From Bordetella genomosp. 1 (lineage in GTDB: Bacteria > Pseudomonadota > Gammaproteobacteria > Burkholderiales > Burkholderiaceae_B), in the NCBI RefSeq assembly GCF_002261335.1, contig NZ_NEVL01000003.1:1178001-1242000 (forward strand): 64,000 nucleotides of DNA, read 5' to 3'. Every line of letters begins with the position of its first letter. Within the stretch, counting starts at the first letter, position 1. Positions 1 through 64,000 of the stretch are shown piece by piece. Made by a program: the position numbers and the translations under genes. The notes under the pieces were generated by a model. The model had not been told where the DNA came from. It saw only the letters and a program-made list of their open reading frames with translations, and did not search any database.

Positions 1-432
1 ATGGCCTCGCGCTTCGGCCGCGTGGTCGCGGCGGTGCGCGAGAACGAACAGCGCGCCCAGCTGCTGGGCTACAACGCCAGCCTGTACAAGCTGGCCGCGT
101 TCACGCTGGGCGGCGCGCTGGCCGGCCTGGCCGGCATGCTCTACGCCAACTGGGGCGCCTTCGTCAGCCCCGGCGTCTTCGGCCTGTCGCAGTCGGCGCA
201 GATCATCATCTGGGTGATCGTCGGCGGCCGCGGCACGCTGATCGGCCCCATCATCGCCTGCGTGGCGCTGCAGGCCATGGTCACGCAACTGGGCGCGCAG
301 CACAGCGTCGACACCGGCCTCGTGCTGGGCGTCATCCTGATTCTCTTCGTGCTCCTGATCCCGCGCGGCCTGGCGCCGACGGTGGTCGATGCCGCACGCC
401 GTCTGTTTCGTTCGTCCAAGGAGCCGGCATGA
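1..432 (+). CDS. livM: LivM-type ABC permease, C-terminal part (cut by window edge)
   Basis: Inner-membrane permease subunit of a branched-chain amino acid/amide/urea-type ABC importer. The visible 143 residues are the family's C-terminal half: the cytoplasmic loop with a GRVVAAVRENEQRA-like EAA motif and LGYN, followed by about four hydrophobic spans. LivM proteins are normally 300-400 residues, so the gene starts left of the window and the ATG at base 1 is almost certainly internal. The stop overlaps the livG start as ATGA. The substrate is unknown; the linked amidase and AmiC/AmiR pair suggest an amide or related nitrogen compound (inference). Confidence 0.85.
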   Translation: MASRFGRVVAAVRENEQRAQLLGYNASLYKLAAFTLGGALAGLAGMLYANWGAFVSPGVFGLSQSAQIIIWVIVGGRGTLIGPIIACVALQAMVTQLGAQHSVDTGLVLGVILILFVLLIPRGLAPTVVDAARRLFRSSKEPA

Positions 433-1163
433 GCGAGCTGTTGTTGGAAACCCAGGGCCTGGGCGTGAGTTTCGGCGGCGTGCACGCCGTGCGGGCGGTC
501 GATTTCCGGCTGGACCGCGGCGAGGTGCGCTGCCTGATCGGCCCCAACGGCGCCGGCAAGAGCACGTTCTTCAAGATGCTGTCGGGCCAGTTGCGGCCGA
601 CGCGCGGCGAGATCCGCTTCAAGGGCCAGCCGCTGCGGGGCCTGGCCACGCACGAGGTGGCGCGCCTGGGCATCGGCATCAAGACCCAGGTGCCCAGCGT
701 CTTCGAAGGGCTGGACGTGCTCGAGAACCTGCGGCTGGCGGCGGCACGCCGCGCCGAGGGCGTCGCGAGCGAGATCGCCGCGCAGGTGCTGGCCGAGACC
801 GGGCTGGAGGCGGTGGCCCGCACGCCCGTCAATGCGCTGGCCCACGGCCAGCGCCAGTGGGTGGAGCTCGGCATGATCCTGGCCTCGCGGCCCGAGCTGG
901 TGCTGCTCGACGAGCCCGCCGCCGGCATGACGCACCAGGAGGTGCGCAAGACCGCCGAGCTGATCGCCGCCATCAATCGCCACAGCACCGTGGTGGTGGT
1001 CGAGCACGACATGGCGTTCATCCGCCTGATCGCCGGCCGCATCACCGTTTTCAACCAGGGCGAAGTGCTCGCCGAAGGCAGCTTCGACGACATCATGGCG
1101 CACGCCGACGTGCGCGCCGCCTATCTGGGCAAGCAAGGAGAGACACATGCTCCAGGCGCATGA
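429..1163 (+). CDS. livG: LivG-type ABC transporter ATPase
   Basis: Cytoplasmic ATP-binding subunit of the same importer, 244 residues, normal length. Walker A GPNGAGKST is at residues 38-46, and a Walker B of the form LVLLDEPAAGM is present. The ABC signature is divergent: AHGQRQ stands where LSxGQ is usual, as is common in LivG/UrtD proteins. The C-terminal FNQGEVLAEGSFDDI segment is typical of LivG. The start overlaps livM by 4 bp (ATGA), implying translational coupling, and its end overlaps livF by 17 bp. Confidence 0.9.
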   Translation: MSELLLETQGLGVSFGGVHAVRAVDFRLDRGEVRCLIGPNGAGKSTFFKMLSGQLRPTRGEIRFKGQPLRGLATHEVARLGIGIKTQVPSVFEGLDVLENLRLAAARRAEGVASEIAAQVLAETGLEAVARTPVNALAHGQRQWVELGMILASRPELVLLDEPAAGMTHQEVRKTAELIAAINRHSTVVVVEHDMAFIRLIAGRITVFNQGEVLAEGSFDDIMAHADVRAAYLGKQGETHAPGA

Positions 1164-1851
1164 GCTGAAGGCCGGCTACGGCCGCATTCCCGTGCTGCAC
1201 GGCGTGAGCTTCAGCATGGCCGCCGGCGAGTTCACCGGCATCCTTGGCCGCAACGGCATGGGCAAGACCACGCTGCTGCGCGCGCTGATGGGCGAACTGC
1301 CGCTCACCGGCGGCGAGCTGACGCTGGCCGACCGCCGGATCGGCACGCTGGCCCCGCATGCACGCGCACGCCAGGGCATCGGCTTCGTGCCGCAGGGCCG
1401 CCAGATCTTCCCGGCGCTGAGCGTGGCCGAGAACCTGCGCATGGGCTGCGTGAAGAACCTGCGCGAGGCCGACGCGCGCATCGCGTCGGTGCTGCAGGTG
1501 TTTCCGCGCCTGCAGAAGCTGCTGGACCGGCCCGGCGGCAGCCTGTCGGGCGGCGAACAGCAGTTGCTGGCGCTGGCCCGCTGCCTGTGCGGCGAACCGC
1601 GGCTCATGCTGCTGGACGAACCCACCGAGGGCATCCAGCCCTCGATCTGCGACGAGATCGTCGAAGCGCTGCAGACCCTGCGCGCCTCGCACGGGATCGC
1701 CATCCTGCTGGTCGAACAGGACATCGACTTCCTGTGCGCGCTGTCCGACCGCATCCTGGTGCTGGAGAAAGGCGAACTGATCGCCGACGTCGCCACCGCC
1801 AGCACGACACCCCAAGAGATCGCCCGGCGTTACGGCGGTCTGCAATCCTGA
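1147..1851 (+). CDS. livF: LivF-type ABC transporter ATPase
   Basis: Second ATPase of the importer, 234 residues, full length. Walker A GRNGMGKTT is at residues 34-42, followed by the canonical signature LSGGEQQ and Walker B LMLLDEPTEGIQPS. The Q-loop region VPQGRQIFPALSVAENL is the LivF/UrtE hallmark. A good ribosome-binding site (AAGGAG) lies just before the ATG, inside the end of livG. The amidase gene follows after 13 bp, so transport and hydrolysis are probably co-transcribed. Confidence 0.9.
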   Translation: MLQAHELKAGYGRIPVLHGVSFSMAAGEFTGILGRNGMGKTTLLRALMGELPLTGGELTLADRRIGTLAPHARARQGIGFVPQGRQIFPALSVAENLRMGCVKNLREADARIASVLQVFPRLQKLLDRPGGSLSGGEQQLLALARCLCGEPRLMLLDEPTEGIQPSICDEIVEALQTLRASHGIAILLVEQDIDFLCALSDRILVLEKGELIADVATASTTPQEIARRYGGLQS

Positions 1852-1864
1852 TACGGAATCCGAG

Positions 1865-3376
1865 ATGTCCCTTCCCCGTCCCACTCTGGAAGCGCTGGAC
1901 CAGGCCGCACGCCGCATCGGCCTGACCCTGGACGACGCCACGCTGCGCGCCTACGACAGCATTCTGGAGGCCACCTTTGCCGAGTACGACCAGGTCGACG
2001 CGCTGATCGACCAGCCGCCGGTGGTGCGCTATCCGCGCACGCCCGGCGTGCAGCCCGAAGACAATCCGCTCAACGCCTGGTATGTGCGCACCGAGATCGA
2101 CGGCCGCCCGGGCGGCCCGCTGGCGGGCAAGCGCGTGGTGCTCAAGGACAACGTCTGCCTGGCCGGCGTGCCCATGATGAACGGCGCGGCCACCCTGCGC
2201 GGCTACGTGCCCGACCAGGACGCCACGGTCGCGACCCGCATCCTGGACGCCGGCGGCCGCATCGTCGGCAAGGCCCACTGCGAGTACTTCTGCGTGTCGG
2301 GCAGCAGTCACACCAATGCCACCGGCCCGGTGCGCAATCCGCGCAACCCCGCGCATTCGGCGGGCGGCTCGTCGTCGGGCGCGGCGGCGCTGGTGGGCGC
2401 CGGCGAGGCCGACATGGCCATCGGCACCGACCAGGGCGGCTCGGTGCGGATTCCGGCTGCCTATTCCGGCATCTACGGCATGAAGCCCACCCACGGGCTC
2501 ATTCCCTACACCGGCATCATGCCGATCGAAATGACGCTGGACCACGCCGGCATCATGACCGCCAATGTGGCCGACAACGCCCTGCTGCTGGACGCCATCG
2601 CCGGCGCCGACGGCCTGGACCCGCGCCAGCAGGGCCTGCCGGCCGAGCGGCCTTCCTACTGCGAGGCGCTGGGCCTGCCGCTCAAGGGCCTGCGCATCGG
2701 CGTCGTGCCCGAGGGCTTCGGCTGGCACAACAGCGAGGCCGAGGTCGATGACGCGGTGCGCCAGGCCGCGGCCGAGCTGCGCGCGCTGGGCGCCGAGGTG
2801 ATCGAGCTGTCGGTGCCGCTGCACCGCAAGGGCCACGCCATCTGGACGCCGATCGCGGTCGAGGGCACGACCCAGCAGATGAAGGGCTACAACTACGGCA
2901 CCAACTGGAAGGGACTGTATGTCACCGGCCTGATGCAGGCGCAGCGCCACTGGCGCGACCATGCCGACGAGTTCCCGCACGACGTCAAGACCTGCCTGCT
3001 GGCCGGCGAATACTTCTACGCGCGCTACGGCGGCCAGTACTACGGCAAGGCACAAAACCTCGCGCGCCGCCTGCGCCAGGCCTATGATGATGCGTTGGCC
3101 CGTGTCGACATGCTGCTGATGCCCACGGTGCCCATGCGCGCGCCGCGCCTCATCGATGCCGACGCAGCGCCCGACCTCTTCGTGACCCGTGCCCTTGAGA
3201 TGAACGCCAACACCGCGCCCTTCGACGTCACCGGCCACCCGGCCATGTCCGTGCCCTGCGGCCTGCGCGACGGCCTGCCCGTCGGCATGATGCTGGTGGG
3301 CCGCCATTTCGACGAGGCCACGCTGTATCGCGCCGCCCACGCCTTCGAGCGCTCGCTCGACTGGACCTCGCTGTGA
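1865..3376 (+). CDS. amidase-signature (AS) family amidohydrolase
   Basis: Cytoplasmic hydrolase of the Ser-cisSer-Lys amidase class, 503 residues. The triad can be placed at Lys94 (VVLKDN), cis-Ser at about 169 (SAGGSSSG) and nucleophile Ser193 (GTDQGGSVRIP). AS enzymes cleave C-N bonds in amides, ureides or aryl amides; the exact substrate cannot be read from sequence. The position between the ABC importer and the AmiC/AmiR-like sensor pair suggests it hydrolyses the imported amide to acid plus ammonia. The stop overlaps the next start as GTGA. It is not a GatA context because no gatB or gatC is nearby. Confidence 0.85.
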   Translation: MSLPRPTLEALDQAARRIGLTLDDATLRAYDSILEATFAEYDQVDALIDQPPVVRYPRTPGVQPEDNPLNAWYVRTEIDGRPGGPLAGKRVVLKDNVCLAGVPMMNGAATLRGYVPDQDATVATRILDAGGRIVGKAHCEYFCVSGSSHTNATGPVRNPRNPAHSAGGSSSGAAALVGAGEADMAIGTDQGGSVRIPAAYSGIYGMKPTHGLIPYTGIMPIEMTLDHAGIMTANVADNALLLDAIAGADGLDPRQQGLPAERPSYCEALGLPLKGLRIGVVPEGFGWHNSEAEVDDAVRQAAAELRALGAEVIELSVPLHRKGHAIWTPIAVEGTTQQMKGYNYGTNWKGLYVTGLMQAQRHWRDHADEFPHDVKTCLLAGEYFYARYGGQYYGKAQNLARRLRQAYDDALARVDMLLMPTVPMRAPRLIDADAAPDLFVTRALEMNANTAPFDVTGHPAMSVPCGLRDGLPVGMMLVGRHFDEATLYRAAHAFERSLDWTSL

Positions 3377-4512
3377 ACACCGCCACGGGCCATCGCGTCG
3401 GGCTGCTGTTCTCCCACGAGAGCCTGACGGCGGCCACCGAGATCACCCAGGAAAACGCCACGCTGCTGGCGATCGACGAGGTCAATGCCGTGGGCGGCAT
3501 CGGCGGCGTGCCGCTGGTGCCGGTGAGCGCGCGCGTGGGTGCGCAGCCGCCGGACTATCGCCAGGCGGCCGAATGGCTGTGCGACCGCGAGCGCGTGCCG
3601 CTGATCTTCGGCACGCACATGTCCAGCACCCGCAAGGCCGTGCTGCCGGTGGTCGAAAGCCGCCGCGCGCTGCTGTTCTACGCCACGCTGTACGAGGGCT
3701 TCGAGTATTCGCCGTATTGCTTCTACGGCGGCTCGGTGCCCAACCAGAACTCGGTGCAACTGGCCAGCTACGTGATCCGCCACTTCGGCAACCGCGTGCT
3801 CTTCATCGGCGGCCAATACGTGTACCCGCGCGAGTCGAACCGCATCATGCGCGAGCTCTACGAGCAGGCCGGCGGCGAGGTGGTCGACGAGGTCTATCTG
3901 CCGCTGAACGCGCCCCAGGAAGACCTGGCGGAGGTACTCAAGCGGGCCGTGGCGCTGCGCCCGGACGCCATCTACTCGACCATGGTCGGCCGCGACATCG
4001 TCAAGCTGTACCGCGCCTACCGCGAGCTGGGCCTGGACCCGGCCCGCATGCCCATCGTCAGCCTCGCCACCAACGAGACCGACGTGGCCGCCCTCACCCC
4101 GGAGGAGGCCGAAGGCCACATCACCGCCGCGCCCTACTTCGCCTCGCTCGACACCGAACCGAGCCGCCGCTTTGCCCGGGCCTACCACGCCCGCTTCGGC
4201 GAGGACAGCCCGATCACGGCGGGCGCGGAAGCCGCCTATTCCCAGGTGCACCTCGTCGCCCAGGCGGCGCGGCGCGCCGGCGGCCTGGCCGTGCCCGACC
4301 TGGTGCAGGCGCTCGACGGCGCCCGGTTCGAGGCGCCGCAGGGCCTGGTCACGATCGACGGCGACACGCAGCATACCTCGCTGTGGCCGCGCATCGCGCG
4401 CATCGACGCGCAGCGCCGCTTCGAGATCATCTACGCCGCGCGTGCCGCGGTGCGGCCGGTGCCGTACCTCGTCGACCACGCGCTGGATCCTGAGGCCCTG
4501 GCGCTACCGTGA
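3373..4512 (+). CDS. amiC: AmiC-like cytoplasmic amide/ligand sensor (type I periplasmic-binding fold)
   Basis: A 379-residue two-lobed Leu/Ile/Val-binding-protein-type domain, close in length to Pseudomonas AmiC and UrtA/FmdD relatives. There is no signal peptide: the GTG start leads directly into the first beta strand (HRVGLLFSHESL), so it should be cytoplasmic. In the AmiC/AmiR paradigm the protein binds small amides and releases the antiterminator AmiR. The start overlaps the amidase stop by 4 bp and its end overlaps amiR by 4 bp (GTGA twice), keeping sensor and effector stoichiometric. Alternative: the solute-binding protein of the transporter, which the missing signal peptide argues against. 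Confidence 0.75.
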   Translation: MNTATGHRVGLLFSHESLTAATEITQENATLLAIDEVNAVGGIGGVPLVPVSARVGAQPPDYRQAAEWLCDRERVPLIFGTHMSSTRKAVLPVVESRRALLFYATLYEGFEYSPYCFYGGSVPNQNSVQLASYVIRHFGNRVLFIGGQYVYPRESNRIMRELYEQAGGEVVDEVYLPLNAPQEDLAEVLKRAVALRPDAIYSTMVGRDIVKLYRAYRELGLDPARMPIVSLATNETDVAALTPEEAEGHITAAPYFASLDTEPSRRFARAYHARFGEDSPITAGAEAAYSQVHLVAQAARRAGGLAVPDLVQALDGARFEAPQGLVTIDGDTQHTSLWPRIARIDAQRRFEIIYAARAAVRPVPYLVDHALDPEALALP

Positions 4513-5117
4513 CCGCCCCCCCGACCCGGCCCGGCCGCAGCACCACGGCGCTGCGCGAACTCAACGGCCTGCGCGTGCTGGTCCTGCACCCGCAGGACGC
4601 CGAGTCGCGCCTGTTGATGTCGCACCTCAAGCGCATCGGCTGCGTGCCGACCCAGCAATGGCCGCTGCCCGACACGCTCTGCACCGATGCCGACGTGGTC
4701 GTGCTGCCCATCGAGGAAGACCACCGCGACGCGATCCAGAAGCTGGCCGACGGCCTGAACGAGCTGAGCCCGCCGCTGGTCGGCATCGTGGAGTACGAAA
4801 ACCCGGCCACGCTGCAACTGGTGCTGCACAGCGGCTGCACCGGCGTCATCGAACGACCGATCCGCCCCTTCGGCCTGTTGACCCAGCTGTTGCTGGCGCG
4901 CACCGCCTGGCGCCAGCAGGCCGCCACGCTGGCCCACATGCGCAAGCTGGAAGGCCGCTATGCCGCGGTGAGCAAGGTCGCCACCGCCAAGACGCTCCTG
5001 ATCGCGCGCGAGGGCATCACCGAGCACGAAGCGCATCGTCGCATCCAGGGCCGCGCCATGGCCACGCGGTCCTCGCTCGAGGACGTGGCGCAAACCATCA
5101 TCAACGAACTTTCCTGA
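4509..5117 (+). CDS. amiR: AmiR/NasT-type ANTAR-domain antiterminator
   Basis: A 202-residue protein with an N-terminal receiver-like fold (LRVLVLHPQDAESRLL at about residues 18-33) and a C-terminal ANTAR RNA-binding helix bundle (residues about 145-200, with TAKTLLIAREGITEHEAHRRIQ). The usual phospho-acceptor position reads VVLPIEED, with proline in place of aspartate, so regulation is probably by AmiC binding rather than phosphorylation, as in Pseudomonas AmiR. It should act on a leader hairpin pair upstream of the operon, which lies outside the window. Confidence 0.8.
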   Translation: MTAPPTRPGRSTTALRELNGLRVLVLHPQDAESRLLMSHLKRIGCVPTQQWPLPDTLCTDADVVVLPIEEDHRDAIQKLADGLNELSPPLVGIVEYENPATLQLVLHSGCTGVIERPIRPFGLLTQLLLARTAWRQQAATLAHMRKLEGRYAAVSKVATAKTLLIAREGITEHEAHRRIQGRAMATRSSLEDVAQTIINELS

Positions 5118-5121
5118 TCCC

Positions 5122-6276
5122 ATGTCCGCCTTTTCCTTCCAGACTGTCCCTCACATTCTCGTCGAACCGGGCCTGGCTCGCCGCCTGGGCGCCCTGCTGC
5201 GCGAGCGCCACGCCGGCGCGCGCGCGGTGCTCGTCACCGACGCCTTCCTCCACCGCAGCGGCGCCCTGCAACCGGCGCTCGACAGCCTGGCCGCGGCCGG
5301 CTGGCAGACGCTGGTGATCGACGATGTGGTCGCCGATCCGCCGGAGGCCGTGGTGCAGGCGGCGGCCGAGCGCGCCCGCGCGTTCGACGCCGACGTGGTC
5401 GTCGGCTTCGGCGGCGGCTCGTCGATGGACGTGGCCAAGCTGGTGGCCGTGCTGTGCAAGAGCGAACAGCCGCTGTCGGCCATGTATGGCATCAACCAGG
5501 TCAGCGGCCAGCGCCTGCCGCTGATCCAGGTACCGACCACGGCCGGCACCGGCTCGGAGGTCACGCCGATCTCGATCGTGACCACGGGCGCCACCACCAA
5601 GAGCGGCGTGGTGGCGCCGCAGCTCTACGCCGACGCGGCCTACCTCGACGCCGAACTGACGGTGGGCCTGCCGCCGGCCGCCACCGCGGCCACCGGCGTG
5701 GACGCCATGGTGCACGCCATCGAGGCCTACACCAGCAAGCGCCTGAAGAATCCGCTGTCGGATCACCTGGCGATCCTGGCCCTGAAGCTGCTGAGCGCCA
5801 ACCTGCTGACCGTGTGCCGCGACGGCGCCAACCTGCAGGCGCGCTCCGACATGCTGCTGGGCGCCATGCTGGCCGGGCAGGCGTTCGCCAACGCGCCGGT
5901 AGGCGGCGTGCACGCGCTGGCCTATCCGGTGGGCGGCATCTTCCACGTGCCGCACGGGCTGTCGAACGCGCTGGTGCTGCCGGCCGTGCTGCATTTCAAC
6001 GCGCAGGCCGCGGCGCCCCTCTACGCAGAATTGGGCCAGGCCGTCGGCCTGCCCCCGGCCGCCGACGCCGCCAGCGGCGCGGCCACCTTCATCGCCTTCC
6101 TCGAAGACCTGATCCGCCAGGCCGACCTGCCGCAAGGCCTGCGCGCGGTCGGCATCGGCGAGGCCGACCTGCCGACCCTGGCCAGCTCGGCCATGGTGCA
6201 GCAGCGCCTGCTGATGAACAACCCGCTGCCGATCGACGAGGCACAGGCGCTGGCGATCTATCGGGCGGCGTATTGA
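5122..6276 (+). CDS. iron-containing (group III) alcohol dehydrogenase
   Basis: NAD(P)-dependent Fe-alcohol dehydrogenase family, 384 residues, full length. The nucleotide-binding GFGGGSSMDVAK is at residues 95-106 and PTTAGTGSE at 138-146. The metal ligands read as Asp194, His198 (DAMVHAIEAY), His264 (GGVHALAYPVGG) and His278 (FHVPHG). It begins 4 bp after amiR and appears to end the operon. It may reduce or oxidise an aldehyde/alcohol product of the amide pathway (inference). Maleylacetate reductase is a family alternative, but the intact metal ligands favour an alcohol dehydrogenase. Confidence 0.85.
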   Translation: MSAFSFQTVPHILVEPGLARRLGALLRERHAGARAVLVTDAFLHRSGALQPALDSLAAAGWQTLVIDDVVADPPEAVVQAAAERARAFDADVVVGFGGGSSMDVAKLVAVLCKSEQPLSAMYGINQVSGQRLPLIQVPTTAGTGSEVTPISIVTTGATTKSGVVAPQLYADAAYLDAELTVGLPPAATAATGVDAMVHAIEAYTSKRLKNPLSDHLAILALKLLSANLLTVCRDGANLQARSDMLLGAMLAGQAFANAPVGGVHALAYPVGGIFHVPHGLSNALVLPAVLHFNAQAAAPLYAELGQAVGLPPAADAASGAATFIAFLEDLIRQADLPQGLRAVGIGEADLPTLASSAMVQQRLLMNNPLPIDEAQALAIYRAAY

Positions 6277-6409
6277 GGGAGACGGCGGGTTGCATGAGGG
6301 CCCGTGAGGGCGGCTCATGCGGTCAGCCGGGCGGGAGGTTGCGCACTGCCGGACGGCCCTCCCGCTTCCGGTTCATGCTTGGCGCCGCGCGCTCACTTCC
6401 GGTCCTGTG

Positions 6410-8878
6410 TCAATGCTGCCAATCCGGCGCCACGTCGTGCCAGTAGCGCCGCCCCGTCTCTCGTTGGGCGCGCACCGACAGCCCCTGTGCGTTGGACTCG
6501 ACACGGATTGCGCCGTCGAGGTCGCTGCGCCACAGCTGCGCGCCCGCCTCGCGCCAGCGCGCCAGCACCGGCGCCGTCGGGTGGCGGTAGCGGTTGCGGT
6601 AGCCGGCCTGGAAGATCACGTGCGCCGCATGGGCCGCGGCGACCAGCTCCGGGCCCGAGGAGGTGCTGGAGCCATGGTGCGCGGCCACGACCACGTCGAG
6701 CGGCGCGAGCGCCTGGGCGAAGCGGGCCTCGTGCACGCGCGGCACGTCGCCCAGCAGCAGCACGGAATGATGCCGGCCGTCCACGCGCAACACGCAGCTG
6801 CGCGCATTGGTCGAGGTCGGGCCCAGCCCCGCGGGCGGGTGCAGAAAGGTGAAGCGCACGCCGTCGGTGGTCCAGGCCTGGCCGGCGACACACGGCGCGA
6901 TCTCCGCGGGCATCGGCGTCTCGACGGTGCCCAGCCGCTCGCCGCGCAGATGTTGCTGGTGATCGACCCAGCGCCGCAGATCGAACGAGGCGTAGGCCTG
7001 CGCCACCGGTTGCGCGCGCAACACCGCAATCGCGCCGCCGACGTGATCCAGGTCCGCGTGCGACAGCACCAGCGTATCGACGCTCCGCACGCCCAGGGCA
7101 CGCAGCGCCGGCACCACCATGCGCTCGCCCGCGTCCCAGCCGTCGAACGACATCGGCCCGGTGTCGTACAGCAGCACATGGCGCGCCGTGCGCAGGATCA
7201 CCGAGGTGCCCTGCCCCACGTCCACCGCCCACATCGACCAGTCGCCGTCGGCCGGCGCGGGCGCGCGCCACAGCACCAGGGGCGCCAGCGCCGCCCAGCC
7301 CCAGTGCCGCCCCGGCCAGCCGGGCCGCTGCAATGCCCACACCACGCCCGCCAGCGCGGCCAGCACCAGCGGCCACGGCGCCGCCGCAATGTGCACGCTG
7401 GCGTGCGGCAGCGCGCTGAGCCACTGCATGACGGCCATGACCGCGCGCGCCAGTCCATCCGCGGCGAGGCCGACCCACCGGGCGGGCGCCATCAGCGACG
7501 GCAGCGCCGCGCTCAGCGCCGCGAGCATCGCCACCAACAGCGCCAGTGGCGTCACGAACAGGCTCACGAGCGGGATCGCCACGGCGTTGGCGAACGGGGA
7601 GACCAGCGACAACTGCTGCGTCCACCAGGCCAGCAGCGGCACCATGCCCAGCGTGATGAGCCCCTGCGCCACGGCGAATCCACGCAGCGCGCGCCACAAC
7701 CGGCCCCAGCGCCCCTCTGCCGCCGGCCCGCCCGCGATCACGCCCATCAGGATCGCGATCGCGCCGAACGAGAGCCAGAACCCCGGCGCCAGCGGCGCCC
7801 AGGGGTCGAGCAGCACCACGACGCCCGCCGCCAGCGCCAGCGCGCGCCCGCGCGACAGCGGCAGGCGCAGGCACACCGCCACGCCGAGGGCCGCAAGTGT
7901 GAAGAAGGTGCGGCGCGTCGGCACGCTCCAGCCCGCCAGCAGCGCATAGGCGCCAGCGGCCAGCACGGCCGCCACCATCCCCGCGACGCTCGCCGGTATG
8001 CGTACGCACAGCGCGCGTCCGCGCCATCGCACCCGCCGCCACGCCTGGCTCACCGCCCAGCCGAACAGACCGGCGACCAGCCCCACGTGCAACCCGCTGA
8101 TGCTGACGAGATGGGTGATGCCGGTGCGGTTGAACAGATCCCAGTCGGGGCGCCCGATCCCGGCGCCGTCGCCGAGCGCCAGCGCGATCAGCAGCGGCCC
8201 CTGGCGCATTCCCGCGAGCGCCTCCTGCATGCGCGTGCGCGCGAGGTGGCGCAGCCGCTCGACCGCGACGCCCGCGCTTGCATACGGCGCGTCGTCCACC
8301 CGCTGGGGATGGCCGCGCACCGACGCCAGCATGCGCACGCCCGCGGCGAACCAGCGGCCCTCTTGGTCTGCTGTCCAGGGATTGAGCGTGGCGCGCGGCC
8401 GCCGCACCACCAGCGTCATGCGCCAGCGCTCGCCCGGCGCCGGCACGGGCAGCTCACGCGGGTCGCCCGGCAAGGCGCGCCAGGTGATCAGCGCCCGCGG
8501 CGGCAGGCCGAGCGGCCGGGCCGGCTCGACCTCGCCCATGAATCGCCACGTGCGCGCATCGCCTTGCGCCAGCGTCAGCACGCGCACCGAAGCCACCACG
8601 ATCTGCTGCTCCATCGCCGCCGGCACCCGCAGCGCCAGCCGCGGCGCCGCCTGCACCACCGCGTTGCTTGCGCCCGCAACCATGCCCCAGGCGCAGGCCA
8701 GCGCCAGCGCGAACGCCTCTCCGCGCGCGCCGCGCCAGCCCGACCAACGAGCGACCGATGCCAACCCCGAGAGCGCCGCCACGATGGCGGCGCCCACCGC
8801 CGCGTGCGTCAACGACGGCTGGAACTGCACCCACCCCGCCCCCGCCACCACCCCGCACATCAATCCCCTGCCGCGCAT
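6410..8878 (-). CDS. comEC: ComEC/Rec2 DNA-uptake channel protein
   Basis: Inner-membrane channel for single-stranded DNA entry during natural transformation, 822 residues, within the family range. An N-terminal DUF4131-like region (about 1-190) is followed by the multi-span Competence domain (about 220-500, with LVSISGLHVGLVAG) and a C-terminal metallo-beta-lactamase-fold domain with SHADLDHVGG at about residues 606-615, as in other Gram-negative ComEC proteins. It faces the amide operon tail to tail. No other competence gene is in the window, so competence cannot be concluded. Its start abuts repeat cluster A. Confidence 0.9.
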   Translation of the reverse strand: MRGRGLMCGVVAGAGWVQFQPSLTHAAVGAAIVAALSGLASVARWSGWRGARGEAFALALACAWGMVAGASNAVVQAAPRLALRVPAAMEQQIVVASVRVLTLAQGDARTWRFMGEVEPARPLGLPPRALITWRALPGDPRELPVPAPGERWRMTLVVRRPRATLNPWTADQEGRWFAAGVRMLASVRGHPQRVDDAPYASAGVAVERLRHLARTRMQEALAGMRQGPLLIALALGDGAGIGRPDWDLFNRTGITHLVSISGLHVGLVAGLFGWAVSQAWRRVRWRGRALCVRIPASVAGMVAAVLAAGAYALLAGWSVPTRRTFFTLAALGVAVCLRLPLSRGRALALAAGVVVLLDPWAPLAPGFWLSFGAIAILMGVIAGGPAAEGRWGRLWRALRGFAVAQGLITLGMVPLLAWWTQQLSLVSPFANAVAIPLVSLFVTPLALLVAMLAALSAALPSLMAPARWVGLAADGLARAVMAVMQWLSALPHASVHIAAAPWPLVLAALAGVVWALQRPGWPGRHWGWAALAPLVLWRAPAPADGDWSMWAVDVGQGTSVILRTARHVLLYDTGPMSFDGWDAGERMVVPALRALGVRSVDTLVLSHADLDHVGGAIAVLRAQPVAQAYASFDLRRWVDHQQHLRGERLGTVETPMPAEIAPCVAGQAWTTDGVRFTFLHPPAGLGPTSTNARSCVLRVDGRHHSVLLLGDVPRVHEARFAQALAPLDVVVAAHHGSSTSSGPELVAAAHAAHVIFQAGYRNRYRHPTAPVLARWREAGAQLWRSDLDGAIRVESNAQGLSVRAQRETGRRYWHDVAPDWQH

Positions 8879-8984
8879 GAAAGCCTCCCGGATCGCTCGT
8901 GCGGATCAGCAGCAGACTAACGACATTCCACGCCACGACAAGCCACCCGGGACAACACCGACACCCTCACTTCGCCCCTTGGAC

Positions 8985-9320
8985 AAAGGTGTCAGACTGC
9001 ATTTTTCAAAGGCGTCAGACTACATTTTTCTGGTCCGACAACCCCGGAAACAAAGGTGTCAGACTACATTTTCAATGGCCAGGAAAAATGCAGTCTGACA
9101 CCGTTTCCGGTAACGCCACCGCCTGTGTCGCCCAGCGGGGGACCGCGCTGGAGAAAAGGAGTCAGACTGCAATTTCACGGTGGACGAGGTGAAAAACAAA
9201 GGTGTCAGACTGCAATTTCCGGGTGGCCGAAAATGTAGTCTGACACCTTTGTTTGGGAGAGGACGGCCAAGAAAAATGCAGTCTGACACCTTTGTTTGAA
9301 AATGCAGTCTGACTCCTTTT
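8985..9320. repeat. Repeat cluster A: nine copies of the GTCAGACTGCA element
   Basis: The 458-bp gap between comEC and the RidA gene carries nine copies of a 22-26-base element with core GGTGTCAGACTGCATTTT. Plus-strand copies start at 8985, 9008, 9052, 9154 and 9197; minus-strand copies lie at 9084-9106, 9230-9254, 9272-9297 and 9299-9320. Variants carry GGAGTC, GGCGTC, TACATTT or TGCAATTT. Some copies are 43-44 bp apart and some abut (23-27 bp). No coding sequence is credible here. The function is unknown. Confidence 0.9.
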
Positions 9321-9336
9321 ACGGCGAGGTCGCCGC

Positions 9337-9831
9337 TCAAGCCGACACCAGCGCCGTGATCTCGATCTCGGCCCAGCAGCGTCCCGGCAGGCTGCTCACG
9401 CCGATGGCGCTGCGGGCGGGGCGTGGCATTGCCGGAAAGACGACCTCCAGCACGGCGGAGGCGCCGTCGAGCACGGCGCTGTGCGCGTCGAACTCGGGGT
9501 CGCTGCGCAGATAGCCGCGCAGTTGCGTGATGGCACGCACCCGGCCGAGGTCGCCGCCGCACGCCTGCGCCAGGGCGGCCAGTCCGGAGAGCGCGGCCTG
9601 GGCGCACGCGTCCCTGGCCGGCGCGAGATCGGCGCCGGGCTCGCAGCGCCCGATGAGGGGCACACCATCGCGGCGGCTGGCCTGACCGCTGATGCATACC
9701 AGGATCGCGCCAGCAAGCGCGGTTGCGCTATACGGCGCGTAGCTGCCGCGCGCCTGCGGCGCTGCGGGCAGCTCCAGCCCCGCGGCCGCGAGCCGCGCCG
9801 CGACCGCATCGTTGCGCATCAAACCATCCAT
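9337..9831 (-). CDS. RidA/YjgF/Rid-family protein
   Basis: Trimeric Rid-family protein of 164 residues. RidA proper hydrolyses reactive enamine/imine intermediates to keto acids and ammonia. The family's C-terminal signature is visible (VFPAMPRPARSAIGVSSLPG, with the arginine that binds substrate carboxylate in RidA, then AEIEITALV). The N-terminal 20 residues are longer than in E. coli RidA. I chose the ATG at 9831 because GGGGAG precedes it by 5 bases; the ATG at 9819, which overlaps the PhzF stop, is the alternative. It is co-transcribed with the PhzF and Bug genes. Confidence 0.8.
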   Translation of the reverse strand: MDGLMRNDAVAARLAAAGLELPAAPQARGSYAPYSATALAGAILVCISGQASRRDGVPLIGRCEPGADLAPARDACAQAALSGLAALAQACGGDLGRVRAITQLRGYLRSDPEFDAHSAVLDGASAVLEVVFPAMPRPARSAIGVSSLPGRCWAEIEITALVSA

Positions 9832-10712
9832 CGGGTCTCCCCGCTGAGCCAGCAGCCCGGGCCGTCGCCGCGCGCGCGCAGCTGGATCGCCGAGGGCGAG
9901 CCCATCGCCACGCCCTGGCGCACGGTGCGGATGCCGCCCCCGGGCAAGGCACCCACGCTGTCGAGATAGCCCCACAAGGCGGCCGCCGCGATGCCGGTGG
10001 CCGCGTCTTCCGGGTAGCCCGAAGCTTTGGGGAACTGGCGCGCGGAGATCGCTTCGCCGTCCTGCGAATACGGGTAGAGCCCGGTCGAGTCGATCGCCTC
10101 GCAAAGCGACCGCATCGCCGAGAAATCGGGCGTCAGCGCGTCGAGCGCCACCGCATCCGGCATGCGCACGAGCGTCTTGACGCGGCTGGTGCTGGCATTG
10201 ACGGCATGCAGGGGCCCTGTCGCCGCATCGATCCCCAGCACGTCACCGATCGCCCGGACCTGCTCGGGCGTGAGGGCGTCGACGCGCACCGCCGGCTGCG
10301 AGATCCAGGTCCAGCCTCGCGCCTCGTCCCATTCCACGTCGACGCTGCCGCTGAGCGTCTGCACGCGCGCCGTGGCCGTGGTCCACATCCCCCACTGCCG
10401 CAGCGCCCACAGCGTTCCGACCGTCGCGTGGCCGCACATCTCCATCTCGTGGCCGGGCACGAAGAAGCGCAGCCGGCACAGATGCCCCGGCGCATCCGCG
10501 GGCAAGACGAATGCGGATTCGTGGCCGTGATGCGCGGCCAGCGCCTGCATGTCGGCCGCCGTCATGCCCTGTGCATCGGCCACCAGCGGAACCGGGTTGC
10601 CGCCGAGCCGGTCGGCAGCGGGATCGACGAACACGCGCAGCAGCGCCGCCTCGCCCGCCGCGGGCAGCGGTCGGACGTGAAGGGAACGAGGGTCAGTCAA
10701 GCTGTACTCCAA
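9819..10712 (-). CDS. PhzF-family isomerase/epimerase
   Basis: A 297-residue PhzF-fold protein (diaminopimelate-epimerase-like). The family landmarks are GGNPVPLV near the N-terminus, HESAFV with the catalytic-type glutamate, and the FFVPGHEMEMCGHATVGTLWAL block, with AATGIAAAALWGYL near the C-terminus. The reaction is unknown outside phenazine clusters, and no phenazine genes are present. The reading frame is open to a TTG at 10712 that lies inside the last codons of the upstream Bug gene; a second in-frame TTG follows shortly after. The true start is uncertain, but translational coupling is likely. Confidence 0.8.
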   Translation of the reverse strand: MEYSLTDPRSLHVRPLPAAGEAALLRVFVDPAADRLGGNPVPLVADAQGMTAADMQALAAHHGHESAFVLPADAPGHLCRLRFFVPGHEMEMCGHATVGTLWALRQWGMWTTATARVQTLSGSVDVEWDEARGWTWISQPAVRVDALTPEQVRAIGDVLGIDAATGPLHAVNASTSRVKTLVRMPDAVALDALTPDFSAMRSLCEAIDSTGLYPYSQDGEAISARQFPKASGYPEDAATGIAAAALWGYLDSVGALPGGGIRTVRQGVAMGSPSAIQLRARGDGPGCWLSGETRWMV

Positions 10713-11658
10713 CTTTGGTGATGAGATCGCCCCAGAAGGCGAGATCGTGCGTGACGGCCTGGGTCAGGGCCGCGCTGGTGTCGGGACGCACGTCCACACC
10801 TTTGGCGGCGAGGTCGGCGGCAATGGCGGGCTCGCGCAGGGCCTTGTTCAACGCTTCATTCATGCGCGCCACGACCGCAGGCGGCGTGCCTTTGGGAAAG
10901 GCGAGCCCGTACCACAAGGTCTGCGTGTAGTCCGCCATGCCTTGCGATGCGAAGGTGGGCACGTTCGGCAGGATCGAGGTGGGCGCGGTCGTCGCCACGG
11001 CGCTCAGCTTGCCGCCTTGCACGAACGGCGCGAGGCCGACTGGGTTGTCGAACATGATGTCGACCTGGCCGCCGATCAGATCGGTGTAGGCCGGCGCCGC
11101 GCCGCGATACGGCACGTGCGTCAGGTCGAGCTGCTTGTCCTTGGCGAACATGGCGCCCAGCAGATGCGACACGGTGCCGGCGCCCACGGACGCGTAGGTG
11201 CCATTGCCGCGCGCCTTCATCGCCTGCACCAGCGCGGCCACGTCAGTGGCTTTCAACGACGGATGGACGGCCAGCACATACGGCGAGGTACCGATGAAGC
11301 CGACATAGTCGAAATCCTGGGCCGGCCGGAACGGCAGCTTCTTGTACAGGCTGGGGCTGAGCGCCATGGTGCTGGTGGTGACCGCCAGCGCCGTGTAGCC
11401 GTCCGGCTTGGCGCGGGCTGCCTGGCCCGAGCCCACGGTGCCACCGGCGCCGCCGGCGTTCTGGATCACCACCGTCTGGCCCAGTTCGCGGCTGAGCGTG
11501 GGCTGCAGCGCCCGCACCACCAGATCGGTGCCCCCGCCCGGCGGAAACGGCACGATGACGGTGACCGGCTTGTCCGGCCAGGACTGCGCCTGCGCCGCGA
11601 CCGGCAGCAGTGCGAATGCCATGCACTTCAATAGTGCATGCGAGAACGTACGTCGCAT
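10693..11658 (-). CDS. Bug/TctC-family solute-binding protein (with signal peptide)
   Basis: Periplasmic tripartite-tricarboxylate receptor, 321 residues. It has a signal peptide (RRTF then a hydrophobic stretch ending AQAQS) and the Bug hallmarks WPDKPVTVIVPFPPGGGTD, VVIQNAGGAGGTVG and VPYRGAAPAYTDLIGGQVD. The start at 11658 has AGGGGAA 6 bases upstream. No TctA/TctB membrane partners are nearby, as is usual for the expanded Bug family in Bordetella-like genomes. It leads a bug-phzF-ridA operon divergent from an AraC regulator. The ligand is unknown, probably a carboxylate. Confidence 0.88.
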   Translation of the reverse strand: MRRTFSHALLKCMAFALLPVAAQAQSWPDKPVTVIVPFPPGGGTDLVVRALQPTLSRELGQTVVIQNAGGAGGTVGSGQAARAKPDGYTALAVTTSTMALSPSLYKKLPFRPAQDFDYVGFIGTSPYVLAVHPSLKATDVAALVQAMKARGNGTYASVGAGTVSHLLGAMFAKDKQLDLTHVPYRGAAPAYTDLIGGQVDIMFDNPVGLAPFVQGGKLSAVATTAPTSILPNVPTFASQGMADYTQTLWYGLAFPKGTPPAVVARMNEALNKALREPAIAADLAAKGVDVRPDTSAALTQAVTHDLAFWGDLITKVGVQLD

Positions 11659-11690
11659 GAAAATTCCCCTTGTGGTTGTCGAATGCCTGC

Positions 11691-11755
11691 ATCGTAGGCA
11701 CTCCAAGGGGCGTGGGCGAACCCGAACGCGACACACGGCCGTCCAAAACGCGACA
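11691..11755 (-). promoter_or_regulatory. Candidate AraC-type operator pair and promoter for the Bug operon
   Basis: Two perfect 9-base direct repeats, AACGCGACA (plus-strand view), lie at 11725-11733 and 11747-11755, 22 bp apart, a typical spacing for AraC/XylS-family half-sites. Read on the minus strand they lie immediately upstream of a possible -35 (TTCGCC, 11715-11720), an 18-base spacer and -10 (TACGAT, 11691-11696), giving a leader of about 25 bases to the Bug start. The proximal half-site abuts the -35, the arrangement of class II activation. Sites are seen; function is inferred. Confidence 0.55.
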
Positions 11756-11861
11756 GCGCGCGTCGGCCTTGCCAGAACGGCTGCGGCCGTCGATACTGAT
11801 TTTTCCTGTGTGCCCGGGCAAGACGCCCTGCGCCGCCGAGTCCTCTCCGAGGCGCTGCATC

Positions 11862-12683
11862 ATGACGCGTACCGTCCCACTGTCTTCCAAGCTCGACCTC
11901 ATCGCCCGGACCGGCTTCGCCCTGTCGGCCAGCCGCCAGCCCCGCTACGCCTTCAATTGGCACAAGCATGACTGCGCGATGCTGCTCTGGCCGCGGGCGG
12001 GCGCGCTCGACACCGCGTGGCGCGACGATGACGGCGCGCGGCGCAGCAGCCGGCTGGTGCGGGGCCAGGCGTTGCTGTTGCCCTCGCATGTCGAGCACAG
12101 CACGCGCGCGCAGAGCGTTTCACAGCAACACGGCGAGCTTTATCTGTCGCCGGACCTGCTGCGGGCGTGCAGCGCCGAGGGCGTGCTGCAGCTCGACGGC
12201 GCGGCGCAGTCCATGCTGGACGCGCTTTGGAAGCCGGCCCTCTCGGCCCAGGCCCAGCCCGCGTTGATCGCGGCGCTGATCGCGCAGCTCGACAGCAGCC
12301 GTCCGGCGCCACTCGCCGCCACGCCGACGCATCTGGCGCGGCGTTGGGTCGACGCCTTGCGCCAGCAGCTCGACGACGGCCACCCCGCGCCCACGGTCGC
12401 CGAGTCCGCCATCGCGCTGGGCGTCTCCACCCGCACGCTGCAACGCGCCTGCCTCGACGCCTATGGCCTCGCCCCCGTCGCACTGCGCCGCATCCTCGTC
12501 GCCCAAATCGCACGCCACCGCATCGCATTGGGCGAGGCGCCGGCGCTGGTGAGCGCCGAACTCGGCTTTGCCAGCAGCGGCCATCTCGGCCGCCTGCTGC
12601 GCGCCATCGACACCCGCCACGCCCTGACCGACCTGGCGCAGGCAGCCACCCCATTCGACGAAGATCCCGCGCGGCTTACCTGA
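11862..12683 (+). CDS. AraC-family transcriptional regulator
   Basis: A 273-residue regulator with an N-terminal cupin-like ligand region (RYAFNWHKHDCAMLLWPRAG, and ALLLPSHVEHS) and a C-terminal AraC double helix-turn-helix (about residues 165-255; SAIALGVSTRTLQRACLDAYGLAPVALRRIL, then GFASSGHLGRLLR). The HxH and RGQALLLPSHVEH pattern matches AraC proteins with a small-molecule-binding cupin. I start at 11862 because the residues upstream are low in homology-like character. It is divergent from the Bug-PhzF-RidA operon, its probable target. Confidence 0.85.
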   Translation: MTRTVPLSSKLDLIARTGFALSASRQPRYAFNWHKHDCAMLLWPRAGALDTAWRDDDGARRSSRLVRGQALLLPSHVEHSTRAQSVSQQHGELYLSPDLLRACSAEGVLQLDGAAQSMLDALWKPALSAQAQPALIAALIAQLDSSRPAPLAATPTHLARRWVDALRQQLDDGHPAPTVAESAIALGVSTRTLQRACLDAYGLAPVALRRILVAQIARHRIALGEAPALVSAELGFASSGHLGRLLRAIDTRHALTDLAQAATPFDEDPARLT

Positions 12684-12747
12684 CCTGTCGCACCACCGCT
12701 TTGATCGCCACTTGGTGCGCACCCGCCTCTCGACAAGGGAGAAGGGG

Positions 12748-12940
12748 AAAAGGTGTCAGACTGCATTTTCCCGTTCCAGCCTCAGCACCGAAAAGGAGTC
12801 AGACTGCAATTTCTCGGTCGGGCTTCAACACCGTAATGGTGTCAGACTGCATTTTTGCGGTGAGCCTTCCCCACCCGAAATGGAGTCAGACTGCATTTTT
12901 TTGGTGCGCCTTCAACACGGAAATGGAGTCAGACTGGCAT
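12748..12940 (+). repeat. Repeat cluster B1: tandem array with a 43-bp period
   Basis: Five same-strand copies of the GTCAGACTGCA element start at 12748, 12791, 12834, 12878 and 12921, a spacing of 43-44 bp. The last copy is degenerate (AGACTGGCATTG). The roughly 20-base stretches between copies are also related: they share CGGT...G.CTTCAACACCG-like sequence (for example CTTCAACACCG after copy 2 and CTTCAACACGG after copy 4). The real unit is therefore about 43 bp, half strongly and half weakly conserved. It sits downstream of the AraC gene with no coding sequence. Confidence 0.85.
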
Positions 12941-13042
12941 TGCCGGCGCCAGAGTCGCCCTGCCCGCACAGCGTCGACGGCACGCTGATGGGCCTCGCGC
13001 GGGCCGACGACACCTGGCTGCACGCGCCTGACAGCTTTTCGG

Positions 13043-13153
13043 AAAATGCAGTCTGACACCTTTTCAATGAGGCGCTGCACGACACGTTCGCCCAAAAACA
13101 AAGGTGTCAGGCTGCATTTGGCTTGGCCGGAAAATGCAGTCTGACACCTTTGT
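13043..13153. repeat. Repeat cluster B2: three further copies, mixed orientation
   Basis: Copies of the dispersed element lie at 13043-13064 (minus), 13100-13119 (plus, variant with GTCAGGCTGCA) and 13131-13153 (minus). The plus/minus pair at 13100/13131 can form an imperfect hairpin. The cluster lies just downstream of the convergent DUF695 gene and may act as a terminator. Apart from B1 and B2, the 504-bp gap (12684-13187) shows no credible gene. Confidence 0.8.
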
Positions 13154-13187
13154 CTGGAAGATTCCCGCGATGCCCGCGGGAGGTTCG

Positions 13188-13631
13188 TCAATGCAGCTGG
13201 TCGGAACCTTCCGGCTGCAATTCCGACAGCGCGCGCCAGTCGGGATCCTGGAACATGCGCAGCTGGATCGGGTAGACCGGATGGCCCGCCAAGCACAGAT
13301 TGAATGCATCCAGGAACGCTTCGACGTTGGGCGTGTAGAAACGCCATTCCTTCATGTTGTTCCCGGTCATGCAGGCGACCTGCACGCCGACGTCGGAGTT
13401 CTCGAAGCCCTTTTCGATGGCGTCTTCGAAATTGTTGGTGCTCTGTTTGTCTTCCTCGTTGGGCATGCCGGATTCGATGCCGGAGTATGGCCAGGAAACG
13501 ATGACCAGGTTCTCGTTGGCCTGACGATCGGCCTCCGGCGGCAGGCCGGTACGGAAGCGAACGATGACCGAGCGTCCGTCGACGTGTGCTTCACCCACCG
13601 CCCACAGATCGCCTGGAAAAATGCTGTTCAT
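13188..13631 (-). CDS. DUF695-like protein
   Basis: A 147-residue soluble protein without signal peptide or membrane segment. It resembles DUF695 proteins: an N-terminal beta-rich part (VDGRSVIVRFRTGLP), an acidic central part (EDAIEKGFENSDVGVQVACMTGNNMKEWRFYT) and a C-terminal FQDPDWRALSEL segment. DUF695 has no established biochemical function. I chose the ATG at 13631, with AGGA 8 bases upstream, over the ATG 27 bases further up. It is isolated between repeat clusters B and C, and less GC-rich than its neighbours, which could hint at acquisition. The family call is moderate. Confidence 0.65.
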   Translation of the reverse strand: MNSIFPGDLWAVGEAHVDGRSVIVRFRTGLPPEADRQANENLVIVSWPYSGIESGMPNEEDKQSTNNFEDAIEKGFENSDVGVQVACMTGNNMKEWRFYTPNVEAFLDAFNLCLAGHPVYPIQLRMFQDPDWRALSELQPEGSDQLH

Positions 13632-14127
13632 TGAATGAATCCTGTGAAGATGCCTCACCTGTCGGTTCGGCGCGCATTACGGAAAAACCTTTGACGCATG
13701 CCAGGATGAAGAAGCTGCGACGGGTGGAGCTCATATCCCGGCGTGGCGCGACGGCGGCTGCTGCGGGCGCATCGGAAGATGAAAACAACGTGTGCTCGCG
13801 ACCGCGCCGATCACCTCCGGCATGCGGCAAAGGTTGCATTGGATCGAACGAGACGGGAGTCTAGCGCAACTCGTCGGCCAAAAAATCGACGAACCGTAAC
13901 CCTTCGATTTTCGTGACGCTCTTCTGCGCGCGCCGTGATCAGCACTCCGCCGCTCGACCCACCGCGCGCCCGCTGGCGTGATTCCGCATGCGGCGTGTGA
14001 GCGTCGCCGCGCGCTCGAATGCGGCCGAGGTATCAGTATCGAGAAAAGCGAGGTGCCTGTGACAAATGGGAGCGCCCGCGAGGGCCTGCCCCTGGGCTTC
14101 ACTTAAATAACAGCCACCCGCAGCAAA
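13632..14127. other. Gap without recognisable gene
   Basis: About 500 bp between the DUF695 gene and repeat cluster C. Short open frames on both strands are arginine/serine-rich with no family resemblance, poor start sites and no ribosome-binding signals, so I do not call them. The base composition is lower in GC than the flanking genes. Promoter sequences of the DUF695 gene must lie at its left end. Confidence 0.5.
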
Positions 14128-14184
14128 AAAAGGAGTCAGACTGCATTTTTGCCGAAGCACGAAAATGCAGTCTGACTCCTTTTT
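14128..14184. repeat. Repeat cluster C: inverted pair forming a perfect hairpin
   Basis: One plus copy (14128-14150) and one minus copy (14162-14184) of the GGAGTC variant face each other across an 11-base spacer, giving a self-complementary stem of about 22 bp with A-rich and T-rich flanks. On either strand the transcript would end in a T-run, so the pair could serve as a bidirectional terminator downstream of the chemoreceptor gene. Confidence 0.85.
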
Positions 14185-14191
14185 AGGAGGT

Positions 14192-14222
14192 TGCTCCGGC
14201 TGTCACTGTGGCAGCCGGAGCA
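14192..14222. terminator. GC-rich hairpin downstream of the chemoreceptor gene
   Basis: TGCTCCGGCTG at 14192-14202 pairs perfectly with CAGCCGGAGCA at 14212-14222 across 9 bases. It lies about 75 bp past the minus-strand chemoreceptor stop. There is no immediate T-run, so it may not be a classical intrinsic terminator by itself; the cluster C hairpin follows on the same strand. Confidence 0.45.
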
Positions 14223-14251
14223 CGCCTTGCCGGCAAAGCAGCAGAACGACG

Positions 14252-14272
14252 AGCGGCAAGCGGCAAGCGGCA
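14252..14272. repeat. Three tandem copies of a 7-base unit (AGCGGCA)
   Basis: AGCGGCA is repeated three times head to tail just after the stop of the chemoreceptor gene (minus strand). It is a non-coding short tandem repeat that could vary in copy number by slippage. No function is evident. Confidence 0.7.
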
Positions 14273-14297
14273 AGGCGCTCGGCTCAGCGCGCGAGGC

Positions 14298-15926
14298 TCA
14301 TGCCCAGCCGAGCTTGCGCACGTCGCCCGCGTTCTCGAGCGCGCCGGACGACGCGTCGATGACCTGGCCGTTGCCGACCTTGAACGCAGAAACGGCACGC
14401 ACCAGTTCGGCGGCCTGATCTTGCATCGAGCCCGCCGCGGCGGCCGATTGTTCGACCAGCGCGGCGTTCTGTTGCGTGACCTCGTCCATCTGCGCAATGG
14501 CCGTGTTGACCTGATCCACGCCGCGGGCCTGTTCGTCGGACGCGGTGGTGATTTCGCCCATGATGTCGGTCACGTGCTTCACGGAGGTGACGATTTCGTC
14601 CATCGTGGCGCCGGCACGCTCGACCTGGGCCGCGCCCACGCTGACCTTGCCGGCCGAGTCGACGATCAGCTCCTTGATCTCCTTGGCCGCATTGGCGCTG
14701 CGCTGCGCCAGCGAGCGCACCTCGCCCGCGACCACCGCGAAGCCCTTGCCCTGCTCGCCCGCACGCGCAGACTCCACCGCCGCGTTCAAGGCGAGGATGT
14801 TGGTCTGGAAGGCGATGCTGTCGATGACCGAAACGATCTCGGAGATCTTGTTCGAACTGGCCGAAATCGCACTCATGGTGTCGACCACCTCGGCCACCGC
14901 AGCGCCGCCCCGCTGGGCAACGGCGGACGCGCTGGCCGCCAGCTGATTCGCCTGGCGCGCGTTGTCGGCATTCTGCTTCACGGTCGACGCCATCTGCTCC
15001 ATCGATGCCGCGGTTTCCTCGAGCGAGGCCGCCTGCTCTTCGGTGCGGGCAGAGAGGTCCGTGTTGCCGGCAGCGATCTCGGCGGAGGCCGTCGAGATGT
15101 TCTCCGCGCCCGCGCGGATGCCGGTCACCGTGCGTGCCAGGCCGTCCTGCATGCGCTTGAGCGCGTCGAACAACCGGCCGATTTCATTCTTCGAGCCGGC
15201 CGCGATGCGACAGGTGAGGTCGCCTGCCGCGATCCGGTCGAAAATCTGGGCGGCCTGGCCGAGCGGCAAGAAGACGCGCCGATTGAACATGAAGTACAGG
15301 CCCGCGATGAGCAACAGCACCACCAGGCCGGCGGCCTGCATCGCAACTACGGCCGTACGAATATCCGCCGACGCGGTGTCGGAGATCTTCTGCCCCATGC
15401 GGCTGGTGTAGTCCACGTAGGCCAGCAGCGCCTTGGTAAACACCGTGCCCATCGGCGTGACCTTCTTGTCGTTGAAGTCGACGGCCTGCTGCAGATTGCC
15501 CGCGAGTGCCGCGGCAATCATGGGATCGTAGGCTTCCTGGCGATAGGCCTCATAGGTCTTCAGCATCTCGCGGTACAGCGGACCGCCTTCCTCGGAGGTG
15601 TCGGGTGTGGACTTCAAACGCTTGATATAGGCATCGGCGCGCTCGTTGTAGGGCAGCGCGCGCTGCGCCACTTTCTTGGCGCCTTCGATATCGCCGTCCT
15701 TCATGGTCGCGATCGCGTTGACCGCGGCCAGGCGCGCGCGCAGCAGATCGCTCGCAAGCCGATGGGCCTGGTCGCCTCGCACGACGTTGTTGTCGAGCAG
15801 CTCCTGCACGTCGGTCTGATGGCCCTGCAGCATCTGATAGCCGGCGATGCCGGTGGCCAGGAACAGGAGGAAGAACACGCCCAACGCCGATGAAAGCAGG
15901 CTGCGTATGCTGAGGTTGGTGAACAT
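14298..15926 (-). CDS. Methyl-accepting chemotaxis protein
   Basis: Membrane chemoreceptor of 542 residues. TM1 is at about 9-31 ([21 protein letters not shown]), followed by a four-helix-bundle periplasmic sensor of about 155 residues, TM2 at about 190-212, HAMP to about 265, and a cytoplasmic signalling hairpin with methylation-type segments ([16 protein letters not shown]). The highly conserved tip reads [38 protein letters not shown]. There is no C-terminal CheR-docking pentapeptide. The start at 15926 has GAGG 6 bases upstream. The sensor is of the Tar-like 4HB type; the ligand is unknown. It is not linked to other chemotaxis genes here. Confidence 0.92.
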
Positions 15927-16313
15927 GATGCCTCGATTTCTGAAAACGGATGGGGCGCCGGGTACCCGGGAAGACATGAAACGAGCGGCACGCTGATCGG
16001 CGCGCCCTCACTTCGCGGCCCATGCATTTTCGGCGCTTCGTGTGCGTTCCGATGGGAGCCGCAACGGGCTCAAGACCGCGCAATTCAACGCATTCTTCGC
16101 GCTCCGTTTTCAACGCGATGTCAGCGCAAGTGTGATCTCCCCCTTTCGCAACGCTCCCCTTTCAAAACGCTTTCACGGCCAAACGCACGCGCAGCCAGCC
16201 GCGCCTGCGGCGGCGTGGCACCTCGCCAAATACCGTTACACCCTGCCGCACCCGGCGCGCGGCGAAGCGATTACAACGCTTACACAAACCTGAAAATGTC
16301 TGATGGAGACCGC
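15927..16313. other. Divergent promoter gap, chemoreceptor / DASS transporter
   Basis: A 387-bp non-coding gap between two divergent genes. I looked for a sigma-28-type (TAAA...GCCGATAA) flagellar promoter for the chemoreceptor and did not find a convincing one. No repeats of the dispersed family are present. Nothing else was recognised. Confidence 0.5.
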
Positions 16314-17843
16314 ATGGCCGAATCAATTCCCGCCGATCACCCCGCATCGCAAACCACGCCGGGTGCGGCCGAGAAAACGCGCGTCAGGCCGATCCCGATC
16401 GTGGTCGGCCTGGCACTGTTTGGCGCGCTGCTGATATTTCCGGCGCCCGACGGCATGTCGCCGGAAGCGTGGCGATTGCTGGCGGTGGCGGTGCTGATGA
16501 TTGCATGGTGGATCACGGAGGCGATTCCGGTCGCGGCCACGGCGCTGCTGCCCGTGGCGCTGTTTCCGCTGGTGGGCGCGACCGGCGCGCGCGAGGCGAC
16601 CGCGCCGTACGGCGATCCCATCATCTTTCTCTTCATGGGTGGCTTTTTCCTCGCAATCGCGATGGAACGCTGGAATCTGCATCGACGCATCGCTCTCAAT
16701 ATCGTGTCGCGCACGGGCTCGCAGCAGCACCGGATCGTGGGCGGCTTCATGCTGGCGACCGCATTCTGCGGCCTGTGGGTGTCGAACACCGCGACCGCGG
16801 TGATGATGCTGCCGGTCGCGCTCTCCGTGGCGGGGCTCATCTGCCAGAAAGGCGGCTCGTCCAAATTCCCCTTGGCGTTGATGCTGTCGGTGGCGTATGC
16901 GGCGTCGATCGGTGGCATCGGCACGCTGATCGGCACGCCGCCCAATGCGCTGCTCGCGGGCGCATTGAGCCGCACCTACGGCTACGACATCGGGTTTGCC
17001 GAGTGGATGATCTTCGGCATGCCGATCATGCTGGTGATGCTGCTCGGCGCCTGGCTGCTGCTGACGCGCGTCTCGATCCGCCTGGATCGTACGCCGCTGG
17101 AAGGCGCCGATGAATTGTTTCGCTCGCAACTGGATGCCTTGGGCGCGTGGTCGACGGCGGAGCGCCGGGTGGCCGCGGTGTTCGTGATCACCGCGTCGGC
17201 ATGGATCTGCCGCAGCCTGCTCGGCAATTTCATCCCCGGTATCTCCGACGCATCGATCGCCGTGATCGCGGCGATCGCGCTCTTCGTGATCCCCTCCGGC
17301 GAAAAAGATGGCGGCTCGCTCGTCACCTGGAGCATGACGAAGAACCTGCCGTGGGGAATCCTGGTGTTGTTCGGCGGCGGCCTGAGCCTGTCCGCGGCCG
17401 TGGTCGCGACCGGGCTGGACAGCTGGATCGGCGACCAGTTGGGGGGCTACGCGAGCGCGCTGCCGACCTTTGGCGTCGTGGTGTTGGTGGCGCTGGCCGT
17501 GCTCGTCATGACGGAGTTCATGTCGAACACCGCCACGGCGGCCACCTTCATCCCCATCGTGTCGGGCCTGGCGATGAACCTCGGCGAGAACCCGCTGCTG
17601 CTGATGGTGCCCGCCACGCTGGCCGCGTCGATGACCTTCATGCTGCCCGTCGCGACCCCGCCCAATGCGCTGGTGTTCAGCTCGGGCTACATCACCATTC
17701 CGCAGATGGCCAAGCACGGCTTCCTGATGAACGTACTGTCGCTGATCGTCATCACTGGGCTGGGCTATTGGCTGCTGCTGACCTTCTTCGGCGCCGTCGC
17801 GGGCGAGATGCCCGACTGGGCCAGCGGCGCACAGGCAGACTAG
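16314..17843 (+). CDS. DASS/SLC13-family divalent anion (dicarboxylate) : Na+ symporter
   Basis: Inner-membrane transporter of 509 residues with about 11-12 hydrophobic spans. Both inverted-repeat SNT substrate/sodium motifs are intact (WVSNTATAVMMLPVA and FMSNTATAATFIPI), each followed by the family's PPNA loop (IGTPPNALLAG and VATPPNALVF). This pattern places it with SdcS/CitT-like carriers of succinate, malate, citrate or similar anions. The ATG at 16314 is preceded by GGAGA; an ATG 18 bases upstream is the alternative. It is monocistronic, ending at repeat cluster D. Confidence 0.9.
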   Translation: MAESIPADHPASQTTPGAAEKTRVRPIPIVVGLALFGALLIFPAPDGMSPEAWRLLAVAVLMIAWWITEAIPVAATALLPVALFPLVGATGAREATAPYGDPIIFLFMGGFFLAIAMERWNLHRRIALNIVSRTGSQQHRIVGGFMLATAFCGLWVSNTATAVMMLPVALSVAGLICQKGGSSKFPLALMLSVAYAASIGGIGTLIGTPPNALLAGALSRTYGYDIGFAEWMIFGMPIMLVMLLGAWLLLTRVSIRLDRTPLEGADELFRSQLDALGAWSTAERRVAAVFVITASAWICRSLLGNFIPGISDASIAVIAAIALFVIPSGEKDGGSLVTWSMTKNLPWGILVLFGGGLSLSAAVVATGLDSWIGDQLGGYASALPTFGVVVLVALAVLVMTEFMSNTATAATFIPIVSGLAMNLGENPLLLMVPATLAASMTFMLPVATPPNALVFSSGYITIPQMAKHGFLMNVLSLIVITGLGYWLLLTFFGAVAGEMPDWASGAQAD

Positions 17844-17884
17844 GAGCCGACGGACCCGGCCGGCTTCCCGCGCCCGGCCGCTCC

Positions 17885-18116
17885 AAACAAAGGTGTCAGA
17901 CTGCATTTATCCAGGCAGCGCCGATTGGATAAATGCAGTCTGACACCTTTGTTTTGGGTGGCGCCGGCGGGGAAAAATGCAGTCTGACACCTTTGTTCAC
18001 CTTTGTTTTGGGCCGCGCGGGTTGCATAAATGCAGTCTGACACCGTTGTTTTGAGCGGCGCTGCCCGGATAAATGCAGTCTGACTCCTTTTTTATATGCA
18101 GTCTGACTCCTTTTTT
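17885..18116. repeat. Repeat cluster D: six copies including a perfect 29-bp hairpin
   Basis: Between two convergent genes lie six copies of the dispersed element. The first two form a perfect inverted repeat: arms 17885-17913 and 17926-17954, 29 bp each, loop of 12 bases, with the match extending past the core into an ATCCA segment. Further minus-strand copies lie at about 17973-17997, 18027-18052, 18070-18092 and 18094-18116, plus a partial copy (CACCTTTGTTTTG) near 17998. T-runs follow several copies, so the cluster probably ends both flanking transcripts. Confidence 0.88.
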
Positions 18117-18123
18117 GGGGAGA

Positions 18124-19032
18124 TCAGATCAGGGCGGCGCCTTTGCGGCGAGTGAATTGGGTGAGGGAGCGCAGGGCCAGGGCGTGCATGGCGGCGACGG
18201 CGGGGGGGAGGGTTTCTTCCTTGCGGGTCAGGACGCCGACGATGCGTTCGACCACGGGTTCGGCCAGCGGGACGAAGGCCAGGCCGCTGCCGGTGGCGGG
18301 GCGCGCGAGGACGGGCAGCACGGTGACGCCCAGGCCGCCGGCGACGCTGGCCAGCAGAGAGGCGCGGTTGGACACGACCATGGCGGGATCGTCGATGGCG
18401 CTGCCCAGGTCGCGGTTCTTCAGGGTTTCGAAGGTGGCGTTGCCGATCAGGCGCTCCTCGGCCAAGGCCGACCACGGCACCGCGCCGCGTCGGCGCGCGA
18501 GGGGATGGCCCTTGCGGCACACGATGCCGAAGGCGTCGCGCGCGACGGGCGTGAAGGCCACCTCGTCGGTGCGAGGCACCTGCCCCGCCACGCCCACCTG
18601 CACCTCCCCCGACAACACCAGTCGATGCACGTCGGGCGACGGTTCGTCGATGGCGCGGATGCGGACGTCGGGATGGCTGCGCGCGTAACGCTCGAGCAGA
18701 CGAGGCAGCCACTCGTCGGCCAGCGACGGCATCACCGCCAGCGCGACGGGGCCTTCGTGCCCCTTGCCCAGACGCAGCGCCGCGTCCAGCACGCGATCGT
18801 GGGTGGCGAGCAGTTCACGGAACAACGGCGCCACGGCCAGGCCGAGCGGCGTGAGCTGGGCGCGCTTGCCCGGCTCGAACAGCGGCGCCCCCAGTTGCTG
18901 CTCCAGGTCCTGCATGGCCGCCGACACGGCGGCCTGCGATCGGAACGTGCCCTGCGCGGCAAGGCGGAAACTGCCATTGTCGGCCGCCAGCAGAAACTGG
19001 CGCAGGTGCTGGATCTTCAGCGGTGTCGGCAT
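18124..19032 (-). CDS. LysR-family transcriptional regulator
   Basis: A 302-residue LysR protein. The N-terminal winged helix is at residues 4-62 (LRQFLLAADNGSFRLAAQGTFRSQAAVSAAMQDLEQQLGAPLFE), followed by a LysR substrate-binding domain. It is divergent from the DUF1185-hydrolase-Bug operon (19427 onward), its likely target, across a 394-bp gap. The inducer is unknown. The start at MPTPLK is chosen by position of the HTH; the frame extends 57 codons upstream without family resemblance. Confidence 0.88.
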   Translation of the reverse strand: MPTPLKIQHLRQFLLAADNGSFRLAAQGTFRSQAAVSAAMQDLEQQLGAPLFEPGKRAQLTPLGLAVAPLFRELLATHDRVLDAALRLGKGHEGPVALAVMPSLADEWLPRLLERYARSHPDVRIRAIDEPSPDVHRLVLSGEVQVGVAGQVPRTDEVAFTPVARDAFGIVCRKGHPLARRRGAVPWSALAEERLIGNATFETLKNRDLGSAIDDPAMVVSNRASLLASVAGGLGVTVLPVLARPATGSGLAFVPLAEPVVERIVGVLTRKEETLPPAVAAMHALALRSLTQFTRRKGAALI

Positions 19033-19354
19033 GGTTGCGGTCTCAACTGTTGAACTCGGACGACTCGGGCGATCTGGCTGCCCGCCTCGTGGGTGTGGAC
19101 GGGACCTGCGGGCCTGTGCTGCGGTCCGCCGTCGCGCTACTGCCTCGCCACCGGCCACAAGGCCGCCGGCACGCCAGATTGCGGAAACACCGGGATTGCG
19201 CAAACAGCGCTCGGGCAGCGTCTAGCCGCCCGCCGTGTCTGGCGCGACGCCCCGAGCGGCCTCGCGCGCGGTCATTCCGCATCGCGATGCCCCCTCACTG
19301 GTGCACCGGGACCGCCACAAAATTCGGATTTCCTGAAGTTAGCTTACGTTAATT

Positions 19355-19371
19355 TGGATTGTCAAAATCCA
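19355..19371. promoter_or_regulatory. Candidate LysR-type dyad in the divergent gap
   Basis: TGGATT-GTCAA-AATCCA is a 6-bp-arm inverted repeat in an AT-rich island (about 19320-19375) within otherwise GC-rich DNA, 56 bp before the DUF1185 start. A minus-strand TTGACA-like hexamer overlaps it. Position and symmetry suit a LysR operator and promoter region; this is an inference. The rest of the gap 19033-19426 shows no gene. Confidence 0.4.
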
Positions 19372-19426
19372 CGGCCTCCACCAACAATGAGCCATCTTTA
19401 CAGCCTCAGTTCGATGGAGCGGCGAA

Positions 19427-20020
19427 ATGTCCCTGCAAGTGCGCAAAGTGGTTACCTATGTCGAGAAGACCCTGATCGAAGGCGGTCGGGAGGCGGGCAA
19501 GCCGCTCGTGATGATCATCGCCGCGGCGGTGGTGCGCAATCCGTGGGCGGGCCTGCCGTTCCAGGAGGATCTGCGGCCCGGCATCCTGGAAGCGGCGCCG
19601 CCCCTGGGCGAGCTGCTGGTGGCGGAAATCCTGCGCGAGGCGGGCTCGGCCGAGAACGTCGAGGCGTATGGCAAGGCGGCGGTGGTCGGCACGGCCGGCG
19701 AGGTCGAGCACGCCTCCGCGCTGATCCACACCCTGCGCTTTGGCAACGCCTATCGCAATGCGGTGGGCGGCACCAGCTACCTGAGTTTCACCAACATGCG
19801 CGGCGGCCCGGGCTGCGTCATCTCCGTGCCGCTGATGCATAAGCTCGACGAAGGCCTGCGCTCGCATTACCTCACGGTGCAGACCACCATCAATGACGCG
19901 CCGGCGCCCGATGAAATCGAGGTCGCCCTGGGCGCCGCCACGTCGGGCCGGCCGCACCATCGCATCGGCAACCGCTACTCCGACCTGCAGGAGCTGGCGC
20001 AAGAGGCGGCGCAGAAATGA
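19427..20020 (+). CDS. Amino acid synthesis family protein (DUF1185)
   Basis: A 197-residue protein of the PF06684-type family, recognised from MIIAAAVVRNPWAG, GKAAVVGTAGEVEHASALIHT and GGTSYLSFTNMRGGPGC-like blocks. The biochemical role is not established; the family name comes from suggested links to amino acid metabolism, and members often sit beside Bug receptors and hydrolases in Burkholderiales. The start has GGAG 8 bases upstream. It is the first gene of an operon with the overlapping hydrolase gene (4-bp overlap, ATGA). Confidence 0.75.
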   Translation: MSLQVRKVVTYVEKTLIEGGREAGKPLVMIIAAAVVRNPWAGLPFQEDLRPGILEAAPPLGELLVAEILREAGSAENVEAYGKAAVVGTAGEVEHASALIHTLRFGNAYRNAVGGTSYLSFTNMRGGPGCVISVPLMHKLDEGLRSHYLTVQTTINDAPAPDEIEVALGAATSGRPHHRIGNRYSDLQELAQEAAQK

Positions 20021-20805
20021 ACACGCACTCGCGGCGTTCCGGCCAGGGCGAACCGCTGGTGCTGCTGCACGGCGTGGGGCTGGACCTCACGCTGTGGGAC
20101 GACCTGGCGCCGTTGCTGGAGCCTGACTTCGACGTCCTGCGCTACGACCTGCTCGGACACGGCGCGTCGACGCCACTGCGCGGACCGGCGGCCATCGCCG
20201 ATTTCATCGCCCAGCTCGACGCGGTGCTGGACCAGGCCGGCTGGCGCGACGCGAACGTGGTCGGCTATTCGATGGGCGGGCTGATCGCGGGCGCCTACGC
20301 CGCGGCGCGGCCGGACCGGGTGCGCCGCCTGGTCTTGCTCAACACCGTGTTCCGCCGCACCGCCGAAGAAAGCGCTGCCGTGCAGGCCCGGCTGGCCGCC
20401 GCGGCAACCCAGGACGTCTATGCCGCCGCCGAAGTGTCGCTGGCGCGCTGGTTCACGCCGGCGTTCCAGGTTCGCAGACCGGAACGCGCGGCGCAGGTGG
20501 GTCAGCGGCTGCTGGACAATGACCGTAGCAGCTTCCTGTCGGCATACGCCCTGTTCGCCAACGGCGACCCGATCCTGACGCAGGCCGCGGGCGAGGTGCG
20601 CTGCCCGGCGCTGGTCATCACCGGCGAGGACGACGTCGGCTCGAATCCGCGCATGACGCGCGAACTCGCGCAGGCCCTGCCCGACGCGAGCGCCGTGGTC
20701 GTGCCCGGCCAGCGGCATATGCTGCCGGTGGAGCAGCCCGAGGTGGTCGCCGCCGCATTGCAAGGCTTTTTCCTGGCGCACAAGGCCGAATCGTCCGCCG
20801 CATAG
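20017..20805 (+). CDS. Alpha/beta-fold hydrolase (3-oxoadipate enol-lactonase-like)
   Basis: Serine hydrolase of 262 residues. The oxyanion region is LVLLHGVGLDLTLWDDL, the nucleophile elbow GYSMGG, and the acid in ITGEDDVGSNP and histidine in VPGQRHMLPVEQPE complete the triad. The layout resembles PcaD-type lactonases and related esterases. The substrate is unknown; neighbours suggest hydrolysis of an ester or lactone imported or bound via the Bug protein. It is translationally coupled to the DUF1185 gene. Confidence 0.82.
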   Translation: MNTHSRRSGQGEPLVLLHGVGLDLTLWDDLAPLLEPDFDVLRYDLLGHGASTPLRGPAAIADFIAQLDAVLDQAGWRDANVVGYSMGGLIAGAYAAARPDRVRRLVLLNTVFRRTAEESAAVQARLAAAATQDVYAAAEVSLARWFTPAFQVRRPERAAQVGQRLLDNDRSSFLSAYALFANGDPILTQAAGEVRCPALVITGEDDVGSNPRMTRELAQALPDASAVVVPGQRHMLPVEQPEVVAAALQGFFLAHKAESSAA

Positions 20806-20849
20806 AGACGATCGGCGCAAGTCCACCGACGGTGGAGATGGAGACAAAG

Positions 20850-21821
20850 ATGGACCGCAGAACCCTCATCAAGACCCTGGCGGCATTGAGCGCCGCCCCC
20901 CTCGGCGCGACCCTGACGCGCATGGCGGCTGCCAACGAAGCGCCGCTGCGCGTGATCGTGCCGTTTCCGCCGGGCGGCGGCACGGACGTGCTGGGCCGCG
21001 TGATCGCGGCCGCGCTGAGCGACACGCTGCAGCGTTCGGTGGTGGTCGAGAACAAGCCCGGCGCGAGCGGCATGCTCGGCGCCGACTACACCGCCAACGG
21101 CGCGAAGGATGGCAGCATCCTGCTGTTTGCGGGCCTGGTACCCTCGGTGCGCTACTACGCGCTGCCGCCCGAACAGGTGCTGCAGCGGCTCGCGCCCGTG
21201 TGCCACATCGCGCGCTCGCCCTACATGATCGCGGTCAACGGCGACCTGCCCATCAAGAATCTCGGCGAGCTGATCGCGCGGGCCAAAGGCGAGCCCAAGG
21301 GGCTGACCTTCGGCTCGCCCGGCAACGCCACGCCCCAGCACATCGCCACCGAGCTGCTGCAGGCCGCCTGCGGCATCGACATGCTGCACGTGCCCTACCG
21401 CGGCACCGGGCCGATGATGACCGACCTGCTCGGCGGCCAGATCCAGGTGGTGGTCGCGACGGTCGCCGCCGTCGAGCCCTACCTCAAGAGCGATCGGCTG
21501 CGCGTGCTGGCCGTCACGAGCGCGCAGCGCCTGGCCAAGTATCCCGACATCCCCACCGTGGCCGAAAGCGGCTATCCGGGCTTCTCGGCGCAGATCCAAT
21601 TCGGCACCTACTGCGCGGCCGGCACGCCGGAAGCCACGGTCGCCGCGCTGAATCGCGGCGTCAACGCGGCGCTCAAGACCGAGGCGATCCACGCCAAGCT
21701 GGCCGAACAGGGCTTCCAGCCCACCGGCGGCACGCCGGCACAACTGCAGGACGCGCTGCTCGCGGAGATCCGCGACGTGGCCGGACTGGTCAAGGCCGGC
21801 AAGGTGCGGGTGGATCTGTAA
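20850..21821 (+). CDS. Bug/TctC-family solute-binding protein
   Basis: A 323-residue periplasmic receptor. The N-terminus MDRRTLIKTLAALSAAPLGA is a twin-arginine-like export signal (RRTLIK), unlike the ordinary Sec signals of the other three Bug proteins here. Family blocks: LRVIVPFPPGGGTDVLGR, VVVENKPGASGMLGADY, VPYRGTGPMMTDLLGGQ and YPDIPTVAESG. The start at 20850 has GGAG 6 bases upstream. It is probably the third gene of the LysR-controlled operon. Confidence 0.88.
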   Translation: MDRRTLIKTLAALSAAPLGATLTRMAAANEAPLRVIVPFPPGGGTDVLGRVIAAALSDTLQRSVVVENKPGASGMLGADYTANGAKDGSILLFAGLVPSVRYYALPPEQVLQRLAPVCHIARSPYMIAVNGDLPIKNLGELIARAKGEPKGLTFGSPGNATPQHIATELLQAACGIDMLHVPYRGTGPMMTDLLGGQIQVVVATVAAVEPYLKSDRLRVLAVTSAQRLAKYPDIPTVAESGYPGFSAQIQFGTYCAAGTPEATVAALNRGVNAALKTEAIHAKLAEQGFQPTGGTPAQLQDALLAEIRDVAGLVKAGKVRVDL

Positions 21822-21835
21822 GGACGGCCGGGCGG

Positions 21836-21899
21836 CAGGGCCGGACCGCTCGACAGGAGGTCGGCCGACTGGGCCGCAAGGCCGGACCGCTCGGCAGGA
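21836..21899. repeat. Two imperfect direct repeats, 41-bp period
   Basis: A segment with core GCCGGACCGCTCG(A/G)CAGGA occurs at about 21836-21858 and again at about 21877-21899, just after the Bug stop. This is a short duplication in a 259-bp gap (21822-22080) that otherwise shows nothing. It is not related to the GTCAGACTGCA family. Confidence 0.6.
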
Positions 21900-22080
21900 T
21901 CGAACGGCCCGGTCGCTCGATTATGGCGGCGCGGACGGCGCAACGCCGCAGGCGCATTGAAGCATCCAGTCCGGCCTGCCGCCCCGCCCGTGAACTCGTA
22001 TCCGTCCGCGCGGCAGCCGGCTTCCGCCCGGCCGCCAATCGTGGCATGCTGCGCGCCAGTCCACTCGTCCGCCCCGCCAC

Positions 22081-22512
22081 ATGCCGAACCTGTTGCCGCG
22101 TATCCTCGACTTCCTGCTGATGGCCGGCGCCGCCGCGCTCTACGGTGGCTGCCTCACCGCGTCGCTGACCACCGGCACGCTCGGCTGGGCGCTGCCCGTC
22201 GCCCCCTACGTTTATGGGACGCGCGACTTCTACCTCGACGCCGTCGTGGCGGGCCTGGCCGGACTGGCACTGCTCGTGCTGGTCGAGCGCATTGGGGCCG
22301 TGCGCGGGTCGGCGGTGCTGCGCGCGCTGGCCTTCTTCGCCGCCACGCTCGTCGCACTGTGTCTCGCCCCGCCCTCGCCCCAGGTGTTCGGCAACACCTG
22401 GGCGGCCGGCGAGGCCTTCAGTGAACTGTTCCTGGCGCAATGGCGCCTGGTGCTGCCCATCGCATTGGCCGCGCTGGTCTTGCGCACGCTATTGCGCCGC
22501 ACGCGTCACTAG
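22081..22512 (+). CDS. Small integral membrane protein, unknown function
   Basis: A 143-residue hydrophobic protein with four probable membrane spans (FLLMAGAAALYGGCLTASL; YLDAVVAGLAGLALLVLV; VLRALAFFAATLVALCLA; WRLVLPIALAALVLRTLL) and a basic C-terminus. I do not recognise the family. The frame has membrane-protein composition rather than that of an antisense shadow, but there is no clear ribosome-binding site before the ATG, so the start is tentative. Confidence 0.6.
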   Translation: MPNLLPRILDFLLMAGAAALYGGCLTASLTTGTLGWALPVAPYVYGTRDFYLDAVVAGLAGLALLVLVERIGAVRGSAVLRALAFFAATLVALCLAPPSPQVFGNTWAAGEAFSELFLAQWRLVLPIALAALVLRTLLRRTRH

Positions 22513-22657
22513 AGACGCGTGCCGAGCCAAGCCGCGTCGCTGGCGCCGAGCCGCATCGCGCGATGCGCGGCACAGCCTCACGATCGCCCCGCCGCCACGG
22601 CGCACCTGCATTTCGTGGCATGCTAGTCGGCATGCCGCTCACGACGTCCAGCCCGCC

Positions 22658-23269
22658 ATGACCCATTCCGCGTCCGCCCCCGCGCCCTGCATCGGCGTAC
22701 TGCTGGCCGCCGGCGCGGGCCTGCGCTATCGCCAGGCCGGCGGCAGCAGCCACAAGTTGCTCGCGCAACTGCCGGACGGCACGCCGGTCGCGCTGCGCAG
22801 CGCGCAGGCGCTGCACGCGGTCACGCCCGACCTGCTGGTCATGGTCGGGGCCAACGACACGGAGCTCGCGCCGTTGCTGCGGGCCATTCCCTGCCAGCAG
22901 GGCACCGCACCGGCGGGAGCCGAGGCGGGCATGGGCGCCACGCTCGCGGCCGCCGCCCGCTGGTTGCTGGCGCATGCGGCAGACCACACTCACGCGCTGG
23001 TCGCGCTCGCCGACATGCCCTGGATCGCACCCGCCACGCTGCGTGCGGTGGCCGCTGCCGATCCGGCGCTGGAGATCGTAGCCCCTGCGTACGCGGGTCG
23101 TCGGGGCCATCCGGTAAGGTTCGCACGCGCGCTGTGGCCCGCGTTGGCGGCGCTGTCGGGCGACCAGGGCGCGCGTGCGCTGCTGCAACGCCACGGCGTG
23201 CACGAGATCGCGGTGCACGACGCCGGCATCCTGCGCGACGTGGACCTGCCGCAGGATCTCACGCGCTAG
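22658..23269 (+). CDS. mocA: MocA-like molybdenum cofactor cytidylyltransferase
   Basis: A 203-residue MobA/MocA-fold nucleotidyltransferase. The N-terminal LLAAGAGLRYRQAGG...HKLL loop, AGMGATLAAAARWL and the metal-site ALADMPWIAP match the MocA branch, which transfers CMP to Mo-molybdopterin for xanthine-oxidase-family enzymes. That fits the paoABC genes about 6 kb downstream, whose E. coli counterparts use the cytosine dinucleotide cofactor. The start at 22658 is chosen because residues upstream lack family resemblance. It ends convergent with the RibD-like gene. Confidence 0.75.
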   Translation: MTHSASAPAPCIGVLLAAGAGLRYRQAGGSSHKLLAQLPDGTPVALRSAQALHAVTPDLLVMVGANDTELAPLLRAIPCQQGTAPAGAEAGMGATLAAAARWLLAHAADHTHALVALADMPWIAPATLRAVAAADPALEIVAPAYAGRRGHPVRFARALWPALAALSGDQGARALLQRHGVHEIAVHDAGILRDVDLPQDLTR

Positions 23270-23312
23270 CGCGCGAGACCGGCGCCGCCCGGCCGATCGA
23301 CGTGCCGTCGCG

Positions 23313-24092
23313 TCAGCGCGCGCGGCCCGCGCCCGCGTCCGCACGCCGCTCCACCGCATACCGCAGCCACACCACGCCCGCGCGCCGTACCTCGCACGAC
23401 AGCAGCCGCAGCTTGCGCCCGCGCGCCGGCAGGAAATCGGGCGCGGCGTCCTGGCATTCGAAGATGCTGGGAATGCCGGACAGCCCGTCGATGCCGGGGA
23501 ACACCAGCAGGCTGATCTCGTCGATCAGGTCCGCGCGCAGGAATGCGCCGTTGATGATGCCGCCACCCTGCAGCATCAGGGACGACACCTGGAAATCCGC
23601 CTTCAACGCCGCCAGGGCCGCATGCAGGTCGGCGCCGTCCGCGCCGGCGAACACATACGAGACGCCGCGTTCGCGCAGTTGTGCCAGATACGCGTCCGAC
23701 ACCCGCTCTGCCAGGATCGCCACGGCGTGGTCGTCGCCGATGGCCGGGCCGGAGTACGCCAGCCGCCCCTTCGGATCGACGGCGATCGCCAGGCCCCTGC
23801 CCTCGCGCCGGCCGACGTGGCTGCGCCGCGAGCGCGCCGGCGGCGCATCGCCGGCTTCGCCGCGCGACGCGGCCCGCGCGTCGATCTGCGGCAACACGCT
23901 CTGCATGGTCTTGCGACCCACCAGCCAGCCCTCGCCGCCGATCTCGGCCGCGGCCTCGTCGTAGACCGACAGGATCAGATTCGCATCGTCGTCCTCGGCG
24001 GCCGGCGTCCAGCGATCGGTGATCAGTCGGCCATCGATGGCGCTCACCATGTGGCAGACGATCCTGGGGCGGCTTTCGTAACGGGTGCTCAT
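23313..24092 (-). CDS. RibD C-terminal/dihydrofolate-reductase-fold protein
   Basis: A 259-residue NADPH-dependent reductase-fold protein. SAIDGRLIT near the N-terminus, GWLVGRKTMQ and the C-terminal LMLQGGGIINGAFLRADLIDEISLLVFP block are RibD_C landmarks. Free-standing members are reductases of unassigned substrate; a riboflavin role is unlikely without rib genes nearby. It lies 25 bp downstream of the MFS gene on the same strand and is probably co-transcribed. Confidence 0.8.
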   Translation of the reverse strand: MSTRYESRPRIVCHMVSAIDGRLITDRWTPAAEDDDANLILSVYDEAAAEIGGEGWLVGRKTMQSVLPQIDARAASRGEAGDAPPARSRRSHVGRREGRGLAIAVDPKGRLAYSGPAIGDDHAVAILAERVSDAYLAQLRERGVSYVFAGADGADLHAALAALKADFQVSSLMLQGGGIINGAFLRADLIDEISLLVFPGIDGLSGIPSIFECQDAAPDFLPARGRKLRLLSCEVRRAGVVWLRYAVERRADAGAGRAR

Positions 24093-24117
24093 TGCACGAC
24101 TCCAAAGGAAAAGGCGA

Positions 24118-25311
24118 TCAGGGGCGCGCGCGCAATGCCAGGCCGCTGATCGCCGCCGAAGCCAACGCGCTCACGGCGCTGATCAGAAACACCACGCGCA
24201 GCCCGCTCACGCCGGCCAGCAGGCCCAGCAGGGGCGTGGCCAGGCCCAGCGCGAGGTCGAGGAACGCCGTGTAGGCGCCCATCGCGAGCCCGCGGCTCTG
24301 GCGCGCGACCCGGCTCACCGCCACCACGCCCAGGCCGGGGTAGACCAGCGAATAGCCCAGTCCGGTGAGCGCGGCGCCGATCAGGGCCACCACCGGTCCG
24401 TCCGCGAGCCAGACGCAGGCCTGGCCGGCCGCCTCCACCAGCACGAACACCAGTGCCACGCGGGCGCCGCCGAGGCGGTCGGGCAGATGGCCCAGCACGA
24501 TGCGCGCCAGGATGAACGTGGCCGCGAACAGACTGAACGCCAGCCACACCGGGGCCCAGCCGCGCTCGGAAAAATACAGCGCGATGAAGGCCGTCATGGC
24601 GCCAAAGCCGATGCTGCTGAACGCGAGGCCGACGCCCGGCAACCACACCGCGCGCAACACGGCCGCGGGCGCGGCCTGGGCGTCGCGCGGATGTGGCGCC
24701 ACGCCGGGCCTGCGTGCCAGCAGCGCCATCGCCAGCAACGGCACGCCGACCGTGGCGAGGCCGATGGCGCCGAAGCCGAAGACGTCGAACAGGCCCGATC
24801 CCAGCGGCGCGCCCAACGCGAACGCGCCGTACATCGCCGTGCCGATCCAGGCGATCACCTTGCCGGCGTGCGCCCCGTCGACCGAAGCCAGGCCCCAGGC
24901 AAGCGCGCCGGTGATGATGAAGCTCTCGGCCGCGCCGAGCACCGCGCGTCCGCCGATCAGGATGGCGACGGACAGCCCGGGCCGGGTGGCCGCGGCGAGC
25001 GAGGCGAGATAGATCAGCCCCGACAGCGATGCGACCACGAACCCGATCATCATGGTGCGCTTCGCGCCGTGCGTGTCGGAGAACGTGCCCGACCCGATGC
25101 GCGAGACCAGCGAGGCCGCGAACTGGCTGCCGGTGACCAGCCCGACCTGCAGCGTGCCCATCCCGAGATCGTGATGCACGTGCAGCGGCAGCACGGGCAG
25201 TGCCAGCCCGATCACCAGAAAGGCGAGAAACACGGCGGACATCAGGGGCAGCAGCGTGCGGGCGAGGGGCAGGCCGGCATCGGGCGGCGCGGCGGCGATT
25301 GTGTTGTTCAT
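24118..25311 (-). CDS. MFS transporter (YhhS-like efflux family)
   Basis: A 397-residue, 12-span major facilitator. Loop 2-3 contains RIGSGTFSDTHGAKRTMMIG, a variant of the MFS GxxxDRxGRR motif. FSERGWAPVWLAFSLFAATFILARIVLGHLPDRLGG marks the second half. It resembles proton-driven efflux proteins of the YhhS/arabinose-efflux type. It is divergent from a LysR regulator and followed by the RibD-like gene. Confidence 0.85.
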   Translation of the reverse strand: MNNTIAAAPPDAGLPLARTLLPLMSAVFLAFLVIGLALPVLPLHVHHDLGMGTLQVGLVTGSQFAASLVSRIGSGTFSDTHGAKRTMMIGFVVASLSGLIYLASLAAATRPGLSVAILIGGRAVLGAAESFIITGALAWGLASVDGAHAGKVIAWIGTAMYGAFALGAPLGSGLFDVFGFGAIGLATVGVPLLAMALLARRPGVAPHPRDAQAAPAAVLRAVWLPGVGLAFSSIGFGAMTAFIALYFSERGWAPVWLAFSLFAATFILARIVLGHLPDRLGGARVALVFVLVEAAGQACVWLADGPVVALIGAALTGLGYSLVYPGLGVVAVSRVARQSRGLAMGAYTAFLDLALGLATPLLGLLAGVSGLRVVFLISAVSALASAAISGLALRARP

Positions 25312-25353
25312 GCTTGCAAGAGGCGAGCGGTGCGTCGGGCAGGCGTCACGGGC

Positions 25354-25379
25354 AAATTGCAGTCTGACACCTTTGTTTT
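25354..25379 (-). repeat. Single copy of the GTCAGACTGCA dispersed element (copy E)
   Basis: A lone minus-strand copy with an AAATTGCAGTCTGACACC variant lies in the 171-bp divergent gap between the MFS and LysR genes, about 45 bp upstream of the MFS start. It is the right-most copy; none was seen from here to the end of the window. Placed inside a promoter region, it could influence MFS expression. Confidence 0.85.
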
Positions 25380-25482
25380 GGGGAAATCGTTGCTTGCGCA
25401 GCGGCTTTTGCGTATTGTCCTCAGCACAAGACTGTTCGATAAGACGGCATATTCAGAAGGCACACATGAGGGAAATTCATTA

Positions 25483-26382
25483 ATGGCTCGCGACAACAAC
25501 TACACCGGCCTGCTGGCCTTCGTGGCCGTGGTGCGCGAGGGCAGCTTCACGCGCGCGGCGGCGCAGATCGGGGTGTCGCAGTCGGCGCTGAGCCACACGA
25601 TCCGCACGCTCGAGGGCAAGCTCGGCGTGCGGCTGCTCACGCGCACCACGCGCAACGTCTCGCCCACCGAGGCGGGCGAGGCGCTCTACCAGAGCGTGGC
25701 GGGGCCGCTCGATCACATCGACGAGCAGGTCGAGACGCTGAGCCGCTTTCGCGACAAACCGGCCGGCACGATCCGGATCACCGCCACCGACTACGCGATC
25801 CGCTCCCTGCTCTGGCCGCGTCTCACGCCGTTCCTGGCGAAATACCCCGACATCAAGCTCGAACTGGTGTGCGACTACGGCCTGGCCGACATCGCGGCGC
25901 AGCGCTACGACGCCGGCGTGCGCTTCGGCGAACAGCTCGCGCAGGACATGATTGCCGTGCGCATCGGCCCGGACGAGCGCTTTGCGCTGGTGGGCACCAA
26001 GGGCTATTTCGCCAAGCATCCGCCGCCCAGAACACCGGACGACCTGGTCGAGCATCGCTGCATAAACCTGCGCCTGCCGACCCACGGCGGCCTCTATGCC
26101 TGGGAGTTCGCCAAGCGCGGCGGGCGCGAGGTCAACGTGCGGGTGGACGGCCAGCTCACCTTCAACGGCATCTATGAAGTCGTGGAGGCGGCGCTGGCGG
26201 GATTCGGCCTGTGCTACGTGCCCGAGACGCTGGTGGCGCCGCACCTGGCGAAAGGCAAGCTGGTGCGGGTGCTGGAAGACTGGTGTCCCTTGTGGTCCGG
26301 ATACCACCTCTACTATCCCAGCCGCCGGCAGCCGTCGCACGCCATGACGCTGCTCATCGACGCGCTGCGCTACGAAGCCTGA
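25483..26382 (+). CDS. LysR-family transcriptional regulator
   Basis: A 299-residue LysR regulator with the winged helix at residues 7-65 (LLAFVAVVREGSFTRAAAQIGVSQSALSHTIRTLEGKLGVRLL) and a PBP2-type effector domain of the CrgA/DsdC-like branch (ITATDYAIRSLLWPRL, DAGVRFGEQLAQDMIAVRI). It is probably the regulator of the divergent MFS operon or of the nearby cupin/CMD/SDR genes, since homologues often accompany the latter. Confidence 0.87.
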   Translation: MARDNNYTGLLAFVAVVREGSFTRAAAQIGVSQSALSHTIRTLEGKLGVRLLTRTTRNVSPTEAGEALYQSVAGPLDHIDEQVETLSRFRDKPAGTIRITATDYAIRSLLWPRLTPFLAKYPDIKLELVCDYGLADIAAQRYDAGVRFGEQLAQDMIAVRIGPDERFALVGTKGYFAKHPPPRTPDDLVEHRCINLRLPTHGGLYAWEFAKRGGREVNVRVDGQLTFNGIYEVVEAALAGFGLCYVPETLVAPHLAKGKLVRVLEDWCPLWSGYHLYYPSRRQPSHAMTLLIDALRYEA

Positions 26383-26431
26383 CGAGTACGGCCCGCAACA
26401 CAGGCCCGCCCTGAGCCGCTGCTCCGCTCCA

Positions 26432-26554
26432 TCAGGGAACGCCGGCTTCAGCGGCCGGGAACGCGACCCGGTCGTTGCCCTTGGCCAGCGCGTCAGCGCC
26501 GGCCAGTAGGGCCGCCGTCCACGCCTGTCCCGCCAGGTAGACGCCGCGCCTCAT
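26432..26554 (-). CDS. Small ORF coupled to the CMD gene, uncertain
   Basis: A 40-residue frame whose ATG overlaps the stop of the upstream CMD-lipoprotein gene (ATGA). The short hydrophobic part (VYLAGQAWTAALLAGADAL) does not resemble a known domain. It may be a remnant of a longer gene or chance. Only the coupling arrangement supports it. Confidence 0.25.
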   Translation of the reverse strand: MRRGVYLAGQAWTAALLAGADALAKGNDRVAFPAAEAGVP

Positions 26555-27360
26555 CGCTGTCCGGCCTCGCCGCGCGACCGCTTGGCGAACACGTCCTTGA
26601 ACACCGGCAGGGCCGAAAAGACGTTCGGCCAGCCCGCGTAGAACGCCAGCTGGGTCAACATCTCGGAAGCTTCGGCTTGCGTGAGGCCATTGTTCATCCC
26701 CTTGTTCAGGTGCACCGGCACCTGCGCGATCTGGCCGGCGGCCACCAGGCTGCTCACCGTCACGAGGCTCTTGTCGCGCGGCGCCAGGCCGGGCCGCAGC
26801 CACGCATCGCGAAACAGCAGCCGGGTGGTGTTCTCGACCACGCCGGGGCTCACCTCGCCGAAGCTTGCCGACACGAACGCGGCGCGGTCGGCCTCCTCCT
26901 TTTCGTCGAGGGGCAGCAGCTCGCCCGCGGCGGCGGGCAGTTGTTCCGGCCGCACGCCGTGGCGCTCGAACACCCGGCGCGCCACCTCGGCCGCGCCGGT
27001 GGCGTTGCCCCAGCCCGCATAGAACGCGATGTGCGTGATGAGCTCCGAGAGCTCGGCGGGCGTGACGCCGTTGCCCAAGGCGCGCTCGAGCTGCGCCTCC
27101 AATGGCACGAGCTGGTTGCGCGAAATCAGCGCCGACACGGTGACGATGCTGCGGTCGCGCGGCGCCAGCCCGGGACGCTCCCACAGCGCCGTGTCCACGT
27201 ACTCAGACGAGTAACGCGCCATGCCCGGCGCCACCTGCGCCACGGCCGCCGCGCCGTGGCCGCGAGCCTGTGCCCCACCGGGGTACGAGGTCGTATCGGT
27301 GGCGGCACAGCCGCCCAGGCTGCTGGCGGCCAGCGCGCCGGCAATCGCAAGTTTCTTCAT
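26551..27360 (-). CDS. Tandem carboxymuconolactone-decarboxylase-domain lipoprotein
   Basis: A 269-residue exported protein: MKKLAIAGALAASSLGGC is a lipoprotein signal with the lipobox LGGC, followed by two CMD-like helical repeats. Each has the motif (P/S)GLAPRD(R/K)S(I/L)VTVS followed about 50 residues on by a helix ending (H/Q)(I/L)AFYAGW. Neither repeat has the CxxC of AhpD peroxidases. The enzymatic role is unknown. Paired with the cupin gene upstream, as often seen in proteobacteria; a lipidated form suggests action at the envelope. Confidence 0.8.
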   Translation of the reverse strand: MKKLAIAGALAASSLGGCAATDTTSYPGGAQARGHGAAAVAQVAPGMARYSSEYVDTALWERPGLAPRDRSIVTVSALISRNQLVPLEAQLERALGNGVTPAELSELITHIAFYAGWGNATGAAEVARRVFERHGVRPEQLPAAAGELLPLDEKEEADRAAFVSASFGEVSPGVVENTTRLLFRDAWLRPGLAPRDKSLVTVSSLVAAGQIAQVPVHLNKGMNNGLTQAEASEMLTQLAFYAGWPNVFSALPVFKDVFAKRSRGEAGQR

Positions 27361-27374
27361 GGGGGTCTCCCGCC

Positions 27375-27842
27375 TCATTGCCGGGCGTATTGCGCGTCCG
27401 ACACCGGCTCGAGCCAGGTGACGTTTTGGCCGTCGTGCACGGGCGTGACCGCCACGTGGCTCATGGACGTGACGTCGGTCGCGCCGTGCCAGTGCTTGAC
27501 GCCCGCCGGGATCCACACCGCGTCGCCCGCCTTGATCTCGCGCGCGGGCTGACCGTCTTCGCGCACCCAGCCCTTGCCACTGGTCACGAACAGCCACTGC
27601 CCTGCCGGATGCGAATGCCAGACGGTGCGGGCGCCGGGCGCAAAGGTGACCAGGCCCGTGCCGGCCTGCTTGGCGCTCTCGGGGGTGGTAAGGCCATCGA
27701 TCAACACCTGGCCGGTGAACTGGCTGGCCGCGCCCGCGCGCGTCGGGGTGGCACCGTTGTGCGTGATCTGGATGTTCTCGGCTTCGGCGGCACCGGCTCC
27801 CGTCATCGAGAGCGCGAACGCCGCGGCGGCAATCTTCTTCAT
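27375..27842 (-). CDS. Exported cupin ((R)-mandelonitrile-lyase-like)
   Basis: A 155-residue cupin with a Sec signal peptide (MKKIAAAAFALSMTGAGAAEAE). Cupin motif 1 is HSHPAGQWLFVTSGKGWVREDG and motif 2 is GDAVWIPAGVKHWHGA, supplying metal-binding histidines. Family members include Mn-dependent cupin hydroxynitrile lyases, but most homologues are uncharacterised. It lies 14 bp upstream of the CMD lipoprotein gene and is divergent from the SDR gene. Confidence 0.82.
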   Translation of the reverse strand: MKKIAAAAFALSMTGAGAAEAENIQITHNGATPTRAGAASQFTGQVLIDGLTTPESAKQAGTGLVTFAPGARTVWHSHPAGQWLFVTSGKGWVREDGQPAREIKAGDAVWIPAGVKHWHGATDVTSMSHVAVTPVHDGQNVTWLEPVSDAQYARQ

Positions 27843-27952
27843 GGCGATTCCTTTGAGTCTGCGCGCCGCCCGGTACAGGCATGCGCTGCGATAGCGAATC
27901 GAGTCTGACAGAAAGCTGTTTATCGATTAATGGCCTGCGCCCGCACGCAGCC

Positions 27953-28025
27953 ATGAATGCGATTCATGAATTGCGGTGCATGCGCAGCGCCCCTGCACGG
28001 GGCCGCGCTCATGAATTCGATTCAT
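27953..28025. promoter_or_regulatory. Twin ATGAATnnnATTCAT palindromes (candidate operators)
   Basis: In the 285-bp divergent gap between the cupin and SDR genes, two 15-base inverted repeats share the same arms: ATGAATGCGATTCAT at 27953-27967 and ATGAATTCGATTCAT at 28011-28025, centres 58 bp apart. The first is extended by an overlapping ATTCATGAAT palindrome. Matching spaced palindromes between divergent genes suggest binding of a dimeric regulator controlling both sides. The regulator is not identified. Confidence 0.55.
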
Positions 28026-28127
28026 CGGTGCTAGCGGCGCCCGGCCGTATACGCGCGGCCGGTTCGGGATTCCAATCGTTGCTGAGCCGCGCCACGCGGC
28101 ATCCCGCAGACACAGAGGTCGGACATC

Positions 28128-28865
28128 ATGAAAGAGAACATCGAAGGCAAGGTCGTGGTCATCACGGGCGCCAGCAGCGGACTCGGCGAGGCGGCCGCAC
28201 GCGCATTGGCACAGGCCGGGGCGAAGGTGGTGCTGGCGGCGCGCAGCGTCGACCGGCTGCGCGCGCTGGCGCGCGAGCTCGGCATCGCGGATGCCGCCGC
28301 GATCATCACCGACGTGACGCAACGCGCCCAGGTCGAGGCCCTGCTGCAAGGCGCGCGCGCGCTGCACGGCCGGGTCGACGTGCTGATCAACAATGCCGGC
28401 CTGATGCCCAGCTCGATGCTGGAGAACCTGCATGTGGACGAGTGGGACCGGATGATCGACGTGAACATCAAGGGCGTGCTGTACGGCATCGCGGCGGCGC
28501 TGCCCATCATGCAGGCGCAGCGCGCCGGCCACATCATCAACGTCTCGTCCGTCGCCGGCCACAAGGTGGGCTCCGGCGGCACGGTCTACGCCGCCACCAA
28601 GCACGCGGTGCGCGCGCTCTCGGAAGGCCTGCGCCAGGAGGTCAAGCCCTACAACATCCGCACCACCGTGATCTCGCCCGGCGCCGTGGACACCAACCTC
28701 ATCAGCACCATCACGGATCCGGTGATCGCGCAGGCCATGAAGAAAACCTACGAGGGCGCGATCTCGCCCACCGCGTTCGCCCGCGCCGTGTGCTACGCGG
28801 TGTCGCAACCCGACGACGTGGACATCAACGAGATCCTGTTCCGCCCCACCTCACAGGTCTATTGA
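28128..28865 (+). CDS. Short-chain dehydrogenase/reductase (classical SDR)
   Basis: A 245-residue NAD(P)-dependent oxidoreductase. Cofactor motif [12 protein letters not shown] is at about residues 14-25, NNAG at about 88-91, and the catalytic Ser (NVSSVAG) and YxxxK (YAATK) are present. The sequence is of the YdfG/serine-dehydrogenase-like classical type. It is divergent from the cupin/CMD genes, and its last 15 bp overlap the convergent paoD gene. Confidence 0.87.
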
Positions 28866-29882
28866 GGCGGCGAGCGCCGCGCGCTCGGCGTGGTTCTTGG
28901 CCGCCTCCACCCCCAGGCCCGGCGGCACGGCCACGCCGTTCTTCACCGCGATGACCTCCGCCATCAGGCTGACCGCGATCTCGGCCGGCGTCTTGCTGCC
29001 GATGTAGAGCCCGATCGGCCCGCGCAGACGCGCCAGCGACGCCGGCGACTCGCCGAAGTGCGTGATGAAGCGCTCGCGCCGCGCCCGGTTGTTGCGCCGC
29101 GAACCAATGGCGCCCACATAGAACGCCTCGCTGTGGATGGCCTCGAGCAGCGCCATGTCGTCGAGCTTGGGATCGTGACTGAGCGCCACGATGCAGGAGC
29201 GCGCATCGGGGCGGAATGCCAGCACCGCGTCGTCGGGCATCTCGGTGGTGATGCGCAGATTCAGGTCGCTCAGGGTGTGCAGCTGTTCGCGGCGCGGGTC
29301 GCACACGGTCACCTCGAAGCCGTTGAATCCGGCGATGGTGGCCACATAGGCGGCCAGATTGCCCGCGCCGATCAGCAGCATCCGATAGGCCGGCCCCAGC
29401 GTGACGGCGAGGGTACGCGCATCGCATTGCAGCGGTGCGGGCCGGTCGCTCGCCGACAGGGTCACCCGGCCCGTCTCCAGGCAGACCGTGCGCCGCACCA
29501 GTTGCCCCGCACGCAGCTGCGCCAGCAGGGCCGCGGTCGTGTCCGGGGCGGGCGCAAACTCCACCACCAGCTCGATGGTGCCGCCGCACGGCAGGCCGAA
29601 GCGATGCGCCTCGTCGGCCGAGACGCCGTAGCGCAGCGTGGCCACCGGCGCCCCGTCCCAGCCCTGCGCCTCGGGCCCGGCGTGGCGATCGATCAGGTCG
29701 TCTTCGATGCAGCCGCCCGAGACGCTGCCCACGGTGCGGCCGTCGCGGTTGAGCGCCATCATCGCGCCCACCGGCCGGGGTGACGAGCCCCAGGTCCGCA
29801 CCACGGTGACCAGCGCCACCGCATCGCCGCGCGCGGCCCAGTCGCGCGCGGTCTGCAACACCTGCATATCGAGGCTATCCAT
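28851..29882 (-). CDS. paoD: PaoD/XdhC-family molybdenum cofactor chaperone
   Basis: A 343-residue cytoplasmic chaperone that binds the sulfurated molybdenum cofactor and loads it into the large subunit. It has the N-terminal XdhC/CoxI domain ([32 protein letters not shown]) and the C-terminal Rossmann domain ([39 protein letters not shown]). The start at 29882 has GGAGA 7 bases upstream. It is the last gene of the paoABCD-type operon, as in E. coli. Confidence 0.88.
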
Positions 29883-29909
29883 GTCTGCTCTCCGCAATCG
29901 GTGGCGCCA

Positions 29910-32096
29910 TCACAGCAGCTTGTCCGGCGTGATCGGCAGGTCGCGCACGCGCCGGCCGGTGGCGTGGAAGACCGCGTTGGCGATGGCGGCCGGGATGCCC
30001 ACCATGCCGAGCTCGCCCATGCCCTTCACGCCGAGCGGATTGACGATCGTGTCGTCTTCTTCGACGAAGATGGTCTCGATGGCCTGCACGTCCGCGTTGA
30101 CCGGCACGTGGTAGTGCTGCAGGTTGGCGTTCATGATGCGGCCGAGCCGGTGGTCCACCTCGGTCGCCTCGAGCAGCGCCATGCCGATGCCCCACACCAC
30201 GCCGCCGATCTCCTGGCTGTGCGAGGCGAGCGGATTGATGATCTTGCCGCAGGCCGTCACCTCGATGGCACGCGTCACCCGCACGGTGCCGAGGTCGGGA
30301 TCCACCTTGACCTCGACGAACTGCGCGCCGTGCGCGAGCGAGGCGTAGTTGGCGCGTTCCGGCGAGGGCTTGGACTCGTAGGTCTCGTCCAGCGTATCGA
30401 GGCGATGACGGCGCATGAGATCCGCCACGGCCACCGCGCGGGCCGGGTCGCCGCGATGGCGCAGCATGCCATCGGCCATCTCGACCTGGCCGGCGTCCAG
30501 GCCCGACAAGGGCGACGCGGACTCGGCCACCGCCAGCGCCGCCAGCCGGGCCACGACCGCGAGCGCGGCGCCGCGCACCGCCGAGCCCACGCTGGAGGTG
30601 GTCCAGGAGCCGCCCTGCGAGGGCGCGGCCGGCTGGTTCGAGTCGCCCAGCTCGAACTTGACGCGCTCGAGCGGCATGCCCAGGAACTCGGCGGCGATCA
30701 TCGTCATCACGGTATAGGTGCCCGGCCCGATGTCGCTGGTGGCGCTGGACACGCGGGCGCTGCCGTCGGCGCGATAGACCACGCGGGCGCTCGCGGGCAT
30801 CTGCATCGCGCCCCACACGCCGGTGGCCATGCCCCAGCCCACCAGCAGGTGGCCGTCGCGCATCGAGCGCGGCGCATGCGAGCGCGCCTTCCAGCCGAAC
30901 TTCTCCGCGCCCAGCCGGTAGCACTCGCGCAGCGCCTTGCTGGAGAACGGCTTGCCGCTCTCCGGATCGACCTCGGCGTAGTTGACCAGGCGCAGCTGCA
31001 GCGGATCCATGTCAAGCGCATACGCGAGCTCGTCCATCGCGCTTTCCAGCGCGAACATGCCGCTCACGGCGCCCGGCGCCCGCATCCAGGTCGGGCTGGC
31101 CATGTCGGTCGGCACGATCTTCAGCGGCGCATCGAGATTGGGACAGGCGTAGACCTGCTTGATGAAGCGGGTGGTGGCATCGGAGAATTCCTCGAACGAC
31201 GAGGTGTTGTGGAACGCCTCGTGGATCATCACCGACAGCTTGCCGTCGCGGTCCGCGCCCAGCCGCACGTTCTGCAGGGTGTGCGGCCGGTAGCCATGGC
31301 CCGTGTACATCTGGCTGCGCGTGTACACCACCTTGACCGGACGGCGCACGATGCGCGCGGCCATGGCGGTGAGCGAGGGGTAGTAGTTGGGCTTGAGCGA
31401 CGAACCGAATGCGCCGCCCACGAACGGAGACACCACGCGCACCTGGTCCGGGCGGATGCCGAAGGCGGTGGCGAGGTGCTTCTGCACGCCGCCCACGCCC
31501 TGCGTCTTGTCGAAGATCGTGAGTTCGTCGCGATCCCAGAACGCGATGGCGGCGTGCGGCTCGATGGGGTTGTGATGCTCGATCGGAATCCGGTATTGCG
31601 CCTCCACCTTGACCGTGGCGTCGCGCCAGGCGCCGGCAGGGTCGCCGCGCGGCTTGGCCTTGGCCGAATCGTCGTCCAGCGCGGCACGTGCCAGCGCGGC
31701 CTCGGTATCGGTGTTGTGCGGCTCGGCCTGATACGAGGCCTGCACCAGCCGGGCGGCGTGGCGCGCCTGTTCATAGGTCTGCGCCACCACCAGTGCGATG
31801 GGCTGCCCGTTGAAGTAGATGCGATCCGACTGCAACGGCCATTGCCACGCGTCGCCCGCCGCGCCGGCGCCGCCCAGCTTGCGCGCGTTGCGGTGCGTGA
31901 TCACCGCCAGCACGCCCGGCGCCTTCTCCGCCTCGGTGGTCTCGATGCGTTCGATCCTGCCCTTGGCGATCGTGCCCAGCACGATGAAGCCGTAGCAGAG
32001 ATGCGGCACCTGGAACTCGGCCGCGTACTTGGCCTTGCCGGTGACCTTGGCCACGCCGTCCACGCGCGGCGTCTCTTTACCCAGATATCGGGCCAT
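29910..32096 (-). CDS. paoC: PaoC-like molybdopterin subunit of periplasmic aldehyde oxidoreductase
   Basis: Large catalytic subunit, 728 residues, near the length of E. coli PaoC. It begins RYLGKETPRVDGVAKVTGKAKYAAEF and carries Mo-cofactor-binding blocks (QGVGGVQKHLA; FVGGAFGSSLKPNYYP; RAPGAVSGMFALESAMDELA). The C-terminal GVKGMGELGMVGIPAAIANAVFHATG contains the glutamate that acts as the general base in the xanthine oxidase family. Substrates in E. coli are aromatic and other aldehydes; the actual substrate here is unknown. It has no own signal and should be exported with the Tat-tagged PaoA. Confidence 0.9.
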   Translation of the reverse strand: MARYLGKETPRVDGVAKVTGKAKYAAEFQVPHLCYGFIVLGTIAKGRIERIETTEAEKAPGVLAVITHRNARKLGGAGAAGDAWQWPLQSDRIYFNGQPIALVVAQTYEQARHAARLVQASYQAEPHNTDTEAALARAALDDDSAKAKPRGDPAGAWRDATVKVEAQYRIPIEHHNPIEPHAAIAFWDRDELTIFDKTQGVGGVQKHLATAFGIRPDQVRVVSPFVGGAFGSSLKPNYYPSLTAMAARIVRRPVKVVYTRSQMYTGHGYRPHTLQNVRLGADRDGKLSVMIHEAFHNTSSFEEFSDATTRFIKQVYACPNLDAPLKIVPTDMASPTWMRAPGAVSGMFALESAMDELAYALDMDPLQLRLVNYAEVDPESGKPFSSKALRECYRLGAEKFGWKARSHAPRSMRDGHLLVGWGMATGVWGAMQMPASARVVYRADGSARVSSATSDIGPGTYTVMTMIAAEFLGMPLERVKFELGDSNQPAAPSQGGSWTTSSVGSAVRGAALAVVARLAALAVAESASPLSGLDAGQVEMADGMLRHRGDPARAVAVADLMRRHRLDTLDETYESKPSPERANYASLAHGAQFVEVKVDPDLGTVRVTRAIEVTACGKIINPLASHSQEIGGVVWGIGMALLEATEVDHRLGRIMNANLQHYHVPVNADVQAIETIFVEEDDTIVNPLGVKGMGELGMVGIPAAIANAVFHATGRRVRDLPITPDKLL

Positions 32097-32113
32097 GATG
32101 TTCTCCTCTGCCG

Positions 32114-33106
32114 CTAGGCCAGGCGCGCGGCTTGCGCCAGCGCGCGCGCCACGGCGCGTTTGCCGAGCGGAATCTTGTATTCGTTGTGTGCCAGCGGCCG
32201 CGCGTGGCGGAACGCCACCTCGGCGGCCTGCTCGAAGCGGGCCGCCGTGGGCGCCTCGCCCACCAGCAGCGTCTCCGCCGCGGTGCTGCGCCAGGGCATG
32301 TGGGACACGCCGCCCATCACGATGCGGGCCCGCCGCACCACCCCGCCGTCGATCTCGAGCGCGGCGGCCACCGACACCATCGCGAACGCATACGAGGCGC
32401 GGTCGCGCACCTTCAGGTAGTGCGAGTGCGACGCAAACGTCGCCGCGTCGTCGGGCAGCTCGATGCCGACGATGAGCGCACCATGCGGCAGCGTGGTGTC
32501 GAGGTGCGGCGTGTCGTCGGGCAGGCGGTACAGCTCGGCCAGGGGCATGGCGCGGCGTGCGCCGTCGGCGTCGAGCAGCGTGATGCGGGCGTCCAGCGCG
32601 ACCAGCGCATTGGCCATGTCGCCCGGATAGGTGGCGACGCAGGCATCGCTCCAGCCGAACAGCGCATGGATGCGGTTGAGGCCCTGCCGCGCGGCGCAGC
32701 CGCTGCCGGGCTGGCGCTTGTTGCACGGCGTGGCGATGTCATAGAAGTACGGGCAGCGGGTACGCTGCAGCAGGTTGCCGCCGTTGGTGGCCATGTTGCG
32801 GATCTGCCCGGACGCGCCCGCCACGATGGCCTCGGTCAGGAGCGGATAGCGCTCGCGCACCAGCGGATGATTGGCGGTGTCGGCATTGCGCGCCAGCGCG
32901 CCGATCGCGAGGCCGGCGTCGCCGCGCTCGATCGCGGTGAGCGGCAGGTGGGAGATGTCGACCAGCCGCACCGGCCGCTCTATGTCTTCCTTCATCAGGT
33001 CGATCAGGTTCGAGCCACCGGCCAGGAAGCGCGCGCCGGGCTGCTGCGTGACCGCCGCCACGCCATGGGCCGCGTCGGCGGCGCGGACGTACTCAAACGG
33101 TCTCAT
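32114..33106 (-). CDS. paoB: PaoB-like FAD/[4Fe-4S] subunit
   Basis: A 330-residue FAD-binding subunit of the CO-dehydrogenase-flavoprotein type (FLAGGSNLIDLMKEDIERP; NMATNGGNLLQRTRCPYFYD). The insert with CPYFYD, PCNKRQ and GSGCAA supplies cysteines equivalent to the extra [4Fe-4S] site of E. coli PaoB, a feature that separates this subfamily from ordinary xanthine dehydrogenases. It overlaps paoA by 14 bp. Confidence 0.88.
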   Translation of the reverse strand: MRPFEYVRAADAAHGVAAVTQQPGARFLAGGSNLIDLMKEDIERPVRLVDISHLPLTAIERGDAGLAIGALARNADTANHPLVRERYPLLTEAIVAGASGQIRNMATNGGNLLQRTRCPYFYDIATPCNKRQPGSGCAARQGLNRIHALFGWSDACVATYPGDMANALVALDARITLLDADGARRAMPLAELYRLPDDTPHLDTTLPHGALIVGIELPDDAATFASHSHYLKVRDRASYAFAMVSVAAALEIDGGVVRRARIVMGGVSHMPWRSTAAETLLVGEAPTAARFEQAAEVAFRHARPLAHNEYKIPLGKRAVARALAQAARLA

Positions 33107-33914
33107 TGGCGTCTCCGTCGGCGCTGCGCGCCTGCGCGATCTGGATCGGCGTGGCATAGGCCCAGGCCTGCTGCGCCTGCCTGCCCGAGTGCACCTCGTG
33201 CACCGCGGCCACGATGCCGGGATAGGCGCCGCAGCGGCACAGGTTGCCGCTCATGCGCTCGCGGATCTCCTGGTCGGTGAGCGCCGGCGCGCCGGCGCGC
33301 ACGTCGGCCGTCACGTGGCTCACGTCGCCGTTGCGCACCTCGGCGAGCATGCCGACAGCCGAACACAGCTGGCCCGGCGTGCAGTAGCCGCACTGGAACG
33401 CATCGTTGGCAATGAAAGCCGACTGGATCGGATGCAGCCGCTCTTCGGTGCCCAGGCCCTCCACGGTCGTGACCTTGCGGCCCTGGACCGACGCGGTGAG
33501 GGTGAGACAGGACAGCACGCGGCGTCCGTCGACGAGCACCGTACAGGCGCCGCACTGGCCCTGGTCGCAGCCCTTCTTCGAGCCCGTGAGCGCCAGGTGC
33601 TCACGCAAGGCATCGAGCAGCACCGTGCGCGAATCCAGCGAGAGCACGCGCGGCGTGCCGTTGATCTCGAGCGTCACCTCGACCGGGTTGAGGACCGCGG
33701 CGGGCGCGCCTTCCGCAGGCACAGGCACGCGCTGCGCCAGCGCGCTCTCCTGGGCCAGCAGGCTGGCGGCGAAGCCGCCGATGCCGCCGGCCACCGAGCC
33801 CAGCATGAACTGGCGGCGCGTCGGGCCGCCTGCGCGGTCCTGGGCGGTGTCGTCCCGCGCCGCGGCATCTGGCGATGGCGAGCGCGGCGGATCGTCGTGG
33901 GGTAGGTTGGGCAT
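33093..33914 (-). CDS. paoA: PaoA-like 2x[2Fe-2S] subunit with Tat signal
   Basis: A 273-residue iron-sulfur subunit. A twin-arginine signal (TRRQFMLGSVAGGIGGFAASLLA) occupies about residues 33-60, which targets the folded PaoABC complex to the periplasm. Plant-type [2Fe-2S] cysteines (CDQGQCGACTVL...C) and the second-cluster set (CGYCTPGQLC; CRCGAYPG) are complete. The N-terminus before the Tat motif is longer than in E. coli, about 32 residues, acidic and proline-rich. It is the first gene of paoABCD; its promoter must lie in 33915-34144. Confidence 0.9.
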   Translation of the reverse strand: MPNLPHDDPPRSPSPDAAARDDTAQDRAGGPTRRQFMLGSVAGGIGGFAASLLAQESALAQRVPVPAEGAPAAVLNPVEVTLEINGTPRVLSLDSRTVLLDALREHLALTGSKKGCDQGQCGACTVLVDGRRVLSCLTLTASVQGRKVTTVEGLGTEERLHPIQSAFIANDAFQCGYCTPGQLCSAVGMLAEVRNGDVSHVTADVRAGAPALTDQEIRERMSGNLCRCGAYPGIVAAVHEVHSGRQAQQAWAYATPIQIAQARSADGDANETV

Positions 33915-34144
33915 GTGAGCGGTCCCTGAACGGAGTTGAAAGCGCGCGCCGCGCACGCCTGGCGGCGGCCGTGCGCGCGGCGGCGGACATCGAAAAACTG
34001 TAGCGGCTCGAGGGTCGGTTTTCTCATGAATTCCGCTCAGGACACTGATGAGCCAGATCACTGAATGCCGCACTCCCCCAGCAATATCAACGGCTTGCAG
34101 CGTCGCCCGGTGGACTCGGCCACCGGCGGCGGACTGTGTTCCAA

Positions 34145-34177
34145 CGAAAATAGGGGATCGCAAACCTGCGATCCCCT
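34145..34177 (-). terminator. Intrinsic terminator after the Bug gene
   Basis: AGGGGATCGCA (34152-34162) and TGCGATCCCCT (34167-34177) form a perfect 11-bp stem with a 4-base loop. Read on the minus strand it is followed by TATTTTCG. It lies about 30 bp past the stop of the Bug gene at 34208 and insulates it from paoABCD. Confidence 0.8.
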
Positions 34178-34207
34178 TGGATCAACGGCGGCGCCGCCGG
34201 GCCCGCG

Positions 34208-35167
34208 TCAATCCGCCTTCAGCCCCGCCTCCGCGATCAGCGGCCCCCACTTCTTGCGTTCGCTGGCGGCGAACTGGCGCAGCTCGTCGGCGCTGCCGCC
34301 CGCCGGCTCGTGGCCGAGTTCGAGCAGGCGCTTGCGCACCTCGGGCTGCTTCAGGATGGTGGCGAGCGTGTCGTTCAGGGTCTTCACCACGGCCCCCGGC
34401 GTGCCGCGCGGCACATAGACGCCGTTCCACGCGATCACCTGGAAGCCGTTCACGCCCGCGTCGGCCACCGAAGGCACGCCGGGCAGCAGCGCCGAGGGCT
34501 TGAGCGAGGTCACGCCCAGCGGCACCAGCTTGCCGCTGTCGATGAAGGCACGCGACGCGCTCACCGTGTCCACGCCGACCGCCACCCGGCCGCCGATCAG
34601 GTCGGTCATGGCCGTGCTCGAGCCCTTGTACGGAATGCCGGCGATGCGGGTCGAGGTCTGCTTCTCGAGCAGCTCCAGCACCAGCCGCGCGGTGGTGCTG
34701 GGCAGGCCCACGTCCACGCCATCGGGCTTGGCGCGCGCGGCCTTGAGCAGATCCTGCAGGCTCTTGAGGGGCGAACCGGCAGGCGTCAGCAGCACCATGG
34801 GAAACGAGCTGACCAGCATCACGGGCTCGAAGTCCTTCTCCGGATCGAAGGGCAGCGAGCTGTAGAGATACTGGTTGAGCACGTGGGTGCCGTTGGTGCC
34901 CATGAGGACGGTGTAGCCGTCGGCGGCCGCGCGGCCGACTTCGGCGGTGCCGATGTTGCCGCCGGCGCCCGGCCGGTTCTCGACCACGAAGGTCTGGCCC
35001 AGCGCCTTGGTCAGGTGTTCGGCGAGATAGCGCGTGGCCACGTCGGTGCCCTGCCCCGCCTGGTAGGGAACGATCACGCGCACCGGCTTGGCGGGATAGG
35101 TTTCGGCCCAGGCCGGCCGCAGGCATGCCAGCGCCGCAAGCAGCGCTGTGCTCAACAGTCTTTTCAT
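34208..35167 (-). CDS. Bug/TctC-family solute-binding protein
   Basis: A 319-residue periplasmic receptor with a Sec signal (MKRLLSTALLAALACLRPAWAE) and family blocks YPAKPVRVIVPYQAGQGTD, FVVENRPGAGGNIG, IPYKGSSTAMTDLIGG and LLPGVPSVADAG. It lies 50 bp downstream of the CoA-transferase gene and probably binds the acid processed by the CoA-dependent enzymes upstream. No TctAB partner is visible. Confidence 0.88.
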   Translation of the reverse strand: MKRLLSTALLAALACLRPAWAETYPAKPVRVIVPYQAGQGTDVATRYLAEHLTKALGQTFVVENRPGAGGNIGTAEVGRAAADGYTVLMGTNGTHVLNQYLYSSLPFDPEKDFEPVMLVSSFPMVLLTPAGSPLKSLQDLLKAARAKPDGVDVGLPSTTARLVLELLEKQTSTRIAGIPYKGSSTAMTDLIGGRVAVGVDTVSASRAFIDSGKLVPLGVTSLKPSALLPGVPSVADAGVNGFQVIAWNGVYVPRGTPGAVVKTLNDTLATILKQPEVRKRLLELGHEPAGGSADELRQFAASERKKWGPLIAEAGLKAD

Positions 35168-35217
35168 CGATGTCTCCTGGTGGAAGGAATGGCTTTGTTA
35201 TGTTCCGTGCCGCCCGT

Positions 35218-36420
35218 CTATGGGGCGGCAGGCAATGCGCCGCTCTCGCGCAACTGCGCGATGCGGTCCGGGTCGAACCCGGCCTCCTGCAGAATCTGCT
35301 CGGTGTGTTCGGCGAACCGGGGCGGCGCGCGCCCCGGCGCCCCGGGCGTGCGGCTCAGGTGGTTGGGCAGGCCCACGCCCCGATAGCCGCCCTCGCCCAC
35401 GCGCATGGCCGCCGCGTGCGGCTGCGCAAACGCCTCGGGCACGCTGTTGACCGGACCGGCCGGCACGCCCAGCCCCATCAGCGCCTGGCACAGGGGCTGG
35501 CGTTCGTGGCCGGCCAGGGCTTTCTCGATGATGGCGCGCAGCGCGTCGCGATGGCGCAGCCGGCCCGCGTTGTGCGCGTAGCGTTCGTCGGCCAGCGCCT
35601 CGGCCAGGCCGAGATAATCGCAGAAGCGGCGGAACTGCCGGTCGTTCAGGATGCCGAGGAACACGGGCCCGTCACGGCACTGGAACTTGTCGTAGGGCGC
35701 GATGTTGGGATGGGCGCTGCCGAGCAGCCCCGGCGCCGCGCCCGACTCCATCCAGTTGGCCGCGTGCGGCACCAGCAGGCTGAGCGCGGTGTTGAACAGC
35801 GTGGCCTCCACGCGCTGGCCCCGGCCGCTCCTGGCGCGCTCGACCAGCGCCATCAGGATGCCGGTCATGGCCGTGTAGCCGGTGAGGTGGTCGACGATGG
35901 GGATGCCGATGCGGGTGGGGCCGCAGGCCGGCTCGCCGTTCACGCTCATCAGGCCGCACATGGCCTGCAGGATCGCGTCGTAGCCGGGCAGCCCGCCCAG
36001 CGGGCCGTCGGCGCCGAAGCCGGAGATCGCGCAATACACCAGGCGCGGAAAGCGCGCGGCCAGCGTCTGTTCGTAGTCCAGGCCCCAGCGCGCCATCGTG
36101 CCGGGGACGAAATTCTCGACCAGCACGTCGGCCTCTTCGAGCAGCGCCAGCAGCACCGCCCTGCCCTCGGGCCGCGACAGGTCGAGGGCCAGCGCGCGCT
36201 TGCCGCGATTGACGGCACTGAAATACGCCGCGTCGCCCGAGGCCGCGAACGGCGGCCCGAGCGTGCGGGTCTCGTCGCCCGAGGGCGGCTCGATCTTGAT
36301 GACGTCGGCGCCGTTGTCGGCCAGCATCTGCGTGCAGAGCGGGCCGGCCAGCACGCGCGACAGGTCGACGATCTTCAGGCCGGCGAGCGCGCCGCCCTGC
36401 GGTACGGAAGCTTCGGACAT
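35218..36420 (-). CDS. Family III (CaiB/BaiF) CoA-transferase
   Basis: A 400-residue CoA-transferase moving CoA between carboxylic acids. N-terminal GLKIVDLSRVLAGPLCTQMLADNGADVIKIEPPSGDETR is the family hallmark. The region GYDAILQAMCGLMSVNG carries the conserved Asp that forms the acyl-enzyme in the family, and the interlocked-ring C-terminus (FAEHTEQILQEAGF) is complete. GGAGG precedes the chosen ATG by 5 bases. It sits with a hydratase, an acyl-CoA ligase and a Bug receptor, so it probably activates the imported acid. Confidence 0.88.
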   Translation of the reverse strand: MSEASVPQGGALAGLKIVDLSRVLAGPLCTQMLADNGADVIKIEPPSGDETRTLGPPFAASGDAAYFSAVNRGKRALALDLSRPEGRAVLLALLEEADVLVENFVPGTMARWGLDYEQTLAARFPRLVYCAISGFGADGPLGGLPGYDAILQAMCGLMSVNGEPACGPTRIGIPIVDHLTGYTAMTGILMALVERARSGRGQRVEATLFNTALSLLVPHAANWMESGAAPGLLGSAHPNIAPYDKFQCRDGPVFLGILNDRQFRRFCDYLGLAEALADERYAHNAGRLRHRDALRAIIEKALAGHERQPLCQALMGLGVPAGPVNSVPEAFAQPHAAAMRVGEGGYRGVGLPNHLSRTPGAPGRAPPRFAEHTEQILQEAGFDPDRIAQLRESGALPAAP

Positions 36421-36477
36421 GGTCGCCTCCAAGCGATGGGGCCCCGGCGCGAACCGGGGTGTCCGGAAGGGCGCCGG

Positions 36478-37623
36478 TCAGGCGCGCGACGGCAGCTCCA
36501 CCACGCCGGTGCCGAGCACGGAGAGCTCGTCGTCCTGGTTGCGGGCCTCCTGCTCGATCTCCACGAGGTGCCGGCCGTCTTCCACGTACTTCCGTTTGAC
36601 GCGGCCCTTGAAGAACAGCATATCGCCTTCGGGGTTGTGGCGGCGGATCTTGCAGTGCGACTTGCGCAGGAAGCCGTCGTCGCCCATCCAGTTGGTGAGA
36701 TGGTGCGTGAGCCAGGAGTTGCGCTCCGGACCGTAGTCGTAGGCGCCCGGCGCGCCCACCTCCAGCGCGAAGTCCTCTTCCCAGTGCACGCGCTCGGGCA
36801 CGTCGGGAATGCCGAAGCGGTTGGTGATGCCCACGCCCGGATGGGCGTCGATCAGTTGCCAGGCGATCTTGTTGGCGCGGATGTAGAGGCCGCCCCAGCC
36901 CTGCGCGAAGGCGATGAAGCCGGTCACGGTCATGGGGCCCTTGAACAGCACGGGCAGCGCCTCGCCCTCGGTCACGTCTTCCCAGTAGCGCGTGTTGGCG
37001 CCGCGCACCTCCTCCTGGGCATAGAGCTTGTAGGCCTCGCGGATCTCCGCCTCGGAATAGCGGCGCGGTTCGCGCGCGCGCACTTCCTTGTATTTGCTGC
37101 CCTGTTCACGGGCGTGGTCGCGCTCGGTGCGGAAGCACCAACTGTCGGCCTCGGCCACCTTGTCGCCTTCCTGGTTGAAGAAGTCGACGTGATAGATCTG
37201 CTGGACGGCGCGGCCGGCGAAGCGGGTTTCGTGCTCGACCAGGTCTTTCAGGTAGGCCTCGGTGGAGATGGTGTCGTTGCGGCGCACCGGCTTGTGCCAG
37301 CTCCAGTCGGCGCCCGACCACATGGCGTGCACGCCCGGCAGGCCGCCCACGTAGCCCGACACGATGCGGCTGGTGGAGAACAGAAAGCTGGGCAGCGCCA
37401 CGATGCCGCCGAAGCGCGAGCGTGCCGCGTACTCCGGGTCGCACCACAGCGGATTGTCATCGCCGATGCCGTGGGCGTAGTGGCGGATGTTGTCGCGGGT
37501 GGCTTCGTAGCACCAGGGTTCGGCGGTGGCGCCGATCTTCACGCCGATGCGGTCGCGCAGTTCCTCGAGGCCGCGTTCGGTGATCTTGGGAAAGCTGCGG
37601 GGCGTTTGCGTCTGGGTCAACAT
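36478..37623 (-). CDS. MaoC/FAS1-like hydratase-dehydratase domain protein
   Basis: A 381-residue double-hotdog-type protein. The N-terminal domain resembles the FAS1-like dehydratase/MaoC N-terminal domain (ATRDNIRHYAHGIGDDNPLWCD, FGGIVALPSFLFS); the C-terminal half has a second hotdog (WLTHHLTNWMGDDGFLRKSHCKIRRHNPEGD). Such proteins hydrate enoyl-CoA or dehydrate 3-hydroxyacyl-CoA, often mesaconyl- or citramalyl-CoA-like compounds. Flanked by the CoA-transferase and acyl-CoA ligase genes on the same strand. Confidence 0.75.
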   Translation of the reverse strand: MLTQTQTPRSFPKITERGLEELRDRIGVKIGATAEPWCYEATRDNIRHYAHGIGDDNPLWCDPEYAARSRFGGIVALPSFLFSTSRIVSGYVGGLPGVHAMWSGADWSWHKPVRRNDTISTEAYLKDLVEHETRFAGRAVQQIYHVDFFNQEGDKVAEADSWCFRTERDHAREQGSKYKEVRAREPRRYSEAEIREAYKLYAQEEVRGANTRYWEDVTEGEALPVLFKGPMTVTGFIAFAQGWGGLYIRANKIAWQLIDAHPGVGITNRFGIPDVPERVHWEEDFALEVGAPGAYDYGPERNSWLTHHLTNWMGDDGFLRKSHCKIRRHNPEGDMLFFKGRVKRKYVEDGRHLVEIEQEARNQDDELSVLGTGVVELPSRA

Positions 37624-37645
37624 GGTGTCTCCGTGGAATGTAGGG

Positions 37646-39220
37646 TCACTGCACGGCCGCGGCCGTGGCGGGGGGAGCAACTGCAACTTCCTGCTCACGC
37701 AATTTCTTGCGATGGATCTTGCCGGCGGGCGTCTTGGGCAACTCGGCCACGAACACGACCTGCCGGGGATACTCGTGCTGACTCAGTTGCGTGCGCACCG
37801 CATCCTGAATCTCCTGGATGAACGCCTCGTCGCCCGCGCGGCGCGCCACCACGAAGGCCTTCACCACCTGGCCGCGCAGCGCGTCCGGCACGCCGATGGC
37901 GGCCGCCTCGGTCACGTCGGGGTGCTTGAGGATGGCGTCTTCGATCTCGACCGCGCTCATGGTCCAGCCGGCCGAGATGATCACGTCGTCGGCCCGCCCG
38001 CCGTGCCAGAAGTAGCCATCGGCATCGACACGGCCCAGGTCCTTGGTGGGCACCCAGGCGCCGCGCCGCCAGAGCTTGATCTCGCCGGTGACGCCGGGCG
38101 GGCACGGCGCGCCGCTGGCGTCCTGCACCTGCACCGTGAGCCCGGGCACCGCCTTGCCCAGCGAGCCCGGCTTGACCGGAAAGTCGGGCGCGCCCGGGTA
38201 ATTGACCAGGCAGACCCCGATCTCGGTGGTGCCGTACATGCTGCAGGCCGGGCGGCCGAAGGTCTGCGCCACGAACTCGGCGGTCTCGCTGTCGATCGGC
38301 TCGCCGGTGAACGACAGCTTGTCGAGGTGGTAGCGGTAGCGCGCCGCCGCGCCGGAATTGCGCATCATGCGGTAGTGCGTGGCGGCCGCCGACAGGTTGG
38401 TGAAGCGGTGCTCCTGCAGCGCGCGCAGCAGCCACTCGGCGTTGTACTTGCCGGCATAGGCGCCGATGGTGACGCCGAGTGCCAGCGGCGCCAGCGTGCC
38501 GTGCCACAGGCCGTGTCCCCAGGCCGGCGACGAGGGGCACATGAAGCGGTCACCCGGCCGCACGCCCGTGCCGTAGAGCGTTGCCAGCATGAGCGTGACC
38601 AGCGCGCGATGGCTGTGTCTGACCGCGTCGGGCAGCTCGCGGGTGGTGCCCGAGGTGTACTGGAAGATGGCCAGGTCGTCGGCCCTGCTCTCTGGCGCAT
38701 AGCGATCCGGATACGACGCGAGGCCGGGCAGGAAGTCGGCGTCCGCCACGATGATCTCCAGGCCCGGCAAGGCCGGCACCTGCGGCGCCTTCTCCGCGTT
38801 GGTCACCAGCAGCCGGGGCCGGCAATCCTCCACGCGCAGCCGGATGCCATCGGGCCCGAACAAGGTGAACAGCGGCACGGCGATGGCGCCGCGCTTGATC
38901 GCACCGAACAGCGCCACGTAGAACTCGCGCGACGGCTCCAGCATCACGGCCACCCGGTCGCCCGGCACGATGCCCCGGGCCGCCAGCGCGTGGGCGAAAC
39001 GCGACGCGTCGCGCGCCAGTTCGTCGAAGCCCAGCGTCTCATCCTCGCCGTTGGCCTTGACCAGGATGATGGCGGGCCGGCCGCTGCCGGCATGGCGGTC
39101 GATGCATTCGTGCGCGATGTTCATGTGGCCGCGGTCGCCGTCGAACAGCTCCCACAGGCGCTCGGGCGTGCAGTGCGCCTGGGCCTCGGCGTAACTGAGG
39201 TAATCCGTCAATCGGGTCAT
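37646..39220 (-). CDS. AMP-binding acyl-CoA synthetase (MACS/benzoate-CoA-ligase-like)
   Basis: A 524-residue ANL-superfamily ligase. The P-loop reads YTSGTTRELPDAVRHSH, an unusual variant of YTSGTTGxPKG seen in a subset of medium-chain/aromatic acyl-CoA synthetases. The remaining core motifs are normal: MYGTTEIG, WHGGRADDVIISAGWTMSAVEIE, and catalytic lysine in PKTPAGKIHRKKLRE near the C-terminus. It would form acyl-CoA from a short-chain or aromatic acid. First gene of the ligase-hydratase-CoA-transferase-Bug operon, divergent from iclR. Confidence 0.85.
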   Translation of the reverse strand: MTRLTDYLSYAEAQAHCTPERLWELFDGDRGHMNIAHECIDRHAGSGRPAIILVKANGEDETLGFDELARDASRFAHALAARGIVPGDRVAVMLEPSREFYVALFGAIKRGAIAVPLFTLFGPDGIRLRVEDCRPRLLVTNAEKAPQVPALPGLEIIVADADFLPGLASYPDRYAPESRADDLAIFQYTSGTTRELPDAVRHSHRALVTLMLATLYGTGVRPGDRFMCPSSPAWGHGLWHGTLAPLALGVTIGAYAGKYNAEWLLRALQEHRFTNLSAAATHYRMMRNSGAAARYRYHLDKLSFTGEPIDSETAEFVAQTFGRPACSMYGTTEIGVCLVNYPGAPDFPVKPGSLGKAVPGLTVQVQDASGAPCPPGVTGEIKLWRRGAWVPTKDLGRVDADGYFWHGGRADDVIISAGWTMSAVEIEDAILKHPDVTEAAAIGVPDALRGQVVKAFVVARRAGDEAFIQEIQDAVRTQLSQHEYPRQVVFVAELPKTPAGKIHRKKLREQEVAVAPPATAAAVQ

Positions 39221-39290
39221 GACGCCATGTCTCCTCGTTCTGGTGAGGCTCACTTTGCGCGCCGCCGATTAAATTGTCAATGACGTTTAT

Positions 39291-39310
39291 TGATTGTATT
39301 AGTACAATCA
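39291..39310. promoter_or_regulatory. Perfect palindrome in the IclR/ligase divergent gap
   Basis: TGATTGTA-TTAG-TACAATCA is a perfect inverted repeat with 8-bp arms, in an AT-rich patch of the 164-bp gap between the ligase operon (start 39220) and the IclR gene (start 39385). Size, symmetry and position fit an IclR-family operator serving both directions. Regulation by the adjacent IclR protein is an inference. Confidence 0.6.
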
Positions 39311-39384
39311 TTGTGAAGAGAAAGCGCGGCGCGATGGCGTCGATCCGGCGTATCCTGTGCCCTCACGAATGGAGAATCCTGCGC

Positions 39385-40179
39385 ATGAATGAAGCGATCG
39401 AAGCCGACCGGAAAGCGGGCCCGCGCATACGCGAAGTGCCCGCCGTCACGCGTGCCATCGCGATCCTGCGTCTGCTGGGCCGCGGCGGCGAAGCGCTCAC
39501 GCTCAAGACGATCTCGGACGAGCTGGGCATGGTCACCAGCACCTGCCTGCACATCCTGCGCGTGCTGGTCGACGAAGGCCTGGTCAAGGTCGATGCCGGC
39601 AGCAAGCGCTACAGCCTCGGCGTGGGCATGCTCACGCTGGCGCGCAGCGTGATCGAGAGCAGCCCCTTTCCCGCGCTCGTGCAGCCGGCGCTCGATCGCG
39701 TGTCGCAGGAAGCCAACGTCACGGCCATCGGCGTGGAGATCGCCGGCCAGGATCACATGGTGGTGCTGGCGCTCTCGCGTTCGCATGCGCCGTTCCGGCT
39801 GCACGTGGACGTGGGCAGCCGTTTTCCGGCGCTGATCAGCGCCACGGGCCGGCTGGTGGCGGCCTTCGGCGGCATCGGCGATGCCGAGGTCGAGCGGCGC
39901 TTCAAGGCCTTGCGCTGGGACCAGGCGCCCGATATCGAGAGCTGGCGCAAGGACGTGGACCAGGCGCGCGCCAAGGGCTACAGCATCGACCGCGGCAACT
40001 ACATCGACGGCGTCACGGTCGTGGCCGTGCCCGTGCTCGACGCTGCCGGCCGGCTGACCCACTCGCTGGTCGGTGCCGGCCTGTCCACCCACCTGGGCGC
40101 GGCAAAGGCACAGGCCCTCGCCCGCGATCTGCAGGCCGAGGCGCAACGGCTGTCGCAACTGCTGGCCGCACGGAGCTGA
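39385..40179 (+). CDS. IclR-family transcriptional regulator
   Basis: A 264-residue regulator: winged helix at about residues 15-75 (VPAVTRAIAILRLLGRGGEALTLKTISDELGMVTSTCLHILRVLVDEGLV), then the GAF-like IclR effector domain (AIGVEIAGQDHMVVLA; GSRFPALISATGRLVAAFGG; GVTVVAVPVLDAAG). I start at 39385 because GGAG precedes it; the frame is open further upstream and the ATG at 39334 is possible. It probably controls the divergent ligase operon and its own thioesterase partner. Confidence 0.88.
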   Translation: MNEAIEADRKAGPRIREVPAVTRAIAILRLLGRGGEALTLKTISDELGMVTSTCLHILRVLVDEGLVKVDAGSKRYSLGVGMLTLARSVIESSPFPALVQPALDRVSQEANVTAIGVEIAGQDHMVVLALSRSHAPFRLHVDVGSRFPALISATGRLVAAFGGIGDAEVERRFKALRWDQAPDIESWRKDVDQARAKGYSIDRGNYIDGVTVVAVPVLDAAGRLTHSLVGAGLSTHLGAAKAQALARDLQAEAQRLSQLLAARS

Positions 40180-40180
40180 G

Positions 40181-40606
40181 ATGACACGCGCAACGATCAC
40201 CGCGCAGGCGCTGCGCGACGCGGGCTGGACCGAGCGTGCCGGCCAGGGTTTCTCGGCCCACGTGGGGCCGATCTGGACCCGTCGCGAAGACGGGCACTGG
40301 GCCTATGGTCTCCTGACCGGCCCGCAGCATGCGAACATCGCCGGGCTGGTGCACGGCGGCCTCATCGCGACGCTGATGGACCAGGGCCTGAGCGCGATCG
40401 CCTGGGAACACGTCTCGCGCCAGCCCTGCGTGACCGTGCAACTCGATACCCAATACCTCACCGCCGCGCGGCCGGGCCAGTTTCTGGAGGCGCGCGGCCG
40501 CGTGTCGCGCGCCACGTCGTCGCTGGTGTTCGTGCAGGGCGAGATCACGGCCGGCGACGACACCATCGCCGCGGGCATGGCGATACTCAAGCGCATGCGC
40601 GCCTGA
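40181..40606 (+). CDS. PaaI-type hotdog thioesterase
   Basis: A 141-residue acyl-CoA thioesterase. The conserved hotdog helix HANIAGLVHGGLIATLMDQGLS contains the HGG(x)4-5 D active-site pattern, followed by TVQLDTQYLTAARPGQFLEARGRV. One base separates it from the iclR stop, with a GGAGCTGAG ribosome-binding region inside the end of iclR, so the two are coupled. It probably rescues CoA from dead-end thioesters of the divergent CoA pathway (inference). Confidence 0.82.
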   Translation: MTRATITAQALRDAGWTERAGQGFSAHVGPIWTRREDGHWAYGLLTGPQHANIAGLVHGGLIATLMDQGLSAIAWEHVSRQPCVTVQLDTQYLTAARPGQFLEARGRVSRATSSLVFVQGEITAGDDTIAAGMAILKRMRA

Positions 40607-40620
40607 GCCGCGCGCACGCC

Positions 40621-41544
40621 TCAACCCGACTGCGGATCGACGGCGCCCGACATGTGGTGCCGGCACAGTTCGCCGAGCCGCACCAGCGCGGGCGGCAGGG
40701 TCTTGCCTTCGAGCGTCACGAACACGAACTGCGACGACAGCTCGAGCGCCGGCCGCACGTCGATGTGCACCAGCTCGCCGCGCTCGATGGCGGGCTGCGC
40801 CACCTGCAGCACGCCGAAGAACACCGTGTCGGTGGTGCGCACCAGATCGACGAGCGCGGTGATGTCGTTCGACTGGTACTGGATCGCATCGATGAAGTGC
40901 ACGGGCGGCCCGAAGTAGGCATTGAGCCGGTGCATCACCTCGTCGCTCATGGCGCGGCCGCTGGCCGCCACCGCGTAGCGCCGCAACGCATCGAAGTCGA
41001 GCGAGCGCGCCCGCGCCAGCGGATGGCCGGTGCGCACCACGAAGCCCAGCGGCGTGCGCGGAAAGAAGCGCAGGTGCAGGTCGGCGTCGGCGGGAATGTG
41101 ATTGCGGTGCACCACCAGCGCATCGACGGCGCCCTCGCGCAGCTCCTGCACCTGCATGTCGGGCGTGCCGCCGCTCAGGAGCAGCTTGATCGCGGGATAG
41201 CGCGCCTTCATCTCGCGCAGCAGCGGCAACGACAGGATGGCGGTGGGCGTGGGCCCCAACCCGAGCCGCAGGGTGCCGCCCGCATAATCGTCGAGCAGGC
41301 TGGCGCTGCGGCGCAGCTCGGCCAGCTCCACCCGGATCCGGCGCGCACGCACGATGGCCAGCTCGCCCAACGCCGTCAGTGTTTTCCCTTTGTCGCGCTC
41401 CAGCAGGCGCCCGCCCAGCGTCTCTTCGAGCGCGTGGATGCTGCGGCTCAGCGCCGGCTGCGTCATGTGCAATTTGGCCGCCGCACGGCTGAAAGACTGG
41501 GTTTCAACGAGCACGAGGAAGTGTTCCAGCTGCTGCAGGTTCAT
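40621..41544 (-). CDS. LysR-family transcriptional regulator
   Basis: A 307-residue regulator with helix-turn-helix at residues 3-62 (LQQLEHFLVLVETQSFSRAAAKLHMTQPALSRSIHALEETLGGRLLERD) and a LysR effector domain (LRLGLGPTPTAILSLPLLREM). It ends 14 bp from the convergent thioesterase gene and is divergent from the Bug-hydrolase-GGT genes, its likely targets. Confidence 0.88.
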   Translation of the reverse strand: MNLQQLEHFLVLVETQSFSRAAAKLHMTQPALSRSIHALEETLGGRLLERDKGKTLTALGELAIVRARRIRVELAELRRSASLLDDYAGGTLRLGLGPTPTAILSLPLLREMKARYPAIKLLLSGGTPDMQVQELREGAVDALVVHRNHIPADADLHLRFFPRTPLGFVVRTGHPLARARSLDFDALRRYAVAASGRAMSDEVMHRLNAYFGPPVHFIDAIQYQSNDITALVDLVRTTDTVFFGVLQVAQPAIERGELVHIDVRPALELSSQFVFVTLEGKTLPPALVRLGELCRHHMSGAVDPQSG

Positions 41545-41561
41545 GTCCGCCCCTCCGAACT

Positions 41562-41609
41562 ATGACGTTCTGATTATGGTTCGATGACGAATTATGCATT
41601 GGACGTCAT
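41562..41609. promoter_or_regulatory. Dyad and direct repeats in the LysR/Bug divergent gap
   Basis: ATGACGT at 41562-41568 is mirrored by ACGTCAT at 41603-41609, and a third ATGACG lies at 41584-41589, all in an AT-rich stretch. TTGGAC (41599-41604) with CAGAAT (41623-41628), spaced 18 bases, could be the Bug promoter; CATAAT on the minus strand (41573-41578) could serve the lysR side. Compatible with LysR control but not proven. Confidence 0.4.
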
Positions 41610-41667
41610 GGAAAAGCGCCACCAGAATGCGGACCTTCACTTCCGATTTCCTCTGGAGCATCCGGCC

Positions 41668-42684
41668 ATGGCCCTCGGTTCCCCGCTTCCGCAGTTGGCA
41701 TCTCCCCTTCTTCAACGCCTGCTCGGCCTGGCTGCCGCAGGCACGCTGGCGCTTGCCTGCGCCGCGCCCGCGGCCGCGGCGGACTGGCCGGCCCGCCCGG
41801 TCTCGGTCTATGTGCCGGTGGCCGCCGGTGGCGCGGCCGACGCGCTGGCGCGTGGCTGGGCCGCCTATGCGGGCAAGGCCATCGGCGGCACGGTGGTGGT
41901 GGAGAACAAGCCGGGCGCCAACGGCAGCATCGCGGCCGCCTACGTCGCCAAGCAGCCCGCCGACGGCTACGCGCTGCTGTTCGGCAGCACCTCCAACATG
42001 TCGGTGAACCCCTTCACCTACGCGCAGCTGGCCTACGACCCCACCCGCGATTTCGATCCGGTCACCAAGATCGCCGGCACCTCGCAGGTGCTGGTCGCCA
42101 ATCCGGGCACCGGCATCCGTTCGGTGGACGACCTCGTGAAGCAGGCGCGCGCCAACCCGGGCCGCCTGAACTACGGCTCGGCCGGCATCGGCAACTCGAC
42201 CCACCTGAACGTGGCGTTTCTCGCCGAACACTTCAAGCTGGAGATGTCGCACGTGCCGTACAAGGGCGCGGCGCCGGCCATGATGGACCTGATCGGCGGC
42301 CAGATCGACCTCACCTCCGATGCCCTCACCGGGGCCGTGCCACAGGTCAAGACCGGCAAGGCGGTGCCGCTGGTGATCTTCGGCACCGACCGCGTCGCGC
42401 AGTTTCCCGACGTGCCCACCATCGCCGAGGTCGGCGTGCAGGGCTTTCCCGGCGACGCCTGGTATGGCCTGATGGCGCCCAAGGGCACCCCGCCGGAAAT
42501 CGTGCAGCGCCTGACGGAGGCCACGCGCAAGTTCTGGGCCGACGAGGCGGTGCGCAAGCAGATGGACGAGATCTACATGACCGCGCCCAAGGCCCTGGGC
42601 CCCGAGTCCGTGGCGCAATCGATGAAGACCGAGGCCGAGGTGTGGGGCCCCATCGTCAAGCGTCTCGGCATCCGCAACGACTGA
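41668..42684 (+). CDS. Bug/TctC-family solute-binding protein
   Basis: A 338-residue periplasmic receptor with a long Sec signal ending in AAPAAAADWP and Bug blocks WPARPVSVYVPVAAGGAADALAR, VVVENKPGANGSIAAAYVA, VPYKGAAPAMMDLIGGQID and FPDVPTIAEVG. The ATG at 41668 has GGAG upstream; the frame stays open to 41584, but that N-terminus would disrupt the signal peptide. First gene of a LysR-linked group with a serine hydrolase and a GGT-like enzyme. Confidence 0.88.
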   Translation: MALGSPLPQLASPLLQRLLGLAAAGTLALACAAPAAAADWPARPVSVYVPVAAGGAADALARGWAAYAGKAIGGTVVVENKPGANGSIAAAYVAKQPADGYALLFGSTSNMSVNPFTYAQLAYDPTRDFDPVTKIAGTSQVLVANPGTGIRSVDDLVKQARANPGRLNYGSAGIGNSTHLNVAFLAEHFKLEMSHVPYKGAAPAMMDLIGGQIDLTSDALTGAVPQVKTGKAVPLVIFGTDRVAQFPDVPTIAEVGVQGFPGDAWYGLMAPKGTPPEIVQRLTEATRKFWADEAVRKQMDEIYMTAPKALGPESVAQSMKTEAEVWGPIVKRLGIRND

Positions 42685-42687
42685 TCC

Positions 42688-42717
42688 AGGCCGGGCGGCA
42701 GGCCCGGCCTTCGCTTT
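42688..42717 (+). terminator. Hairpin after the Bug gene
   Basis: AGGCCGGGC (42688-42696) pairs with GCCCGGCCT (42702-42710) over a 5-base loop, followed by TCGCTTT. It directly follows the Bug stop and precedes the serine hydrolase start by about 15 bases, so it may attenuate rather than fully stop transcription into the next genes. Confidence 0.6.
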
Positions 42718-42728
42718 CTGGAACTCCC

Positions 42729-43922
42729 ATGACCGACATACACTCCCCGCCGCTGGCCGAGCCGGTCGAGCACCTGCCGCGCGGCGAAGACTTCCTGCTG
42801 TGGCCGCCCTGCCTGCAGTCATATGGCTATCGCATCGTCGACCGCCTGTTCGCCACCCGCACGATCCGCCGTGGCGAATCGCCGAGGCCGCTGCCGCGCG
42901 CGCCCGGGATCGACGTGCGCTACACGTTCGCCGGCGAGAGCCGCGACGTCGGCGAGCTGATGGACCGCAACAATGTGGCGGGCCTGATCGCGATCCACCG
43001 CGGCCATATCGTGCTCGAACGCTATGGCCTGGGCTTCCAGCCGCACGAGCGCTGGTCGACCATGTCGACCGTGAAGTCCATGACCGCCATGCTCACGGGC
43101 GCCGCGCTGCACGACGGCGCCATCGCGAGCCTCGACGATCCGGTCACGAAGTACGTGCCCGCGCTGGCCGGCTGCGCCTACGACGCCGTCACCATCCGGC
43201 ACCTGCTCACCATGTCGTCGGGCATCGCGTGGGAGGAGAACTACACCGACAAGCGTTCGCACGTGAACCGCTACAGCAAGTCGCTGGCCGACAAGGTGCC
43301 GGGCGGCGTGCTCACGCTGCTGCGCGCCTGCCATCGCGCGCACGCGGCCGGCCAGGTCTGGCACTACAACACCGGCGACACCTACCTGCTGGGCGCCGTG
43401 CTGAGCGCGGCCACCGGCGGCACGCTGGCCGACTACATGTCGCAGCGGATCTGGCAGCCCTGCGGCATGGAGTTCGACGCGTTCTACACGCTCGAGAGCG
43501 ACGCGGGCCAGGAGATCGGCGGCAGCCGCGCCGGCATGACGCTGCGCGACATCGGCCGCTTCGCGCAGTTCGTGCTCGACGACGGCGTGGTCGCGGGCCG
43601 CCGCATCCTGCCGCAAGGCTGGGTGGCGCAGTCCGGCACGGCCGCGTTCGAGATTCCGGCCGACCTGCACACGGCGCACCGCCAGGCGCTGGGCCTGACG
43701 GCCTATGGCTACTCCTGGTGGCTGCGCGACGACGGCGCGATGATGGCGATGGGCCACTCCGGCCAGCGCATCTTCATCGACACTGCCGCACAGCTGGCCG
43801 TGGTGCAGCTGGCCGCCTATCCCGAGCCGCGCTACGTGAGCGCCAACGAGCCCGATCGCGACGCCGAGCTCAACGCCTTCATCCTGGCGCTGCGCGAGGC
43901 CAGCGGAGCGCGGCATGGCTGA
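42729..43922 (+). CDS. Serine hydrolase, class C beta-lactamase/NylB-like fold
   Basis: A 397-residue penicillin-recognising-fold enzyme without signal peptide. The nucleophile motif is STVK (Ser113, Lys116), the second element HYNTGD (Tyr213), and a GHSGQRIFID segment provides the third. These resemble 6-aminohexanoate-dimer hydrolases and EstB-type esterases rather than true beta-lactamases. Coupled by an 8-bp overlap to a gamma-glutamyltransferase-like gene, which together suggest breakdown of an amide or peptide-like compound bound by the Bug protein (inference). Confidence 0.82.
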   Translation: MTDIHSPPLAEPVEHLPRGEDFLLWPPCLQSYGYRIVDRLFATRTIRRGESPRPLPRAPGIDVRYTFAGESRDVGELMDRNNVAGLIAIHRGHIVLERYGLGFQPHERWSTMSTVKSMTAMLTGAALHDGAIASLDDPVTKYVPALAGCAYDAVTIRHLLTMSSGIAWEENYTDKRSHVNRYSKSLADKVPGGVLTLLRACHRAHAAGQVWHYNTGDTYLLGAVLSAATGGTLADYMSQRIWQPCGMEFDAFYTLESDAGQEIGGSRAGMTLRDIGRFAQFVLDDGVVAGRRILPQGWVAQSGTAAFEIPADLHTAHRQALGLTAYGYSWWLRDDGAMMAMGHSGQRIFIDTAAQLAVVQLAAYPEPRYVSANEPDRDAELNAFILALREASGARHG

Positions 43923-45549
43923 GCGCGAGGCGATGATCTGCGCCGCGCAGCCCGAGGCCGCCGAGGCGGGCGCGCGCGTGCTGCGCGATGGCGGCAACGC
44001 GGTGGACGCGGCCGTCGCGGCCGCCTTCACTCAATGCGTGGTGGACCCGCTCATGGCCGGCATCGCCGGCTACGGCACGCTGCAGATCGCCCTGCCCGGC
44101 CGCGGCGTGCACACCTGCATCGACTTCTGCGCACGCGCGCCGGCCGCCGCGCACCCCGGCATCTGGGCCGGCCTGCCGCTGAACGAAACCCCGGACGGCT
44201 ACGCCTTCGTGGTCGAGGGCAACGTCAACGAGGCCGGCTACCAGTCGATCGGCACGCCGGGCACGCTCGCCGGCCTGGACCATGCCCTGGCGCGCTACGG
44301 CACCTGGTCGTTTGCCGACGCGCTGGCGCCCGCGCTCGCCCATGCGCGCGAGGGGGTGGTGGTGCGTCCGCACATGTACCAGTACGGCGCGCTCGACCGC
44401 GCCCGCGGCGGCATGCTCGAAACGAACGCGCGCCTCGCGCTCAGCGCCACCGGCCGCAAGGTCTACCTGGGCGCCGACGGCCAGTTCAAGCGGCCCGGCG
44501 AGCGGCTGCACAACCCCGACCTCACCGCCACGCTCGGACACCTGGCGCGGGCCGGCGCCGCCGACTTCTATCACGGCGAAATCGCCGCCCGCATCGCCGA
44601 AGACATGCAGGCCCACGGCGGCCTGCTGTGCGCCGCCGACCTGCGCGACTATCGGGTGTCGGAGATGGCGCCGATCTGGGGCGAATACCGCGGCTGGCGC
44701 GTGGCCGGCTTTCCGCCCCCCGCCGGCGGGCTGACCCTGATCCAGGCGCTGCACGTGCTCGGCCGCTTCGACGTGGCCGCGCTCGGGCACAACAGCGCGG
44801 CCTACCTGGCGCTGCTGGCCCAGACCCTGAAGTGGATCACGATCGACAAAGACACGCTCATCGGCGACCCCGAGTTCGTGGACGTCCCGGTCGAGCACCT
44901 GCTGTCGCGGGCGCATGCCGAGGACATCGCCGGGCGGATCCGCGCGCAGACCGCGGCCGACGTGGCGCGGCTGGCGCCGGGCATCGGCGCGGAGCCGCGC
45001 GACACCACCCAGGTGTGCGTGATCGACGCCGACGGCAATGCCGCCACGCTCACGCACAGCCTGGGCACCAGCTCGGGCGTCATCACCGATGGCCTGGGCT
45101 TTCTCTACAACGGGCTGCTCAGCGGCTTCGATCCGCGCCCCGGCCGCGCCGCCTCGATCGGGCCGGGCAAGCGCCGCACCAGCTCGCAGTGCCCGCTGCT
45201 GCTGTGGCGCGACGGCGAGGTGCAGGCCGCGCTCGGCGCACCCGGCGGCACGGCGATTCCGTCGGCGCTCACGCAGACGGTGGTGAACCTGGTGGACTTC
45301 GGCATGAGCCCGTTCGAGGCCGTGGCCGCACCGCGCATCTCGGTCACCGGCAACGCCATCGACGTGTCCAACCGCATTCCGCGCTACGTCACCGACGCGC
45401 TCGCGGCGCAGGGACAGTCGATCCAGCGCTCGTACCAGAGCTACGCCTTCGCGGCGCCTCACCTCGTCTCGCGCATGCACGGCGTCCTGCAGGGCGGCGC
45501 CGATCCGCAGCGCGACGGCGTGGCACTGCGCGTGGGCCAGCCCGGCTGA
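43915..45549 (+). CDS. Gamma-glutamyltransferase-family Ntn hydrolase
   Basis: A 544-residue GGT-family precursor that should self-cleave before the catalytic threonine at about residue 364 (RDTTQVCVIDADGNAATLT). Where classical GGT has TTH, this has TTQ. The start of the protein (AAQPEAAEAGARVLRDGGNAVDAAVAAAF) is typical, but there is no signal peptide, so a cytoplasmic acylase or hydrolase is more likely than periplasmic glutathione turnover. GTSSGVITDGLGFLYNG corresponds to the substrate-binding loop. Co-transcribed with the serine hydrolase. Confidence 0.82.
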   Translation: MAEREAMICAAQPEAAEAGARVLRDGGNAVDAAVAAAFTQCVVDPLMAGIAGYGTLQIALPGRGVHTCIDFCARAPAAAHPGIWAGLPLNETPDGYAFVVEGNVNEAGYQSIGTPGTLAGLDHALARYGTWSFADALAPALAHAREGVVVRPHMYQYGALDRARGGMLETNARLALSATGRKVYLGADGQFKRPGERLHNPDLTATLGHLARAGAADFYHGEIAARIAEDMQAHGGLLCAADLRDYRVSEMAPIWGEYRGWRVAGFPPPAGGLTLIQALHVLGRFDVAALGHNSAAYLALLAQTLKWITIDKDTLIGDPEFVDVPVEHLLSRAHAEDIAGRIRAQTAADVARLAPGIGAEPRDTTQVCVIDADGNAATLTHSLGTSSGVITDGLGFLYNGLLSGFDPRPGRAASIGPGKRRTSSQCPLLLWRDGEVQAALGAPGGTAIPSALTQTVVNLVDFGMSPFEAVAAPRISVTGNAIDVSNRIPRYVTDALAAQGQSIQRSYQSYAFAAPHLVSRMHGVLQGGADPQRDGVALRVGQPG

Positions 45550-45603
45550 AGGCGTGTTGCGACGGTTGCGCCCGCAGACGTTGCGCGGACAACGGTCGCG
45601 CCG

Positions 45604-46074
45604 TCAGGACGGCTTGAACACCATCAGCCAGAAGATCGCCAGGAAGGCGCCCAGCGCGGGGAAACCCAGGACGAACCAGGCGCGGAAGTGACGCCGGAAA
45701 CCGGCCGAGAGCGGCTGGCCCGCGGCCACGCTGGCCTGCGCGCTGTCACGCATCAGGATCTGCAGGCGCACCACCGGCAGCCAGCAGGCGATGGCCACCG
45801 CATACAGGCCCAGCGACCACGCAATCCAGGGCGTGGACAGCGGCAGCTGCATCCGGTGCACGAGATAGAAGCCGGTGAGCGGCTGCAGCAGCGCGGTGGT
45901 GGCCGTGAAGAGCCAGTCGGCGACCACCACGAAGCGCGCCACGCTCGCGACCACCCGGGCCTCGCCCTGCATCGCCACGCACAGCAGGTAGAAGGCCGAG
46001 CCCACGCCGGTGCCGAACAGCAGCGTGGACGACAGGATATGCAGCAACTTCACCCAGACATAATCCATACTCAT
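45604..46074 (-). CDS. DUF2269-family membrane protein
   Basis: A 156-residue, four-span membrane protein matching DUF2269 (YVWVKLLHILSSTLLFGTGVGSAFYLL; ADWLFTATTALLQPLTGFYLV; IAWSLGLYAVAIACWLPVVRLQ). Function unknown. The ATG overlaps the stop of the upstream epimerase-DoxX gene (ATGA), so the two are co-translated; such pairs recur in proteobacteria. Confidence 0.8.
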   Translation of the reverse strand: MSMDYVWVKLLHILSSTLLFGTGVGSAFYLLCVAMQGEARVVASVARFVVVADWLFTATTALLQPLTGFYLVHRMQLPLSTPWIAWSLGLYAVAIACWLPVVRLQILMRDSAQASVAAGQPLSAGFRRHFRAWFVLGFPALGAFLAIFWLMVFKPS

Positions 46075-47363
46075 CTCCCGCGCCGCTGCGCGTCGTGCAG
46101 CCAAAGCAGCCACAGCCCGGCCAGCATGGGCAGATTCTTCGAGATCGGCCCGAAGGGATGCAGCCATTGCTCGGGCAGGCGCAGGCTGATGATGACGGTG
46201 TAGCCCACGATCAGCAGCGCCTGCGCGAGCCAGAGCCAGCGTCGCCCGCGCCCGCGCCACGCCAGCGTCAGGATGCCGAACACGAGATCCAGCGCCGCCG
46301 CGCCGTACAGCGCGTAGGGCGCAAGCGCCGCGCCCACGCCCACGTCGCGCAGCATCGCCACGCTCTGTGCAGGCGGATACAGGCCGAACGACACGGCGGC
46401 CGTCCAGAGCCACACCAGCGCGATGCACCAACGCAGCACCGGCAACGCGACGCCGAGCACCGCCTGTGCATGCCGCGCCGTGCGCTCGGCCGGGTCGACG
46501 AAGCGCTGCGGCGCGCGCGGCGGCCGGCCCAGCAGCGCGGCGAATGGCGCGGGGTCGGCCACGCTGCCGCGCGCCAGCATGAGCAGGCTGGCGCGGCTCA
46601 ACAGCCCGCCCGTGAGCCGCGAGGCCAGCGGCGCCGCCGCCAGGCACAGCGCCATCGGCACGCCGACCACGCGCGGCCGGCCCACGCCGCCGAGCGCCGT
46701 TCGCAACGCGCCGAGATAGGCGCGCAGGCTGAGCGGGGCGGGCCCGCAGAAGGCCAGCGTGGCGACGCCCCGGGCGGGCGCATCGAGCAGCGCCAGAATG
46801 CCGGCCACCACGTCGTCGACATGCACGGGCTGCACCCGCTGTCGGCCGCCCCCGGGCAGCGCGAGGCATGGCAGGAGCGCGAGCCGTTCGAACCAGGCCG
46901 CGCTGGTGCCGCCCGGCCCATACACCAGCGACGGCTGCACGATGAAGGCGGGCGCCCCGGCCGCACGCAGGGCGTCGTCGGCGCGCCGCTTGGTGCGCAG
47001 GAACGCGGTCGACGCCCGCGCATCGGCGCCCAGTGCGGAGATCTGGATCACGCGCGCGCCGCACTGACGCGCGGCGTCGAACAAGGCCAGCGGCGCGCGC
47101 ACGTGGACGGCGGCGAATTCCTTGGCGCTGGCGTCGAACACCCCGGCCGCGTTGATGACGCAGTCGACGCCGCGCAAGAGTGCGCGCCAATCCTGCGCCC
47201 GTGTCATGCGCGAGAACTGCGCGGGAATGAAGCTTGCTCGCTCGCCGGCGGCGCCGTCGGGCACGCGCCGCACCGGGCAGACTACCGCGTGGCCCGCGTC
47301 GGTCAGCGCGCCGAGCAGATGACGGCCGATGAAGCCGGTCGCCCCGGTCAGCAGAATCTTCAT
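46071..47363 (-). CDS. NAD(P)-dependent epimerase/SDR fused to a DoxX-like membrane domain
   Basis: A 430-residue fusion. Residues 1 to about 290 form an extended/atypical SDR with TGATGFIGRHLLGAL at the N-terminus and INAAGVFDASAKEF in place of canonical motifs; residues about 300-425 form a four-helix DoxX-like membrane domain (IALVWLWTAAVSFGLYP, LDLVFGILTLAW, LIVGYTVIISLRLPEQWLHPFGPISKNLPML). The fusion is a known arrangement. The catalytic YxxxK is not obvious, so it may bind rather than turn over nucleotide-linked substrates. Confidence 0.82.
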   Translation of the reverse strand: MKILLTGATGFIGRHLLGALTDAGHAVVCPVRRVPDGAAGERASFIPAQFSRMTRAQDWRALLRGVDCVINAAGVFDASAKEFAAVHVRAPLALFDAARQCGARVIQISALGADARASTAFLRTKRRADDALRAAGAPAFIVQPSLVYGPGGTSAAWFERLALLPCLALPGGGRQRVQPVHVDDVVAGILALLDAPARGVATLAFCGPAPLSLRAYLGALRTALGGVGRPRVVGVPMALCLAAAPLASRLTGGLLSRASLLMLARGSVADPAPFAALLGRPPRAPQRFVDPAERTARHAQAVLGVALPVLRWCIALVWLWTAAVSFGLYPPAQSVAMLRDVGVGAALAPYALYGAAALDLVFGILTLAWRGRGRRWLWLAQALLIVGYTVIISLRLPEQWLHPFGPISKNLPMLAGLWLLWLHDAQRRGR

Positions 47364-47473
47364 GCGTTCCTCGCTCGATGTCGGGGCGTGCCCGTCACGC
47401 GCCGGCCCCTGTCGCGTCGCGCCCCGGCGTTGGCAGCAACCCCTGTGCCCGCCCCATTCCTTCAGGAGACATC

Positions 47474-47989
47474 ATGTCGAATTGGCCATCCGCCCTCGCC
47501 GAGGGCCTGCGCAGCGGCACGGCCGCCAGCCTGCTGTCGACGGCGGTACTCATGGCGAGCGGGCGGCACCATGCCGGCCATACGGTCGCCGCCACCAATG
47601 CCACCAGCCAATGGCTCTGGGGTCGGCCCGCGCTGCACGCCAACGCGCCCACGCTGCGCCACACGGCGGTGGGCTATGCGGTGCACCATGGCGCCTCGAT
47701 CTTCTGGGCCACGCTGCACGCGCGCGCCACGCAGGACCTGCCCGGCGCGCGCACGCTGGGCGGGGCGCTGGCGGGCGGACTGGTCACGGCCGCGGTCGCC
47801 TGCGTCGTGGACTTCTGCTTCACGCCGCAACGCCTCACCCCGGGCTTCGAACATCGCCTGCCGCGCTCGGCGATCGGGGTGGCCTACCTCGCGTTCGGCA
47901 TGGCCATCGGGGCGGCGGCGCTGTGCTGGCGGCGCCGGCGCGGCGCGCATGACGATGCCGCGCGTGCGGTTCGTGGGGAGGAGGCATGA
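47474..47989 (+). CDS. Conserved membrane protein, unknown function
   Basis: A 171-residue protein with three to four hydrophobic spans (SGTAASLLSTAVLMASG; GALAGGLVTAAVACVVDFCF; IGVAYLAFGMAIGAAALCW) and a conserved-looking core of NATSQWLWG and HTAVGYAVHHGASIFWA. It resembles uncharacterised inner-membrane proteins found beside DUF2243/DUF892 stress genes. AGGAG precedes the ATG. The stop overlaps the DUF2243 start. Confidence 0.7.
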   Translation: MSNWPSALAEGLRSGTAASLLSTAVLMASGRHHAGHTVAATNATSQWLWGRPALHANAPTLRHTAVGYAVHHGASIFWATLHARATQDLPGARTLGGALAGGLVTAAVACVVDFCFTPQRLTPGFEHRLPRSAIGVAYLAFGMAIGAAALCWRRRRGAHDDAARAVRGEEA

Positions 47990-48774
47990 TGCGCGCCGAC
48001 ACCGGTCTGACGCGCGCCGGCCTGCTGCTCGGATTCGCCATGGGCGGCTTCTTCGACGGCATTCTGTTGCACCAGATCCTGCAATGGCACCATCTGCTGT
48101 CGGCCATCCAGTCCGGCCCCTACGCCAGCCTGCGCATGCAGGTCACGGTGGACGGGCTGTTCCACGCGCTCATGTATGTCGTCGCCGCGCTGGGCCTGTG
48201 GCAACTGCACCGCGCGCGCGCCGCGATGAACGGACAGCGGCGACGGCTGTGGGGTGCTTTCTGGATGGGCTTCGGCGGCTGGCACGCGATCGACGCGGTA
48301 GTGTCGCACTGGCTGCTCGGCATCCACCGGATCCGCATGGACACGGAGGTGCCGCTGCTGTGGGACCTCGGCTGGCTGGTCGTGTTCGGCCTGCTGCCCT
48401 TGCTGGTTGGCTGGCGCATGCAGCGTGGCGACGGCGCGGGCCCGCCCGCGCGTTCGCGCCGCGGCGCGGCTGCGCTCGGCCTGCTGATTGCGGGCGCGGC
48501 CGCCCTCAATCTGTTTCCGCCGCGCGAAGACCTGGGCACGACGGTCGTGACCCTGCGGCCCGGCGCCTCGCCCGCCGCCTTGATCCAGTCGCTCGCCGAG
48601 CGCGACGCCCGCGTCGTATGGTCGAGCGCGGACGGGGGAGTCTGGGTGCTGCACGGGCTTGCCCTGCGCGACCGCATCGCGCTGTATGGCGCCGGCGCGC
48701 TCTATGTCAGCGGCGCGGCCACACCGTCGGGCTGCAGCGCGTGGGTGTCGCCCTCCGCGCGCGTGTCGCTCTGA
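47986..48774 (+). CDS. DUF2243-family membrane protein with C-terminal extension
   Basis: A 262-residue protein. The DUF2243 core (GFAMGGFFDGILLHQILQWHHLLS; FHALMYVVAALGLWQLHR; GGWHAIDAVVSHWLLGIHRIR) occupies about residues 10-155 with four spans; a fifth span and a soluble tail of about 90 residues (TVVTLRPGASPAALIQSLAERDARVVWSS...) follow, which is longer than the minimal family. Function unknown. It is coupled to the preceding membrane protein by a 4-bp overlap. Confidence 0.78.
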   Translation: MMRADTGLTRAGLLLGFAMGGFFDGILLHQILQWHHLLSAIQSGPYASLRMQVTVDGLFHALMYVVAALGLWQLHRARAAMNGQRRRLWGAFWMGFGGWHAIDAVVSHWLLGIHRIRMDTEVPLLWDLGWLVVFGLLPLLVGWRMQRGDGAGPPARSRRGAAALGLLIAGAAALNLFPPREDLGTTVVTLRPGASPAALIQSLAERDARVVWSSADGGVWVLHGLALRDRIALYGAGALYVSGAATPSGCSAWVSPSARVSL

Positions 48775-48828
48775 CCCCACGACCGCGGACGGCCGGCGCC
48801 GGCCCCGGCGCCAGCCCTCGCGGCGCGC

Positions 48829-49335
48829 TCAGCGCGCCTTACCGACTGCGGCCGCCTCGGCGTTCGCCTGGGTCAGCGCGAGCTTGCTGAGCTTCTCGTC
48901 GGTCGACTTCTCTTCCGCGAGCGTTTCCTTCAACAGCGTCAGCGCGTTGGTCTCGCCCAATTGCTTGGCAAAAGTGCACAACGTACCGTAGCTGGCAATT
49001 TCGTAATGCTCGACCTTCTGCGCCGCAGCGATCAGCGCGGCGTCCAGCACGGGCCCTTTCTCGATCTCGTCGATGATGTCCTTGCTCTCTTCCACCAGCC
49101 CCTCCATCGCGGCGCACTTGATGCGCTTGAGACGGAAATCGCTGCCCTCCACGATCTGGTCGATGCGCTCGACCTGGCCGCGCGTCTCCTCCAGGTGCGC
49201 GGTGAAGGCTTCGGCAAGTTTGGGGTCGGTGGCCGCGCGCGCCATCTTGGGCAGGGCGCGGGTGAGTTGCTTCTCGGCGCTATAGACATCCGAAAGCTCG
49301 TGGACGAACAGGTCTTTGAGGGTCTTTCCGGCCAT
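48829..49335 (-). CDS. DUF892 ferritin-like protein (YciE/YciF type)
   Basis: A 168-residue all-helical protein of the YciE/YciF family (KTLKDLFVHELSDVYSAEKQLTRALPKMARAA; HLEETRGQVERID; IKCAAMEGLVEE; AALIAAAQKVEHYEIASYGTL). The ferritin-like four-helix bundle carries Glu/His residues suitable for a di-metal site. Homologues are stress-induced; the exact role is unknown. It is divergent from the small-protein/DUF4142 genes. Confidence 0.88.
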   Translation of the reverse strand: MAGKTLKDLFVHELSDVYSAEKQLTRALPKMARAATDPKLAEAFTAHLEETRGQVERIDQIVEGSDFRLKRIKCAAMEGLVEESKDIIDEIEKGPVLDAALIAAAQKVEHYEIASYGTLCTFAKQLGETNALTLLKETLAEEKSTDEKLSKLALTQANAEAAAVGKAR

Positions 49336-49492
49336 GGTCTTACTCCTATGAAGGTTCCGGCGCCGCCACCGGCGCGCGTCGCGTGTTCACGCAACCGCCA
49401 TTCCTGCCGCTCGCCCCGCATCGCAACGGCCCGATCCGGCCTCGGGAGCGCAAATTGCTGAACAGCCCGGACATTCACCGCAGGAGACTCTC

Positions 49493-49681
49493 ATGCCGCA
49501 TCAACCCGAAGGACAGACCGAACATCTGCCCGCGAAGGTCAAGGACATCGATCCCGCGACGCAGCACAACCCCGACCCCGACTCGAACTCCGGTTACCCG
49601 GCGGGCGGCAACAAGACCGCGCCCGATCGCGACGCCTACGGTCGCCCCGTGTCGCCCGACAAGGCGCCGGACCTGGCCTGA
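49493..49681 (+). CDS. Small hydrophilic protein, unknown function
   Basis: A 62-residue, highly polar protein rich in Pro, Asp and Asn (HNPDPDSNSGYPAGGNKTAPDRDAYGRP), probably intrinsically disordered. A strong AGGAGA ribosome-binding site 6-7 bases before the ATG supports translation. Together with adjacent DUF892 and DUF4142 genes it fits a stress-related set, but no family is recognised. Confidence 0.65.
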   Translation: MPHQPEGQTEHLPAKVKDIDPATQHNPDPDSNSGYPAGGNKTAPDRDAYGRPVSPDKAPDLA

Positions 49682-49731
49682 TCGCGCCACCCTGTTTTCC
49701 CCTGATGCCTCATGCCTACCAAGGAGCACTC

Positions 49732-50307
49732 ATGAAATCGACCTTCACCCGTCTCGCGCTCGGCGCCGCCCTCGCCCTTTCGCTGCCGCTCGCCGCGCAG
49801 GCACAGACCGGTTCGGCCAGCCCGAACGCGCCCGCCGCGGCCACGCCCAAGGCGGCCGATGCCAAGCTCGACAGCGCCGATCGCGACTTTCTCGAGAACG
49901 CGGCCCAGTCCGGCCACCTGGAGATCGAGGGCAGCAAGCTGGCGCTCGAAAAGGCGCATAGCCAGGACGTGAAGACCTTCGCGCAGAAGATGATCGACGA
50001 CCACGGCAAGGTCGGCCAGCAGCTCGCCACGCTCGCCAAGAGCAAGGGCTACGAGCCGCCCACCGGCCCCTCGATGATGCAGCAGGCCCGCCTGAAGACG
50101 CTGGGCATGCGCGACGACGGCTTCGACAAGGCCTATGCCGAAGAGATCGGCGTGTCGGCGCACGAAGATGCCGTCAAGCTGTTCGAGAAGGCCAGCAAGG
50201 AGGCCAAGGACGCGGACGTGAAGAAGTTCGCTGCCGACACCCTGCCGGCGCTGAAGCAGCATCTGGACATGGCCAAGACCCTGCACCAGGCGGTCGACAA
50301 GAAGTAA
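49732..50307 (+). CDS. DUF4142 periplasmic protein
   Basis: A 191-residue protein with a Sec signal peptide ending AAQAQ, then a DUF4142 ferritin-like helical domain (DRDFLENAAQSGHLEIEGSKLALEKAHSQDVKTFAQKMIDDHGKVGQQLATLAKSKG; EIGVSAHEDAVKLFEKASKEAKD). No function is established, although the family often accompanies stress genes. AAGGAG precedes the start. A terminator follows. Confidence 0.87.
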   Translation: MKSTFTRLALGAALALSLPLAAQAQTGSASPNAPAAATPKAADAKLDSADRDFLENAAQSGHLEIEGSKLALEKAHSQDVKTFAQKMIDDHGKVGQQLATLAKSKGYEPPTGPSMMQQARLKTLGMRDDGFDKAYAEEIGVSAHEDAVKLFEKASKEAKDADVKKFAADTLPALKQHLDMAKTLHQAVDKK

Positions 50308-50328
50308 GGCGCCCGCCCCGATGCCCGC

Positions 50329-50360
50329 AGGGCCGCGCGCAAGCGCGGCCCTCGTCGTTT
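50329..50360 (+). terminator. Intrinsic terminator after the DUF4142 gene
   Basis: AGGGCCGCGC (50329-50338) pairs with GCGCGGCCCT (50343-50352) around a GCAA tetraloop, followed by CGTCGTTTGT. It lies about 20 bases after the stop. Confidence 0.8.
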
Positions 50361-50543
50361 GTGCGCGGCCGCCACGGAGAGGCAGAGTACGGAGGCCGGC
50401 GCGATCCGGCGGGTGCGCCTGGCCCGGGTTCGGCGTCGCACAGGCCTGAGGACAACGCCGCACCCAGCGTAGTTGTATCCGGGAGCGCCGGTTGCGGACG
50501 CAACGGTCTCGCGCCTTGCGCGCAGCATCCGGAGGGCAGCATT

Positions 50544-50624
50544 TTGCGGAATCGCAACTTCTTGTTGTACGTCGTCGCCACGATCGTCGCGATCGGGGCC
50601 ATCCTCATGCTGGCGCCGTGGTGA
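50544..50624 (+). CDS. 26-residue single-span membrane peptide
   Basis: TTG start with GGAGG 8-9 bases upstream, encoding 26 residues: a short basic start (RNRN) followed by one hydrophobic helix (FLLYVVATIVAIGAILML) and the ending APW. The composition (Ile/Val/Phe-rich in a GC-rich genome) is unlike neighbouring antisense frames. This looks like a real small membrane protein too short for standard gene callers. Function unknown. A longer frame from 50361 would add 61 residues that look non-coding. Confidence 0.5.
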   Translation: MRNRNFLLYVVATIVAIGAILMLAPW

Positions 50625-50772
50625 CGCACGCGAATGGCCCGGGGCAGGACGCTGCCGGCCAGGCGGCCCGGACCGCGCGGCGACGGTGCCACGGGGGCAG
50701 CGACGCGGGCACCGTCCGCCCGGTTCCCGCCGTGCGACCCGGTGGCGTCCGTGCGTTGGGTGGGAGACGGAC

Positions 50773-51015
50773 GTGAAGGACGGAGATCGCTTGATCGTGA
50801 CGCTGGGCCAGGCCCGCGGCATGGGCGGCGCCTGGGCCGAGAACCTGTGCCTGCCCGCGGAGATGGGCGAGGCGGTCGCGCGCCGCTGGTATGCGCGCAC
50901 GCAGGGCAGCAACGCAAAGACCTGGAGCAGCCTGGCCGCCAGCCTCAAGGCGGAACTGGGCATGCCGCCCGCCGCGGTGGCGCCGCCGCCGGACGCCGGG
51001 AAACCGCGCGCGTGA
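50773..51015 (+). CDS. Small protein, unknown function
   Basis: An 80-residue frame starting at GTG (50773) with GGGAGA upstream; the sequence GDRLIVTLGQARGMGGAWAENLCLPAEMGEAVARRWYARTQ looks like a folded alpha/beta domain, followed by a Pro/Ala-rich tail. The frame is open further upstream, but that part is arginine/proline-rich and shadow-like, so I exclude it. No family recognised. Confidence 0.55.
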   Translation: MKDGDRLIVTLGQARGMGGAWAENLCLPAEMGEAVARRWYARTQGSNAKTWSSLAASLKAELGMPPAAVAPPPDAGKPRA

Positions 51016-51032
51016 GCCGCGGCCGTCGGCGC

Positions 51033-51437
51033 CTATTGATTCGCCGCGCGCTCGATGAGATCGACGATCTCGGCGACGGACAGCGTGAAGACCCCCGCCT
51101 CCTGCTTGTCGAACGCCTCGCGCCAGACCCGATAGCCCTCGCGATGATCCGCCAGCGGCTCGCGCGTGCCGTCGAGCTGCGTCAGGCTCTTCTGCAGGGT
51201 TTCTTCGGACACCGGAAAATGCGGCAGCTCGTCGGTGAGGCCGCTGGCGCTGCGCGGGTTCCGGACGGCCACGTCGAGCACGCTGATGTGGAAGATGTGG
51301 CCCAGGAGGGGCGCGGTCTCGATCAGGTTGATCAGCACCCGCGACGCCGATTCGCCGGGCCGGGCATGGTATTGCCACAGCTGGCCCACCGCGTAAGGCT
51401 GGGTCTGGGCGGGGCTGGGTATCGATAGCAGCGACAT
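51033..51437 (-). CDS. Conserved-looking hypothetical protein
   Basis: A 134-residue soluble protein with a mixed alpha/beta pattern (YAVGQLWQYHARPGESASRVLINLIETAPLLGHIFHISVLDVAVRNP; VFTLSVAEIVDLIERAANQ). No signal peptide or membrane span. I do not recognise the family; the composition and downstream end of the frame suggest a genuine gene. It ends tail-to-tail, 18 bp from the 80-residue protein gene. Confidence 0.7.
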   Translation of the reverse strand: MSLLSIPSPAQTQPYAVGQLWQYHARPGESASRVLINLIETAPLLGHIFHISVLDVAVRNPRSASGLTDELPHFPVSEETLQKSLTQLDGTREPLADHREGYRVWREAFDKQEAGVFTLSVAEIVDLIERAANQ

Positions 51438-51530
51438 GGCGGGAGGATCCGTAGGGAGGGCGGCGCGGCCACCGCCGTGCGCCGCGTCTCGCCGCCGGAT
51501 GGGCGGGAAGACGAGACCATAGCAGAACGC

Positions 51531-52112
51531 TTACTGCGCGAACCGTTGATCGCGCAACAATTTGGCCAGCTCGGGCGCGGCCATCAGCGCCACGTCCTGC
51601 GCGCGGGCATACTGCCACGCGTTGTCGGAGACATCCCCGAGCGCGATGAAGATGGCCTCGTGCGCGCCGCGCTTCTCGCGCACCGCCTGCAGTTCGCGCA
51701 GCGGTTCGACGCCCACGCGTGCGGCCTTCCAGCGCTTGGCGCTGACGATGGCCACGTTGCCGTCCTTGGTCAGGGCCAGATCGGCGCCGGGCAGGTTGAG
51801 CCGTTCGACCTGACAGCCGTCGCGCTGGAAGCCCGCCTCGATGATCTTCACGAACTCGTTCCACGGCATATTGGCCGTGGCTTCGGCCACCGCCAGCACG
51901 CGCGCATCCGACGGCCGCTTGAACTGGCGGTAGAGCGCGATCAGCGAGATCACCGCGAAAGGCACCGCCGCGAACACCCCCATCGGCGCCAGGTCCTTGG
52001 GCAGGGCGGCAAAGCCGCCCGCGCTCAGCAGCACGGCCACCCCGGCGCTCATCCACCACGGCGAACGCAGCAGCACGGCGAAGATGGAATTCTTGGACAT
52101 CTTGAGTTTCAT
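51531..52112 (-). CDS. Membrane-anchored Mrr/restriction-endonuclease-like protein
   Basis: A 193-residue protein: two N-terminal membrane spans (WWMSAGVAVLLSAGGFAAL; MGVFAAVPFAVISLIALY), then an Mrr_cat-like domain (about 85-190; MPWNEFVKIIEAGFQRDGCQVERL; GADLALTKDGNVAIVSAKRWKA). The nuclease core Asp is in GADLALTKD and the final motif reads SAK where QxK/ExK is usual, so activity is uncertain. Such proteins bind or cleave DNA; no methyltransferase is nearby. The start could also be the ATG 12 bases downstream. Confidence 0.78.
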   Translation of the reverse strand: MKLKMSKNSIFAVLLRSPWWMSAGVAVLLSAGGFAALPKDLAPMGVFAAVPFAVISLIALYRQFKRPSDARVLAVAEATANMPWNEFVKIIEAGFQRDGCQVERLNLPGADLALTKDGNVAIVSAKRWKAARVGVEPLRELQAVREKRGAHEAIFIALGDVSDNAWQYARAQDVALMAAPELAKLLRDQRFAQ

Positions 52113-52142
52113 GGCGGCTCGCAGCGTGAGGCGTGAGGGAGA

Positions 52143-52385
52143 TCAGTCGTCGGCGACGTCGGCAGCGGCGCGCACCACGATGCGCACGTCACCGCAATCG
52201 ACGATCTGGCCGGCACGGATCTTGGCGGTCTTGCGCGTTTCGACCGCGCCGCCCACGCTGACGTGCCCTTCGGCGACCAGCGCCTTGCCCGCCCCGCCGC
52301 TGTCGCAGACGCCGGTGGCCTTCAGGAGCTGATTGACTTCGATATAGGGGCTGCCTTCGGCGAGCGTGAATTCAATGAGGGGCAT
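52143..52385 (-). CDS. S4-domain RNA-binding protein (YbcJ-like)
   Basis: An 80-residue protein that is essentially one S4 RNA-binding domain (EVNQLLKATGVCDSGGAGKALVAEGHVSVGGAVETRKTAKIRAGQIVDCGDVRIVV), as in E. coli YbcJ. Probable rRNA or tRNA binding, role unassigned. It lies 30 bp upstream of the Mrr-like gene on the same strand. Confidence 0.85.
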   Translation of the reverse strand: MPLIEFTLAEGSPYIEVNQLLKATGVCDSGGAGKALVAEGHVSVGGAVETRKTAKIRAGQIVDCGDVRIVVRAAADVADD

Positions 52386-52670
52386 GCGAGGTGGGTATCG
52401 GAGGAAACGGGGCGGCGCCCAGACCTGCCGGTGGCGGGCCGGACGGCATGGCGGCAGGACGCGAAACGGCAGGCGATGCGCGCAGGCGCCCGACGCCGTG
52501 CCGGTGTTTTTTGCTGGCGCAATGATACCCGATGGGTCCGCGCGGCCCGGCGCACGGGCGCCGCCGGGCGGCAGCCGACCCGGACGCGGGTGGCGCGTGC
52601 ACGACCGGCGCCGGAAAGCACGAAAACGCGACTGAACGCGCCGCTGTCCCGAGCCGCCCGCGACGCCGCC

Positions 52671-55166
52671 TCAGAAGCGCCAGCGCACCGTGGCCGAGGC
52701 CGTCTGGTCGCGGTTGCCGCCGCCGAACTGGCCGGCGTACGACAGCCCCAGCGAGGCGCCGCGCGACACCTGCGCCTCGACGCCCAGCTCCACCAACGCC
52801 GCGTTGCGCGCGATCGGCGCGCCAGTGACGGTGAAGGACTCGCCGGCATCGAAGGCCAGCCGGCTCTCGGGCCGGATGTCGCCGAACGCGTGGCGCCAGC
52901 CCAGCCCCGCGCTCAGGGCCGCGGCGGTGCCGCCCCAGTTCACTTCCTGGCGGGCGCGCAGGCCCAGCGTGGCCTTGCGCGTGTTGTTGTGCACCGCCTC
53001 GCCCGACAGCGCCGCGCTGCCGCCCGATTCGGCGAAGCCGCGCGTGCGCTGCATCGCCCAGCCCAGGCCGAGATAGGGTTCGAGCGTCAGGCCGCGCGCC
53101 GCGCCGAAGGCATAGCCCGCCTCGCCGAACAGCTGGGTGGTGCTGGCGCCGTAGTCGGCGTCGAGCTGCTGGTTCAGGCCGCCGGCATCGACGCGGCGCT
53201 CGGTGCCGATGTCGTGCCAGGTGTAGGAGGCGCCCGCCATCAGCTTGAGCGTGCCGGCGCCGAGCGCGACCGCCTTGCCGCCGTACGCGATCGCGCTGTA
53301 GCTGGAGACGTCGGCGCGGCTCGCGAGGCTGTCGACCGTCAGCTTCGAATCGGTGTAGCCCAGGGCCCCGCCCAGGCGCCAGCCGTCGCCCAGGGCGTGG
53401 TCGGCGCCGACGAAGACGCCGCCCGTGTGCTGGCGCATGGCCTGCGTGTCGCCGGTGGCGCCGAAGCGCTGCCAGTTGCCCACCACCTGGGCCCAGGCGG
53501 GCCGGGCCAGGGACGACGGCAGGCTGGCCGCCGACGGCGCCGCGTCGCTCGTGCCCGCCGCGGCGGTCGGCGCGCCGGCCGCCATGCCGGCGCCGAGATT
53601 GCCGCGCAGGTGATCGAGCGGCACCGCGCTCACCGTGCCGGCCAGGTTGGCCAGGCCGGCGCTCACGCCGGCGTGGGCTTCGCCGGACAGCGCGGAAAAG
53701 AAGCCCTGCGGCGCGCCGGTGGGCAGGTTGATGGCCGCGTCGTAGACCGCGTTGCCCGCGCCCAGCGTCTCGGCGGCGTCGGCCACGGCCTGCGCGTTGC
53801 GGCCGGCGACCAGGTCGGCGAAGCGCACGGCCCTGCCTTCCTCGGGGATGACGGTGCGGCCGAGGTTGAGCAACAGCTCCCGGTCGTCGCCCGAATACAC
53901 CAGGTCGAAGCTGAGGTAGGCCAGATTGGTCGAGGCGCTGGCGAAGCGCGTCTGGTTGAAGGTGCCGTCGGCGCGCAGCACGACCTGGCTGTAGCGCTCG
54001 GTGTAGGCCCCGGGTGCGGCCTCGAGGTAGAAAGCGGCGCCGGCGAGGTTGGCGCCGCCCGTCACGACCAGCCGATCGGCCGCATTGGGCGCGGCGCGCA
54101 CGCTGTAGGTGTTGCCGGCGCCCAGCGCCAGATTGCCGTTGAGCACCACGGCGGCGGTGCTGCCGCCGCCGATGCGCAGCCAGTTGTTCGTGCCGGTGTA
54201 GCGCACATTGCCGATGGTGATCGAGTTCTCGACCAGGGTCAGCGTGTTGTCGTTGCCCGCGATCACGACGGCGTCCTGGTAGTTGCCGTAGGCGTCGCGG
54301 CCCGCTTCCATGCGGCCCGCCTGCACGATCTCGGATTGGCTGCCATCGAGCTGCACCGCACGGCCCGCGACGCCGCTCGTGAAGCCGGCCCCGGCATTGC
54401 CGCCATAGACCGCGCCCTGGTTGATGAAGCGCTGCTGGGTGCCGGACATCACCAGCCCGGACCCGCCATTGCCGCCGTCGCCGACGAAGCCCCAGTTGAC
54501 GTCGTAGCGTTCGCCCACCGCGCCGCCGCCGCCGCCCGCCCCGCCCCAGAGCGCGCCGGTGTTGAGGAAGGAGGCCTGCCCGTTGAGCCATTGCACCGCC
54601 GCGGCGCCGTCGCCGCCTCGGGCGCGCCAGGTGTCCGGCCGGCCGGCCGTCATGATCTCGTCCTGGACGACGCTGCCCCCGCCACCGCCACCGCCGCCGA
54701 TCAGGGTGGCGGCGTTGATCGAGGTCCTGCCCTCCCCGCCCGCGCCCGTGAGCACCAGCGACACGGCGCCATTGCCGCCGATGGCGGTGCCCTTGGCGCC
54801 GCCGGTCAGGACGATGCTGCCGCCGCCGCCGCCCCCGCCGCCGCTCTCGATCGTGCCGCTGCCGATGGTGGTGTAGGGCCCGAGCCGGTACAGCAGGCCG
54901 GCGCCGCCGTCGCCGTTCGTGTGGGTGCCCGATACGCCGGCCGAGCCATTGCCGCCGTTGCCACCGGTCGCGAACCAGCCGGTGCCCGCCTGCCCGGCGT
55001 TGCCGCCGTCACCGTAGCCCGCGCCGGGCGAAGCGTTCGCGCCGCCGACGCCCTGGAACAGCGGATCGCCGTTGCCTCCCGCGCCGCCCGCATGGGCCTG
55101 CAACGGCGCGGCCAGCCCGTAGGCGGCGGCGAGGCTGAGGCAGAGCGTGGTGCGGCGCAGAGACAT
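52671..55166 (-). CDS. Glycine-rich autotransporter (type Va)
   Basis: An 831-residue outer-membrane autotransporter. Signal peptide MSLRRTTLCLSLAAAYGLAAPLQAHA, then a passenger of about 450 residues very rich in Gly, Asn and Ala with poly-Gly runs of eight, then a linker and a C-terminal 12-strand beta-barrel domain (about 560-831) ending in the characteristic VRWRF. The passenger shows a beta-solenoid-like pattern (LVMSGTQQRFINQGAVYGGNAGAG). No protease motif is visible. I start at 55166; a start 27 bases upstream would hide the signal. It is divergent from the TonB receptor. Confidence 0.85.
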   Translation of the reverse strand: MSLRRTTLCLSLAAAYGLAAPLQAHAGGAGGNGDPLFQGVGGANASPGAGYGDGGNAGQAGTGWFATGGNGGNGSAGVSGTHTNGDGGAGLLYRLGPYTTIGSGTIESGGGGGGGGSIVLTGGAKGTAIGGNGAVSLVLTGAGGEGRTSINAATLIGGGGGGGGSVVQDEIMTAGRPDTWRARGGDGAAAVQWLNGQASFLNTGALWGGAGGGGGAVGERYDVNWGFVGDGGNGGSGLVMSGTQQRFINQGAVYGGNAGAGFTSGVAGRAVQLDGSQSEIVQAGRMEAGRDAYGNYQDAVVIAGNDNTLTLVENSITIGNVRYTGTNNWLRIGGGSTAAVVLNGNLALGAGNTYSVRAAPNAADRLVVTGGANLAGAAFYLEAAPGAYTERYSQVVLRADGTFNQTRFASASTNLAYLSFDLVYSGDDRELLLNLGRTVIPEEGRAVRFADLVAGRNAQAVADAAETLGAGNAVYDAAINLPTGAPQGFFSALSGEAHAGVSAGLANLAGTVSAVPLDHLRGNLGAGMAAGAPTAAAGTSDAAPSAASLPSSLARPAWAQVVGNWQRFGATGDTQAMRQHTGGVFVGADHALGDGWRLGGALGYTDSKLTVDSLASRADVSSYSAIAYGGKAVALGAGTLKLMAGASYTWHDIGTERRVDAGGLNQQLDADYGASTTQLFGEAGYAFGAARGLTLEPYLGLGWAMQRTRGFAESGGSAALSGEAVHNNTRKATLGLRARQEVNWGGTAAALSAGLGWRHAFGDIRPESRLAFDAGESFTVTGAPIARNAALVELGVEAQVSRGASLGLSYAGQFGGGNRDQTASATVRWRF

Positions 55167-55458
55167 GGCGAAATCCGGATGAAGACCTTCCATAGGTGGC
55201 AAACGGGCCGGGATCGTTCCATTTGCCCCGCCAGCGCGGGTCGGCGAACCCGGCACCGGCATGCCGCCCCGCCCGCGCGGATGCGCTACGCTCGCGCCTC
55301 GTGAGGGCGGATCGGGGCGCCGCGGCAGGAAAGTTGTAACGGTGGTTCCGGCTTTGGCGGCCTCGTTCGATCAGGCAGGCAGAGCGTCCCGTCGCACCGG
55401 CCCACCGCCGTCCGCGAGCGGGACTCGCCACCTCATCCCTCGCACGCACAGGTTCGTC

Positions 55459-57885
55459 ATGTCCGCTCATTCTTCGTCCGGCGCCACGCCGTCCGTCCCC
55501 GCGCAGCACCGTCTGCGCCACCTGGCCCTGCCGCTGGCCGTGTCCGCGGCGCTGCTTGCCGCCTGGGGCCCCGCCGCCCGGGCACAGGGCGCGGGCGCCA
55601 GCAGCGCCACGCAGGTGCAGCAGTTCGACATCCCGGCCGGCCCGCTCAACCAGGTGCTGGCCCAGCTGGCGAGCCAGACCGGGCTGTTGCTGGCGGCCAC
55701 GCCGGAGCTGGTCGCGGGACGCCAGAGCGGCGGCGTGCGCGGCAGCCACACGCGCCACGATGCGCTGGCGGCGGCCCTGGCCGGCACCGGTCTGCGCGCG
55801 ACAGCGGAGCGTGCCAATCAATACCGCCTGAGCCCGCTGCCGCAGGGCGGCGCGACCGAGCTGGAGACGGTCACGGTGAGCGCCAACGCGTTCGCCGACG
55901 CGCTGCCGCCTGTCTACGCCGGCGGCCAGACCGCGACCGGCGGGCGGATCGGCCTGCTCGGCGAGCGCAGCAACCTGGACACGCCGTTCAGCGTGACGCA
56001 ATACACGTCCAAGCTGATCGAAGACCAGCAGGCGCAGAACATCGGCGACGTGCTGGTCAATGATCCGTCGGTGCGCAACACGTATTCGCGCGGCGCGGGC
56101 CGCGACGAGTTCAACATCCGCGGCTTCACGCTCTTCAACTATGACGTGGCCTACAACGGCCTGTATGGCGTCTCGCCGCGCAACGCCACCTCGCTCGTCG
56201 GCATCGAACGCGTGGAAGTGCTGCGCGGCCCGAACGCGCTGCTCAACGGCATGGCGCCCTATGGGTCGGTGGGCGGCTCGATCAACCTTGTGCCCAAGCG
56301 CGCAGGCGACGAGCCGCTCAACCGGATGACGCTCTCGTACATCGGCGACAGCCAGTTCGGCGCGCATGCCGACCTGGCGCGCCGCTACGGCGACGCCAAC
56401 GAGTTCGGCGTGCGTCTGAACGTGGCGGGCAGCGATGGCAAGCTCGGCATCAGCGGCGCCAGGGAAGAACTGGGCGCCGTATCGCTGGGCCTGGACTACC
56501 GCGCCGATCGCTTTCGCATCGAGGGCGACGTCAACTATCAGTATCGCGACACCAGCGCGCGCAGCGGCCTGCTGTTCCCGCCGGGCACCGGCATCGACAT
56601 CCCGCGCGCACCGGACGCGCGCAAGAACTTCTTCCCCTCATGGACGTACTGGCGCACCAAGGAGTGGTCGGGCGACGTGCGGGCGGAGTACGACGTGAGC
56701 GCCGACTGGACGGTGTACGGCGCGCTCGGCGCGCGCAAGCATGACTTCGCCAGCCTGCAGACCAGCTGGCTGATGCTCGACGGCGACGGCAACATCGGCG
56801 CGGTGCCGGCGCGCCTGAACGAGGCCCTGCTCAGCAAGACCGGCGAGGTCGGCGTGCGCGGCCGCTTCGACACGGGACCGCTGCGCCACGAGCCCACGCT
56901 CAGCGCCAGCTTCCTCGATGTGCAGTATTCGTCCAAGCGCATCCGTTCGACCACCGTCTTCAGCAATCTGTACGAGCCGGCCGACCTGGCCCGCCCCACC
57001 GACCTGCCGCGCACCAGCGGCACGCGCCTCTACAGCGTGGCGCTGGCGGACACGGTGTCGATGCTCGACGATCGCGTGCAGCTGATCGCCGGCCTGCGCA
57101 ACCAGCGCGTGCAGTCGATCAACTACAACGCGGCGGACGGCACCCGCGCCTCCGACTATGGCAAGTCCAAGCTCACGCCCGCCTTCGCGCTGACGCTGCG
57201 CCCCACGCAGCAGCTGTCGCTCTACGGCAACTACATCGAAGGCCTGAGCCAGGGCGCCACGGCGCCGGCCGGCACGCTCAACGAAGGCGAGACCTTCGCG
57301 CCGGACGTGTCGCGCCAGATGGAGGTCGGCGCCAAGTACGACTTCGGCCGCTATGCGGTGACGCTGAGCGCCTTCCAGATCGACCAGCCCAGCGCCTTCC
57401 TCGATCCGGACAGCCTGCGCTACGTGGCCGACGGTCGCCAGCGCAATCGCGGCCTGGAGCTGCTCGGCCAGGGCGAGCTCGCGCGCGGCGTGCGGCTATT
57501 GGGCGGCGTGGCGTACACCAACGGGCGGCTCACCCGCACCGAAGGCGGCGTGAACGACGGCAATCATGCGCCGGCCGTGCCGCGCTATCAGTTCAACGCG
57601 GCGGCGGAGTGGGACACGCCGTTCGTCGACGGGCTGACCCTGTCGGTGCGCATGCTGCGCACCACGCAGCAGTACGTGGATGCGGCCAACACCCAGACCA
57701 TCCCGGGCTGGACGCGCTGGGACCTGGGCGCGCGCTACGCCTTCAAGGCCAACGGCACGCCGATGGTGCTGCGCGCCACGGTGGAAAACGTGTTCAACAA
57801 GAACTACTGGCAATCGGCCGCGCGCGAAGGCCTGTCGATGGGCGCGCCGCTCACGGTGCTGCTCTCGCTCAGCGCCGACTTCTGA
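55459..57885 (+). CDS. TonB-dependent siderophore receptor with STN signalling domain
   Basis: An 808-residue outer-membrane receptor. Signal peptide ending ARAQG, then an STN (secretin/TonB N-terminal) domain at about 50-125 (QFDIPAGPLNQVLAQLASQTGLLLAATPELVAGRQSGGVRG) of the FecA/FpvA type, a TonB-box-like ETVTVSA, a plug (about 150-280; NIGDVLVNDPSVRN, RGFTLFNYDVAYNGLYG) and a 22-strand barrel ending with SLSADF. STN receptors normally signal through a FecR-type anti-sigma factor, but no fecI/fecR pair is in the window. Ferric siderophore uptake is the likely role. A strong terminator follows. Confidence 0.88.
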   Translation: MSAHSSSGATPSVPAQHRLRHLALPLAVSAALLAAWGPAARAQGAGASSATQVQQFDIPAGPLNQVLAQLASQTGLLLAATPELVAGRQSGGVRGSHTRHDALAAALAGTGLRATAERANQYRLSPLPQGGATELETVTVSANAFADALPPVYAGGQTATGGRIGLLGERSNLDTPFSVTQYTSKLIEDQQAQNIGDVLVNDPSVRNTYSRGAGRDEFNIRGFTLFNYDVAYNGLYGVSPRNATSLVGIERVEVLRGPNALLNGMAPYGSVGGSINLVPKRAGDEPLNRMTLSYIGDSQFGAHADLARRYGDANEFGVRLNVAGSDGKLGISGAREELGAVSLGLDYRADRFRIEGDVNYQYRDTSARSGLLFPPGTGIDIPRAPDARKNFFPSWTYWRTKEWSGDVRAEYDVSADWTVYGALGARKHDFASLQTSWLMLDGDGNIGAVPARLNEALLSKTGEVGVRGRFDTGPLRHEPTLSASFLDVQYSSKRIRSTTVFSNLYEPADLARPTDLPRTSGTRLYSVALADTVSMLDDRVQLIAGLRNQRVQSINYNAADGTRASDYGKSKLTPAFALTLRPTQQLSLYGNYIEGLSQGATAPAGTLNEGETFAPDVSRQMEVGAKYDFGRYAVTLSAFQIDQPSAFLDPDSLRYVADGRQRNRGLELLGQGELARGVRLLGGVAYTNGRLTRTEGGVNDGNHAPAVPRYQFNAAAEWDTPFVDGLTLSVRMLRTTQQYVDAANTQTIPGWTRWDLGARYAFKANGTPMVLRATVENVFNKNYWQSAAREGLSMGAPLTVLLSLSADF

Positions 57886-57922
57886 GCGGGCCGCGGCGCC
57901 GCCTACGCCTGCGCTGGCGAGC

Positions 57923-57956
57923 ATGAAAAGGGCCGGTCTGCACCGGCCCTTTTCAT
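57923..57956. terminator. Strong bidirectional terminator
   Basis: ATGAAAAGGGCCGGT (57923-57937) and ACCGGCCCTTTTCAT (57942-57956) form a perfect 15-bp stem with a 4-base loop; both strands end in T-runs. It separates the TonB receptor from the convergent alanine-rich protein gene. Confidence 0.9.
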
Positions 57957-58001
57957 TGCATGCGCGCCGCGCTCATGCCCGGCGGCTGCGCCAGGCGAGC
58001 C

Positions 58002-58985
58002 TCACGCGGCGGACACGGACGGCGCCGCGGCCGGCACGTCGACGGTCGGCGCCGTGACCAGCGACAAGGCGGCGCCCCCTTCGGTTGCGCGCGCAGCCTG
58101 TTGCAGCAGTGCATGCGCGTCGTCGGCATCGCGACGCGATTGGGCATCGGCGTCGCGCAGCTTGGCCTGCACCATCGCCAACAGCGCCTTGAGCGCGCGG
58201 ACCGCCTCGCGCAGGGCCTTCGCGTCGTCGTCGCGCTGCCGCGCCTCGTCCTGGCGCTGCGTCGTGGCCGCCTGCGCGGCCGCGTCGTCGGCCTGCGCGT
58301 CGGTTGCGCCCGCATCCGGTTCCTCGGCCGCGCTGGCGTCCGCGCCTGCCTCACCGGCGTGACCCGCGGCATGCTGCGCGGCATAGGCCGCGGCGGCCGA
58401 GGCGGCGGCGACCGGTGCGGCGGCGGCCGGTGCCGCGGCGGCCGCCGCCGGCTCGCTCGCCGACGCCTCCGCCGACGCATCGACCGACGCGTTGCCCGCC
58501 GTGGCCGCGCCACCCGCCGTCGCCGCATCGGCGGCGCCTTCGGCGGACACCGCCACGTTGATCGGGATCACCGTGCCGCCCGCCTGGGCCGATCCGCCGC
58601 CGCCCGCCTTGAGCGTGGCGGCCGCATCGGCCAACTGGCCCGCGAGCTGGCGGATCTCGTTCATCACGCCCTTGGCCGCGGACGGGCTCATGAACATGAC
58701 GAGCTTCTTCAGGCTCTCGATGCGCTTCTTGATCTCTTCGACGCGGGCCCGCGCCAGATCCTTGTCGGTCTGCTGCGGCGCGCTCGCCAGGCGGTCGAGC
58801 GCCTGCTTGCGCTCGTACAGCCGGTCCCAGGCGTCGTCGCTCAACGTCACGCGGAACGAGGCGGCGGGCGCCTCCCCGGATGCCGCCGTCACCGCCGGGG
58901 CCGCGTCGCCCTCGCGGCCCGCGCGCATGTCGGTCGAGGGGCCATTGCGCCAGAAACCGCTGGATCCCGCTACGCCAGACGTCAT
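58002..58985 (-). CDS. Alanine-rich coiled-coil protein, unknown function
   Basis: A 327-residue soluble protein with no signal peptide. Residues about 42-130 form a charged helical domain (SDDAWDRLYERKQALDRLASA; KDLARARVEEIKKRIESLKKLV); about 130-225 is low-complexity Ala/Gly/Ser; about 225-300 is a second coiled coil (RQDEARQRDDDAKALREAVRALKALLAMVQAKLRDADAQSRRDADDAHALLQQA). This domain-linker-coil layout is seen in secreted effectors or structural proteins, but no specific family is recognised. The high alanine content limits confidence in exact boundaries. Confidence 0.65.
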   Translation of the reverse strand: MTSGVAGSSGFWRNGPSTDMRAGREGDAAPAVTAASGEAPAASFRVTLSDDAWDRLYERKQALDRLASAPQQTDKDLARARVEEIKKRIESLKKLVMFMSPSAAKGVMNEIRQLAGQLADAAATLKAGGGGSAQAGGTVIPINVAVSAEGAADAATAGGAATAGNASVDASAEASASEPAAAAAAPAAAAPVAAASAAAAYAAQHAAGHAGEAGADASAAEEPDAGATDAQADDAAAQAATTQRQDEARQRDDDAKALREAVRALKALLAMVQAKLRDADAQSRRDADDAHALLQQAARATEGGAALSLVTAPTVDVPAAAPSVSAA

Positions 58986-59672
58986 CGCTCACTCCCTTTG
59001 CGCCCGGGCCCATGCCTGCGCGTCGTCCCTCAATACGGCACGCGCAGCGCAAAACTTAAGCCCGGCTGGCCCGCTCACGGGAGTCCTTGCCGCACTTGCA
59101 CCACGCTTCAGCCTTGAAATGTTTGCAACGGATATCCGCAAATATTGCAGCATCTGCCCGCCCGCGCTGCCAGGATCCACAGCCCCGGCACCCCCTGCCG
59201 TTCCGTCTCTCGAAACGCCGGCAACGCGCTCGCCAGGTCGCCCCCGGTGACCCGCCGGCGTCCTTTGCGCGCGCCCCTGTCTGGCGGGCCAGCGTCGATA
59301 CGCGCGCGGGCCGCGCCGGGCCACGCGCTGGCATGCGCGCGCCCGGGTGGCGCTGCCCGCCGCGCGCGTCACGCCCTGGCGGCCACGCGGCCATGCGCGT
59401 TTCGTGCTGCGAAACGGGGCCGGCGGACATATGCGGCAACACGGCAAATGGCGCGCGCAATATTACTTTCACGCGGCGCCGGCACGATCCGCCAGCATGC
59501 TGCACCTGCACGCAGATCACGCTGGCAATCATGCGTTTGGACCATTGTTGTGATTTGGATGCAGTCCAGATGGACTAGCCGCTATTGGCGCACACGCGCT
59601 GCGCGGCAGGCCTATGATGTGACTGACTGAAAATCAGGCGTTCAAAAATGTGAAGATCAAGGATTCCGAACG
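58986..59672. other. 687-bp gap; probable promoter region of the two-component genes
   Basis: The left part is GC-rich with arginine-rich open frames on several strands that look like chance. The right end (about 59520-59670) is AT-richer and presumably carries the promoter of the response regulator gene. An inverted repeat AGTCCA-GA-TGGACT lies at 59563-59576, about 100 bp upstream of that start, and could be an operator. Nothing else was recognised. Confidence 0.45.
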
Positions 59673-60488
59673 ATGTTACGTGCAAGTGCTCATCGCAACC
59701 ACGTACTGTTGGTCGATGACAATCCCGACGAACTGCGACTCCTGATCGAACTGCTCCGTGGCGCGAACTTCCGCATCGCGCTGGCTTTCGACGGCACCCA
59801 GGGCTACAAGCGGGCCGCCGCCATCTCGCCCGATCTCATCCTCATGGATCTGCGCATGCCGCACACCGACGGCTTTGCCGCGTGCCGCCTGCTGCAGCAC
59901 GATCCGGTGACGGCGCACATCCCGATCATTTTCCTGTCGGCCAGCCGCAGCCTCGAAGAACGGCTCAGCGGCCTGCAGAACGGCGGCGTGGACTTCATCC
60001 TCAAGCCTTTCGCGCCGGCCGAAGTGCTGGCGCGCATCCAGATCCACCTCAAGCGCGCGGCCCAGCGGCGCGACACCGCCATACCCGCCACGCGGCCGCG
60101 GCTCACCGCCGAACAGGTCATCGTCAACGCCGCCACGCACTATCTGTCGCAGTGCCTGGCCTCGCCGCCGACGCTGCCGGAGCTCGCGCGCAAGGTCGGC
60201 ACCTACGAAAAAAAGCTCTCGCTCGCGTTCCGCCGGCAGCTCGGCAAGACGGTGTTCGAACACCTGCGCGACGCGCGCCTGGACCGCGCCCAGCAACTGT
60301 TGACCGACACGCGGCTGAGCATCACGGACATCGCGGCAGAGACCGGCTTTTCCACCGCCGCGAACTTCGCCACCGCCTTTCGCAAGAAGGTCGGGCAGAC
60401 CCCATCGGAATTCCGCGCGACGCTGAGCGACCCCGCCGGCGCGGACGATGCCGAGCCCTGCACGTCCGATGCCTCGCAGCCGGGGTGA
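59673..60488 (+). CDS. Response regulator with receiver and AraC-type DNA-binding domain
   Basis: A 271-residue regulator. The receiver domain (about 9-125) has the acidic pair VDDNPDE, phospho-acceptor Asp59 (LILMDLRMP), conserved Ser (FLSASRS) and Lys at about 110 (FILKPFAP). The C-terminal AraC helix-turn-helix pair (about 160-255; LPELARKVGTYEKKLSLAFRRQLGKTVFEHLRDARL, then DIAAETGFSTAANFATAFRKKVGQTP) binds DNA. AAGGA precedes the ATG. The histidine kinase gene starts 3 bp after its stop. Confidence 0.9.
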   Translation: MLRASAHRNHVLLVDDNPDELRLLIELLRGANFRIALAFDGTQGYKRAAAISPDLILMDLRMPHTDGFAACRLLQHDPVTAHIPIIFLSASRSLEERLSGLQNGGVDFILKPFAPAEVLARIQIHLKRAAQRRDTAIPATRPRLTAEQVIVNAATHYLSQCLASPPTLPELARKVGTYEKKLSLAFRRQLGKTVFEHLRDARLDRAQQLLTDTRLSITDIAAETGFSTAANFATAFRKKVGQTPSEFRATLSDPAGADDAEPCTSDASQPG

Positions 60489-60491
60489 CGC

Positions 60492-62297
60492 ATGCCGCCC
60501 GACGCCATGGCCGCCGAGGGCGGGATGAACGCCGCCTCCGCCTTCACGGCGCTGCACATGGTCGACTATGTGGCGGCGCCCGCGCTCAACGAGATCGACA
60601 TCCTGCCGCTGATGCTGCAGGGCGCGCTGAGCGGCGCGTTCGCGGCGCTGGCGTGCGGCGCCTGCGTGACCTTCGTCCAGCTGCGCAACGGCCCCTTCGC
60701 GTGGCTGGCGCTGGCCGCGCTCGCGGCCGCGCTGTTCCAGTTCACGATGGGCCAGGAGAGCGTGGCCGACCTGCTGCCGGCCCTGGATCCGCGCTATGCC
60801 TATGCGGAGCCCGCGGCCGGCGCGCTGCTCGTGCTCAGCCTCGCGGGCCTGGTCCGCAGCCTGGCGCGGCGCGAGCCGCACAGCGTCCCGAACGTGCCAC
60901 AGCTCACGCTCGCCACCGTGGCGCTGGTGGCGATGAATGTCACCGCCTGGTGGCTGCCCGACAGGTTCGGCCAATGCGGCCTGCTCGCCACCATCCTGGC
61001 GTGCGGCTGTTTCTTCGTGGTGTATCTGCGGCTGCGCCATTCGAGTCCGCTGGCCGGGCTCCTGAGCGCGACCGCCTTCGCGGCGCTGTTCAACCTGTTG
61101 CAACGCCTGGACGCGAGCGTGCTGGCCGGGGTCGGCGCGGGCCAGGGCTGGACGTTCGGCGACACGCTGGCGGCACGGCTGCTGAGCGCGGTCGTCAATC
61201 TCACCCTGCTCACGCTGTGGTTCCGCCGCATCCGCCAGGACGCGGGTGAGCGGCCCGCGCCGGTGCCCGCGCCGGTGCCCGCGCCGGTGCCCACGCCGGT
61301 GCCCACCCCTGCGCCGGACGAGAGCCGCAACCGGCAGAAGATCGAGACCCTGAGCTATGTGGGCCACGACCTGCGCGCGCCGCTCGCGACCATCCAGGGC
61401 TACGTGCGGCTGTTGCGCGCAAGCCCGCAGGCGCCCAAGCCCGAGCACCTGGACGCGATCGAACGCTCGGTCGCGTTCCAGCTGGCGCTGGTCGAGGAGG
61501 TGCTGGACTATGCCAAGGCCGAACTGCAGCCGCTGCACGTGGCGCCGGGGCCGACCTCGCTGCGCGAGCTGCTCGAGGAGCTGATGCCCTATGCCAGCGT
61601 GCTGGCGAGCACCACCGGCAACCGGTTCTCGTACCTGCCGCCCGCGGCGCTCCCCGCCAGCGTGCGGCTCGACGGCCATCGCCTGCAGCAGGTGCTGCTG
61701 AACCTGTTGTCGAACGCGGCCAAGTTCACCTCGCAGGGCACGATCGTGCTGCGCGTCAGCGCCAGGCGCGACGCGCAGCACGCCCTCTGGCACCTGGGTT
61801 TCAGCGTGGAAGACAGCGGCATGGGCATGACCCTGACGCAGCAGGAGTGCATCTTCGATGCGTTCGTGCAGCTCGAACGCCGCGGCTGCGGCGTGGGGCT
61901 CGGCCTGTTCATCGCCCAGCGCATCGTCGAACAGATGGGCGGCGGACTCCGGGTGCGCAGCGCGCCCGACGCGGGCAGCACCTTCTCGTTCGAGATCGAG
62001 GCCGCCGAGCTCGACGGGGCGCGCCTGACGATGCCCACGCTGGCCCCGCGCGAGACGGCGGTCTCGGCCCTGTTCCCGACCGGCCAGTGGCTCGACGTGC
62101 CACCCGCGCCGGCCCGGCTCGAGCTCGCGATGCTGGCGCGCGATGGCCTGTTCAGCGAGATCGAGGACTGGCTGCCCCGCACCGTGGCGCTGCACCCCGG
62201 CTTCGAGGACTTCTATGCCGAGGTGCGCAAGGCCGTGTTCTCGCTCGACCTGCACCGGCTCGAAACGCTGGCCCTGCACGGCCTGCAGCCGGCCTGA
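60492..62297 (+). CDS. Membrane histidine kinase with 7TM-type sensor
   Basis: A 601-residue sensor kinase. About six to seven hydrophobic spans occupy residues 35-250, then a proline-rich linker (about 255-275), DHp with H-box GHDLRAP (His292) and HATPase_c with N-box LLNLLSNAAKFT, G1 VEDSGMGM and G2 GVGLGLFIAQ. A further 110 residues of unknown function (after TFSFEIEAAELDG) end the protein. It should phosphorylate the adjacent response regulator. The stimulus is unknown. Confidence 0.9.
   Translation: MPPDAMAAEGGMNAASAFTALHMVDYVAAPALNEIDILPLMLQGALSGAFAALACGACVTFVQLRNGPFAWLALAALAAALFQFTMGQESVADLLPALDPRYAYAEPAAGALLVLSLAGLVRSLARREPHSVPNVPQLTLATVALVAMNVTAWWLPDRFGQCGLLATILACGCFFVVYLRLRHSSPLAGLLSATAFAALFNLLQRLDASVLAGVGAGQGWTFGDTLAARLLSAVVNLTLLTLWFRRIRQDAGERPAPVPAPVPAPVPTPVPTPAPDESRNRQKIETLSYVGHDLRAPLATIQGYVRLLRASPQAPKPEHLDAIERSVAFQLALVEEVLDYAKAELQPLHVAPGPTSLRELLEELMPYASVLASTTGNRFSYLPPAALPASVRLDGHRLQQVLLNLLSNAAKFTSQGTIVLRVSARRDAQHALWHLGFSVEDSGMGMTLTQQECIFDAFVQLERRGCGVGLGLFIAQRIVEQMGGGLRVRSAPDAGSTFSFEIEAAELDGARLTMPTLAPRETAVSALFPTGQWLDVPPAPARLELAMLARDGLFSEIEDWLPRTVALHPGFEDFYAEVRKAVFSLDLHRLETLALHGLQPA
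61254..61313 (+). repeat. In-frame 12-bp tandem repeat (five units)
   Basis: Unit CCCGCGCCGGTG is repeated perfectly three times and then in two diverged copies at 61254-61313, encoding the PAPVPAPVPAPV-type linker between the membrane sensor and the kinase core. As the unit length is divisible by three, copy-number change would lengthen or shorten the linker without breaking the frame. Confidence 0.88.
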
Positions 62298-62496
62298 TCG
62301 CGCCGTGGCGCGGCAGGCTCGCAGTTTCAGGACAAAAACTTCGCCCACGCAAAGCGTTTTTCCCTTCACGAAAAGGGGGGCATGGCACCCGGACGCAACA
62401 CTCGCATCGTGGCGCGCTGTCATGCCATGACGCTGGCGTTGCACGGCGGAAGGTTCGCAACGTCTTGAGTTCTTTTATCAGGCCCGTAGGGAAACC

Positions 62497-63273
62497 ATGA
62501 AAGACATTCACCCGCGACACGAACCCTTCTTTTCGCTGACCAACCAGGATGTGCTGCTCACCCCGGGCGGCCTGCGCGCCCTGATGCACGGCATTCCCGA
62601 GGCCGACCCGGCGGCGCGGCCGGGCGGCGACGCGGCGGCCTCCGACATGATGGCGCGCATCCGCCAGCTCGAGTTCCAGAACCGGCGGCTGCGCCACCTG
62701 AGCATCACCGACGAGCTGACCTGCGCCTTCAACCGGCGCCACTACTCCACCAGCTACGCCCAGCTCGTGCACCTGAGCGGCACGCCCCACGCCCGCACCG
62801 GCGCGATCGCGCTGTGCCTGTTCGACATCGACCACTTCAAGGCCTACAACGATGCCTACGGCCATCCGCGCGGCGACATGGCGCTGCAGGCGGTGAGCTG
62901 CGCGGTGTCGAACATGCTGCGCTGCGGCTCCGACCGGCTGTTCCGCTTCGGCGGCGACGAGTTCGGCGTGCTGTTCCGCGCCGCCACGCCGGAGGAGGCC
63001 CTCGGCCGCACCCAGACCTTCCAGCAGGCCATCGACACGCTGCGCATCGCGCATCCCGGCACCCGCAACAAGCTGCTCTCCGCCAGCTTCGGCATCGCCT
63101 GGCACCCCGCCCCGGCCGCCCACGGGCTGGACGCCAAACAGATCTACGCCGCGGCCGATGCCATCCTCTACTCCGCCAAGCAGGAAGGCCGCAACTGCGC
63201 GCTGCTGCAGGTCATGGCGGACCCGGCGCCCGAGACGCCGCGCTGGGACCGGGGCACGCAGGCCATGGGCTGA
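62497..63273 (+). CDS. GGDEF-domain diguanylate cyclase
   Basis: A 258-residue soluble protein. Residues about 1-60 are an unrecognised N-terminal region with a short coiled coil (ARIRQLEFQNRRLRHLSITDELT), followed by a full GGDEF domain (DELTCAFNRRHYS; LFDIDHFKAYNDAYGHPRGD; catalytic RFGGDEFGVLF). Residues suited to GTP and metal binding are intact, so c-di-GMP synthesis is likely. The inhibitory RxxD I-site, expected five residues before GGDEF, reads CGSD, so product inhibition may be absent. Confidence 0.9.
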   Translation: MKDIHPRHEPFFSLTNQDVLLTPGGLRALMHGIPEADPAARPGGDAAASDMMARIRQLEFQNRRLRHLSITDELTCAFNRRHYSTSYAQLVHLSGTPHARTGAIALCLFDIDHFKAYNDAYGHPRGDMALQAVSCAVSNMLRCGSDRLFRFGGDEFGVLFRAATPEEALGRTQTFQQAIDTLRIAHPGTRNKLLSASFGIAWHPAPAAHGLDAKQIYAAADAILYSAKQEGRNCALLQVMADPAPETPRWDRGTQAMG

Positions 63274-63341
63274 CACCGCCCGCCTGGCCGGTGGCGGCCG
63301 GTACGCGTCATCGGAACGCTGACAACCCTGGACGACGGCCC

Positions 63342-64000
63342 ATGCACTTCGACTTCGAGAACGGCACGTTCGGCCATCTGCGCCACGCCCCGCAGGCCGC
63401 CGCCATCGTTCACGCCGGCGGCGCGTTGAGCTGGCAGACGCTGCACGCGCAGACCCGCAGCTGGATCCAGCGGGCGCTGGGCGCCGGCGCGCGCACCGAA
63501 CACGCGCTGGTGATCCTCGGCCACAACGAGCCGGCCATCGTCACCGCCATGCTGGGTTGCCTGGTGCTGGGCGTGCCGTATGTGCCGGCCGACAGCCGCG
63601 ACAACGTCGACCGGATCCGCCGCATCGTCGACCACGCCTGCGCCTCGCTGATCTACGACACGGCGACCGACCGCTTCATCGTGGGTCCGGCGGGCGCGCG
63701 CACGCTCACGGAGCGGCGGCTCGCCTGCATCATGTTCTCGGCCGCGGGCGGCCACGAGCCGCTGGGTGCGCAGATCGGGCGCGAGAGCATCTCGGCGCAG
63801 GCCAAATGGCTGCGGCGCCAGGCCGGGCTGGGTGCGGCGCCGGTGTTCATGGGGCCGGCCTCCTTCATGTGCGGCCGCGCGATCCTGGACCTGCTCGGGC
63901 CCATGGCGACCGGCGGCACGCTGGTGCTGCGCCCGGCCGCCGACGAGCCGCAATCGGGTTCCTATGCCGAGCACCTGGCGCGCCACGGCGTGAGCGTGCT
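63342..64000 (+). CDS. DltA-like AMP-binding adenylation protein (N-terminal part; cut by window edge)
   Basis: The first 219 residues of an ANL-family enzyme; the frame runs open off the right edge. The start (FDFENGTFGHLRHAPQAAAIVHAGGALSWQTLHAQT) and the LGHNEPAIVTAMLGCLVLGVPYVPADSRDNVDRI block are like D-alanine:carrier-protein ligases (DltA) and NRPS adenylation domains. The P-loop position reads IMFSAAGGHEPLGAQIG, missing the usual SGSTGxPKG, so classic adenylation activity is doubtful. Context downstream is not visible. Confidence 0.75.
   Translation, partial: MHFDFENGTFGHLRHAPQAAAIVHAGGALSWQTLHAQTRSWIQRALGAGARTEHALVILGHNEPAIVTAMLGCLVLGVPYVPADSRDNVDRIRRIVDHACASLIYDTATDRFIVGPAGARTLTERRLACIMFSAAGGHEPLGAQIGRESISAQAKWLRRQAGLGAAPVFMGPASFMCGRAILDLLGPMATGGTLVLRPAADEPQSGSYAEHLARHGVSV

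Follow-up and report, generated by a model that had tools for sequence, protein, structure and literature searches.

The window, the whole 64-kb stretch of DNA analysed here, carries a short repeat in five clusters. Cluster 1 (8985..9320) consists of nine copies in the order +++-++--- and lies between a ComEC-like gene (6410-8851, - strand) and a RidA/YjgF-like gene (9337-9819, - strand). Cluster 2 (12748..13153) has seven copies in the order ++++-+-, the first four stepped by 43, 43 and 44 bp, plus a degenerate eighth at ~12925; its neighbours are convergent, a gene with an HTH_18 domain at 11862-12683 (+) and a DUF695 gene at 13188-13631 (-). Cluster 3 (14128..14184) is one inverted pair (+30-) of the GGAGTC subfamily, with a long terminator-like hairpin of -27.7 kcal/mol. 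In cluster 4 (17885..18116), six copies (+-----) with spacings of 38, 44, 53, 43 and 23 are found between a gene of the sodium:sulfate symporter family (16401-17843, +; the ORF may start at 16215) and a LysR gene (18124-19032, -). Cluster 5 (25354..25379) is a single copy on the - strand, between an MFS gene (24118-25311, -) and a LysR gene (25390-26382, +).

When the window was searched with GGTGTCAGACTGCATTTT, allowing up to three mismatches, 25 copies were detected, all within 8988-25371; for 100 dinucleotide shuffles, the expected number was 0 and the largest 0. The degenerate 26th copy in cluster 2, GGAGTCAGACTGGCATT, has a one-base insertion and lies 43 bp past the preceding copy. Both the total of 26 copies, one degenerate, and the positions of the five clusters claimed by the sequence-only reading were thereby reproduced. 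The two subfamilies that it distinguished by T or A in GG(T/A)GTC are real, and GGAGTCAGACTGCA has 57 exact copies genome-wide. It had also placed all copies between genes. We assessed this with our own codon-usage gene finder on 326 copies from the window and other stretches: none lies fully within a predicted gene, though 79% of that DNA is predicted to be coding. A structured RNA family was ruled out, with 0 Rfam matches above the gathering score in window 8900-25500.

The proposed confinement to 9.0-25.4 kb is true inside the window only, since the whole-genome search at up to two mismatches gave 359 copies (191 +, 168 -) on several contigs, with 0 for the reversed-pattern control. The genome stretches examined hold 367 copies at up to four mismatches and 351 at up to two, grouped in 66 clusters, three of which are single copies. 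Two overlapping opposite calls, 5 bp apart (C4:555728/555733), were kept in the counts; of the two, one is probably genuine and the other a chance hit at the four-mismatch limit. The median distance of clusters is 52 bp from gene 3' ends versus 159 bp from 5' ends, and 28 of 33 clusters in co-directional settings are closer to the 3' end.

Among the 63 multi-copy clusters, 48 begin with a + copy and end with a - copy, where 2000 shuffles gave a mean of 15 and a maximum of 26. Spacings of inverted pairs follow a best period of 10.6 (jitter null 0/2000) with a preferred peak at 38/39 bp, and a few, at 25, 27, 104, 107 and 120 bp, fall off this ladder. Direct arrays have a 43/44-bp period with mostly unrelated spacers. 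Direct spacings are not cleanly helical: their best period is 9.1, and once 42-44 are left out, 9.2 and 10.5 are equally good. Nested insertion duplicating the spacer found no support, as left and right spacers at an equal nesting level resemble each other at the level of chance (0.33 vs 0.345, 13 pairs). What is unusual in this repeat family is its copy number, the inward-facing clusters, the 43/44-bp direct arrays, the ~10.5-bp inverted steps and arms that do not covary at three of four variable sites. No study of a bacterial repeat was found by title for the 11-base repeat core, nothing was found on REPs with helical spacing, and no earlier report of the array pattern was found in a literature that included few subscription sources.

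The sequence-only reading had noted the absence of a suitable transposase from the window, and the gene is indeed located outside it, in the same genome. PF01797 has exactly one match in the genome at E <= 0.001 (49.9 bits versus a cut-off of 23), at G000:C4:319625-320338, ~860 kb away. This Y1-type gene is flanked by the same repeat, as had been suggested for verification, with three forward copies upstream and four reverse copies downstream (+++ gene ----). Its stop codon falls inside the first downstream copy, a partial gene overlap outside the window. The protein is 237 aa long if translation starts at TTG (232 at the first ATG), contains MPNHVHLL, GTLWESR and CRYIELNP (NHVH, W, YIELNP), ends in an AT-hook-like RGRPRK, and has a catalytic core homologous to PDB 4er8 (E 0.00076). 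It is barely over the cut-off of NCBIfam REP_Tyr_transpos (82.6 vs 80 bits). The main RAYT classification paper is reportedly that of Bertels et al. from 2017.

According to the available part of Quentin et al. (2018, PMC6006769), TnpAY1 subclass 2.1 ranks second in size among the TnpAY1 subclasses, is characterized by NHVH, W[EQ], YIELNP, a median length of 238 aa and a C-terminal extension, and probably corresponds to TIRYTs; automatic and manual searches gave no REP-like sequences for it. Our transposase shares the Y1 HUH core, the motifs, the length (237 vs 238 aa) and the C-terminal extension. On these features it fits the TIRYT class (TnpAY1 subclass 2.1), Y1/HUH tyrosine transposases of the RAYT superfamily. 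It differs in that its gene lies between arrays of its own repeat, whereas the searches of that study gave no REP-like sequence. TIRYTs are described by Di Nocera et al. (2013, PMC3733652), in the accessible portion of that paper, as HUH/Y1 transposases flanked by terminal inverted repeats (TIRs), some with a common GGGGWSAS motif. In some genomes, many TIRs are present as dimers or in clusters as well; the authors consider TIRYTs perhaps less productive than RAYTs, and TIR families moderately abundant. The present system resembles such TIRtrons in having a HUH/Y1 gene between TIRs and dimeric or clustered TIRs. It is unlike them in its ~360 copies and in a single TIR unit that is not self-complementary, and the 43/44-bp arrays, the inward polarity and the spacing ladder were not found described in the same portion. 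The family, left unnamed by the sequence-only reading, can hence be named by kind, since its units are best taken as TIRs of the TIRYT branch, whose TIR repeat families were the subject of Di Nocera et al. (2013).

The repeat unit GGTGTCAG agrees with the published GGGGWSAS motif at 7/8 positions. Flanking inverted repeats of at least 14 bp are present at 47/110 homologue loci (reversed controls 0/110), 45 of the 47 with a GGGG(A/T)C-like core when either strand is matched to a loose pattern; at 63/110 no such repeat was found within the search distance. Related homologue loci carry GGGGTCAG and GGGGACAG. In a genome of another genus (G181), two homologous genes with 57-58% identity both have GGTGTCAGACTACGTTTT on their two sides, and the last of the RGRPRK codons run into the downstream TIR, as in our genome; both genomes have TIRs on either side of the gene. 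G163, the closest relative looked at in detail, has 30 repeat copies and a sole homologue that has lost the catalytic motifs, which means that the repeats can outlive the transposase, or arrived another way. Transposase relatives, all below 60% identity, are present on 29 plasmid records. We rejected a source of the repeat in viruses or plasmids, the 17-base core having 0 exact matches among viral contigs and cluster 2 no match in plasmids.

Comparison of empty and occupied sites, another suggested check, gave no base-level result. The orthologous spots examined in G163 are without repeats, but its intergenic DNA has diverged too much for a base-level comparison; against G163 and G176 the orthologous genes are repeat-free, the intergenic DNA too diverged, and we could recover no clean empty site bearing a target duplication. 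Block junctions are broken relative to G163 in 9/12 cases with repeats and 7/14 without (hand-read, with weak matches retained and one multi-copy block set aside). As repeat-free junctions are broken too, we make no claim on synteny breaks at repeats. Signs of mobility come from the elements themselves. G181 has 11 inverted-pair elements in three stretches, 10 of them at 38/39 bp, and 11 element pairs have common interiors (similarity 0.78-0.95) and unrelated flanks (0.23-0.60). Our own genome has two 56-bp elements, separated by 6.7 kb, that are identical except for one base and have unrelated flanks. TIR-spacer-TIR units of ~70 bp recur, in a MITE-like manner, with the same interior at places with unrelated flanks (11 pairs in G181, one in G000), from which we infer that the TIR units have been mobile.

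The reading that we favour, with a probability of about 0.85, is that the repeat is the TIR of a single-copy TIRYT (TnpAY1 subclass 2.1), and that a miniature TIR-TIR element of ~70 bp is mobilised in trans. The transposase is predicted to recognise the TIR and would act in trans to copy miniature TIR-TIR units to intergenic sites, mostly just 3' of genes, and repeated insertion with local duplication would lead to inward-facing arrays. Less certainly, the TIR might be read as an extended double-stranded site, possibly through the AT-hook-like RGRPRK tail, and bound protein rather than hairpin folding may keep the spacings in roughly helical steps.

A classical REP/REPIN system, in which each unit is a hairpin REP and the inverted doublet a REPIN read as folded single-stranded DNA, seems unlikely to us. 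The RAYT-mobilised REP idea of the sequence-only reading is right in linking a clumped intergenic family to a Y1/HUH (RAYT-like) transposase, and the doublets do prefer a 38/39 spacing and fold as one very stable hairpin (-35 and -27.7 kcal/mol for the two folded). The REP identity fails, however, on the unit itself: with its flanks it does not fold (-0.5 kcal/mol, z +0.9, centroid open), and the consensus AACAAAGGTGTCAGACTGCATTTT contains neither GTAG nor GTGG as a GT(A/G)G foot. REPINs, as presented in the available part of Bertels and Rainey (2011, PMC3116915), share with our family the replicating inverted doublet of preferred spacing, the clusters beside a transposase gene and the intergenic location, but compensatory changes are common in them. 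Here, they are absent from the interiors (no extra pairing in 57 pairs) and from three of four variable sites in the arms of 66 inverted pairs: positions 12 (45 vs 44.5), 15 (47 vs 46.8) and 18 (51 vs 48.5 expected). Position 3 agrees between arms (58 vs 50.5), yet likewise between direct neighbours (159 vs 143). The E. coli TnpAREP/REP system has the homologous catalytic core, whereas our transposase belongs to another subclass, has a longer C-terminal part with RGRPRK, and lacks the GTAG-hairpin substrate found in the available text on that system (PMC8266576). Selection of the clusters mainly as bidirectional transcription terminators or mRNA 3'-end structures, with mobility incidental, would explain their closeness to gene 3' ends and the terminator-like inverted pairs (14132-14179). 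We consider it rather improbable: avoidance of promoters would yield an equal 3' bias, several direct arrays lack an inverted partner within 400 bp (C4:172652, 308108, 459146, 961687, others), three clusters are single copies, and window 8850-25420 has no surplus of terminator-like sites (8, against 9.7 in shuffles).

The direct arrays could possibly, although we lean against it, stem simply from old tandem duplications of unit plus spacer, followed by divergence of the spacers. Duplication is plain in some arrays, with 9/54 adjacent spacer pairs at least 70% identical (e.g. C1:90297 and following, C4:456494 and following), and the remaining pairs are marginally more alike than unrelated ones (37% vs 34%, permutation p 0.04). 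This residual likeness is tiny, however, while the units are nearly invariant and the length is fixed at 43 or 44; neutral divergence so complete should alter lengths too. Short constant repeats with different spacers of fixed length also recall a CRISPR-like array. That interpretation was rejected as having next to no probability, because a one-orientation array is not what is seen: copies point both ways, are scattered over 66 clusters with several spacings, and flank a transposase gene.

Returning to the TIRYT reading, the inward units, the ~10.5-bp inverted ladder, the 43/44-bp direct steps and the lack of hairpin-type covariation might mean that the TIR arrays are set by a molecular ruler, a notion we hold to be doubtful. 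If it were true, double-stranded DNA would be recognised on one helix face, new copies would be placed or retained at set distances from already bound protein, and spreading would differ from that of REPs, for which a folded single strand is assumed.

With ~360 copies, this family is an unusually large example of a little-studied bacterial mobile repeat, and it suggests that the TIRYT branch (subclass 2.1) can also seed a large repeat population. DNA recognition, the rules of insertion and any role in the host become directly testable in this genome, where one transposase gene and its TIR are accompanied by ~360 copies whose spacing varies naturally, and which has relatives carrying few copies or none.

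The window, C4:1178001-1242000 of the source genome (G000), holds 25 copies of the 18-mer at up to three mismatches, with none expected, and a degenerate one is readable at about 12925, so that the 26 copies reported by the sequence-only reading, one of them degenerate, are accounted for. The genome-wide search it had proposed, allowing two mismatches, returned 359 copies from this genome (5.6 Mb, seven contigs) and none for the reversed pattern. The stretches fetched from this genome hold 367 copies at up to four mismatches, 351 of these within two, in 66 clusters. The placing of copies between genes was also upheld: in an earlier set, none of 326 copies lay fully within a gene predicted by our own codon-usage finder, in DNA that is 79% predicted coding. 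The median distance from cluster to gene was 52 bp for 3' ends (65 ends) versus 159 bp for 5' ends (49 ends), and of 33 co-directional settings, 28 had the cluster closer to the 3' end.

The same reading had suggested looking for a Y1-type transposase gene flanked by the repeat, and one is present in G000, outside the window. PF01797 at E ≤ 0.001 gave a single match, C4:319673-320008, enclosed by an open frame that ends at 320338. Upstream of it stand three forward copies of the repeat, read as its terminal inverted repeat (TIR), spaced 43 bp apart; downstream are four reverse ones, spaced 44, 43 and 43 bp. The stop codon falls within the first downstream copy, and the protein terminates in ...RRGRPRKENAV, its RGRPRK tail resembling an AT-hook. 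NCBIfam labels the protein a REP-associated tyrosine transposase, at a score barely above the cut-off, and its closest solved structure is 4er8 (TnpArep). By length and motifs it fits TnpAY1 subclass 2.1 in the table of Quentin et al. (PMC6006769), a subclass that these authors consider probably equivalent to what Di Nocera et al. (PMC3733652) call TIRYTs.

Multi-copy clusters point inward: 48 of 63 open with a forward and close with a reverse copy (15 on average and at most 26 in 2000 shuffles within clusters), and two show the opposite polarity. Direct neighbours lie 43/44 bp apart in 103 of 188 cases (82 of 172 after removal of similar spacers), followed by 23-26 and 33-37 bp. Among adjacent spacers of the 43/44 arrays, nine of 54 pairs reach 70% identity or more; the mean for the remaining 45 is 37%, versus 34% in unrelated pairs, and the spacers are thus mostly unrelated to one another. 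Inverted pairs favour 20-22, 28-30, 36-41, 57-61, 70-73 and 80-82 bp, and a few others are spaced 25, 27, 48, 50, 104, 107 and 120 bp; their best period, 10.6 bp (R 0.61), was matched by none of 2000 jittered sets. Direct pairs have a best period of 9.1, so a helical reading of their spacings is only partly supported. Seven forward copies at C4:308108-308383 are followed, 4.4 kb on, by four reverse copies at C4:312753-312900, the polarity seen around the transposase; the interval also holds a single copy (309618) and a -+ pair (311806).

Three stretches of G181, a related genome, contain 11 inverted pairs less than 60 bp apart, ten of them at 38/39 bp. Compared two by two, eleven pairs of elements have like interiors (similarity 0.78-0.95, direct or inverted) and unrelated flanks (0.23-0.60). 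In G000, a 56-bp stretch is shared by C2:343211 and C2:349969 apart from one base, again between unrelated flanks. Common interiors in unrelated flanks argue that a unit of about 70 bp, AACAAA-GGTGTC...GACACC-TTTGTT, behaves as a miniature element. The 38/39-bp spacing is also the commonest inverted one in G000, where interiors have mostly diverged. In the rival REP/REPIN model, every unit would be a REP with its own hairpin, and an inverted doublet a REPIN acted on as a folded single strand. Two inverted pairs tested do fold (-35 and -27.7 kcal/mol), and a single unit does not (-0.5 kcal/mol). In 66 inverted pairs, arm agreement at variable positions 12, 15 and 18 was about at chance, and the interiors of inverted pairs showed no extra base pairing. 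Agreement at position 3, which separates the T and A subfamilies, is seen in inverted neighbours and equally in direct ones, the result expected from local relatedness.

At 47 of 110 homologue loci (the G000 locus counted once), the gene is surrounded by inverted repeats of 14 bp or longer (none in the reversed control), and 45 of these 47 carry a GGGG(A/T)C-like core, e.g. GGGGTCAGACTCGATTGATT or GGGGACAGGCTACTTT, by a loose pattern on either strand. At the other 63 no flanking inverted repeat of this length was found; nine had 12-13 bp. Of 200 genomes sampled from the family, 27 contain at least one match to the 18-mer, which is frequent only in G000 (359), G163 (30) and G181 (20); G168 has four and the others 0 to 2. 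The reversed control matched once each in seven of the 200, which puts single matches close to background. Both transposase homologues of G181 (57-58% identity) are bracketed by GGTGTCAGACTACGTTTT at each end, and the last of the RGRPRK codons share bases with the downstream TIR, an arrangement close to that of G000. In G056, G020 and G145 another TIR (9, 7 and 2 copies) stays local, every copy being on the gene's own contig.

G163 has the repeats (L152-L155; 30 copies at up to two mismatches, at other spacings, e.g. 24, 41, 48-51 bp), yet the sole homologue found there is catalytically broken; no intact cognate transposase was found in it, and its repeats are possibly an orphaned, decaying family. 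In a second transposase relative, about 28-33% identical, both the HuH and the catalytic YIELNP motifs have been lost (L212:621-1451, minus strand, on G000:C3; also L156 of G163, L023-L030 and L032-L039). The RGRPRKK tail is retained in G000 and G163, and HuH is absent from 16 of the 17 weak-homologue loci L023-L039. These HuH-less proteins may have been domesticated for DNA binding, and more than one kind may be present among them. About 10.9 kb of G000 including the transposase (L136:3319-14173; C4:309618-320472) stands against 549 bp of other sequence in G163 (L210). At its left edge is a forward copy and at its right edge are four reverse ones. Blocks of genes lying between the repeat clusters have their matches at different sites in G163, and the difference may reflect composite movement or an ordinary rearrangement.

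The kind of element is already known, as the TIRYT/TIRtron of Di Nocera et al. (2013, PMC3733652). As far as the literature searched shows, the G000 family differs from it in high copy number, 43/44 arrays, inward polarity, and arms without covariation at three of four sites. We infer that the transposase acts in trans on TIR pairs; less surely, the TIR would be recognised as double-stranded DNA, with the spacing held by bound protein. Inverted pairs may serve as terminators, as a side effect.
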